Shown: positions 1-30,850 of the stretch, one piece after another
Numbering within the stretch: position 1 is the stretch's first letter
How the letters are laid out: each line of letters begins with the position of its first letter
Translations under genes and position numbers: made by a program
Source of the DNA: a virus
Direction: 5' to 3' (one strand)
Length of the DNA: 30,850 bases
Virus record (IMG/VR): IMGVR_UViG_3300009151_000250
Span: 1 to 30,850 of that record
The notes under the pieces: model-generated
The model's database searches: none
Seen by the model: the letters and a program-made list of their open reading frames with translations, nothing else
What the model was told of the DNA's origin: nothing

Positions 1-113
1 TTACTGAAAGTGGTAAGAAGTTTACCAAGATAGGTAACAACTATCGTATGACCGGGAGTCAGTATTGCTGGATGTCTTTAGGGCGTAAAGAGAAACAAGA
101 TCCACATTTTTAG
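1..113 (+). CDS. C-terminal end of an unrecognised protein (partial)
   Basis: An open frame enters from the left edge and ends at TAG 111-113. It gives 36 visible residues, ending in RKEKQDPHF. The piece is basic and aromatic (NNYRMTG, QYCWMSLGRK), with no motif I recognise. The next small gene starts 10 nt later on the same strand, which fits a run of small rightward genes. The start lies outside the window, so neither length nor function can be judged. Confidence 0.5.
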   Translation, partial: TESGKKFTKIGNNYRMTGSQYCWMSLGRKEKQDPHF

Positions 114-123
114 AGTTGCCATT

Positions 124-300
124 ATGACAACTACATTTGACCCACACGCCTACATTAAAGAACAGTACCAGCCCAAGCACATAGCACTCTGGATTAAAGA
201 GATGAATATGGACACTGAAGTGTGTATGGACTATCTATCCAATTGCACTCAACCATCTCATGTAGATGAAATGCTATTAGACTATACCACATCTGAATAA
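124..300 (+). CDS. Small hypothetical protein, 58 aa
   Basis: ATG at 124 opens a 58-codon frame ending at TAA 298-300. The protein starts MTTTFDPHAYIKEQYQPKH and is acidic and probably helical. It has two cysteines but no metal-binding spacing. No clear Shine-Dalgarno is visible (GAGTTGCC precedes the ATG). It lies tightly after the partial gene at 1-113. The opposite strand also has an open frame here, but this strand fits the local gene direction better. Function unknown. Confidence 0.5.
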   Translation: MTTTFDPHAYIKEQYQPKHIALWIKEMNMDTEVCMDYLSNCTQPSHVDEMLLDYTTSE

Positions 301-404
301 CTAGTTGATTTGAAACCTTGTAAAGATTTGAAACCTTATTGAAATTCAAACACCTAATTGGTTTATAGCTTGCACCACACCCATAAGGCATTCACACTAC
401 ACCT

Positions 405-791
405 ATGAATGATATACCACTACCACTCACACTCATCTGTAATGTAACAGGTAAACAAGTTCGTTGGACTAATAGAAAGCTTATACAAAAGGCCATTGAC
501 AAACACGGCTCCTTGGATGCCTTCCTATCAGCTTATGTCTCTAAAGGTGCTAAGAAGAAACAGACAATTAAGTCTGGTATGACATTGCCAAGAGATGGCA
601 ATGTAAAGCCAATCAAAGCCATCATGAATGATGGAGTAAAGCTAGCACCACGTGGCCTGTCTACCAAACACTTAACAGCTGAGCAGTACGCTGCTCATTA
701 CCAACATAAGGTAGATGCTCTAGTAGCAATAGGTGCATCAGCATCTGAGATCAATTGGATGAAACAACGGCTGGATAGATGGCGTGGCTAA
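405..791 (+). CDS. Hypothetical phage protein, 128 aa
   Basis: The 128-residue protein opens with MNDIPLPLTLICNVTGKQV and continues with a Lys-rich stretch (YVSKGAKKKQTIKSG, about residues 44-58). The end is helical (EINWMKQRLDRWRG). The N-terminal part, with a Cys, a TGK turn and then WTNRKLIQKAIDKHGS, looks like a small nucleic-acid-associated phage fold, but I cannot name a family. It stands alone in its transcription unit, with about 100 nt before it and more than 300 nt of non-coding DNA after it. A small 7-bp inverted repeat (798-814) lies just past the stop. Function unknown. Confidence 0.75.
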   Translation: MNDIPLPLTLICNVTGKQVRWTNRKLIQKAIDKHGSLDAFLSAYVSKGAKKKQTIKSGMTLPRDGNVKPIKAIMNDGVKLAPRGLSTKHLTAEQYAAHYQHKVDALVAIGASASEINWMKQRLDRWRG

Positions 792-1115
792 CTATCATAC
801 CATTATCAATGGTAGTAAATTAACAACACACTCATATAATATACAAGGTAAAAAAACACAAGCAAAAAAACCCACTTAAGGGCAGAAATTAGTTGAATAT
901 AGTGCTTGCACTTCATACATGAGGTACGTGCATGCCAAACTTTGCGCAGATTTTTTAAGCCTAAAACACATATAAGCCCCTCTTCGAGAAATCCCTAGAG
1001 TACCCGAGTTCCAAATTTTTTTTCGCGCAATTTTTTTTACTTGAATTTCTATATAAGGTTCTTATAATATCCGTACATTATTAATTATAATAAACAAACA
1101 AATAATAAGCAGACA
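792..1115 (+). other. 324-nt non-coding gap with an upstream promoter region
   Basis: No credible gene lies here; the longest ATG frame is about 18 codons. The gap contains a 7-bp inverted repeat at 798-814 (TACCATT/AATGGTA, 3-nt loop, no T-run), A-rich DNA around 850-870, and T-runs at 950 and 1015-1038. A good promoter sits near the right end at 1041-1068. It reads as a regulatory region in front of the gene at 1116. I see no iteron set or other origin signature. Confidence 0.6.
1041..1068 (+). promoter_or_regulatory. Host sigma70-type promoter for the gene at 1116
   Basis: A -35 box TTGAAT (1041-1046) and a perfect -10 box TATAAT (1063-1068) are separated by 16 bp. A T-run lies just upstream as a possible UP element. 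Transcription would start near 1075, giving a leader of about 40 nt. This is the clearest host-type promoter in the window and suggests early expression. Confidence 0.6.
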
Positions 1116-1601
1116 ATGAACAAACAGACAACGAACAACAAGCAAACGATACTGGCAATGCATGCATTATTTAACCCTGTGCATGTTGGTAATGTGGTAC
1201 CAAGAGTAGGTACAGCAGACAAGTTAACCATTCAGGCAGTCAATGAAGAGGTGCTATACCACGGTCCTAAGAACTGTGGGGTATATTGGTACGAAACCAA
1301 CACGGACATAATCAAGGTAGGTAAGGTTGAGACTAAGCTTGCCACAAAGAAAAAAGACGGTACATTTGGTCGCGGTGGTAGTAGTGGTAGGTTAAGTGGT
1401 ACATTTTCAGACTACTCTAAAAAGAGTACTGATGAACGTACAAAGAGTCACTTATATACAGCTGCAACTAACAATGATTGTAAGGTATATTTTGTACCGG
1501 CTAAAAATATTACACCCAAGCGTTTAGAACACAGTATAATAGTTGCTTTTGAATGGGGTGCTGGATACGTTAAGCCTCGAGGCAACTCCAAGCGTGCTTA
1601 A
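1116..1601 (+). CDS. Putative GIY-YIG-like nuclease, 161 aa
   Basis: After a polar N-terminus the sequence runs GVYWYE (about residues 55-60), IIKVGKV (65-71), GRLSGTFSDY (89-98), RLEHSIIVAF (about 136-145) and PRGNSK near the end. That order resembles the GIY-YIG endonuclease core: a GIY strand, a Y/V-x-G strand, a catalytic Arg, then a helix carrying the metal-binding Glu, then an Asn. The family cleaves DNA and is common in T4-like phages as homing or restriction-type enzymes. The match is by eye only; the YIG element is degenerate (KVG). A strong sigma70-like promoter precedes it, and a small basic gene follows 8 nt after. If it is not GIY-YIG, it is an unknown early protein. Confidence 0.45.
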   Translation: MNKQTTNNKQTILAMHALFNPVHVGNVVPRVGTADKLTIQAVNEEVLYHGPKNCGVYWYETNTDIIKVGKVETKLATKKKDGTFGRGGSSGRLSGTFSDYSKKSTDERTKSHLYTAATNNDCKVYFVPAKNITPKRLEHSIIVAFEWGAGYVKPRGNSKRA

Positions 1602-1609
1602 TACAAATT

Positions 1610-1741
1610 ATGCCAAAGAACAAAATTGTTACCAACAGACCAAGTTACTGTACAAGTGCAGCCTCGCATGCTTCGTGGTTACGGCGCATAGGCCAGAAAG
1701 CCCGTAAACAGCGTAGTGATGCTGGTAAAAAGCGCAAGTAA
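1610..1741 (+). CDS. Small strongly basic protein, 43 aa
   Basis: ATG at 1610 opens a 43-codon frame ending at TAA 1739-1741, starting 8 nt after the GIY-YIG-like gene. The protein is very basic: the second half (RRIGQKARKQRS, then KKRK at the C-terminus) is mostly Arg and Lys. Such a peptide would bind nucleic acid or an acidic surface. Codon use and position support a real gene, but it is too short to recognise. No Shine-Dalgarno is visible. Confidence 0.5.
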   Translation: MPKNKIVTNRPSYCTSAASHASWLRRIGQKARKQRSDAGKKRK

Positions 1742-1745
1742 TCTC

Positions 1746-1753
1746 TATAAATA
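1746..1753 (+). promoter_or_regulatory. T4-late-type promoter element, upstream of ferredoxin
   Basis: TATAAATA is an exact match to the T4 late promoter. With T4 spacing, transcription would start near 1759, only 3 nt before the ATG at 1762. Confidence 0.55.
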
Positions 1754-1761
1754 TATCCTAT

Positions 1762-2001
1762 ATGGCCAACATAATGGATAAATGGAAAGACAACGTTAAC
1801 GGTAAGTTTTACGTTGACACACAATGTATTGATTGTGATTTATGTAGAGAGACCGCACCTAGTTGTTTTGCCCGTAACCATGATAGTGGTTATTCGTATG
1901 TGGTAAAGCAACCGGAAACTGCTTTAGAGAACCAGCACTGTAAGGAGGCACTGGAGGGGTGTCCGGTACAGGCCATTGGAGATGATGGAGTACAGGCATA
2001 A
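1762..2001 (+). CDS. 4Fe-4S single-cluster ferredoxin, 79 aa
   Basis: Cysteines C22, C25 and C28 (CxxCxxC) and C67 followed by Pro (GCPVQAIG) form the classic 4Fe-4S ligand pattern. C35 and C60 are extra and could form a disulfide. The layout matches small bacterial ferredoxins of the single-cluster type, which carry one low-potential electron. The 79-residue length is normal for the family. A T4-late-like promoter precedes it, so it may be made late. Possible partners are the radical SAM enzyme at 16603-17388 or host enzymes; that link is inference. Fold confidence is high, partner unknown. Confidence 0.88.
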   Translation: MANIMDKWKDNVNGKFYVDTQCIDCDLCRETAPSCFARNHDSGYSYVVKQPETALENQHCKEALEGCPVQAIGDDGVQA

Positions 2002-2004
2002 GTA
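1997..2004 (+). promoter_or_regulatory. T4-late-type promoter element upstream of 2011
   Basis: CATAAGTA overlaps the ferredoxin stop codon. Its last base is 7 nt from the GTG at 2011, so the predicted transcript starts 1 nt before that codon. This supports the GTG start. Confidence 0.4.
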
Positions 2005-2010
2005 ACTTAA

Positions 2011-2427
2011 GTGCGCAACCAATACAAAGTACTAGCAGAAGCTTATTCCCTGGTAAAGGAGGATGGCGGGCATGATCAGAACTTACCCGGTAACCATACC
2101 AAAGACGGGGCTGTGTTTAAAAAACCCGAGGGCCATGCCTACAAAGTACGCGGTAAGTTTAAGTTAAAAGGAAAGCTATACGACTATGAGGCCATAATCG
2201 GTCACAATGAAACGGGTATGCCCATGGATGTCTTAGAGGTATCTATCTTACAACTACAAGGCGATATAGAACCAGTAGACATGACTAACAGGTTTCGTGG
2301 TAAGATGTTAAAAAGAGTAAAGGATTATATCCTAACTAAAGCCCAAGAAGACCCAGAACTACAACTACCTAATAGCCAGCATGATGGCAACAAAGGGTAC
2401 TCGTTCGTAGGACTTAATAAGACGTAA
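2011..2427 (+). CDS. Hypothetical protein with capsid-targeting-like N-terminus, 138 aa
   Basis: GTG start at 2011, chosen because a late-type element ends 7 nt upstream and the N-terminus fits a local pattern. Residues 1-13 read MRNQYKVLAEAYS; L8-A9-E10 fits the (L/I)-x-E site used by T4 prohead protease on internal proteins. The rest has an alternating basic β-like region (YKVRGKFKLKGKLYDYEAI) and a helical basic segment (RGKMLKRVKDYILTKAQ). No enzyme motif is visible. It follows the ferredoxin by 9 nt. I suggest a virion-internal protein, but function is unknown. Confidence 0.65.
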   Translation: MRNQYKVLAEAYSLVKEDGGHDQNLPGNHTKDGAVFKKPEGHAYKVRGKFKLKGKLYDYEAIIGHNETGMPMDVLEVSILQLQGDIEPVDMTNRFRGKMLKRVKDYILTKAQEDPELQLPNSQHDGNKGYSFVGLNKT

Positions 2428-2440
2428 GAGAATTGGAGTC

Positions 2441-2486
2441 GGGGGAGGGAGTCGCCTGCGGCGGGGGGAAAGCAGCGCTGCTGCTT
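2441..2486 (+). other. G-rich island followed by a hairpin
   Basis: Between two genes lies an unusual G-rich run with G5, G3 and G6 tracts (2441-2468). A perfect 7-bp inverted repeat follows (AAGCAGC 2470-2476, GCT loop, GCTGCTT 2480-2486), then an A-rich tract (A10 at 2488-2497). The tracts could form a G-quadruplex or structured RNA upstream of the glycosyltransferase. A T-run after the stem is absent on both strands, so it is not a standard terminator. Confidence 0.4.
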
Positions 2487-2572
2487 GAAAAAAAAAGAAA
2501 AGGGTAAAGTAGAGTACTGCCTTGGGAGTAGGAGTAGTTTATTGTATCCGGTGTTGTAAGTACTTTTTTAAC

Positions 2573-3640
2573 GTGAAACCTAGCACCTACATACTCTTTA
2601 TACTTAAACGTAGAGAAGACTTTAACCCTATAAAGCACAATCCTAAAGGGCTGGGTACGGGGTTGTTTAATTCGGCTTCGTTTATGGTGGATATGCTTAA
2701 TAAAGCTGGTATACAGGCCAGTATAGAAGTGGCCATTGACAACAACTGTATTGATCGGTTGGTTACCAAGCACAAACCCACACACGTTATTATTGAAGCT
2801 CTGTGGGTGGTGCCGACTAAATTTGCTGTACTAACCGAACTACACCCCACAGTTAAGTGGATTGTACGGTTACATAGTGAGATGCCTTTTATGGCTGGAG
2901 AGGGTATGGCAATGAACTGGATCGGGGATTACATTGTAAATCCTAACGTACTATTGGGTGTTAATGCCTCGCGCATGCTTGATGAGGTACGTACCTATGT
3001 ACGTATTAAAACAGGATACAATAACAAACAAATTAAAGATAAAGTCCTGTACTTACCTAATTACTATCCACAGGGCTATTGTACTTCAAAAGGTATATCC
3101 CGTAAAAAGACTTGGGTAGATGTGGGGTGTTTTGGTGCCGTGCGCCCATTAAAGAACCATTTATTACAGGCCTTTGCTGCTTTGAAGTTTGCTACAGAAG
3201 TGGGCAAAGAGTTACGCTTTCATATAAATGTGGGTAGAGAGGAAATGAAAGGACAACCAGTACTGCATAACTTACAAGGATTGTTTATGCAATTAGCCAG
3301 TACCGGTCATGAATTAATAATGCATGAGTGGGTGCCAAGAGAGCAGTTCTTAGCATTGTGTAGACAGATGGATATTGGTATGCAATGTAACTTTAGTGAA
3401 ACGTTTAATATAGTTGGAGCCGATTTAATAAGTCAAGGCATACCCTTAGTAGCTACTTCAGAGGTACCCTGGTCTTGTAATTTGTTTAATGCAGACCCAA
3501 CACAAAGTGATCATATAGCTCAGGCCCTAAAACTTAGCTATTACTTTCCTGGGGTTAATGTTTGGTTAAATCAGCGGAATTTAACTAAGTATACAAATCA
3601 AACCGATAACGTTTGGTATAAACAATTTAAAACTATATGA
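2573..3640 (+). CDS. GT4-type (GT-B fold) glycosyltransferase, about 355 aa
   Basis: The C-terminal half has the hallmark GT-B donor-binding layout: a β-strand with VGCFGAVRPLKN, then HINVGREE, then HEWVPREQFLALCRQMDIG, and finally FSETFNIVGADLISQGIPLV, which carries the conserved acidic residue that contacts the sugar nucleotide. The N-terminal half (GLGTGLFNSASFMVDML and HVIIEALWV) resembles the acceptor domain. It would transfer a sugar from a nucleotide sugar; substrate unknown. I prefer GTG at 2573; a TTG 17 codons earlier is possible but would translate a poor Cys-rich leader. The next gene overlaps its stop by 4 nt, so the two are translationally coupled. Confidence 0.8.
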   Translation: MKPSTYILFILKRREDFNPIKHNPKGLGTGLFNSASFMVDMLNKAGIQASIEVAIDNNCIDRLVTKHKPTHVIIEALWVVPTKFAVLTELHPTVKWIVRLHSEMPFMAGEGMAMNWIGDYIVNPNVLLGVNASRMLDEVRTYVRIKTGYNNKQIKDKVLYLPNYYPQGYCTSKGISRKKTWVDVGCFGAVRPLKNHLLQAFAALKFATEVGKELRFHINVGREEMKGQPVLHNLQGLFMQLASTGHELIMHEWVPREQFLALCRQMDIGMQCNFSETFNIVGADLISQGIPLVATSEVPWSCNLFNADPTQSDHIAQALKLSYYFPGVNVWLNQRNLTKYTNQTDNVWYKQFKTI

Positions 3641-3834
3641 AACGCACTGTAAAATTTTTTAACTGGGTACAAGGCAAGCTTGAATGTATGGAGCATGAAT
3701 TTGCTAACCATAACGAAGCCTTAGAGTTTACTCATAAGCACAAGCACCATCACCACAGTATAAAGATGTTTAACAGTCAGGGTATTTGTATACATGAAGT
3801 AGCTAACCAGCCTACTCCTCCTACGTACGCATAA
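3637..3834 (+). CDS. Small His-rich hypothetical protein, 65 aa
   Basis: It starts inside the stop of the glycosyltransferase (ATGA overlap), so expression is coupled. It begins VKFFNWVQGKLECMEHEF and has a His cluster (HKHKHHHH, about residues 33-40), then KMFNSQGICIHEV. The pattern (a short β-strand, a helix with EALEFTHK, another strand) looks like a small α/β domain seen in several T4-like marine phages, with no known function. The His run could bind metal. Its stop is directly adjacent to the stop of the convergent gene at 3835. Confidence 0.65.
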   Translation: MKRTVKFFNWVQGKLECMEHEFANHNEALEFTHKHKHHHHSIKMFNSQGICIHEVANQPTPPTYA

Positions 3835-4665
3835 TTAGAACTCGTTGCCAGGCATTTTCATAGCTAGTTTGCCTGCTTCTCTAGTTTTATTATAGTTAGG
3901 CTTTAATGTAAGTCTGTTTAAAAAGTTAAGCGACATAACCTTGTTTACATCTACTGCATTTAATACTTCGCAGGAGTGTTCTGGTTGTATAGTGTTACGT
4001 GGTATAGGTATTATCTGAAGCAATGGGGTACCAGCTTTAATTATCTCTCGACCTTGTAGTACGTGCCAATATAGTTGTACGTTTATAGCCGGCGATATAT
4101 ATGGATCTAAAATACCTGTAGCAGCTGTAAACCGGTCCTCTTCGTTGTAGTGTACGGAAGAAAACAAATAAATAAAATTGTCATCTGGTATTATATTCCA
4201 ACCGGTGTTTATTTTTAATACTGTCTTTAATGAGTTACGTGGTACCTTTACATAATCATGAAACTGAGCCTTACTGTGAGACTGTAATGCATTTGTGGCG
4301 ATAATATTATCCTGGTCTGGCCTAAATTGCATACCTGTATCTGCAGGGGATAGAGTAGAGGCCTGAAATGTAACCCCATCTCCGTTAGTGTCTACCGCAA
4401 AATCAAAAGGACAAGGTACTATGTACCCGGTGTTCATATACTCTTTTACAGCTGGACAATTTATCATGAAACCTAGTCCACGAAAACTAAACTCATGTAT
4501 AGGGCATTTTTTAATCCGCTTTGTTTCGGTATTAAAATCTTTTGCATTCCGTTCTAACCAATCTCTTTTTAGTTCACTTGCTCTGTATATAGGATATGAA
4601 GGAGCAACTCCAGGTAAAATGTTCACAAAACGAATTTTAGGTTTCTTTTTAAAGAAATTAAACAT
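3835..4665 (-). CDS. Conserved-looking hypothetical protein, 276 aa
   Basis: The protein opens MFNFFKKKPKIRF, then a soluble Pro- and aromatic-rich body with VPCPFDFAVDTNGDGVTFQ (about residues 83-101) and a later KINTGWNIIPDDNFIYLF. Near the C-terminus AGTPLLQIIPIPR resembles a double-stranded β-helix edge. There is no signal peptide or membrane segment, and I see no catalytic motif. It is a lone leftward gene between two rightward runs. Its promoter must lie in the 61 nt shared with the divergent methyltransferase gene; the leftward side lacks the late element, so its timing may differ. Function unknown. Confidence 0.8.
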   Translation of the reverse strand: MFNFFKKKPKIRFVNILPGVAPSYPIYRASELKRDWLERNAKDFNTETKRIKKCPIHEFSFRGLGFMINCPAVKEYMNTGYIVPCPFDFAVDTNGDGVTFQASTLSPADTGMQFRPDQDNIIATNALQSHSKAQFHDYVKVPRNSLKTVLKINTGWNIIPDDNFIYLFSSVHYNEEDRFTAATGILDPYISPAINVQLYWHVLQGREIIKAGTPLLQIIPIPRNTIQPEHSCEVLNAVDVNKVMSLNFLNRLTLKPNYNKTREAGKLAMKMPGNEF

Positions 4666-4709
4666 ATCTTTATAATAACTACATTATTGAAAAAAGCCAA
4701 TAATAATAA

Positions 4710-4717
4710 TATAAGTA
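4710..4717 (+). promoter_or_regulatory. T4-late-type promoter element for the methyltransferase gene
   Basis: TATAAGTA ends 10 nt before the ATG at 4727, giving a predicted 4-nt leader. The same bases could act as a -10 box for a host-type -35 TTGAAA at 4687-4692 (17-bp spacer to TATAAG), so dual use is possible. Confidence 0.45.
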
Positions 4718-4726
4718 TATGTTCTT

Positions 4727-5299
4727 ATGCAACGTTGGGACGTTATTAATACATTAATACAGAAATATAACTATAAAAGTTATTTAGAAATAGGCACCCA
4801 GCACGGTAATTGTTTTAGAGAAGTTAAATGTGAGCACAAAGTTTGTGTTGATTCCTCTAAAGACTTCGATCAGTTAACTCATACAATGACAAGTGATGAT
4901 TACTTTAAACAGTATAGCGATAAGTTTGATATTATTTTTGTAGATGCATTACATACAGAAGAACAGACAATCAAGGATATAAACAACAGTCTTGTAATAT
5001 TGAATGACAACGGTACGGTAGTGGCACATGATTGCTTACCGGATGGGGAAGGGGCAACTGGCATGCATGCATGTGGTACCTCTTATATGGCTCCAATATG
5101 GTTTAGGACTACTATTACAAACGTTACTGTTCAGGTTGTAGACACGGATGCCGGTTGCGGTATATTTCGCAAAGGCACAAATCCATTATACACTAAAGAA
5201 TGTTACGACACTGCCAAGCAATTTAAATACTTTAACGAAAATAAAAAAGAACTAGTAAACGTTATTAGTGTTGAAGAGTTTAACACTCTGTTTAAATAA
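4727..5299 (+). CDS. Class I SAM-dependent methyltransferase, 190 aa
   Basis: The Rossmann signature is clear: motif I YLEIGTQHGNCF (about residues 19-30) would bind SAM. VCVDSS follows as the acidic end of strand 2, FDIIFVDALHTEEQTIKDI covers motif IV, and NGTVVAHDCLP the following strand. The VDALH and AHDC pattern is typical of the small-molecule or sugar O-methyltransferase group found beside glycosyltransferases in glycan loci. Length is normal. It lies 7 nt before a GT2 glycosyltransferase, which suggests joint work on a glycan. Acceptor unknown. Confidence 0.8.
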   Translation: MQRWDVINTLIQKYNYKSYLEIGTQHGNCFREVKCEHKVCVDSSKDFDQLTHTMTSDDYFKQYSDKFDIIFVDALHTEEQTIKDINNSLVILNDNGTVVAHDCLPDGEGATGMHACGTSYMAPIWFRTTITNVTVQVVDTDAGCGIFRKGTNPLYTKECYDTAKQFKYFNENKKELVNVISVEEFNTLFK

Positions 5300-5306
5300 A
5301 CAGTAA

Positions 5307-6008
5307 ATGAAGTTCTCTATCGTTATACCCACTTATAATCGTTGGGATTTAGTTAAAAACTGTGTTGATAGTATTGTTAATACTATTGACTTGACAGATG
5401 GAGAAGTCATTGTTTCTTCTAATGGTTGTACGGATAATACCCCGGCTAATGTAGCTAGCACTTATGCAGGTAAAAATATATACTGTATACATTGGCACAA
5501 ACCACTAGGCTATTCCAAAGCAGTTAATATGGGTATGTCTGCTGCTACTGGAGATATTGTTATTTTGTTAAACAACGATGCAGCATTTTTAGGTAGACAT
5601 TGGTATGATGTGTTAACATTGCCATTTGTTACTACTCCTACAGCTGGTGTTACCGGGGTTATTAAACGTTACCAAGGTGGTAAGCCATGGATTCTTTTCT
5701 TTTGCGCAGCAATAAAACGGGAAGTTATTAACACTATAGGCTTACTTGATGAAACATTTACTCCAGGTTGTGGTGAAGATATTGACTACTGTATTCGAGC
5801 TTTTGACAAAGGCTTTACTATACATCAAGTTCCCGAACAAGTTTTAGAGCATGTTGCAGGGACAAACAAAATGTCTGGCTCGTTTCCTATATACCATGAC
5901 GGTGGAGTTACTGTTAACAAGAACCCTAACCAGTCTGCTATATATGCTCGTAATATGAAGATAGTTATGGATAGATACGGTCCACCAACAGATGGGCCGA
6001 TATTATAA
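5307..6008 (+). CDS. GT2-family glycosyltransferase, 233 aa
   Basis: It starts FSIVIPTYNRWDLVKNCVDS, the standard first strand and helix of GT-A family 2 enzymes. EVIVSSNGCTDNT, then GYSKAVNMGM and IVILLNNDA follow. The metal-binding DxD is replaced by N89-N90-D91, as in rhamnosyltransferase-like GT2s. Later comes GCGEDIDYCIRA, with the ED pair that usually supplies the catalytic base. Length fits a single-domain enzyme with no membrane segment. It follows the methyltransferase by 7 nt. Donor and acceptor sugars cannot be read from sequence. Confidence 0.87.
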   Translation: MKFSIVIPTYNRWDLVKNCVDSIVNTIDLTDGEVIVSSNGCTDNTPANVASTYAGKNIYCIHWHKPLGYSKAVNMGMSAATGDIVILLNNDAAFLGRHWYDVLTLPFVTTPTAGVTGVIKRYQGGKPWILFFCAAIKREVINTIGLLDETFTPGCGEDIDYCIRAFDKGFTIHQVPEQVLEHVAGTNKMSGSFPIYHDGGVTVNKNPNQSAIYARNMKIVMDRYGPPTDGPIL

Positions 6009-6058
6009 GTAGTGTATTTTTTATTAAAGCAACTACCATATATCTTTTGGTAGGATTA

Positions 6059-6066
6059 AGTAAGTA
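6059..6066 (+). promoter_or_regulatory. T4-late-type promoter element upstream of 6073
   Basis: AGTAAGTA ends 7 nt before the ATG, so the predicted transcript starts 1 nt before the start codon. A 6-bp inverted repeat (CTACCA 6033-6038, TGGTAG 6048-6053) lies just upstream. Confidence 0.45.
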
Positions 6067-6072
6067 TATCAT

Positions 6073-6465
6073 ATGAAACGTAACATTTACACATTATTGG
6101 CGGAGAAGTACTCTATAGTACAAGAAAATCCGCTTGAAGTAGAAATTGAACCAGGTGGTACTCATAAGTCAGATCATAATGTGGAAATGGCTCGTACTAA
6201 AGCACATCAAGCAGCTGAAGTAGCTCCTGCTTTACATCATTTGTTAGACCAAATGGATGCAAATGCACCATTACAGGCTTGGATGGTTACTCATGTTACT
6301 CAAGCAGCTGATATGCTACAAGATGTATTAGCTAAGTTAAGAGAAGAGAACGAAGAACCAAATATGGAACCAGTTAAAGAAACAGATTTTGAAACACCAG
6401 AAGGTGATGGTGAAAACACTAGCAACACAATGGGTTCAGACGGTAACGTAAATGGAGCAATGTAA
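6073..6465 (+). CDS. Putative internal virion protein, 130 aa
   Basis: Residues 1-18 read MKRNIYTLLAEKYSIVQE; L9-A10-E11 fits the gp21 (L/I)-x-E cleavage rule and resembles the start of the gene at 2011. The middle is a His/Ala-rich helical region (HKSDHNVEMARTKAHQAAEV, about residues 32-51) and the C-terminus is an acidic tail with GDGENTSN. No enzyme motif. A late-type promoter element precedes it, and a similar gene follows by one base. I infer an internal head protein or scaffold-associated cargo; function is unproven. Confidence 0.65.
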   Translation: MKRNIYTLLAEKYSIVQENPLEVEIEPGGTHKSDHNVEMARTKAHQAAEVAPALHHLLDQMDANAPLQAWMVTHVTQAADMLQDVLAKLREENEEPNMEPVKETDFETPEGDGENTSNTMGSDGNVNGAM

Positions 6466-6466
6466 T

Positions 6467-6919
6467 ATGAAAAAATACAATTATACAAAAAGCAATCTCG
6501 GTCAAAAGTATCAAATCTTAACAGAAAGATACTTCCAAGAAATTACTAAAGAAATGATTCACCCAGAACATTGGGATGAAGCACTTAATCATCCAAAGCT
6601 ACACTGCTTTAAAGAAGATGGTACTCTTAAGCAAGAGTGTATGAATGCTTTTCAGTCTTCCCCTATGGAGCAGGTACCTGAAACAAGTGAAGGTCCAGGT
6701 TTAGTTGCAGGTGGAGAAGATTCAATGGCTGGTTATGCAGGTGTTAATGCTATGGGTGGTCTTGAAGAAGGTAAACACCACCAACAATTAATTATGCAGC
6801 ATTTGCATAACTTAGAAGAGTGTTCTGGTAATTGGGCTGATTCTGGTCATCCTGATGCAGCTTTGTTTCATGAAGCTGTACAGCATTTGAAAGAATACAT
6901 GCAAGAGTGCTCTTACTAA
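6467..6919 (+). CDS. Putative internal virion protein, 150 aa
   Basis: I choose ATG 6467 because GGAG (6454-6457) sits 9 nt upstream and the ATG is 1 nt past the previous stop; the in-frame ATG at 6452 overlaps that gene. The N-terminus has LGQKYQILTERYFQEI, with an L-T-E triplet of the prohead-protease type. A Gly/Met/Ala-rich linker (GLVAGGEDSMAGYAG) leads to a His- and Glu-rich helical domain (HHQQLIMQHLHNLEECSGNW, ending LKEYMQECSY). It is co-transcribed with the preceding gene. Family not recognised; an internal head protein is the best guess. Confidence 0.65.
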   Translation: MKKYNYTKSNLGQKYQILTERYFQEITKEMIHPEHWDEALNHPKLHCFKEDGTLKQECMNAFQSSPMEQVPETSEGPGLVAGGEDSMAGYAGVNAMGGLEEGKHHQQLIMQHLHNLEECSGNWADSGHPDAALFHEAVQHLKEYMQECSY

Positions 6920-6930
6920 AGAGTTTTAAA

Positions 6931-9240
6931 TTATGTTTGGGGTAACAGACCGGTTAAGCCGTAATAACTGTTACCAATTAAATTTAGTCCTTTAGATATA
7001 TAATAGTTATATATATTTTCAAGCACGCCATTATCAGCATACCACGCACTTAAAGGTACGTTTTGATTAAGTGTTGTAGATAAACTATCTGTGTAAACTG
7101 TCCAATCTATAAGGCTATTTACGGGGGTGTTTGTGGGTTGGGAATTATATACAAAGAACCTATAATTAGTTGCAACAGGAGTATTAACACCCCAACCGTA
7201 AAAAGAACTTAATGGATAAGAATTTAGCGGAAAATTTAATTGATTAGCTGGCGGAAAGTATGCCTGCATATTATTAGCAGTAATACTTGCATAAGAAGTT
7301 ATTGACGGTATTTCTATTAACTCGTAGAAATTAGAATTGAATATGTCGTTAAGAACTATCTTTTGTCCAGCCACTACTGTTGTACTTAATGTTATAGCAG
7401 TTAATGCATTACCTAAATTGACGTGATCAGTAACAGCGTTAAAATTAGTATTATACTTTTCTTTTGTACCCCATAAACGTTCTTTAGAGTTGCTATACAA
7501 GTCGAACTGTCTTTGCAGTACTGGGGGTAAGTTATAATTATAATCATCAAATTTCGTATCTATCATACTCGCTAAAGAATATAATTGATTAACATTTGAC
7601 GTTGTCGGGTCTTGGTTATTTAATACAAAGTTTGCTATTTTTTCGTAAGCTACAGTACCAAAGTTTTCAGTAGGGTGTACATTGTCTCCGGCTACTGCAG
7701 ATAAAAACGTTATCAAATTGGTATCATTAGCAATAAAATCTTGCAAAGCATAAGACTGCAATTGACTACCGTAATTAAAGTTTTCATTAACTTTACGTAC
7801 AAAATAATTCTTATAAAAATTATTTATGTTAAAACTAGCTGTACCCTTTAAACTTATAGCGCTTAATGCGTACGTTGTATTATTATAAGCATTATTTGCA
7901 GCATAGTAACCACCAGTGGCTGGTGGTGGTTCAATTATGGTTTTTAATATTTGAGCACTTAAAGTAAGAGTAGTATTTATTGTACCGCTTGAAAGTAATA
8001 ATGAAGAGAGCGGTAAAGTACTAATAATGTTTTTAAAATAACCACCTGAATCTCTATTTATACTATCGTACCGGTTAAAGTTAAATTTTGGAATATATAC
8101 TGTAGCAGCTGCTGAAGGAGTTACTGTAGCAAAAATAGTAGAATTTAATGTTCCTAGTAAAGGATAATTTAATAATGTAATGTTACTAAATTTACTAGAA
8201 GGTATTATAGCGCTGTTAACTGTTGCTATAAAAGATGTATCTGAATCCGGCCATATTGTTTCAGGTAAAGATATGTTACCACCATTAATAGTAATATTGA
8301 AATGATCTGCAGATAAATTTTTTATATAAAAATACGACGACAGTATTACTGTACTGTTAGAATAAGACGGAGAGTTACTGTCGTTTTTATCTTGAGGGTT
8401 TGGTATATTAATTGTATCATATATTATCCATAGCGTGGGTAATACAGGATATACAAAACCGTTATTATAATTTAAAGATGGTATATCGTCTACATAATAA
8501 AAGTCTACCGTGCCTGTATAACCAACTAATGTACCGTTTGCTGAATTAGAAGTATTACCGGCTGAATCTATGTATATAGGTATAGAGTTAAAAGCTGATA
8601 TAGAACTAATAAAATTATTATTTAAATCAGTAAACCTCCAGCGCGGTCTTAATTGAGCGTATTTATTATTTGTTACAGATTCCCACGGTTGAGATAAAGA
8701 ATTCTCTGAATATAAATTAAATATAATATTACTACTTAATAAATTAGATACAGTATAATTAAACGTAAGAGCCGTCGGGTTATTTAATGGTCCTGGAAAA
8801 CAAGACTGAAAACCATGATATACTGCCCCGCTATTAATATTAGAAGGAGTCATATCAGGCCAGTTAGAGTTATTCCATTTTAACGTATCAATTACATAAT
8901 TTACAGCTGTAAATGTTTGTGTAAACGTACTTAAAGGACAGCCATTCTTGGGTATAACTATTAATTTAACTTCATATGCCCCGGGCCAGTTATAGCTTAC
9001 AGGAGACGTTATTAGCGTATTCGATGTAACTTGATTAATTTCTACTTCTTGATCGGTTTTAAAAAAAACAAATAATGAAAAATTATTTAAAACATCTACA
9101 GGAGATACACCTGTCGGGGTGTTCACAACCCCGTATATATATGTTGCATGAGTATATCCTGAAGCAATTGGCGTAGAGGTTGTTACTTCTTTCAAAGTAA
9201 TACCTGTAACGTAGTCCCCTATAGTTAAACAATTCGCCAT
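6931..9240 (-). CDS. Large baseplate/tail structural protein, 769 aa
   Basis: The protein is rich in Asn, Ser, Thr, Ile and Tyr, as in β-structured virion proteins, with no membrane segment and few cysteines. The N-terminal 110 residues (TSTPIASGYTHATYIYG, then YNWPGAYEVKLIVIPKNG) look like an immunoglobulin/PKD-type fold. The middle is a long β-rich stretch, and the last 200 residues are mixed (LPPVLQRQFDLYSNSKERLW). It starts 5 nt after the gp6-like gene and is third in a leftward operon after gp25 and gp6. That points to a baseplate wedge or peripheral protein (a gp7/gp8/gp10-like role). No direct family match by eye. Confidence 0.7.
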   Translation of the reverse strand: MANCLTIGDYVTGITLKEVTTSTPIASGYTHATYIYGVVNTPTGVSPVDVLNNFSLFVFFKTDQEVEINQVTSNTLITSPVSYNWPGAYEVKLIVIPKNGCPLSTFTQTFTAVNYVIDTLKWNNSNWPDMTPSNINSGAVYHGFQSCFPGPLNNPTALTFNYTVSNLLSSNIIFNLYSENSLSQPWESVTNNKYAQLRPRWRFTDLNNNFISSISAFNSIPIYIDSAGNTSNSANGTLVGYTGTVDFYYVDDIPSLNYNNGFVYPVLPTLWIIYDTINIPNPQDKNDSNSPSYSNSTVILSSYFYIKNLSADHFNITINGGNISLPETIWPDSDTSFIATVNSAIIPSSKFSNITLLNYPLLGTLNSTIFATVTPSAAATVYIPKFNFNRYDSINRDSGGYFKNIISTLPLSSLLLSSGTINTTLTLSAQILKTIIEPPPATGGYYAANNAYNNTTYALSAISLKGTASFNINNFYKNYFVRKVNENFNYGSQLQSYALQDFIANDTNLITFLSAVAGDNVHPTENFGTVAYEKIANFVLNNQDPTTSNVNQLYSLASMIDTKFDDYNYNLPPVLQRQFDLYSNSKERLWGTKEKYNTNFNAVTDHVNLGNALTAITLSTTVVAGQKIVLNDIFNSNFYELIEIPSITSYASITANNMQAYFPPANQLNFPLNSYPLSSFYGWGVNTPVATNYRFFVYNSQPTNTPVNSLIDWTVYTDSLSTTLNQNVPLSAWYADNGVLENIYNYYISKGLNLIGNSYYGLTGLLPQT
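6941..6975 (+). other. Inverted repeat at the convergent gene ends
   Basis: GGTAACAG (6941-6948) pairs with CTGTTACC (6968-6975) across a 19-nt loop that could form a small inner CGG/CCG stem. It lies at the junction of the rightward gene ending at 6919 and the leftward gene ending at 6931. It has no T-run, so it may be a weak terminator, an mRNA end-protecting hairpin, or chance. Confidence 0.3.
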
Positions 9241-9245
9241 ATATA

Positions 9246-11087
9246 TTAAATATTAATTACTGAAGTATCTTGGGTCACATCTGTAGAGACTATTATACGA
9301 GTAGAAAACTCTGCTATGTTATTAAAATATAAAGATTGAAAATCTTCTAATTGATAATTTTTAGCAGTAATTGTTATATCATTGTTGGGGTATGCAGCAT
9401 TCCATATTACTAAAGCTACACCTTGTACTTTATCCCCGGTATCAACTCTTTGGGTATAAACATTTGCCACTCCCTGTATACTCTCGATTTGAGCAGTCAA
9501 ATTAATTAAATTAATATTATAACCTAATGTAATATTAGAAGGACTAAAAAATGACTGGACAATACCTGTAATTTTATTTTGTATAAGTTGAGTCGAAGTT
9601 TTTGCTGTTCTATCTAAGCTTACAACTAATTTAGTTTGGGTAATTATCGTATTAATATCAGCCCCTGTACCTGTATCGTACCCGATAGTAACTGCTTTAT
9701 ATACTGGGTCCATAATAATAATATCTGAAGTTAACGTTTTCTTATCAGACGCAGTATTTATAATCAAAGATTTTTGAGCTGGTGTAAGATAATTTATATA
9801 GTTGTTTGTATTTAAATTTGTTGTAACAGGTAAAGCATAGATGTATATATTATTAAAATTACAAGATGTAGAGAATGCTATTTGGTTGTAAAGCACTCTG
9901 TTATCCTTGTTAGGGTTAGTTAAACCTATATTATATAAATACCTCAAATGATTATTAACGTAATCATTGTTACTATATACTGTAACATCCTGTATAATGT
10001 TATTAAAATTAGATTTGACGAAATTTTTATAATCCTGTATTGTTACTAATCTATATTGAGATTTAAATGCAGCGGGTGCATTTGCTCTTATACTATCAGC
10101 ATTTTCAGCAACAGTAAACGGGGTAGAAGGATTAGTATTGTTAAAGGTAAGATATGTAATACTACTATCGTTTAAATATTGTAGATCTATACTAAACACA
10201 TCAGAACGAATATCGTTGAATTGAGATGTACTATAAACTACAGCAGGCAAGCTATTTAAAGCAGCCGCCCCTATAACCCCTTCAGTTCCTAAAGATTGTA
10301 AATAGTAAACCGCTACTATATCTCCTGTGTTTAATATTGCACCGTTTATACCATTACCAAATTTAAGTTCGTAATTTTTACTTTCGTTTAATCTTACCTC
10401 AAATGATGTATCGGTTGCATTCTGTAAATACAATGATTCTGTACGTTTCCATTGAGCCCATTTGCCTGTCGCAACCGTCTTTACATAAACATCAATATTA
10501 AAATGGTCTACGTTTACAGCGCTACCCGGAGCAACAAATACTGTTTCATTAGTTGCTCCTACTGCTGTATAAAGAGGGTATTCAGTCCATTTACCTTGAT
10601 ATAAGATAACTTGATTGCCTATATTCTCTATATATTGATTAGTTGAAAGTGTTTTAGTAAATGTAACGTCTTGATTAAAAGTGTACGGTGCATTGTTAAT
10701 TCTTATAAACGAATAACGTGGTATAGTATAAGAACCTACTTTTAGATCGCTAGTTGCTGAACAAGTGAATACCACTGTGCTTGTCTGATTACCTATAGGA
10801 GAGTAATTAATTAACTTAACTATACGGTTAATATTTTCATAAATTTGAGCTTCACTAAACATCGACTCTGAAGAGGTCTTGTTTAGATAAAACATTAAGG
10901 TGTGAAACGAATATGCAATTATATTTGTAATCGCAGTTAAATTTGAACCCTCCAGATATTGATCGGTAAACAAACCACTCTGTGTTAAACGTGTACGAAT
11001 AAACTCTCTAATTGTTGTAGCATCAAACGCAATATATTCGTTGGGTTGAATGTTTAAAGCTGAAGCATCTGTATATGTTGTAGACAT
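9246..11087 (-). CDS. gp6: Baseplate wedge protein, T4 gp6-like, 613 aa
   Basis: The N-terminus (YIAFDATTIREFIRTRLTQS, then LEGSNLTAITNIIAYSFHTL and MFYLNKTSSESMFSEAQI) matches the gp6/J-type baseplate wedge signature. It continues with RIVKLINYSPIG, where the family has the conserved hydrophobic turn. A long β-rich middle (FGNGINGAILNTGDIVAVYYL) and a C-terminal region (FRLVTIQDYKN-like in RLVTIQDYKNFVKSNF) complete it. T4 gp6 is slightly longer. In T4 it dimerises and links the wedges round the hub. It starts 1 nt after the gp25-like gene and is followed 5 nt later by another structural gene. Confidence 0.85.
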   Translation of the reverse strand: MSTTYTDASALNIQPNEYIAFDATTIREFIRTRLTQSGLFTDQYLEGSNLTAITNIIAYSFHTLMFYLNKTSSESMFSEAQIYENINRIVKLINYSPIGNQTSTVVFTCSATSDLKVGSYTIPRYSFIRINNAPYTFNQDVTFTKTLSTNQYIENIGNQVILYQGKWTEYPLYTAVGATNETVFVAPGSAVNVDHFNIDVYVKTVATGKWAQWKRTESLYLQNATDTSFEVRLNESKNYELKFGNGINGAILNTGDIVAVYYLQSLGTEGVIGAAALNSLPAVVYSTSQFNDIRSDVFSIDLQYLNDSSITYLTFNNTNPSTPFTVAENADSIRANAPAAFKSQYRLVTIQDYKNFVKSNFNNIIQDVTVYSNNDYVNNHLRYLYNIGLTNPNKDNRVLYNQIAFSTSCNFNNIYIYALPVTTNLNTNNYINYLTPAQKSLIINTASDKKTLTSDIIIMDPVYKAVTIGYDTGTGADINTIITQTKLVVSLDRTAKTSTQLIQNKITGIVQSFFSPSNITLGYNINLINLTAQIESIQGVANVYTQRVDTGDKVQGVALVIWNAAYPNNDITITAKNYQLEDFQSLYFNNIAEFSTRIIVSTDVTQDTSVINI

Positions 11088-11088
11088 C

Positions 11089-11529
11089 TTATAAAATTGT
11101 ATAACCTGTTTTGCTTAAAGTGCCCGGTATCCTTACTGCTTGATTATTAAGATATGGCATTACTATACTTAATTCAATATAATAGGTTTGCTCGTTAATA
11201 TTCAAAGTTATATCAACATTTGAAACCGTTATTCTTGTTTCATACATAGACAATCCGTTAACGATTGCGTTACCTATATTTCTAGCATTTGTTTCGTTTA
11301 TTTGTTCAAACAAATATTGAGATAAATCTAATCCATATAACGGATTTAATAAATTTTGACCAGGTAGGGTATTAAATAAAGAATAAATAGAATTTTTAAT
11401 AGCTGAAGCATCATAATCTGCTTGCAAATCTTTATTTATAGGGTTGTTAAAATCTAAATGCAAATCCGAATAAGTGTACTTGTTAGATACTGTTACCTTT
11501 TGTAAACCTGTAAAACTTATGGATGGCAT
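11089..11529 (-). CDS. gp25: Baseplate wedge protein, T4 gp25-like, 146 aa
   Basis: The core of the GPW/gp25 domain is visible: DASAIKNSIYSLFNTLPGQN, then LLNPLYGLDLSQYLFEQI (about residues 60-77). ETRITVSNVDITLN and the closing β-strands follow. The motif, with a Pro-Gly turn before the N-P-L-Y-G box, is shared by the T4, Mu and P2 baseplate wedge and by type VI secretion TssE. T4 gp25 is 132 residues, so the length fits. It heads the leftward baseplate operon, and a late-type promoter element precedes its ATG by a predicted 2-nt leader. Confidence 0.88.
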   Translation of the reverse strand: MPSISFTGLQKVTVSNKYTYSDLHLDFNNPINKDLQADYDASAIKNSIYSLFNTLPGQNLLNPLYGLDLSQYLFEQINETNARNIGNAIVNGLSMYETRITVSNVDITLNINEQTYYIELSIVMPYLNNQAVRIPGTLSKTGYTIL

Positions 11530-11536
11530 TGTAAAA

Positions 11537-11544
11537 TACTTAGG
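11537..11544 (-). promoter_or_regulatory. T4-late-type promoter element for the baseplate operon
   Basis: CCTAAGTA on the minus strand ends 8 nt before the gp25 ATG, giving a predicted 2-nt leader. It stands back to back with the plus-strand element at 11550-11557. Confidence 0.45.
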
Positions 11545-11549
11545 GGAAG

Positions 11550-11557
11550 AGTAAGTA
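11550..11557 (+). promoter_or_regulatory. T4-late-type promoter element upstream of 11568
   Basis: AGTAAGTA ends 11 nt before the ATG at 11568, giving a predicted 5-nt leader. A GGGGAAGAG purine run lies just upstream, too far away to be a good ribosome site. Confidence 0.45.
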
Positions 11558-11567
11558 TAATCATTAT

Positions 11568-12605
11568 ATGAAAAACAGTAAGTTTAACTCTTTATTTAAA
11601 GAAGCTTATAGCCGTTTTACTAACGGAAACGGCTTTCTCGTTGGAGATGTCGTCAAAATGAAATCCGGATACGAATCTGTAGAGGGCTATAAGAGCTTAG
11701 GTGAAAATGTTAAACAACGAGTTAAAGATATGTTGAAGTCAGGTAACAACATACGCATAGGTAGATTGCATAATACTACAGCTAGTAGATACAGTGCTGA
11801 TGGTTCAAATTCTTCGCCAGCACAATATGCTGATTGTTATGAAGAGTATGCACCAGGCATGGTAACAAATTTAATTACCCTTCCTATCGAATGTTTAGAA
11901 GAAGTTAATACAGGTGCAAATTTACCACCAGTATCTGAAGAACAAAAGGATACAGAAGAGCGAGTTACCGGACCAGATGAAATGGGTAAGCATGGTTGGC
12001 ATAAAAATAAAAAAGTTAATGAACAAAACAAACTCGGTAAAAAGCAGAACTGGGTTGAAAAAGGTAATTACGAATTAGCTACAAAAAATACCAAACTCTC
12101 CCATTCTAACAAATATAACGATGCTTTACCTCCAAAAGTAAAAGGGCTTGAAAAAGTTAAAGAAGTAAAAGAATCTGCATTAGTAAAATCCGAAAATCTT
12201 TTAGATAATCTTTATTTTGAAATACTTAATGAAAGTGATATGGAGTATGAAGGTAACGAGTTTACTAAAAAATTAGCTCAAACTAAAAAAGGAGACAAGT
12301 TTAAAATAGACGGTAAAACCATAACAAATACAACCGGTACTATTGATGAGGAAATTTGCTCAGTATGCGGTAAAGAGATTTGTGAATGTGATATGATGGA
12401 AGAATCTGAAGAGATTTGTCCAAAATGTCATAAAAACCCATGTATATGCGAAACTGAAGTAAAAGATGAATCAGGCCTTCAAGCATACATAGGCAAAAAG
12501 AAGTATGGTGCAGCTGATTTTAAAGCTTTACAGAAAGCTGGTAGAGAGCACGATATGAAGAAAAAAGAGCAAATTAAAGCTAAACACTCACACCACGGAA
12601 GTTAA
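11568..12605 (+). CDS. Probable virion protein with tandem Cys zinc knuckles, 345 aa
   Basis: The N-terminus FNSLFKEAYSRF is of the capsid-targeting type seen in other genes here. A domain of about 100 residues follows (FLVGDVVKMKSGYES, then NIRIGRLHNTTASRY and MVTNLITLPIECLEEV). A Lys-rich disordered middle is next. Then come two copies of C-x2-C-x4-C-x-C: C264, C267, C272, C274 and C284, C287, C292, C294, likely binding zinc. The C-terminus (FKALQKAGREHDMKKKEQ) is basic and ends in a His-rich tail. Its end overlaps the convergent clamp-loader gene by 18 nt, with a terminator inside that gene. Family not recognised. Confidence 0.75.
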   Translation: MKNSKFNSLFKEAYSRFTNGNGFLVGDVVKMKSGYESVEGYKSLGENVKQRVKDMLKSGNNIRIGRLHNTTASRYSADGSNSSPAQYADCYEEYAPGMVTNLITLPIECLEEVNTGANLPPVSEEQKDTEERVTGPDEMGKHGWHKNKKVNEQNKLGKKQNWVEKGNYELATKNTKLSHSNKYNDALPPKVKGLEKVKEVKESALVKSENLLDNLYFEILNESDMEYEGNEFTKKLAQTKKGDKFKIDGKTITNTTGTIDEEICSVCGKEICECDMMEESEEICPKCHKNPCICETEVKDESGLQAYIGKKKYGAADFKALQKAGREHDMKKKEQIKAKHSHHGS

Positions 12606-13532
12606 AGCAATAAGACAGGAGAAGAAATTAATCTCTTGATCCATTACTAAAGCACTTCGATACATATATTCAGAGACTTGCAGCAATGCAAGTCTTTTTT
12701 TATCTTCTATCATAGAGCTTTTGTATACTGCATTAAACAAGTCTTTCATTAACTTAGGGTAGTCGTTTCCAAAGGTTTGTTCCGACTCTATAACGAATTT
12801 ACGTATAGACGTAAGGTCTTCTTTGTTCACCGTTTTATCCAAGATCTCCTGTGCGAATCCCTCGTTATTAATCGTGTTACTAATAGACAATACACTATCA
12901 ACCACACTGCGTTGAATATAGTTAATAATTCTACGCAAATCAGGATAATGATAGCGAATAACTTCTTTAATTTTTTCTATTTGATCTTTACCTACTTGTA
13001 TCTTTTCAGTACGAAGTATATGACCTACTCGCTTAGCGTATTCTCCAATAGGAGGAGTAAAATCAGTAAAAACTTGACAGCGGGATTGAATCGGCTGAAT
13101 AATACGATGTAGGTAGTTGCCAGTGAGGATAAAACGGGTGTTACCGGCATATTCCTCCATAACATTACGCAAAGCTCTTTGACCTGCATCAGTAAAATTA
13201 TCAAACTCGTCGAGAAAGATAACCTTAATTTTGCCATCAAGGCTTTTAGTTTGCGCAAACGTAAGAATGGAGGTACGGACCTCATCAATACCATTCTTCT
13301 CGCTTGCGTTAATGTATAGGTACTGTGCATCTAATATTTCATTTATAATAACTTTAGCTAATGTAGTCTTGCCTGTACCAGCATTACCAACTAGTAACAT
13401 GTTAGGTATCTCATCTTTACGTTTACACTCTTCTACGAATGCTCGTAAAGATTCAGATAAAACCATATCGGCCAGTTTAGCTGGCCTGTATCGTTCCGTC
13501 CATATATTCATTAACTGGTCGTTAATTGTCAT
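12588..13532 (-). CDS. gp44: Sliding clamp loader ATPase, T4 gp44 / RFC-small-like, 314 aa
   Basis: Opens with WTERYRPAKLADMVLSE, the typical RFC N-terminus. The P-loop GNAGTGKTT is at residues 49-57, Walker B VIFLDEFD at 104-111, sensor 1 (FILTGNY, about 134-140) and the SRC arginine-finger motif at 150-152. A helical collar region follows. T4 gp44 is 319 residues, so length fits. It would load the polymerase clamp using ATP, together with a gp62-type partner not seen in this window. It follows dUTPase with a 1-nt overlap (TAATG), suggesting one replication operon. Its tail overlaps a rightward gene. Confidence 0.93.
   Translation of the reverse strand: MTINDQLMNIWTERYRPAKLADMVLSESLRAFVEECKRKDEIPNMLLVGNAGTGKTTLAKVIINEILDAQYLYINASEKNGIDEVRTSILTFAQTKSLDGKIKVIFLDEFDNFTDAGQRALRNVMEEYAGNTRFILTGNYLHRIIQPIQSRCQVFTDFTPPIGEYAKRVGHILRTEKIQVGKDQIEKIKEVIRYHYPDLRRIINYIQRSVVDSVLSISNTINNEGFAQEILDKTVNKEDLTSIRKFVIESEQTFGNDYPKLMKDLFNAVYKSSMIEDKKRLALLQVSEYMYRSALVMDQEINFFSCLIALTSVV
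12674..12701 (+). terminator. Intrinsic terminator inside the clamp-loader gene
   Basis: A perfect 9-bp stem AGACTTGCA/TGCAAGTCT (12674-12682, 12687-12695) encloses a GCAA tetraloop (GNRA). The T-run, counting T12695, is seven long (12695-12701). It points rightward and lies about 70 nt past the stop of the gene at 11568, inside the C-terminal coding region of the leftward gp44-like gene. Confidence 0.7.
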
Positions 13533-14086
13533 TAAACTTTAATACTAAATGAACCGTCGTTATTAGCTACCATCTTATGATTATAAGTTGAAATAGGATC
13601 CTTAAAGCCGTACGTACCGTCTCCGTTAGCCTTTATATTAGGGTTATCAGATGAACCAAAGCCTTTTTCACCGCGAGAGGTTTCAGTAGCTTGATCTGTC
13701 CATTCAATATCGGCTTGAATAAGAGGGTATATAATTAATTGAGCGATTTTATCACCTGCATTAAAGGTTTGATCCACTGTACCAAAATTATAAAGCTTAA
13801 TACCCATATCGCCCCTATAAGGATTATCAATAATGCCGAAGTGAGGGAAGATATGTTTCTTGAAACCTACACCGGAACGTCCTTCAACCCGAATCCAGTA
13901 ACCTGGTGTAATATGACCAAGCTTTAGACCTACAGGTACTACAGTATACCCTTTAGCAGGTACTATTGTTTGCTCTACTGCAGTAAGATCTATACCAGAA
14001 TCGCCTGTGTATGGATCAGAGTGATTAAACTTAGGTAATACAGCTAAGTCATGTGTTTTAATGAATTTAATAGTAACAGGGAACAT
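13532..14086 (-). CDS. dut: Deoxyuridine triphosphatase (dUTPase), 184 aa
   Basis: All five trimeric dUTPase motifs are visible in order: GDSGIDLTA (residues 28-36), EGRSGVG (68-74), GIIDNPYRGDMGI (84-96), GDKIAQL (111-117) and RGEKGFGSS (138-146). The enzyme hydrolyses dUTP to dUMP, keeping uracil out of phage DNA and feeding dTMP synthesis. The catalytic Asp in motif 3 (IDNPYRGD) is present. The protein has a 38-residue C-terminal extension beyond motif 5, longer than usual, with DGTYGF- and DGSF-type β repeats. It is first in an operon with the clamp loader and lacks the late promoter element, fitting early expression. Confidence 0.95.
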   Translation of the reverse strand: MFPVTIKFIKTHDLAVLPKFNHSDPYTGDSGIDLTAVEQTIVPAKGYTVVPVGLKLGHITPGYWIRVEGRSGVGFKKHIFPHFGIIDNPYRGDMGIKLYNFGTVDQTFNAGDKIAQLIIYPLIQADIEWTDQATETSRGEKGFGSSDNPNIKANGDGTYGFKDPISTYNHKMVANNDGSFSIKV

Positions 14087-14129
14087 AATTAAGTAGTATA
14101 GAGTATGTTATTGATAAATCAATACCTTT

Positions 14130-14137
14130 CATAAATA
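14130..14137 (+). promoter_or_regulatory. T4-late-type promoter element for gp16
   Basis: CATAAATA ends 6 nt before the GTG at 14143, so the predicted +1 is the G of the start codon. This supports the GTG start and a leaderless mRNA. Confidence 0.45.
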
Positions 14138-14142
14138 TTATT

Positions 14143-14730
14143 GTGAATCAACCGCCTTTACCGGATAATACAGCATCGGATAATCAAAATGTAATAAATC
14201 AAATAGATGATTTTATTGCTGGATTAAATTCTGAAGATAAAGAGCTAATTACCAATAACCCTGCTAAGGTAGAAGAAGTAAAAGTCGAAACACCTAAAAC
14301 AGATCAAGAGATACAAGACTTTATATTAAAGAACTCTGCAGAATTAGCCACCCTTACTGTTAAAAGTGTTAAAGATATGCAGCAAATGGTTACTGCTATG
14401 GGGGATGCAGAACAAATGGCGGGTTTAGCAAGCCTTATTGCCGCGGGCGCGGGAGCATTAGAAACTATTAATAAGATAAACTTACAAAATAAAAAAGCTG
14501 AATCTAATAAAGATCTTAAAAGATTGGACATTGAAGGTAAAAAAGAAATACAGCGACTTAAAAACGATGGGTATCTTAATTTACCTCAAGGCAATACGAA
14601 CATACTAGTAGCTACTAGAGAAGAAATGATCGCTCAATTAACCGGTAAAGTTAAAGCTAAGACTGTTAATGTTACTAACGAGGTTATTGAGTTGGAGTTG
14701 GGGCAGCTGTCTTCACAGCCTTCTTCTTAG
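14143..14730 (+). CDS. gp16: Small terminase subunit, T4 gp16-like, 195 aa
   Basis: GTG start, supported by a late promoter element exactly 6 nt upstream. An acidic N-terminus leads to a helical core (FILKNSAELATLTVKSVKDM, then MVTAMGDAEQMAGLASLIAA and ETINKINLQNKKAES) and the C-terminal strand NILVATREEMIAQLTGK. From memory, T4 gp16 has the same arrangement: a helix with LMGQMTTTNREILKLHKDM, then a strand near SPTELMDEIG. The small subunit recognises phage DNA and stimulates the large-terminase motor. No large terminase lies in this window. Its end overlaps the convergent spanin-like gene by 47 nt. Identification is by pattern only. Confidence 0.6.
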   Translation: MNQPPLPDNTASDNQNVINQIDDFIAGLNSEDKELITNNPAKVEEVKVETPKTDQEIQDFILKNSAELATLTVKSVKDMQQMVTAMGDAEQMAGLASLIAAGAGALETINKINLQNKKAESNKDLKRLDIEGKKEIQRLKNDGYLNLPQGNTNILVATREEMIAQLTGKVKAKTVNVTNEVIELELGQLSSQPSS

Positions 14731-15634
14731 CTTTAAGTACTTCTATAAGTACCGCAAGTAGTATTATACCGCCTAGAGATGCTCCTACTATCCACATCTC
14801 AACTGTAGCAGCTACATAAGCTAGTGCAAGAGACAATACCGATCCGATACCCATCGTAATGTTCTTTAATAATATTGCAAGTACTAAGAATAATATACCG
14901 ACACCAATTAAGGCCTTTACCATTAAACCGATAAGCTCTGCTTTTTGAGCTGCTTTAGCTAAAGCTAATTGATCTGCTGCTTCTTTCTTAATTTGAGTAA
15001 GTTCGGCGTTTCTTTCAGCCTGTAGTTTGTTAATAGTAAGTTGCTGAGCGTTTCTTAAAGCTTGTTTTTCTTTTTCTTGTTGGTCTATTATGTTTTGTGC
15101 GTTGTCTAAAGCTTGCTTCTCTACAACAGCTAGCTCTACTGCTCCGTTATATTTTGTATATAATTGATCTATTGTTAAGATCTTCTCTTTGTTAATCTCT
15201 GCTATAATAGCTGCTTTCTGTGCATCTGGTAACTTATCAGTACGGTTCATTATTTCTTTTGCACGTAAATGAGCTACAAGAGTATTCATGTCTTGTTTCT
15301 TTTTCTCTTGTGTAACCATATATACCCCGTAATTTAGTTCACCTATCTTTGTAAAATTTTCGTCGTCTTTCTTTTTTAAGTCATCATAAGACTTCTGTAG
15401 TTCGGCTCTAGCTGCTGCGTATTTAATTTCCATTTGTTGACGAACAGCTTCTACTTTTTTATTTGCTTCTGCTATTTGATCCACTTGTTTACTAGTATCT
15501 TCTGCTTTAACTACAGCTACAGCTCGTTTACCTATATCAGAGCTAGGTGCACCGTTAAACACGTCAGGGGTCTTTATACCAAGTGTACAGCTAGTTAATA
15601 AAAAAAGAGAGAACAATAATACAAACGGTTTCAT
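14684..15634 (-). CDS. Lipoprotein with coiled coil and C-terminal membrane segments; candidate unimolecular spanin, 316 aa
   Basis: The N-terminus is a lipoprotein signal (MKPFVLLFSLFLLTSC) with lipobox L-T-S-C and lipidated Cys at 16. Residues about 45-235 are a long charged coiled coil (AEANKKVEAVRQQMEIKYAA, then QALRNAQQLTINKLQAERNA). Residues about 235-300 contain up to three hydrophobic segments (ALIGVGILFLVLAILL, SVLSLALAYVAATV, GASLGGIILLAVLIEVL) and end in a basic tail. An outer-membrane lipid anchor, a periplasmic rod and an inner-membrane anchor are the plan of u-spanins, which fuse the two membranes at lysis. The late promoter element supports a lysis role. It could instead be a membrane or receptor-blocking lipoprotein. 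Confidence 0.65.
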   Translation of the reverse strand: MKPFVLLFSLFLLTSCTLGIKTPDVFNGAPSSDIGKRAVAVVKAEDTSKQVDQIAEANKKVEAVRQQMEIKYAAARAELQKSYDDLKKKDDENFTKIGELNYGVYMVTQEKKKQDMNTLVAHLRAKEIMNRTDKLPDAQKAAIIAEINKEKILTIDQLYTKYNGAVELAVVEKQALDNAQNIIDQQEKEKQALRNAQQLTINKLQAERNAELTQIKKEAADQLALAKAAQKAELIGLMVKALIGVGILFLVLAILLKNITMGIGSVLSLALAYVAATVEMWIVGASLGGIILLAVLIEVLKAKKKAVKTAAPTPTQ

Positions 15635-15639
15635 ATATA

Positions 15640-15647
15640 TACTTATA
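15640..15647 (-). promoter_or_regulatory. T4-late-type promoter element for the spanin-like gene
   Basis: TATAAGTA on the minus strand ends 6 nt before the ATG at 15634, so the predicted +1 is the A of the start codon. Confidence 0.45.
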
Positions 15648-15652
15648 TAAAA

Positions 15653-16606
15653 TTATTTTATAGCGATAGTTATATCCTCAAAGTCATCTTCTCTGCGTTG
15701 CATAAAATAATTCTCTATAGAAAATTGATAACCCCATGGTGGATCAATGAGTTCTAACAATCCATTTTCAGCTAACTTTATATGCTTTTTCACATTAAAG
15801 TCGTGGGTTATGTTTATAATGCTGCGAGTGACGTATTTTCTCCCTAGCACTGTGCCATGATACTCGTGATATATGTCTCCTTTAATTGAACCTGTCTTTT
15901 TATTAACAAAACGATGAAACAATTGTCTCCATATCAAATGCGGATAAAAATCTGGTGCATTTTGTAAATAGCTTGTCTTTGCAGCCCCCGGCGTGAGTTC
16001 GGGAGATGCAACTGCATGCAGTATAGCTGAGTCTCCACCGCCAATAAAATTATAAGGATACAATCCTCCACCCTTAGTCCATAACGTTCTCGGTGCAGCA
16101 AATCCATAGCCACTAGTTATTAGTTTTTCTGTTCCTAAACTCTTGTCAGTTACAAGTTCTACTGTAACAGGATTAAAGGAAAGTATTGATTTATATTTAC
16201 TACCTGCAATACCTCTACTATCTGTGCTTGTACAATACTCAAATACTTGAACCAAATTTAACGAGTCTAAAGCTATAGATAATTCATCATACCAATTAGG
16301 GTTCATAAACAATATATCATGATCTAACCAAGCAATCTTAGTATACTTTGTAGGCACAAGTTTTTCTGCTATATTAAGTAGAGCCTCTTTTTGAAAGCAA
16401 ATATTTTCTCTTTTAGCTTTTATATGTTTCCAGTTAGGGTTACCTTGAGTTAAGTATTCCCCTGTTAAGGAAGCTTCTGCACCATAAACCGGTATATTTA
16501 AAGACTGCATTTGTCTCAAAAATCTGTTAAGATTTTGATCCGGCCTTCTATAAGCACACCAGTTAAAATGGCTTAATATGATTGCTAAATCATCTTTAGT
16601 TTTCAT
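15653..16606 (-). CDS. Putative GT-A type glycosyltransferase, 317 aa
   Basis: The strand YTKIAWLDHDILFMNPNWYD contains D95-H96-D97 in a WLDHDILF context, the usual DxD of GT-A enzymes whose metal holds the nucleotide sugar. NFIGGGDSAILHA later resembles the acidic acceptor loop. N-terminal ILSHFNWCAYRRPDQN looks like the first nucleotide-binding strand. There is no membrane segment. It overlaps the radical SAM gene by 4 nt (ATGA), so the two are translationally coupled, downstream of the NrdA gene. Donor and acceptor unknown; it most resembles the GT8/GT-A nucleotide-diphospho-sugar group. Confidence 0.65.
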   Translation of the reverse strand: MKTKDDLAIILSHFNWCAYRRPDQNLNRFLRQMQSLNIPVYGAEASLTGEYLTQGNPNWKHIKAKRENICFQKEALLNIAEKLVPTKYTKIAWLDHDILFMNPNWYDELSIALDSLNLVQVFEYCTSTDSRGIAGSKYKSILSFNPVTVELVTDKSLGTEKLITSGYGFAAPRTLWTKGGGLYPYNFIGGGDSAILHAVASPELTPGAAKTSYLQNAPDFYPHLIWRQLFHRFVNKKTGSIKGDIYHEYHGTVLGRKYVTRSIINITHDFNVKKHIKLAENGLLELIDPPWGYQFSIENYFMQRREDDFEDITIAIK

Positions 16607-17388
16607 TTAAACGGTAATGGTAAATCAAATTGTATATTTTTTGCAGGGCACATTCCGCACTCCGGAATATCTTCGGTATTAAAAAATGCATTAATTTCTT
16701 CAGCTGTTGCGTCTAATGTAAGTGGTTGATAATCAAGATACTTATTCCAACTCTCAGACAAATTATATTTACGATCTTGTAATTGCAAGTATGCTAAAGG
16801 CGCACATTTCCATATTTTATTTTCAAAAATTTGTGTACAAAGCTTTGCATTACATATTTCCCATGAAGCTCGAGGGTTGTTATCTTTAAACGGCTCTATA
16901 TTGTCACCTTTACCAAAATATCTTCTAGTCCATTTACCAAACGATTCGCTTTTATGTATTCTTGTACCGTACTCTTTGTTCCAGCTTTCTAAAAGATCTA
17001 AAGATGGTTGTATTTTTTCAGTATAAGCTGGATCACTATGGTGTACTGATACATATATATAAGCATTACCCACCTCTTTCATTACTATCGGTAATGTAGG
17101 ATGTCTTTGTATGTAGAAACCATTAGTGATAACGCGAAGTTCTGTGTTCGGCCAATACTTTCTTGCAATCTTAAAAAACTCAGGCAATTTAGAATGTAAT
17201 GCAGGCTCGCCGCCTAAAAATGTTAATGTATCAGGAACTATTTTAGTATGCCAATCTTTTAAATTACTTTCAAAAGTCTCTAAAGATAGTTGCCCGCTAT
17301 GTCCTTGATTGGAATAATGCGAACAACTCTCACACGTTAAATTACACCCGTGGGTAATATGTACTTCGAGTTTAGGTATTCTACGCAT
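16603..17388 (-). CDS. Radical SAM enzyme, 261 aa
   Basis: Near the start, C15-x3-C19-x2-C22 (GCNLTCESC) is the 4Fe-4S motif of the radical SAM superfamily. LTFLGGEPAL (residues 55-64) carries the GGEP SAM-binding motif, and RVITNG and IYVSVHH follow as later barrel strands. A C-terminal group of cysteines (C179, C184, C195, C244, C247) suggests an auxiliary cluster, as in SPASM/Twitch proteins. The enzyme would make a 5'-deoxyadenosyl radical to modify a peptide, sugar or base; the substrate is not visible. It starts 6 nt after NrdA and overlaps a glycosyltransferase. A reductant is needed; the ferredoxin at 1762 is a candidate. Confidence 0.88.
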   Translation of the reverse strand: MRRIPKLEVHITHGCNLTCESCSHYSNQGHSGQLSLETFESNLKDWHTKIVPDTLTFLGGEPALHSKLPEFFKIARKYWPNTELRVITNGFYIQRHPTLPIVMKEVGNAYIYVSVHHSDPAYTEKIQPSLDLLESWNKEYGTRIHKSESFGKWTRRYFGKGDNIEPFKDNNPRASWEICNAKLCTQIFENKIWKCAPLAYLQLQDRKYNLSESWNKYLDYQPLTLDATAEEINAFFNTEDIPECGMCPAKNIQFDLPLPFK

Positions 17389-17394
17389 TATTAT

Positions 17395-19047
17395 TTAAGA
17401 TTCGCAACTTGAACAAGTCAGAATAGAGCGAGCAAGCTCTTGCGCAGGATTAGCTGAGCGTTGATAGTATAAACTCTTGATACCGTTTTCCCAAGCAAAT
17501 ACTATAAGTTCGTTTACGTCTTTTGGTTTTGTATTAGGTGGTATCATTAAATTTAACGATTGACCTTGATCAATATATTTCTGACGTGCAGCAGCTTGAA
17601 TAACTATTTCTTTCTGGCTTATCTCACCAAAAGTTTTAAACACGCTCTTTTCTTCTGGTGTAAGAAATTCGAGATGCTGTACAGAACCACCTTTTACAAG
17701 TATAGACTTCCAGACACTGTCTGTATTCTTTTTCTTTGTTTCAAGAAGAGCTTCTAAATAAGGATTCTTATAGGTAAATTTACCTTTTGCTAAGTCTTTA
17801 GTGAAGTAATTCGAATTAAGAGGTTCAACTGAAGGAGACGCTTGACCAAGAATAAATGAACTTGACGTTGTAGGCGCTACTGCAAGAGTGGTTACGTTAC
17901 GGCGGTTATAACCTTTAAGTAAAGTTGGTTCACCATATTCTTTAGCCATTTGCGTAGTGGCTGCATCAGCTTTCTTTCTTACAGTGCTCCATATTCGAGT
18001 ATTGAGAAGCTTGGCTTCCATAGACTCAAAAGCAATTAATTTAGACTGTAAGAATGTATGCCAACCAAGGGCCCCAATACCAAGGGCTCTCTGATTAACA
18101 GCAAAATTTCTTGGGTGAGCCATAAATTTCATCTTTTCAGTTTTATTAATAAATTCAGTCATTACCGCATCAAGAAAATATACTAATGTTTCAACTGCAT
18201 CAGTATCCTTCCAGTTGTCCCACTGCTCAAAGTTTAAAGAAGATAAATCACACACAAATGATTCATCATTATTATTTGACAGCATAATCTCTGTACAAAG
18301 ATTGCTTTGATTAATTTTAATATTTTTATCTTTGTATACTTGTGGTGCTTGGTTATTAGCGTTATCAGTAAAAAAGATATATGGGTAACCTGATTCGAAG
18401 CGTTTTTTTATAACTAAACCCCAAATGCGACGTTTTTCTTTATCCCCATCAAGCATAGACTTTAACCAAGCATCATCTACACAAACCCCTATAGAAAGGT
18501 TTTGTATTTCATCTCCATCGCTTCTTATCTTTAAAAACTCTTCAACGTCTTTATGGTCAATAGGCAAATAAGCTGCAAACGAACCACGTCGTACGTTACC
18601 TTGTGAGATGTAATCGGTTAATGCTTCAAATACTACTAGTTGATGGTGTACTCCAGTAGACTCTCCGCCAGATGAAATGGGTGCACCACGATGACGTATT
18701 TTGCCAAAGTAAGCAGAAGTACCTCCACCGGCTTTCGACATAGTGCCTATTTCTGATATCTTATACAGTATAGCATCCATATCATCATCAATGTATGAAC
18801 CGAAACAAGAAATAGGTAACCCACGCGTACGACCGAAATTAGACCATATAGGAGATGCCAAAGAGTAAAAGCCTTTATGCATATACTCTTCAAACTTATT
18901 AGCAAAACCTTTCTTATTAAGATATGTTTCTGCTTTTTCAGCTATATCTCTTATACGCTGTTCAGCAGTTTCTCCGTCTAAAAGATAACCCCGTTCAAGG
19001 AATTTGCGTGCATCACTATTCAGCCAGTAAATGTTCTTGTTAATCAT
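17395..19047 (-). CDS. nrdA: Class I ribonucleotide reductase large subunit, short form, 550 aa
   Basis: Catalytic and redox motifs are present: C81 (PISCFGSY, one of the substrate-reducing pair), NLCTE at residues 249-253 (N-x-C-x-E), the C266 region, and YYQRSANP near the C-terminus with its radical-path Tyr pair. The C-terminal CSSCES supplies the shuttle cysteines (C545, C548). At 550 residues it lacks the N-terminal ATP-cone of the longer host type (E. coli about 760), so overall activity control by ATP/dATP is likely absent. It reduces NDPs to dNDPs for DNA replication. It lies 64 nt after NrdB in the same operon and ends 6 nt before the radical SAM gene. Confidence 0.95.
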   Translation of the reverse strand: MINKNIYWLNSDARKFLERGYLLDGETAEQRIRDIAEKAETYLNKKGFANKFEEYMHKGFYSLASPIWSNFGRTRGLPISCFGSYIDDDMDAILYKISEIGTMSKAGGGTSAYFGKIRHRGAPISSGGESTGVHHQLVVFEALTDYISQGNVRRGSFAAYLPIDHKDVEEFLKIRSDGDEIQNLSIGVCVDDAWLKSMLDGDKEKRRIWGLVIKKRFESGYPYIFFTDNANNQAPQVYKDKNIKINQSNLCTEIMLSNNNDESFVCDLSSLNFEQWDNWKDTDAVETLVYFLDAVMTEFINKTEKMKFMAHPRNFAVNQRALGIGALGWHTFLQSKLIAFESMEAKLLNTRIWSTVRKKADAATTQMAKEYGEPTLLKGYNRRNVTTLAVAPTTSSSFILGQASPSVEPLNSNYFTKDLAKGKFTYKNPYLEALLETKKKNTDSVWKSILVKGGSVQHLEFLTPEEKSVFKTFGEISQKEIVIQAAARQKYIDQGQSLNLMIPPNTKPKDVNELIVFAWENGIKSLYYQRSANPAQELARSILTCSSCES

Positions 19048-19111
19048 AGTTACAGTGTTTATATTATATTATTTTTGTTAATTTTCAAGACACGACCTAT
19101 AGAATATCAAT

Positions 19112-20089
19112 TTATTCCCCGAATAACGAGTCTTCGTCAAAACATTGCGACTTCTTAGAGTATTCAACGGGCCTAGACGAAAAAAAGTCAACCATATTAT
19201 TACCAAGTAATTCTTCGTTAAACCAGTTAGCTTTTTTAATTAATGCAGAATCGATTTCAAATACAGTCGGAAAACCGATATTAACTAAGGATTCATTAAT
19301 GCGATCTTTAATTAATTCTTTTAAAATAGGTGCAGATAGACCGTCTTCTTTAATACCATTAACCATCCAGTCGATAATTTTTGCTTCACTTTCATACGCT
19401 TCTTTTGCTTCTGATAAGATCTTGTCTTCAAGCTCTTTATCAAAAAGCTCTGGATGCTCTTCTCTAATTGTGTTAATAATTTTTATACCAACCAAGCCAT
19501 GTATGCGCTCTTCATTACGAGTGTATTTAACTTGTTGGTCGGTATCTTTAAGTACGTTCTTATTACGAGCAAACCAATTAATAACGTAGAACTGACTCAT
19601 TAAAGAAACGTTTTCTACAAAAAGGGTAAAGAGGATAATAGCATACAAATATTGCTTCTTTTTGTCTTTATAATACCGGTGTGTATATTTTTTAAGGTAT
19701 TTAACACGTCCCTGTATCCAATCTAGTTTAAGATTTTCTTCAAATACATTTTCTAATCCGAGTACAGTGAGTAGTCTTTCATAAGCATTATTATGGATTA
19801 CTTCTGTATTAGCCATAACATAACCAAGATCTTGTAAAGAAGGATGTGGTAAGTTTTCTCCAAGCTTAGCCCAAAAAGACTTTACAGCTATTTCAATTTG
19901 ACCGATAGCAGATAGTGTACGGATAATAATTTCACGTTCTTGGTCATTAAGTTTAACCTTAAATTGCTGTACATCTGATTTAAAACTAAATTCCTTATGA
20001 GTCCAAAATCCATTATGCATAGATTCAATATACTCTTCAGTCCAGGGATAGCGATTAGGTTTACGAGAAATTTGTTCGTCGAATATCAT
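19112..20089 (-). CDS. nrdB: Class I ribonucleotide reductase small subunit, 325 aa
   Basis: Ligands follow the ferritin-like pattern: E66 (QIE), E96 and H99 (NTEVIHN), radical Tyr Y103 (HNNAY, three residues after H99), E159 (FVENVS), and E194 with H197 (RNEERIH). E66 is about 30 residues before E96, where E. coli has Asp84 thirty-one before E115, so the first carboxylate may be Glu rather than Asp. The subunit makes a tyrosyl radical and passes it to NrdA. The C-terminus CFDEDSLFGE is the usual docking tail. It is first of the nrdB-nrdA-radical SAM-GT operon and about 110 nt downstream of PhoH. Confidence 0.93.
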   Translation of the reverse strand: MIFDEQISRKPNRYPWTEEYIESMHNGFWTHKEFSFKSDVQQFKVKLNDQEREIIIRTLSAIGQIEIAVKSFWAKLGENLPHPSLQDLGYVMANTEVIHNNAYERLLTVLGLENVFEENLKLDWIQGRVKYLKKYTHRYYKDKKKQYLYAIILFTLFVENVSLMSQFYVINWFARNKNVLKDTDQQVKYTRNEERIHGLVGIKIINTIREEHPELFDKELEDKILSEAKEAYESEAKIIDWMVNGIKEDGLSAPILKELIKDRINESLVNIGFPTVFEIDSALIKKANWFNEELLGNNMVDFFSSRPVEYSKKSQCFDEDSLFGE

Positions 20090-20198
20090 AGATTTAGTTG
20101 CAGGGAATATTATTTACAGATTGTAGCTGTTTTTACATTTTTATCTCTCGAAAAAAACACTTTTTTACATGCCAGTGCTTATGATATAGTTACAAAAG

Positions 20199-20978
20199 TT
20201 AAGATTTTTTGTTATAAAGTTCTAATTTTTTTACAATGTACTTGACTATCTCACTACGTACAATATCTGCTTCTGTTAATGTAAATACGTGGATACCTTT
20301 ATCTTTGCTTTCTGCATCGTTAAACACATTGCACATTTTTTCAAAGCCTGACTTACCATTAATGTCGGATTGCATTGGATCCCCGCAGATAAACAACTTA
20401 CTAAATTGCCCTACCCGGGTTAATAGCGTTGTTAATTCTCTAAAAGTACTATTTTGTGCTTCGTCCATTATAATAGCTTTAGCGTTCCAGGAAAGCCCGC
20501 GAAGATATCCTGTCGGTTTGCCTTCAATACGGTTTTCTTTCATAAGCATATTAATATCTGCTTTAATTAACAGCTCGTCAAGTTTTTCCATTAACGGTTC
20601 AAGATAAGGGGTAAGTTTTTCGTTGGCATCTCCTGGAAGATATCCCATTTTGTTGTCTGAACTTTCTACTATACTGCGAATGTATATTAGGTCAGAAACC
20701 TTTTTTAAATTTAATAATTCTAACGCAACCAATGTTGCTAAAAAACTTTTACTACTGCCTGATGGCCCTGTAATAAAAACAATTTTAGTATTATTATCTA
20801 ATGCTAGTTTAAGAAAATCCTTTTGCCTGTTAGTTAAGTCAGGTCTTTGACGAATCATCACCGGCCTTGCTAATTTTTCGGCCTGATGCACTAAAGGACT
20901 TCTGTCTTTAGTGTCAGGTATAATATTTTGACTGTTTTGAGATAACTTCTGTTTTTGCAGGCGTTTATTCTTACTCAT
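20199..20978 (-). CDS. phoH: PhoH-like P-loop ATPase, 259 aa
   Basis: Walker A GPSGSSKS at residues 71-78, followed by the Walker B-type box AIIMDEAQNS (about 168-177) and the sensor strand FICGDPMQSD. The PhoH family gives ATPases with a RecA-like fold, common in phages and phosphate-stress operons; biochemical function in phages is unclear, with RNA or nucleotide roles proposed. The N-terminus (NKRLQKQKLSQNSQ) is a basic tail. Its ATG is preceded by a late-type element, unlike the NrdB operon that follows it, and it diverges from the basic gene at 21013 with a 34-nt gap. Confidence 0.93.
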   Translation of the reverse strand: MSKNKRLQKQKLSQNSQNIIPDTKDRSPLVHQAEKLARPVMIRQRPDLTNRQKDFLKLALDNNTKIVFITGPSGSSKSFLATLVALELLNLKKVSDLIYIRSIVESSDNKMGYLPGDANEKLTPYLEPLMEKLDELLIKADINMLMKENRIEGKPTGYLRGLSWNAKAIIMDEAQNSTFRELTTLLTRVGQFSKLFICGDPMQSDINGKSGFEKMCNVFNDAESKDKGIHVFTLTEADIVRSEIVKYIVKKLELYNKKS

Positions 20979-20984
20979 TGATAA

Positions 20985-20992
20985 TATTTACT
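20985..20992 (-). promoter_or_regulatory. T4-late-type promoter element for PhoH
   Basis: AGTAAATA on the minus strand ends 7 nt before the ATG at 20978, giving a predicted 1-nt leader. It is paired back to back with the rightward element at 20999-21006. Confidence 0.4.
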
Positions 20993-20998
20993 TGAAAA

Positions 20999-21006
20999 CC
21001 TAAATA
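20999..21006 (+). promoter_or_regulatory. T4-late-type promoter element upstream of 21013
   Basis: CCTAAATA ends 7 nt before the ATG at 21013, giving a predicted 1-nt leader. Confidence 0.4.
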
Positions 21007-21012
21007 ATATAT

Positions 21013-21357
21013 ATGTTTAACCAATTTGATACAAAATTAAATGAACTATTAAAAGAGTTTACAAATACTTTTCCTGTTGAAGGTCATGCTCCTACTTGGC
21101 AAAAGAAAGCTGGGAAATCCCCATCTGGAGGTCTTAACCGTAAAGGTATTGCAAGCTATCGTCATAGTCACCCCGGTAGTCATTTGTCTATGGCTGTTAC
21201 TACTAAACCAAGTAAATTAAAACCTGGTAGTAAAGCTGCTAAACGCCGTAAAAGTTTTTGTGCTCGCATGAAAGGGGTTAAAGGCCCGATGAAAAAACCA
21301 AACGGTAAGCCTACTCGTAAAGCTTTAGCATTGCGTAAGTGGAACTGTCACGAGTAA
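21013..21357 (+). CDS. Basic DUF6321-like protein, 114 aa; possible packaged DNA-binding protein
   Basis: The C-terminal 80 residues (GLNRKGIASYRHSHPGSHLS, then KLKPGSKAAKRRKSFCARM) carry the signature of the phage family I know as DUF6321: a GLNRKG start, a TKPSKLKPGSK stretch and a KRRKSFCARM box. The protein is strongly basic, so it likely binds DNA or RNA. The N-terminus has FDTKLNELLKEF, with L-N-E and L-K-E triplets like the gp21 cleavage motif. A late promoter element precedes it and a strong terminator follows, between it and the convergent major capsid gene. Role in packaging is inference. Confidence 0.75.
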   Translation: MFNQFDTKLNELLKEFTNTFPVEGHAPTWQKKAGKSPSGGLNRKGIASYRHSHPGSHLSMAVTTKPSKLKPGSKAAKRRKSFCARMKGVKGPMKKPNGKPTRKALALRKWNCHE

Positions 21358-21383
21358 TTTTTTAATTAAATTTAAGCAAAAAG

Positions 21384-21412
21384 AAACCCGACCATTGCTG
21401 GTCGGGTTTTTT
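21384..21412. terminator. Bidirectional intrinsic terminator
   Basis: A perfect stem AAACCCGACCA/TGGTCGGGTTT with TTGC loop (21384-21394, 21399-21409) ends in TTTTTT rightward; leftward the stem is followed by TTTCTTTTT. It separates the rightward gene at 21013-21357 from the leftward major capsid gene, stopping both. Confidence 0.9.
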
Positions 21413-21443
21413 AATTTTAAACGTATTAACGTTAAAATACTTA

Positions 21444-22931
21444 TTATAGCATTTGAGCTGCAGTACCAGGAACAAAAGCGGTACCGAGACCAGAAACGAT
21501 AATGAGGTGATAATATAATGCTGCACCGAAGATATGATCAATGACGCCATAACGGGTCATTAAACCAACACGTGGGCTGAAGTCATTAGGTCCGATTGTA
21601 CGTTGTACCAATACTGGAATGTATGGGCAGTAAACGATACCGGTATCATAGTATTCAGCACCCTTGTAACCAAGTAGAGCATATTCTAGAGCAGTTGCAC
21701 GAGCACCAACTTGGTACTGAGCTTCTGTACGGGTATCACGGTAGATCGTGAAACGACCACCAACGGTACCGACTTTAGCTACACCAACAGGTTGTGTGTT
21801 AACGTTGCCGTTAACTGAGAACCACTGGAACTCAGGAAGCATTTCAAACATTGCGCAAACACGAGGTGTAGCAATGATGAAGTTAGCAGCACCACGACGA
21901 TTGCGGATAGCAACACGGTTAGCTTCAACAATAACACGTGCATAGAAGTCACGATTACGCTCACCTAACCAACGACCATCTGCAGAAGCTGCTGACCAGA
22001 ATGAATAACCTTGACCAACACCTGCGTTTAACGCAACTTGGCACATACGGATTACCATTTCACGATCAATTTCAGCTTGAATTTCGTACGACATAGCGTT
22101 CGTTAATTCATTGTCGATGTCGATACCGTTCATGTTCTTGAGATCTTGCTCAAGTTCAACGGACCAACGAGCTGCTAAACGACGTGTACCAGCTTCAACA
22201 GCAGTCTTTTCAAATGAAACGACCATCTGAGGAATGTTGCTAGTTAGTTCGAAGTTAGCTAATAATTGAGCTACACCAGAATCGCTACCAAGCATTGGGA
22301 AAGCTGGATCAGGTGAACCGTTAGCTAATTGACCACCTGTTAACCAAGCAGCTGATGTGCCTGTAAACTGAGTGTTCAAATAGTTCCAACCTACTTCTTG
22401 ACCTTCTACGGCTTGACCGTTAGCATATTGATTCCAAGGAGCAACAGCGTTTGATGGATTAGAACCAGAACTGTTTAAACCATTGTCAATTTGATTTTGT
22501 CCGAGTGGAGTGTTTTCGTATTTGTAACGTAAAGCAAAAGCAAGTCCGACAGGACCGCTCATTGGTTGTACGCCTACGATTTCGTTAGTAACGAGCTCTG
22601 GGAAAGTACGGCGGATCATCGTAATGAGGATCTTTGGTAAACGAGCATCACCAGAAGCATAGAAGTCACTTGACTTACCTGTCTGAGAGTTGTTGTAACC
22701 TAAGCTACCACCGAATACACCTGTTGTACCATCGCCACCTGCTACGTTAGCAGCTTCAAAGCACCACTTCTCTTGATTTTCAAGAAGAATAGCTGTGTTC
22801 AGCTTTGTGTGATCATCTTTGATTGCTGGAGTTGCATCGTCAGCGTGCTCGAGCAATGGTGCCCACTTTTTGAGAAGTTGGCTTGCGCGATCACGATCGA
22901 TGTATGATTGTGAGGGTCTAATTGATTTCAT
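21444..22931 (-). CDS. gp23: Major capsid protein, T4 gp23-like, 495 aa
   Basis: The N-terminus SQLLKKWAPLLE matches the gp23 start (T4: LLNKWKPLLEG). It goes on through ILLENQEKWCFEAANVAGGD to RRTFPELVTNEIVGVQPMSG, aligned with T4's LIAFDICGVQPMNSPTGQVFAL. T4 gp23 is cut after LTE; here the corresponding position reads CFE/AANVAGGD (residues 57-66), so E59 is the likely cleavage point. Length is close to T4's 521. The protein forms the hexameric head lattice. It sits last in the leftward head operon, has its own late promoter, a hairpin leader and a strong terminator, all fitting very high output. Confidence 0.96.
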   Translation of the reverse strand: MKSIRPSQSYIDRDRASQLLKKWAPLLEHADDATPAIKDDHTKLNTAILLENQEKWCFEAANVAGGDGTTGVFGGSLGYNNSQTGKSSDFYASGDARLPKILITMIRRTFPELVTNEIVGVQPMSGPVGLAFALRYKYENTPLGQNQIDNGLNSSGSNPSNAVAPWNQYANGQAVEGQEVGWNYLNTQFTGTSAAWLTGGQLANGSPDPAFPMLGSDSGVAQLLANFELTSNIPQMVVSFEKTAVEAGTRRLAARWSVELEQDLKNMNGIDIDNELTNAMSYEIQAEIDREMVIRMCQVALNAGVGQGYSFWSAASADGRWLGERNRDFYARVIVEANRVAIRNRRGAANFIIATPRVCAMFEMLPEFQWFSVNGNVNTQPVGVAKVGTVGGRFTIYRDTRTEAQYQVGARATALEYALLGYKGAEYYDTGIVYCPYIPVLVQRTIGPNDFSPRVGLMTRYGVIDHIFGAALYYHLIIVSGLGTAFVPGTAAQML

Positions 22932-22962
22932 AATATAATAATTTTTTAACTAACAATACCTC

Positions 22963-22980
22963 AAGCATTTAACAATGCTT
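22963..22980 (-). promoter_or_regulatory. Hairpin in the major capsid mRNA leader
   Basis: AAGCATT pairs with AATGCTT (7 bp, 4-nt loop) inside the predicted 57-nt leader of the capsid gene. It could stabilise the mRNA or tune translation. No T-run follows, so it is not a terminator. Confidence 0.4.
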
Positions 22981-22993
22981 CAACGTGTAGATA

Positions 22994-23001
22994 TATTTAT
23001 A
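22994..23001 (-). promoter_or_regulatory. T4-late promoter for the major capsid gene
   Basis: TATAAATA on the minus strand is an exact T4 late match, 63 nt from the ATG at 22931. It is the only candidate here with a long leader. It shares base 23001 with the T-run of the terminator of the scaffold gene. Confidence 0.65.
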
Positions 23002-23030
23002 AAAAAAGCCCCCATTTCTGGAGGCTTTTT
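23001..23030 (-). terminator. Intrinsic terminator after the scaffold gene
   Basis: Stem AAAAAGCC/GGCTTTTT (23003-23010 with 23023-23030), with a C/A mismatch and two more CC/GG pairs around a 6-nt loop. Leftward it is followed by a run of seven T (complement of 23007-23001). It ends the gp21-core-gp22 transcript, immediately before the capsid promoter. Confidence 0.75.
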
Positions 23031-23050
23031 GTAAAAAAGCTGATTTATTA

Positions 23051-24010
23051 TTATACTAGTTTGTTCTTAAAAAGAGAAAGATAAGATTCAGCTACAAACT
23101 GCTCACCTGTTTCGTCATTTCCGGCAGAACTAAAAGATTTTGTGGTTCTCTTTGTTTCCTGCATATTTTCTACTAGTACATCTGCATTACGAGTTTTTGG
23201 CTTCGTGGATTCTTTAAGCATTTCTAAATTTTCTTCTTCGCGCTTATCGAACATTTCTAAAACATAATTAAAGTTTTCGTTAATAAATTTTGAGCTCTTT
23301 TCTGCAAGTACGCGTTGCATATAAGATTTTTTATTTGCTGGAAGATTTGAAGTTTTCTTCTCTAATAAAAGACTTGTTTCGATTTTTTCTACTTTTTCGT
23401 TTAATAATTGAGCGCTTTTAGCAGCACTTGCTGCTTTTGCATTTGCTTCATCTATTTGACGTTTGCCATCAAGTAAAGCTTCTTTTACACTCTCGTTAAT
23501 AAATGTTTCATCTAAGCTCACTAAACGTTTAATTTCATCAATAATTTTAGCAGAACGGGTGTTCATTGTAGCTTCTTGAATTTGTTGGGTAGGAATCGCT
23601 TTATCAATATAAAGTTCAAGATAACTAGAGACGTTTTCAACTAATGTTTTCTTAAATTCATCTGCACTACCCTTGAGTGCACCTTCATACATTTTAACTA
23701 ATTTTTGTAATTTAGCGGAATGATCAATATCAATTTTATTTAAAGCTGTAGAGAATTGTTTAGCATGTACTTCATCGATACGGGACACAATTTTAGTTAA
23801 CTTTGCTGTATGGTCAGCATCAATAGCTTCTAGAACTTTTTCTAGTTTAGCAGAGTACTCTTCATCCTGTTGAACAAGAGCTGCTTCAACAGCGAGGGTT
23901 GCCTTGTCTTCAGCTTTCTTTTCGACAGCTTCAGAAATAGCTTTTAGTGTGTCCTCGGATAAGAGGTCTTTTGTTGCCTCTTTAAGAATTGTGGAAATGT
24001 CTTGGCTCAT
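23051..24010 (-). CDS. gp22: Prohead core scaffold, T4 gp22-like, 319 aa
   Basis: The protein is highly charged and helical throughout, with no Cys or membrane segment, as expected for gp22. T4 gp22 starts with an L-I-A-E site; this one starts DISTILKEATKD with L9-K10-E11. Residues 49-108 are four 15-residue repeats beginning DEEY, DADH, DEVH and DIDH. Several more L-x-E-type sites are spread along it (LNEKV, VLAEKSS), which suits degradation by the prohead protease. It lies between the protease and the capsid gene, the standard T4 order. T4 gp22 is about 269 residues, so this is longer. Confidence 0.85.
   Translation of the reverse strand: MSQDISTILKEATKDLLSEDTLKAISEAVEKKAEDKATLAVEAALVQQDEEYSAKLEKVLEAIDADHTAKLTKIVSRIDEVHAKQFSTALNKIDIDHSAKLQKLVKMYEGALKGSADEFKKTLVENVSSYLELYIDKAIPTQQIQEATMNTRSAKIIDEIKRLVSLDETFINESVKEALLDGKRQIDEANAKAASAAKSAQLLNEKVEKIETSLLLEKKTSNLPANKKSYMQRVLAEKSSKFINENFNYVLEMFDKREEENLEMLKESTKPKTRNADVLVENMQETKRTTKSFSSAGNDETGEQFVAESYLSLFKNKLV
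23687..23866 (-). repeat. Four 45-nt tandem repeats in the scaffold gene
   Basis: These bases encode residues 49-108 of the scaffold as four units of exactly 15 residues. The units start D-E-E-Y, D-A-D-H, D-E-V-H and D-I-D-H, and three of them carry AKL then a hydrophobic end. DNA identity is low, protein periodicity is clear, indicating an old duplication kept as a helical rod. Confidence 0.6.
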
Positions 24011-24021
24011 ATCGTATTAAA

Positions 24022-24029
24022 TATTTAGT
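24022..24029 (-). promoter_or_regulatory. T4-late-type promoter element for the scaffold
   Basis: ACTAAATA on the minus strand ends 12 nt before the ATG at 24010, giving a predicted 6-nt leader. Weakest spacing of the series. Confidence 0.35.
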
Positions 24030-24045
24030 AAACTGGGTTTAATTA

Positions 24046-24207
24046 TCAGGATTTTTTGTTGTTTTTGTTTGCAAGCACTGTATCCGCTTTCTGGATACGG
24101 TTTTTTAATTTTTCATTAATAACTGCTCGTAATGTAGAATTAGCAGCAGAGTAATTATTATCCACTACATGCTTAATAAAGCTAGCAATTTGTTTCTTTT
24201 GATTCAT
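24046..24207 (-). CDS. Small prohead-core-like protein, 53 aa
   Basis: ATG at 24207 follows the protease stop by 1 nt and ends at TGA 24046-24048. The sequence (FIKHVVDNNYSAANSTLRAV, then INEKLKNRIQKAD) is a helical pair with the pattern NYS-x-AN-x2-L-x2-VI-x2-KL-x2-RI. I know this pattern from short proteins and protein starts in T4-like phages. In T4 the small core proteins gp67 and gp68 are encoded in the same head module, next to gp21. I infer a minor core component. It shares its transcript with the protease. Confidence 0.6.
   Translation of the reverse strand: MNQKKQIASFIKHVVDNNYSAANSTLRAVINEKLKNRIQKADTVLANKNNKKS
24077..24106 (+). terminator. Possible antisense intrinsic terminator
   Basis: Stem ACTGTATCC/GGATACGGT (9 bp with one T-G pair; 24077-24085, 24093-24101) with a 7-nt loop and six T (24101-24106). 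It points rightward, inside leftward genes, and no rightward gene precedes it. It may stop antisense transcription, or be chance in coding sequence. Confidence 0.3.
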
Positions 24208-24208
24208 A

Positions 24209-24868
24209 TTATTTAAGATTGTTAATAAAGCGAATGATTTGCTCTTTTAAATAGCCATCAATATCTTTTTTAGGTAATGTACCAAGTTTACCTTGAAATG
24301 CGTCGTATACTTCTTCGTAACGACCGTCTTGCTTTATAATAAAATTTTTTGATTCTAAAATACCATTAACAAATGCGCCAGGAGCAGAAGGATCAGCTAC
24401 TGCATCAACTGTAATAAGTTTCATGTTTTTAACATGATTAACACCGCCGCTTTCGTAGACCTCGCCGAGTGCTCTAGAAGACATTCCCATTTTTACACCA
24501 TCTTGAACTAACGATCTCATAATCTCTCCTAATGGGGTGCGCAAAATTTTACTTTTACCTTTAACCAAATTACCATCCATTTTTAATTCAGTAATTAAAT
24601 GACAAGCTCTTTCACTACTAACATTAGCACTATTAGGATGTTCTAACTCTCCTAAAGCTCTGCTAGTTTTAACAAATTCATTATTATAACGTTCTACTTC
24701 TTGAGCCATTTCATCTTTATTATATATGCGATTGTTGCGGTTTTTTTCTTCTGCAACCATATAAACACCGGACACATAAATATTAGCAGGCTTATCTTTG
24801 TTGCCTTCTTCTATTAAAAAATCAAGTCCCTCAGTAATAGGGGTTTGAGTTATAAGCTTGTAAAACAT
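24209..24868 (-). CDS. gp21: Prohead protease, T4 gp21-like, 219 aa
   Basis: The catalytic region is visible: ALGELEHP with H77, then VKMGMSSRALG with S130 (or S131), and VDAVADPSAPGAF with a likely catalytic Asp. The serine-protease fold of this family cuts head proteins after (L/I)-x-E during maturation and then digests itself. The protein also has I11-T12-E13 near its start, a possible self-cleavage site. T4 gp21 is 212 residues. It is first of the leftward head operon, behind a late element with a predicted 1-nt leader. Confidence 0.9.
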   Translation of the reverse strand: MFYKLITQTPITEGLDFLIEEGNKDKPANIYVSGVYMVAEEKNRNNRIYNKDEMAQEVERYNNEFVKTSRALGELEHPNSANVSSERACHLITELKMDGNLVKGKSKILRTPLGEIMRSLVQDGVKMGMSSRALGEVYESGGVNHVKNMKLITVDAVADPSAPGAFVNGILESKNFIIKQDGRYEEVYDAFQGKLGTLPKKDIDGYLKEQIIRFINNLK

Positions 24869-24874
24869 TACCTA

Positions 24875-24882
24875 TACTTATG
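24875..24882 (-). promoter_or_regulatory. T4-late-type promoter element for the prohead protease
   Basis: CATAAGTA on the minus strand ends 7 nt before the ATG at 24868, giving a predicted 1-nt leader. Confidence 0.45.
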
Positions 24883-24945
24883 CAAGCTTGCTAAAAAACT
24901 ATATAATTACTTGTATTTTTAGTAGTTTATAATAAAATATAGGCA

Positions 24946-25998
24946 ATGATACTCAAAGATGTAACAGCTACTATTTCTACGAGAGGGCGTCATAACACTA
25001 CATTACCTTTAGTTTTATCATCTCTTTTAAATCAAAATAAAAAACCTGGTAAAGTTTACGTGTATGACGATAACGATACTTTTGATGATCCAAGTAAGAA
25101 CGATGTACTTAAAAATATATTAACGGCTATGTCGGTGTGTGGTATTATGTGGTACTGGGAGCCTGGTTCTCGGATTGGTCAAGTAGCTAATCATGAAAGA
25201 GCTAGGAAATCCTGTACTACAACATATCTGTGGCGTATTGATGATGATAATATGCTCTTACCTAATACTTTAGAGGTAATGTATGATACTATAAATGCAG
25301 ATCCGGGTATTGGCGCAGTAAGCCCTTCTATAGTAGACCCTAAAAACTTAATGAACAACGCATTAGCTTCTAATAAAATGGAAGATATATTTTTAGGATT
25401 AAATGAACAGTGGAATTATAAACAAGAAATACAGCTTAAAGAAGTTGAGCATTTACAAGGCAGTACGTTTATGTATAGGGTTGCTGCTGCAAATCATGGT
25501 TATGACTTAACTTTATCTAGAAAAGGGCACCGGGAAGAAACTATATTCACGTATGAAATGGTACGAGCTGGATGGAAATTAATAGCGATACTTGGCTTAA
25601 CTACTTGGCATTTTCATTATCAGTCTGGCGGTATTCGTAGTGAAACAGATAATAGAATGGCTCATAATGACGAATTACACTTTAGAGACAAGTTAAATGA
25701 ATGGGGTATCAAACCAAGTAATTATAAGTTTTACTTTTTAGATAGTGGTCGTGGAGATCATTATATATTTAAAATGATGATACCAGAACTCTTAAAACGT
25801 TATAAAAACCATAAAATAGTTATTGCGTGTTGTTGGCCGGATTGTTTTTGGGATATTACAGACGAAAGAGTAAGATTATGTTCAATAGCAGATGCAGCTC
25901 CTTTTGTCAATAAAGATACTCATAATGTTTACAAATATATGTTCGATAATAACTGGAAAGGTCAAGTTATTGATGCTTATAAAAAGATATTACTATGA
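24946..25998 (+). CDS. GT2 glycosyltransferase fused to the N-terminal half of a GT9-like enzyme, 350 aa
   Basis: Residues 1-235 form a GT-A domain: VTATISTRGRHNTTLPLVLS, then VYVYDDND, LWRIDDDNML with the DDD motif (99-101), and WHFHYQSGG near 221. Residues 255-350 form a second domain: FYFLDSGRGDHYIFKMMIPE with G268-R-G-D-H272, then HKIVIACCWPDCF. This looks like the first half of heptosyltransferase-type GT9 proteins, where a G-x-G-D-H turn follows strand 1. The next gene overlaps by 4 nt and carries the GT9 second half. The first domain could transfer one sugar and the pair another. Confidence 0.75.
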   Translation: MILKDVTATISTRGRHNTTLPLVLSSLLNQNKKPGKVYVYDDNDTFDDPSKNDVLKNILTAMSVCGIMWYWEPGSRIGQVANHERARKSCTTTYLWRIDDDNMLLPNTLEVMYDTINADPGIGAVSPSIVDPKNLMNNALASNKMEDIFLGLNEQWNYKQEIQLKEVEHLQGSTFMYRVAAANHGYDLTLSRKGHREETIFTYEMVRAGWKLIAILGLTTWHFHYQSGGIRSETDNRMAHNDELHFRDKLNEWGIKPSNYKFYFLDSGRGDHYIFKMMIPELLKRYKNHKIVIACCWPDCFWDITDERVRLCSIADAAPFVNKDTHNVYKYMFDNNWKGQVIDAYKKILL

Positions 25999-26495
25999 AA
26001 ATTATAATTTGCCCATATTCTCAAAAGCTTCCTAAAGAAAAAATAACTGATAAAAATCCTTCAGGGGAAAATCCAAAAAATTATCCGTACTGGGAAGAGT
26101 TTATACAGCTATTAAAGCAACAATTACCCGATATAGAAGTAATACAAACCGGTGTTACGTCTGAACCTATTTTAAAGGGAGTAGATACTATTAAGCATAA
26201 TTTGTTTCAAAAAGATTTATTGGAAGTTGTAAAGCAATGCGATGCTTGGTTTTCAGTAGACAATCTATTTAATCATTTCTGTACGTATTATAAAATTCCA
26301 AACGGTTTTGTGTTGTTCGGACAATCTGATCCGAATATATATGGTTATAAGCAAAATACCAATTTAATTAAACACCGAAAATATTTAAGACCTGATCAAT
26401 TCGGTTATTGGTGGGAAAGACCATATATTAAAGAGGCGTTTGTAAGTGCAGAAGAACTGTTAAAAGTAGTACTACCAGTACTTAAGGCCTCCTAA
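25995..26495 (+). CDS. C-terminal half of a GT9-like glycosyltransferase, 166 aa
   Basis: It begins KIIICPYSQK and continues KNYPYWEEFIQLLKQQL, IEVIQTGVTSEPIL, HNLFQKDLLEVVKQCDAWFS and DNLFNHFCTYY. This is the donor-binding domain of heptosyltransferase-like enzymes: a nucleotide-binding strand, a helix, then I-x-Q-x-G and the S-V-D-N box before the acceptor-side helix. On its own it lacks the acceptor domain. That half is at the end of the upstream gene, and the two genes overlap by 4 nt (ATGA). I read them as two chains of one enzyme. Confidence 0.7.
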   Translation: MKIIICPYSQKLPKEKITDKNPSGENPKNYPYWEEFIQLLKQQLPDIEVIQTGVTSEPILKGVDTIKHNLFQKDLLEVVKQCDAWFSVDNLFNHFCTYYKIPNGFVLFGQSDPNIYGYKQNTNLIKHRKYLRPDQFGYWWERPYIKEAFVSAEELLKVVLPVLKAS

Positions 26496-26498
26496 GTA
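26491..26498 (+). promoter_or_regulatory. T4-late-type promoter element for gp13
   Basis: CCTAAGTA overlaps the stop of the GT9-like gene and ends 6 nt before the ATG at 26504, so the predicted +1 is the A of the start codon. Confidence 0.4.
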
Positions 26499-26503
26499 TA
26501 TGC

Positions 26504-27664
26504 ATGGCATACGCATACAATCCAACCCCTACACATACTAACGTATATGGTGCTAGTGGCTTTTATTTAAGATTTACAGCTATTAGCGGGTTTTCGTTAT
26601 CGGGTAATGATACACCAGATTTAAATGATGTACAGACTGGTTGGTTTGCAAACGGAGACACAGTTAATAATAGTTTAGTAGTAGCTATATCTGGACAAAA
26701 TACAAATACAGTTACATTTCAAATAAATCAATCTACAGCGCTATCTAACGGAACGTATAATTTTTCTAAGCTACGTTATGTAGCTCCTGTTACAACCTCT
26801 ACAGTTGGTCCGGCTGCATTTTTATCTACTAATTTAAACAATCGTATTCAAAGTTATGATATGTTAGCTGAACGTATATTTTTTCAGCTAGGTGCACCTT
26901 TAATTAATCTTGAAATAGCCTGTAATGCAGCATATGATATGATTGCATACGCAATAGAACAGTTTACCCGCTTTACTCCTGGTACTGAAGAACTATTAAT
27001 ATTTGATTCAAGTCTTTATACACCAAGACAAGGCATTAAACTAGACACACTCGTTAATTTTACACCAGAACTCTCTGGTTGGGATTCAACATTTCAGTCC
27101 GGTTGGGATCCAGACTTAAATGATTATAGAAAAATTATAAACATTTATGATTTTACGCAAGGTACTAATGAGGGTGTTAATACATTGTTTACTATAGAAC
27201 AATCGTTAGCTCAACAAATGCATTTTGCTTATTCTTTAGGTAGTAAAGCGTTTGATATGATTACCTGGCATGTATTAAAAGACTGGTTAAAGACTCGCGA
27301 AAAATTATTTGCACAAAAGCAATACTGCCGCTTTGACCCGCGTACTCAAGTTCTAAGAATTACTCCTGATCCTGGTATTAAAAGTACTAACGCTCGTTAT
27401 TGGGCTTGTGTCGGGGTTTATCTTGAAAGACCTATTAGAGATCTAGTAAAAGAGCGTTGGGTAATGGAATATGCTAAAGCGTTAATAAAAATTTCTATTG
27501 CTAATACTCGTGGCAAATTCGGTAACACTCAATTGTTTGGACAAGGTTCATTACAGTACTCTGATTTAATGAACCAAGGTATTAATGAAAAGAAAACTTT
27601 AGAAGATGAACTAAAGGGTGGTATGTCAGAAGTACAAGAACCACCTTTATTTTTTCTCGGTTAA
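26504..27664 (+). CDS. gp13: Neck protein, T4 gp13-like with an extra N-terminal domain, 386 aa
   Basis: From residue 129 the sequence LGAPLINLEIACNAAYDMIA fits T4 gp13 ([20 protein letters not shown], from memory). The C-terminus KERWVMEYAKALIKIS, then LMNQGINEKKTLEDELKGG and PPLFFLG, also fits gp13 (RWVKDYATALAKEL, a LEKEALREEL stretch, PPFGILVG). In T4, gp13 helps seal the head neck. The first 115 residues, with Thr/Asn-rich β-strands (YNPTPTHTNVYGASGF, GNDTPDLNDVQ), are extra. It is rightward, convergent with the portal gene 25 nt away. Confidence 0.7.
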   Translation: MAYAYNPTPTHTNVYGASGFYLRFTAISGFSLSGNDTPDLNDVQTGWFANGDTVNNSLVVAISGQNTNTVTFQINQSTALSNGTYNFSKLRYVAPVTTSTVGPAAFLSTNLNNRIQSYDMLAERIFFQLGAPLINLEIACNAAYDMIAYAIEQFTRFTPGTEELLIFDSSLYTPRQGIKLDTLVNFTPELSGWDSTFQSGWDPDLNDYRKIINIYDFTQGTNEGVNTLFTIEQSLAQQMHFAYSLGSKAFDMITWHVLKDWLKTREKLFAQKQYCRFDPRTQVLRITPDPGIKSTNARYWACVGVYLERPIRDLVKERWVMEYAKALIKISIANTRGKFGNTQLFGQGSLQYSDLMNQGINEKKTLEDELKGGMSEVQEPPLFFLG

Positions 27665-27689
27665 CCTGTCTATATAACCCTTTATTTGC

Positions 27690-29546
27690 TTAAGCTGTAG
27701 GTAAAGCACTTCCGCCACCGCCCACATTAGTAGGTCCAGCTGTATTACCTGGTTCAGGGGCCCCGCCCTCAGCCCCACCTACACCAGGTGTTTCAGGTCT
27801 ACCTGTAGGGCCAGGACCAAATGAAGGAGCTCCTCCAGCACCAGGAGGCATTCCACCACCACCGCCACCCATACCAGGGGCACCACCTTCTTGACCAGGA
27901 ACAACACCGTTAGTCATTGCTTCTTTCCAATTTTTACCTAAAGTTGTAATTTTATCAATTTCCCAGCTAAAACCAGCATCTTTCTTTAACCACTCTCTAT
28001 TAGCTAGTATTTCGTCATCATTCCATTTCATATACTTCTTAAGAGCATATGTCTTTGAAATAGTGTTTTCTGTTTGAGTAGCATTTTTAAAATTAGTAAA
28101 CTTAAGTTCTAGTAACTGTTGATCCCGCATTTCATCAAAATGCTTTGGCGGGTTAAGAATAATATTAACATCATTATCTTTGAGTTTATAATCTTTCCAT
28201 AAACCTTTTAACTTAAGATGTGTTATTAGAGTATCTTTTATTGTAGAAGCAAAATGTCTTTGTAATCTTACAATAAGTTTAGCAAATTTAAGTTCTTCCC
28301 TTAAAATTTCAGCCCCATCAGCAAACTTAGCATCAGGTGTAAGTCTATTGCTTGGTACTCTTAAAGCTTTGTAAAGTTTCTTTACAAAATAATTTAAATC
28401 ATCTAATTGACCTAAGTTCTGACCACCTTTTAATGTTTCTACTTTTGTACCAGTTTCTCCATTGCGGCGAGCAAACCAGTAACTATCTAGCATACTCTGA
28501 GGATCATAAACATTTACATTACCACCTTGATTAGAGTCGTAAGTGCGTTTTGACCAGTAATTTTGCATTAAACGTTTTAAGTATGCTTCTGCTTTTGCAG
28601 CGGGCATATTACCAACATCCACATAAAACGCTAAACGCTCTGGAGCTCTTACTAACCGATATACAACAATGCTATCTTCAATAAGAGATAATTGTTTGTA
28701 TGCGCGACGCGCCACTTCAAGATAAGGTAAACGAATTGTTTTGTTTTCGTTCCAAATATGAGAGTGTAAATAGGTTACTTGATGACGTTCTAAAGGAATA
28801 ATTTCCTTACCGTCTTTTTTAGGTCCACCGGAAGGCCCTCTATTAAATTGATTTGCTTGACCGGCTTGTTGGTCTTTAGGTACAGGCTTCTGAAGTATAT
28901 ACCCCTTGATAATCATATTTTGTACGTTATCAAAAATAGGATTTACATGTTCAGTAGGTATTTGAACTAAACTAATAATACCTGCTTCTTGATTATCTTC
29001 ATTAATTACGTTTTCAAAAAATAGCTCTGCATCAATAAGAATTGTTCTAAAATACTCCCACCCTTTATTATCTAAATTAAACATTTCCATTACTTGGTGG
29101 TAAGCTTTTTGTAATTCTGTCTTTTGTACAGATTCAAGCTTTTCACTTAATATTAATTGAGCGTACTGGCCTTTATCGTCTTTAACTAAAGCTTCATCAC
29201 AAATTTCATCTAAAGCATGGCTTATTTCTGCATATGAAGCCATAATACGATAATCAGCCACTCTTTTACCTTTATCAGAGTCTATTAATGCATAAAGATA
29301 ATCATGATAACCCTTATCAACTATGATACCGTTTAAGTTACTAGCAGGGTCTTTAGGATCCTGCACTATAGAAACTGCTTGTCTTAAGTTTCTTTCTTGT
29401 TGAGTAGTACCTATTTTCCAGAATGTCTCAAACTTTGGATTCAATTCAGATATATTGTCTATAACTGTAGAGTTACCGTTGTATGGCAGTTTATTAACAA
29501 AATTGTTAAAAGATTTCTGAAAAAAGTTTTGCTGTGGTTGAGCCAT
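27690..29546 (-). CDS. gp20: Portal protein, T4 gp20-like, 618 aa
   Basis: The middle contains a clear gp20 core: LSLIEDSIVVYRLVRAPERL, then YVDVGNMPAAKAEAYLKRLM, SYWFARRNGETGTKVETLKG and LYKALRVPSNRLTPD. T4 has very similar blocks (EDSLVIYRITRAPDRRVWY, YVDTGNMP, RRDGKAVTEVDTLPG, ALYMALRVPLSRI). The portal forms a dodecamer at one head vertex through which DNA passes. The first 60 residues are Asn/Gln-rich. The last 75 or so are low complexity, rich in Gly, Pro and Ala, which T4 gp20 lacks as far as I recall. A late element lies 8 nt before its ATG. Confidence 0.93.
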   Translation of the reverse strand: MAQPQQNFFQKSFNNFVNKLPYNGNSTVIDNISELNPKFETFWKIGTTQQERNLRQAVSIVQDPKDPASNLNGIIVDKGYHDYLYALIDSDKGKRVADYRIMASYAEISHALDEICDEALVKDDKGQYAQLILSEKLESVQKTELQKAYHQVMEMFNLDNKGWEYFRTILIDAELFFENVINEDNQEAGIISLVQIPTEHVNPIFDNVQNMIIKGYILQKPVPKDQQAGQANQFNRGPSGGPKKDGKEIIPLERHQVTYLHSHIWNENKTIRLPYLEVARRAYKQLSLIEDSIVVYRLVRAPERLAFYVDVGNMPAAKAEAYLKRLMQNYWSKRTYDSNQGGNVNVYDPQSMLDSYWFARRNGETGTKVETLKGGQNLGQLDDLNYFVKKLYKALRVPSNRLTPDAKFADGAEILREELKFAKLIVRLQRHFASTIKDTLITHLKLKGLWKDYKLKDNDVNIILNPPKHFDEMRDQQLLELKFTNFKNATQTENTISKTYALKKYMKWNDDEILANREWLKKDAGFSWEIDKITTLGKNWKEAMTNGVVPGQEGGAPGMGGGGGGMPPGAGGAPSFGPGPTGRPETPGVGGAEGGAPEPGNTAGPTNVGGGGSALPTA

Positions 29547-29553
29547 TTAGATA

Positions 29554-29561
29554 TATTTACA
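29554..29561 (-). promoter_or_regulatory. T4-late-type promoter element for the portal
   Basis: TGTAAATA on the minus strand ends 8 nt before the ATG at 29546, giving a predicted 2-nt leader. The surrounding TAAATATATC is shared with the elements of the capsid gene and the ferredoxin. Confidence 0.45.
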
Positions 29562-29614
29562 CTGTAGGTTGTTATTATATACTGGATTTGCTAAAATGCA
29601 AAGATGTTTTACTA

Positions 29615-30850
29615 TCAAAGTCTGGTGTACCCCCAGTTAATTACCCGAGAAGCTCCGCTATTATTAGTGATGTCAAATGTAAACACATTGGTATTTGCAA
29701 CTGCTGGAGATGAAGTACTAATAGTACCAGCCGTACCGATAATTTGAGTGGGTATAGAGGTAAGAACTAAGGCGTTCCCGGTTAAGTAATACCAAGCATA
29801 TTGTACTCCGATTACAGGAACGTTAGTATTTGTAACAGTCGCGGTTGCATTCCACACACAAATACCGTTTGGAATATTACCATTAACCCACATTGAATAA
29901 GTGTAACCATTGGGTACTGTAAAGCTTACGGTATTAGCACCAGAAGATAATGTCCAGGATCCTGTTGTACTGGGGTAGCTTAAACCTGAATAACCAGATG
30001 CTCCGTTAGAACCGATAGTGCCGTTTGTACCAGAGAAACCAGAATAACCAGATGCTCCATTAGAGCCAGTAGTACCGTTTGTACCAGAAAAACCGCTATA
30101 GCCTGAAGTACCGGAATAATAGCTACCGGCTGTATCAATTTGCTCAACTATAAAATAACAAAAACTGAGATTTAATGCGCTTGCACTTGAAAAAGTAGAT
30201 TTTAATGCAACTTGTGTTTGAGTTGTAGTAGTCACTACTGCTTCTGCTGTTGGCTGCCAATTGGCAGAAGCAACAAGATTTACAGCCAATACTCCACCAG
30301 CATTACCTATATTAGTATTACCGTTAGTAACATTTATCCATTGATAATCTATTTCACCATTAGATACATTATTAGCTAATGCCAATGCTGCTCTTAAATT
30401 ATAAGTTTTATTAGCTGCTAATGTAACATAACCATTGGCACTATTATAAGAAATAGCACCTGCAGATAATACTGTACCGCTTAAAGTGTATATGCTGTTT
30501 GCTGGAACCACAGAACCACCAGTTGCATTAAAATATAACCAATCTTTAGCTATAAAATTACCTGCAGGACCGGCTGGACCTTGAGATCCAGAATAACCAC
30601 TAAAACCAGAAGCACCAGCATTACCGTTATTGCCTTGTGCCCCTGAATAACCAGAAAAGCCAGATATTCCGATATTAACGCTACTACCAGAATAGCCTGA
30701 TGAACCATTAGTACCTGAATAGCCTGATGAACCATTAGTACCAGAATAGCCTGATGAACCATTAGTACCAGAATAGCCTGATGAACCATTAGTACCAGAA
30801 TAGCCAGAAGTACCTATACCGCTAAAACCTGAATAACCTGAAACACCTAA
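29615..30850 (-). CDS. Collagen-like tail fibre or surface protein (partial, N-terminus outside)
   Basis: The leftward frame is open from the right edge to TGA at 29615-29617; internal GTG/ATG codons are not the start. The visible part opens with Gly-X-Y repeats (GYSGTNGSS units, then GAQGNNGNAGASG and SGSQGPAGPAG). A β-rich domain follows (FIAKDWLYFNATGG, then YNLRAALALANNV and DYQWINVTNGNTNIG), of possible C1q/jelly-roll type. A second short collagen-like stretch and a C-terminal domain (SMWVNGNIPNGICVWNA, ending VINWGYTRL) complete it. Collagen-like triple helices make trimeric fibre stalks; a receptor-binding tip is likely. Lack of Lys in the repeats is notable. Confidence 0.8.
   Translation of the reverse strand, partial: LGVSGYSGFSGIGTSGYSGTNGSSGYSGTNGSSGYSGTNGSSGYSGTNGSSGYSGSSVNIGISGFSGYSGAQGNNGNAGASGFSGYSGSQGPAGPAGNFIAKDWLYFNATGGSVVPANSIYTLSGTVLSAGAISYNSANGYVTLAANKTYNLRAALALANNVSNGEIDYQWINVTNGNTNIGNAGGVLAVNLVASANWQPTAEAVVTTTTQTQVALKSTFSSASALNLSFCYFIVEQIDTAGSYYSGTSGYSGFSGTNGTTGSNGASGYSGFSGTNGTIGSNGASGYSGLSYPSTTGSWTLSSGANTVSFTVPNGYTYSMWVNGNIPNGICVWNATATVTNTNVPVIGVQYAWYYLTGNALVLTSIPTQIIGTAGTISTSSPAVANTNVFTFDITNNSGASRVINWGYTRL
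29992..30099 (-). repeat. Two 54-nt tandem repeats in the fibre gene
   Basis: Two near-identical 54-nt units (29992-30045 and 30046-30099) encode an 18-residue collagen-like module containing GFSGTNGT and GSNGASGYS. They separate the two globular domains of the fibre. Confidence 0.75.
30691..30798 (-). repeat. Four 27-nt tandem repeats in the fibre gene
   Basis: Four units of 27 nt (30691, 30718, 30745 and 30772 onward), identical except one base, encode the nonapeptide GTNGSSGYS, three Gly-X-Y triplets. High identity implies recent expansion or active slippage; copy number probably varies. Confidence 0.9.

Follow-up and report, generated by a model that had tools for sequence, protein, structure and literature searches.

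The window, that is, the whole 30.9-kb stretch of viral DNA that was analyzed, carries a short element, TAA[A/G]TA (hereafter the box), upstream of many of its genes. The gap was defined as the number of bases that separate the start codon from the final A of TAARTA, and features are given below as the interval from the box up to the start codon. On the forward strand, TATAAATA at 1746–1753 (gap 8; feature 1746–1761) precedes a ferredoxin-like gene (1762–2001), and TAAGTA at 1999–2004 (gap 6; 1999–2010), whose TAA is the stop codon of that gene, precedes a GTG-initiated gene (2011–2427). Also on this strand are TATAAGTA at 4710–4717 (gap 9; 4710–4726), upstream of gene 4727–5299, TAAATA at 5293–5298 (gap 8; 5293–5306), upstream of a glycosyltransferase-like gene (5307–6008), and overlapping TAAGTAAGTA (nearest gap 6; 6057–6072), upstream of gene 6073–6465. 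The box at 5293–5298 overlaps the stop codon of the preceding gene (5297–5299), was absent from the list in the original prediction, and possibly arose by chance.

Homologues were compared at the remaining sites; rows in which the aligned position was other than ATG, GTG, or TTG were dropped from the counts. A divergent pair consists of TAAGTA at 11537–11542 on the reverse strand (gap 7; 11530–11542), upstream of a gp25-like baseplate gene (11089–11529), and TAAGTA at 11552–11557 on the forward strand (gap 10; 11552–11567), upstream of gene 11568–12605. The gap was 5 or 6 in the three of four gp25-like homologues having a start codon, and 14 in both homologues of gene 11568–12605. TAAATA at 14132–14137 (forward; gap 5; 14132–14142) lies before a GTG gene (14143–14730), with the predicted +1 on the G of GTG; none of three homologues has a start codon at the aligned position, so homology does not confirm this start. 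On the reverse strand, TAAGTA at 15640–15645 (gap 5; 15635–15645) precedes gene 14684–15634, whose homologues show gap 5 in the two of four with a start codon. The second divergent pair is formed by TAAATA at 20985–20990 (reverse; gap 6; 20979–20990), upstream of a PhoH-like gene (20199–20978; box at gap 4–12 in 20 of 21 homologues), and TAAATA at 21001–21006 (forward; gap 6; 21001–21012), upstream of gene 21013–21357 (gap 6 or 8 in all five homologues with a start codon).

In the head gene region, TAAATA at 24022–24027 (reverse; gap 11; 24011–24027) precedes gene 23051–24010, which occupies the place of the T4 gp22 scaffold gene (by position only, with no family match); of its 39 homologues with a start codon, 23 had the box at gap 11–12 and nine had none within 30 nt. 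TAAGTA at 24875–24880 (reverse; gap 6; 24869–24880) lies before the gp21 head protease gene (24209–24868), all 47 homologues of which with a start codon were boxed at gap 4–12, 32 of them at gap 5–6. Upstream of a gp13-like adaptor gene (26504–27664), TAAGTA at 26493–26498 (forward; gap 5; 26493–26503) contains the stop codon TAA of the preceding gene; homologues with a start codon carried a box at gap 4–12 in 10 of 10 cases, eight at gap 5. The gp20 portal gene (27690–29546) has TAAATA at 29554–29559 (reverse; gap 7; 29547–29559), and its homologues with a start codon were likewise all boxed (20/20; 19 at gap 6–8 and one at 14).

The original prediction had named 14 boxes at start codons; all 14 were present at their window positions, with gaps from 5 to 11. 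It had further placed +1 exactly on the start codon at 14143, 15634 (reverse), and 26504, and each of these gaps was indeed exactly 5. At gaps of 4 to 12, the motif was found for 16 of the 32 curated window genes, namely, the 14 and the genes at 2573 (gap 10) and 5307 (gap 8). The glycosyltransferase gene at 2573 had been listed as boxless, which does not hold if its start is right; the same proviso applies to the glycosyltransferase gene at 5307. The radical SAM gene has the motif at 17392 (reverse) at gap 3, where the TAA of the box doubles as the NrdA stop codon. Shuffled upstream sequences gave a mean of 1.26 boxed genes and a maximum of seven in 5000 shuffles, compared with 16 observed, so that the predicted enrichment was borne out. 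When control motifs were counted over this gap range, the reversed motif and the reverse complement each scored 2/32 and six permuted motifs scored 1–7/32; the reversed motif, ATRAAT, was not a clean control because ATAAAT sits within ATAAATA. Sequence logos, extended to −24, showed a core of TAA[A/G]TA with a weak A in front, and TATAAATA or TATAAGTA was found at several window sites. The bases 1–5 past the box were mostly A/T in the logos, which is a weak test in AT-rich genomes.

The box was found on 24 of 46 late genes and on none of 31 replication genes (p = 1.6e-7); in the window clade, the counts were 16 of 25 and 0 of 23 (p = 1.0e-6). The proposed division between boxed late genes and boxless metabolic genes is real but imperfect; the PhoH gene (20978, reverse), for example, is boxed although it is non-structural. 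We searched for the late transcription factors, and gp55 and gp45 were found in relatives only, the window being a fragment, but gp33 was without a match. A gp55 match (phrog_234) was obtained in 14 of 23 relatives (9/13 and 5/10), the match in G003 having two internal stop codons. For gp45, phrog_223 matched 2 of 13 relatives and the gp45 of G002 itself, used as the query, matched 9 of 20, including G002; direct phmmer searches with the gp45 proteins of T4 and P-HM2 gave no match in four genomes. The gp33 search (phrog_254, E up to 0.1) gave no match in 15 relatives, and none in 14 control genomes either. The motif sequence, its late-gene specificity, and the presence of gp55 and gp45 in relatives support the predicted assignment of the box as a T4-type late promoter.

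Late transcription in T4 is a textbook system, in which the mRNAs have leaders and Shine–Dalgarno (SD) sites. The T4 boxes lay mostly 17–46 nt upstream of the start codon (mode 27–28), with SD sequences in 31 of 51 genes, whereas in the window the box usually lies at 5–12 nt and the four-base SD core at −20 to −4 was found in 0 of 32 genes, compared with three in a control stretch, as the original prediction of near-absence held. The first two positions of the box are also relaxed here and TAAGTA is common, unlike in T4. In the window clade, 3 of 52 boxed genes had an SD core versus 14 of 273 for the control stretch; SD cores were not wholly absent from G002 (42 versus 22 in the control stretch). 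The boxes of marine T4-like viruses clustered at 17–28 nt, and no gap-5 peak at gene starts was seen in T4, P-HM2, or the marine T4-like viruses. One relative, G019, has both forms: SD cores occurred in 1 of 13 genes with a box at gap 4–8 and in 23 of 30 with a box at 15–45, a contrast that is partly forced because a gap-5 box fills the SD position.

The box-to-start register had a sharp lower edge in most of the contigs. In the four long relatives, the modal gap was exactly 5 (28, 23, 12, and 20 genes), followed by 6, and gaps 0–3 were nearly empty (1, 1, 3, and 1 in all). In G011, G014, G015, and G018 of the window clade, gaps 1–4 were empty and counts started at 5, lying mostly at 5–8, with a single gap-0 box in three of the four; the mode was gap 6 or 7 in most contigs of this clade. 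The mode was 5 in G019, G003 (140 of 212 kb examined) peaked at gap 6, its lower edge being blurred, and G002 had an excess of GTG and ATG at gap 4 also, one base inside the T4 register. According to PMC2988020, the late box of T4 has its first T at −13, which sets its last base at −6; a gap of 5 therefore puts +1 on the start codon. Empty low gaps would be expected if transcription began at the sixth base past the box, since the codon has to be contained in the RNA. Since the gap varies from 5 to 11 in the window, many leaders there would be 1–6 nt rather than zero. The sixth base past the box was also tried as a purine marker of +1 and was set aside: purines made up 50% at gap 6 (no clear enrichment), 76% at gap 7, and 84% in T4, and the marker gives no clear reading because an A at −2 seems to go with the start codon rather than with the box.

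The start codons at this register were restricted. At gap 5, the four long relatives had ATG 104, GTG 38, TTG 4, and CTG 1 times, TTG being at background, and at gap 6 they had ATG 49, GTG 3, and TTG 1 times; the GTG share differed between gap 5 and gaps 6–12 (p = 9e-5). Among 59 loci near the window, GTG occurred 12 times at gap 5, six times at gap 6, and at most once at each of gaps 7–16. For 31 of 53 GTG frames at gaps 4–5, a homologue in another genome aligned to the N-terminus; for 20 of these 31, some homologue had ATG or GTG at the aligned position, and in 19 of those 20 cases a box stood before it at gap 4–12. Seven of the 53 are preceded by an ATG in the same frame, and gp18 contains at least one of the 53. 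The ATG/GTG-only rule was not seen in G003 (only two GTG at gap 5) or G019 (no GTG and four TTG at gap 5). A mechanical frame test also gave four and three ATG frames at gap 5 in T4 and P-HM2, respectively; coding phase favors gap 5 in that test. In mycobacteria, leaderless translation is reported only with ATG or GTG at +1 (PMC4633059), and the rise of GTG together with ATG, not TTG, at gap 5 fits this rule. Three features fit the predicted leaderless state of the late mRNAs: 5 is the commonest gap in the four long relatives, most contigs show a sharp lower edge, and the start codons are limited to ATG and GTG.

The major capsid gene (gp23, 21444–22931, reverse) is the exception. As predicted, its box stands at a distance: TATAAATA at 22994–23001 has a gap of 62 and is followed by a leader predicted to span about 57 nt (22932–22988; whole feature 22932–23001). 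A hairpin in this leader, with arms at 22974–22980 and 22963–22969, is conserved and covarying, and the gap was 61–71 in 27 of 27 distinct sequences (≥76% identity, window included). An Rfam search of the window and seven relatives returned no family at the gathering score.

Taken from sequence, the elements are very probably late promoters of the gp55 type, with +1 on the start codon itself or a few nucleotides ahead of it, so that the late mRNAs would have no leader or almost none. The box of this T4-superfamily phage would be read by a late sigma factor of the gp55 type encoded by the phage. In this group, the position of the box is locked to the gene, its end usually 5–6 nt (5–11 in the window) before the start codon, and RNA polymerase would start on the A or G of that codon or as much as about 6 nt earlier. 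Most primary late mRNAs would be leaderless or nearly so, ribosomes would load on these predicted 5′ ends, and the promoter would also define the start codon, without an SD sequence or leader. Operon-internal genes without a box would depend on coupling or read-through, other promoters would serve the early replication genes, and the major capsid gene would retain a separate structured leader. We lean, less firmly, toward extending this to a whole clade of T4-superfamily phages: its late regulon would have shed 5′ leaders, with one gp55 promoter setting both +1 and start codon, late translation depending on leaderless initiation while host mRNAs are mostly leadered, and the capsid mRNA keeping its hairpin leader.

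T4-type late genes are partly polycistronic, and the late promoter could be real while most late protein comes from longer read-through or processed mRNAs with leaders, the short-leader start being secondary. The boxes of 2011, 26504, and 5307 overlap the end of the preceding gene, so that read-through is possible and could place leaders on some copies; we nevertheless think this unlikely as the main route, given the lack of any SD core in the window, the divergent pairs 11529(−)/11568(+) and 20978(−)/21013(+), which have no adjoining upstream co-directional gene, and a tight register that would have no evident purpose if these starts were unimportant. Still less probable is that the box is no promoter and instead a translation-initiation context, A/T-rich and Kozak-like, for ribosomes that ignore SD sequences. 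Bacteroidota are reported to lack SD sequences and to prefer A upstream of the start codon (PMC6847099), and the unboxed genes of G001 and G004 are also A-biased at −2 and about −8 to −11; such a context would not, however, be expected to spare every replication gene of the same phages, stand 61–71 nt from the capsid gene, recur mostly at 17–46 nt in T4 and marine viruses, or prefer GTG at a single register. That AT-rich intergenic DNA (the window is 30–41% GC in 2-kb steps) and upstream TAA stops, which form the box TAA in three window cases (1999, 26493, and 17392 reverse), generate TAARTA near starts is hardly credible, being already contradicted by the shuffling controls, the window-wide depletion of TAARTA (87 seen versus 119.6 expected), its absence near replication-gene starts, and the gap modes in the relatives (5 in the four long relatives and G019, 5–8 in the window clade).

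The preferred reading, a late promoter merged with the start codon, has partial parallels. It shares with the T4 late promoter (TATAAATA, gp55/gp33/gp45) the box, the late structural genes, and the gp55 and gp45 homologues in relatives. The cyanophage late promoter NATAAATA, described in S-PM2 and Syn9 (PMC2984593), has the same motif before late genes, and by capsid, portal, and gp55 the matches listed place cyanophages with the nearest named relatives, whereas the annotated genes of cyanophage P-HM2 lack the gap-5 peak. "TA-led" bacterial genes (PMC3160421) resemble the present ones in having a −10-like element some 10 bp ahead of the start codon and no SD sequence; with the gap of 5 that is modal in the four long relatives, the box falls at −11 to −6, as for a leaderless-type −10 signal. 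Those genes and the mycobacterial leaderless RTG mRNAs, alike in using only ATG/GTG at +1, are reported as host genes under host promoters, unlike the putative phage sigma factor and the many first genes of a late regulon here. The AR9 authors describe phage transcripts as "often leaderless" (PMC5312081), and none of the open-licence papers among the matches listed was recognizable as reporting that late genes of T4-like phages are leaderless.

A Bacteroidota host is suggested by the NrdB matches, which at eight loci comprised two Flavobacteriales, two Flavobacteriaceae (one a MAG), and one Cytophagaceae by title, together with one each from Lokiarchaeota, Opitutales, and an uncultured bacterium; it is no more than suggested because some NrdB contigs may be phage. 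The host-type −7 element TANNTTTG was not enriched before unboxed genes in four genomes and thus gives no host evidence. In Flavobacterium johnsoniae, 87% of predicted transcripts are reported to have leaders longer than 10 nt (PMC6847099); in such a host the phage would stand out, and leaderlessness might be a way of telling its mRNAs apart. Leaderless initiation would be an unusual route to most structural proteins of a virus, here in a large uncultured T4-like group, and the merged promoter and start codon would offer a natural test of high-output leaderless translation, perhaps by Bacteroidota ribosomes that ignore SD sequences. The box also provides a usable guide for assigning start codons, GTG among them, in uncultured phages of this kind, and the series from T4 through marine viruses and G019 to the window clade may show the route of leader loss.

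The freshwater Bacteroidetes phages reported to encode bS21 (PMC9723584) are similar in their predicted Bacteroidetes hosts and late structural genes; the words "leaderless" and "promoter" each occur zero times in the available text of that paper. A bS21-like match (PF01165) was found in 5 of 13 relatives, four above the family cut-off. We did not retain bS21 as a consistently boxed gene: three of the five matches have a called gene, and the boxes in G004 and G006 lie at 39 and 42. The bS21 gene of G002 has a box at gap 4 and at gap 8.

The window is a complete virus record of 30,850 bases containing T4-type head, portal, protease, baseplate, and clamp-loader genes. Its named relatives are distant (~32–34% identity, with cyanophages and marine viruses giving the top capsid and portal matches among those listed). 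Uncultured relatives have capsids 65–89% identical to that of the window in the best 80 loci (more exist) and portals 44–100% identical (72 loci). The original prediction placed a T4-late-promoter-like box, TAA[A/G]TA (TAARTA), at start codons, and all 14 boxes that it named were confirmed. When the gap was counted from the final A of TAARTA to the start codon, 16 of 32 curated window genes had a box at gap 4 to 12. The shuffled control, a check proposed with the original prediction, gave a mean of 1.26 genes and a maximum of 7 (5000 shuffles), and reversed, complemented, and permuted motifs gave 1 to 7 of 32. Because TAARTA is rarer than expected over the window (87 vs 119.6), the boxes at starts are not a by-product of AT richness. 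Three of the 14 named boxes were measured at gap 5, in agreement with the claim that +1 falls exactly on the codon at three sites, and Shine–Dalgarno (SD) sites are indeed almost absent: a four-base core at −20 to −4 was found in 0 of 32 genes (control stretch, 3). At 1999–2004, 26493–26498, and 17392–17397 (−), the TAA of the box doubles as the stop codon of the upstream gene; at the first two, stop, promoter, and next start all lie inside about 15 bases, and the third box, at gap 3, may be there by chance.

A simple rule that takes the first ATG as the start called 862 genes in 81 loci, namely the window plus the 80 capsid loci. Their gaps peaked at 5–6 (72 and 67 genes), with a second rise at 11–12 (39 and 29 genes) that is due, at least in part, to the gene at the gp22 position (gap 11–12 in 23 of 39 homologues). 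We also anchored starts by homology and discarded aligned positions that lacked a start codon, which removed, for example, 15 of 62 gp21 rows and 20 of 40 portal rows. A box then preceded gp21 in 47/47 homologues, the portal in 20/20 (19 at gap 6–8, one at 14), the gp13-like gene in 10/10, and PhoH in 20/21. The glycosyltransferase at 24946, listed in the original prediction as unboxed, lacked the box in 28/29 homologues too, as did gene 25995 in 23/23. The fetched loci held no homologues of nine window genes before position 5000, nor of several others. Of the 21 NrdB homologues (window gene 19112–20089 (−)) that had a start codon, 5 carried the box at gap 8 and 12 carried it at gap 20–21, which may reflect leadered or alternative use.

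The mode was exactly gap 5 in four long relatives (G001, G002, G004, and G006); in the window's own clade (four contigs), counts started at gap 5 and lay mostly at 5–8, with a mode of 6 or 7 in most. Seven of the eight contigs had a sharp lower edge. The exception was G002, whose ATG and GTG peaks reach gap 4 (12 genes each), hinting that its +1 is one base closer to the box. In G003, a further relative (140 of 212 kb examined), the peak was at gap 6 and the edge was blurred. An excerpt of PMC2988020 puts the first T of the T4 late box at −13; the box then ends at −6 and +1 comes six bases later, so that at gap 5 it coincides with the codon's first base. If so, any smaller gap would truncate the codon and should be missing, and this loss was observed in most contigs.

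We then counted frames of at least 60 codons behind a box, by gap and opening codon, in the four long relatives. Gap 5 gave 104 ATG, 38 GTG, 4 TTG, and 1 CTG, and gap 6 gave 49, 3, 1, and 1, against same-phase averages at gaps 14–29 of ~4 ATG, ~2 GTG, and ~6 TTG. The GTG share was higher at gap 5 than at gaps 6–12 (p = 9e-5). According to a portion of PMC4633059, leaderless initiation in mycobacteria takes ATG and GTG only. GTG-opened frames numbered 12 (gap 5) and 6 (gap 6) across 59 loci close to the window; the gap-5 excess was absent in G019 (0) and G003 (2). Some GTG frames are chance occurrences, since of the 53 at gaps 4–5, 7 are preceded in frame by an ATG and one falls within gp18. 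Comparison of the 53 with other genomes found a homologue for 37, with alignment to within 5 residues of the N-terminus for 31; ATG or GTG stood at the aligned place in 20 of the 31, and the homologues of 19 of these 20 had a box at gap 4–12. The supported frames include gp25 and gp15, which often differ between phages as GTG vs ATG at an unchanged gap.

Coding phase itself favors gap 5 in this mechanical test, which gave 4 ATG frames at gap 5 in T4 and 3 in P-HM2, but no annotated T4 gene starts there. T4 boxes lie mostly 17–46 nt from starts (mode 27–28); gap 4–12 holds a box in 2 of 51 late-region genes, and an SD core precedes 31 of the 51 (control stretch, 3). The 55 annotated P-HM2 genes show no gap-5 peak and include 2 with a box at gap 4–12, and boxes in single-cell marine T4-like viruses cluster at 17–28. 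Unlike the four long relatives, none of these shows a gap-5 peak at gene starts. The more distant G019 (portal 44%) combines a gap-5 peak with a broad leadered group; SD cores preceded 1 of 13 near-box vs 23 of 30 far-box genes, a contrast partly forced because a near box occupies the SD position. SD cores were near the control level in G001 (23 vs 17) and G006 (12 vs 9), whereas G004 (14 vs 7) and G002 (42 vs 22) exceeded it somewhat. Together, T4, the marine viruses, G019, and the window's clade look like successive steps in a loss of leaders.

It is near certain that the box is a T4-type late promoter. It preceded 24/46 structural vs 0/31 replication genes in the four long relatives, and 16/25 vs 0/23 in the window's clade. 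The predicted split by gene class is real but imperfect, as part of the structural genes were unboxed: mostly gp23, operon-internal genes (gp6, gp3, and gp4 in some), and copies of gp15 and gp25 with a GTG start that an ATG-only gene caller missed. The late-transcription factors named in the original prediction were found in part. The late sigma factor gp55 was matched in 9/13 and 5/10 long relatives, including G014, G015, and G018, whose portals are 81–83% identical to the window's. gp45 was matched in 9/20 relatives with G002's own protein as the query (G002 counted) and in 2/13 by PHROG profile; the gp33 profile had no match in 15 relatives or anywhere else it was run, so that these phages may still encode gp33. 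These results support the overall reading of a late promoter at the start codon, and the late mRNAs likely have zero or very short leaders. Our searches of open-licence papers turned up no T4-type late regulon reported to be organized in this way; the nearest published concept encountered was the "TA-led" leaderless gene, as outlined in part of PMC3160421.

The gene for the major capsid protein gp23 (21444–22931 (−)) is likely the most heavily expressed, as in T4. Its box in the window (22994–23001) is far upstream, as predicted, at a measured gap of 62; boxes in the window's clade are likewise present but distant. A box lies at gap 61–71 in 27/27 distinct sequences of at least 76% identity, window counted. 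In the region 22932–23001 (−), the predicted leader of ~57 nt contains a hairpin flanked by GUUG...GAG. Scored over 22 of the 27 sequences, the hairpin has three pairs in which both partners vary, 99.4% paired cells, and a covariation score of 0.328 (≤0.03 for slid versions); Rfam gave no family match. By eye, the leader with its hairpin directly follows an apparent intrinsic terminator of the upstream gene. A further 33 sequences are more distant and mostly have the box elsewhere, and TAARTA is missing within 170 nt of gp23 in 19 of all 60. Many distant sequences (e.g., loci L026, L036, L042, and L054) have an AAGGAG-like SD site ahead of gp23 by eye, and the leaders of these and others look different and perhaps structured.

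SD-free starts, NrdB relatives (8 loci, some of them in MAGs of Flavobacteriales and Cytophagaceae), and bS21-like matches in 5/13 long relatives (G001, G002, G003, G004, and G006; 4 above the family cut-off) suggest a Bacteroidota host, as do published bS21-encoding phages of Bacteroidetes (PMC9723584, in part), although none of these is proof. bS21 helps shield the anti-SD in Bacteroidota ribosomes, as stated in a section of PMC9976891. Most F. johnsoniae mRNAs are leadered according to an extract of PMC6847099, and the phage would thus differ from such a host. The gene at 29615–30850 (−), which runs past the window edge, encodes GYSG and GTNGSSGYSG repeats that appear collagen-like by eye; its product is perhaps a tail or fibre protein.

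Follow-up and report, generated by a model that had tools for sequence, protein, structure and literature searches.

The window, by which is meant the whole stretch of viral DNA analysed here (30,850 bases), belongs to a T4-like myovirus, the gp20 portal, the gp23 major capsid protein and the gp21 protease all being present; the two genes considered in this study, A and B, are found between gp21 and a neck protein gene (Table 1). The coordinates of both reading frames and of the ATGA that they share, as given by the original prediction, agree with the ORF positions, and the motifs quoted there are present in the translated proteins, GRGDH toward the end of A, IEVIQTG and SVDNLFNH in B.

Table 1. 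Position of genes A and B in the window and of the domains and residues discussed in the text
Feature	Position	Strand	Remarks
Gene A	24946-25998	+	ORF, 350 aa
GT2 (GT-A fold) glycosyltransferase domain, A residues 1-258	24946-25719	+	Pfam, AF2 fold
DDD of the GT2 domain, A residues 99-101 (metal/nucleotide-sugar motif)	25240-25248	+	Unchanged throughout alignments A2 and A5
A residues 259-350 and stop, putative reduced GT9 acceptor half (beta-alpha-beta plus helices)	25720-25998	+	Conserved as a unit; placed before the donor half
GRGDH loop, A residues 268-272	25747-25761	+	D271 aligned with catalytic D13 of WaaC
ATGA overlap, start of B on the stop of A	25995-25998	+	Same 4-nt overlap in 93/104 loci
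Gene B	25995-26495	+	ORF, 166 aa; probable donor half of a GT9-type GT-B enzyme, stand-alone protein
K28 of B, equivalent to WaaC K192	26076-26078	+	89/90 relatives
E57 of B, equivalent to WaaC E222	26163-26165	+	89/90 relatives
DNLFNH of B; D89 is the equivalent of D261 and H94 that of H266 of WaaC	26259-26276	+	Each in 90/90 relatives

The GT2 Domain of A

Both hallmarks of a GT2 enzyme, i.e., the GT-A fold and a DxD-type motif, are found in the N-terminal part of A. The protein matches Pfam PF00535 above the cut-off (E 8.9e-8); its AF2 model is of high confidence (pLDDT 93.3, pTM 0.88) and, in a comparison carried out with VIA-align in which nearly all rows cover residues 1-258, resembles GalNAc-T2 (Z 19.9) and SpsA (Z 18.5), while the motif is represented by the invariant DDD. 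The alignments behind the AF2 models described here leave out the annotated-phage record. In one orthologue of A (L129:1078-3258; IMGVR_UViG_3300033067_002502), the gene carries an intein, recognized by Pfam as Intein_splicing (5.2e-12) and LAGLIDADG_3, whose insertion point is the DDD metal motif of the GT2 domain (IWR / C...HN / CDDDDFPEP), a conserved active-site spot.

Gene B as the Donor Half of a GT9 Enzyme

Both profile comparison and the predicted fold strongly support the assignment of B to the donor half of GT-B enzymes of the GT9 type. The B protein of the window, taken by itself, has no Pfam match; 27 of 33 relatives match Pfam GT9 (PF01075), and the profile built on these 33 sequences retrieves GT9 entries alone from the PDB list, with weak E-values (0.13-0.38). 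Comparison by hhalign with 40 bacterial GT9s gives p ~4e-13, the score being 86, while none of 100 column shuffles exceeded 22.5. The AF2 model (pLDDT 95.1, pTM 0.90) leads to the same family: the top 28 rows of a Foldseek search of the PDB are all GT9, and in the VIA-align ranking all eight GT9 entries come first (Z 14.2-15.7; best non-GT9, 11.5). It is the C-terminal halves alone of the solved GT9 enzymes that are matched (Z ~15-15.7), the region covered by the model being 181-346 in WaaF and 179-323 in WaaC. GT28/MurG, considered as the closest family of B, was rejected, MurG (1nlm) reaching a Z of 9.4 versus 14.2-15.7 for the GT9 entries.

The C-Terminal Tail of A and Its Single-Chain Relatives

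The assignment of the last ~91 residues of A is less direct. As an acceptor half, this tail would be small, since the same region of GT9 enzymes spans ~160-180 residues; no meaningful match was obtained in PDB and Pfam profile searches, and hhalign comparison with the 40 cellular GT9s gave a score within those of the shuffles, nothing being above chance. In that alignment, whose score lies inside the shuffled range, GRGDH falls in the same register as SSMGD of WaaC. A phage homologue is provided by gp53 of the Pelagibacter phage HTVC111P, annotated as a putative glycosyl transferase and matching GT9 with p 1.2e-8: its N- and C-terminal parts match the tail of A and B, respectively, in the same order, the N-terminal match scoring 32.7 versus a best value of 23.6 in 100 shuffles. 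The protein differs from the window pair in being a single chain of 293 aa, in having no GT2 domain, and in carrying GGxGKC instead of GxGDH.

Intact GT2-GT9 relatives exist too; indeed, three natural fusions were found in which the GT2 domain, the tail and the donor half follow one another in one chain, namely L312 (the same protein as L132 and L311), L314, and L315. The last of these scores above the curated cut-offs of Pfam for the two families, GT2 and GT9; its GT9 match sets in at residue 338, which lies within the tail. When the 98 non-redundant rows (3 fused, 95 split) are placed in a tree, the split L313 is sister to the fused L312 (SH-aLRT 96), so that the split and fused states have interconverted. 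The 1181 aa of the phage protein at L311:2280-5825 comprise GT2, methyltransferase, GT2 and GT2 domains, followed by the acceptor and donor halves of GT9.

In every locus holding both, the tail lies 5' of the donor half, and this order, together with the position of the hinge, fits an acceptor half, since B opens with the first strand of the C-domain. On balance, given the order, the register of the motif, the single-chain phage homologue gp53 and the natural fusions, the tail of A is regarded as a probable GT9 acceptor half, as in the original prediction, an identification that would be weak on its own.

Key Residues Distributed over Two Chains

The residues of WaaC that are key to catalysis and donor binding are D13, K192, E222, D261 and H266 (PMC3559599). 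The equivalents of the last four, as derived from the hhalign alignment, all lie in B (Table 1), whereas D13 would correspond to D271 of A, an equivalence that comes from the register of the GD loop and is the weaker one; D271 belongs to the GxGDH loop, whose G, G, D and H are invariant in 87/87 relatives. A role for this aspartate in GT9 enzymes is supported by TibC, where D110 is the candidate base and its replacement by Ala yields an inactive protein (PMC4358343). In MurG and Alg14, the N-terminal domain carries a GxGGH loop with an essential His (PMC8993221), which makes H272 of A a second candidate; moreover, the GGxGKC of gp53 is devoid of the Asp, so that the proposed role of D271 as a base does not hold throughout the wider group. 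Of the heptosyltransferase signature D(T/S)(G/A)xxH, B keeps only a part: the window sequence reads DNLFNH and most relatives have DSFFQH, so that D and H are retained and the third position is lost.

Proposed Mechanism

It is proposed, with a probability of about 0.8, that A and B together constitute one bifunctional glycan-building enzyme, consisting of a GT2 and a composite GT9-type transferase. The GT2 domain of A would transfer one sugar, while the tail of A and the B protein would pair into a complete GT-B site of the GT9 type adding another; the proposed catalytic Asp, D271, would be contributed by A and the nucleotide-sugar-binding residues K28, E57, D89 and H94 by B, and A, as the shared chain, would hold both sites together. 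The cut appears to lie in the hinge that joins the two domains of a GT-B enzyme, since the opening strand of the GT9 C-domain (WaaC 179) is also the start of B, and A ends just ahead of it; each chain would thus be one folded unit. The ATGA overlap is suggestive of translational coupling, in which B would be produced by re-initiation at a matched level. As to the target, a glycan of the virion or of the tail fibre would be the most likely guess.

How the pair compares with known glycosyltransferases may be summarized as follows. With the GT9 heptosyltransferases WaaC, WaaF and TibC (CAZy GT9), B shares the donor-half fold, the motifs and the K192/E222/D261/H266 set, and A has a putative equivalent of D13; unlike these enzymes, the window pair consists of two chains, with a much reduced acceptor half fused behind a GT2 domain, and keeps the signature in part. 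As to membership in GT9/PF01075, the donor-half fold and profile are found, and the two halves are not in one polypeptide in the window. Alg13/Alg14 and the bacterial EpsE/EpsF are known cases in which a GT-B enzyme is divided at its domain hinge, one gene encoding the acceptor half and another the donor half, and in which the halves have repeatedly been fused again (PMC8993221). The likeness to these MurG/GT28 relatives consists in the cut at the hinge into two genes, the complex of the window pair being a proposed one; the phage-borne pair differs in belonging to GT9 and in having its acceptor half joined to a GT2 domain. By analogy, it is viewed as the GT9 counterpart of the known split GT-B Alg13/Alg14. 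The same pair with the same overlap is present in an isolated phage, the Methylophilaceae phage P19250A, whose genes 0025/0026, both annotated as hypothetical, are 36-40% identical to those of the window. A search of the open-access literature brought up neither a split GT9 nor a fusion between a GT9 acceptor half and a GT2, nor the phage pair itself.

A second, independent split of a GT-B enzyme, this time in GT9, with the acceptor half carried on another transferase and with fused versions available for comparison, would offer a clean system to understand why the hinge is cut and how a growing glycan passes from one transferase to the other; a function is also proposed for pairs filed as hypothetical or unnamed in hundreds of phage contigs. 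A much bolder extension, to which we would give less than even odds, is that of a phage-wide class of obligate two-chain GT9s with the acceptor half carried on a GT2, whose heterodimers would each attach first one sugar and then a second to a fibre or capsid protein of the virion, while lineages would alternate between the split and the fused form.

Possible Target

At diverse loci, the neighbours of the pair include collagen-like tail fibres, GT2 enzymes and methyltransferases (among them, some of the FkbM type), and in P19250A the pair comes after the tape-measure region. This neighbourhood and this position point to a virion glycan; a glycan of the virion or of the tail fibre is suspected as the target, and is offered only as a lead. 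GT9 enzymes, on the other hand, classically build the LPS core, and some of the neighbours match GtrB-like families of O-antigen conversion, so that it could be argued that what is modified by the pair is the host surface (LPS or some other glycan, so as to exclude other phages) and not a protein of the virion. We regard this as less likely, given that the genes of the window lie in the structural region, by gp21, gp23 and the neck genes, that those of P19250A follow the tape-measure region, and that the pair often stands beside collagen-like tail fibres together with methyltransferases.

Two other regions of the window are of note. A second sugar cluster occupies positions 2522-6919, with a weak glycosyltransferase match at 2522-3640, a methyltransferase-like gene at 4727-5299 and a GT2/galactosyltransferase-like gene at 5307-6008; at 29615-30850, a collagen-like tail-fibre protein, running past the end of the window, is a candidate glycosylation target.

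Alternative Readings and Conservation of the Split

The tail of A might instead be an accessory or oligomerisation domain of the GT2 enzyme, with B acting as a separate nucleotide-sugar-binding partner, or stand-alone mini-enzyme, that binds to it but forms no GT9 active site. The sequence link between the tail and GT9 is weak, the length of the tail may not suffice for a complete acceptor domain, and AF2 models A with confidence as a single rigid body of two domains (pTM 0.88), all of which would agree with such an arrangement; it is nevertheless judged improbable, because GxGDH is in register with the GD loop of GT9 and its D and H are invariant, because in gp53 and the three fusions the tail precedes the donor half within a single chain, as in GT9, and because the GT9 match of L315 begins within the tail. 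The composite GT9-type site formed by A and B is the reading retained here.

The original prediction had considered both a break and a deliberate two-chain design. The same gene order was found in 104 checked loci, a set that includes near-copies from overlapping scans, with the identical 4-nt overlap in 93 of them and identities down to ~32-36%; GT2, tail and donor half occur together in 243 loci, or 98 non-redundant rows after removal of near-copies, and in 95 of these rows they are distributed over two chains, against 3 with one chain; chance would be far from producing such an arrangement. Scans anchored on A and on B each recover the partner gene, apart from contig ends and the undecided locus L384, and the association is obligate either way. 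Median dN/dS values are 0.04 for the GT2 domain, 0.03 for the tail and 0.05 for B. A 163 aa SAM-methyltransferase-like gene, overlapping the stop of A, stands between the halves in nine loci of the 104-locus set (L023:3510-4000; likewise L024, L035 and L044 among others), which indicates that in some lineages the halves persist as separate genes.

A programmed frameshift at the junction, by which a complete GT2-GT9 chain would be made in addition to the two shorter proteins, might be invoked, given that the frames overlap by 4 nt and that fused forms are evidently tolerated. The slippery site for which the original prediction had proposed to check the junction is missing, however: none of the overlapping junctions checked contains a heptamer of the type X XXY YYZ, and there is no in-frame continuation, the frame of B being open upstream of its start for just 4-26 codons (4 in most junctions). 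Non-overlapping and interrupted arrangements are also tolerated in the family, and a frameshift is considered very improbable.

That a sequencing error or decay has recently cut a single GT2-GT9 frame in the window phage, as the intact versions in three contigs might suggest, is excluded for all practical purposes by the recurrence of the split, mostly with the same ATGA, across diverged phages, by the strong purifying selection on both parts, and by the fact that a whole gene can stand between the halves. As judged from these comparisons of sequences, the split is old and under selection rather than the product of error or decay, and of the two options raised by the original prediction, it is the two-chain design that is supported. 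Outside the phage contigs, a scan of bacterial and archaeal genomes detected the pair or the donor half on four MAG contigs only (L188-L191), from bins that include Nitrosotalea, Opitutae and Mucilaginibacter; these contigs may be viral.
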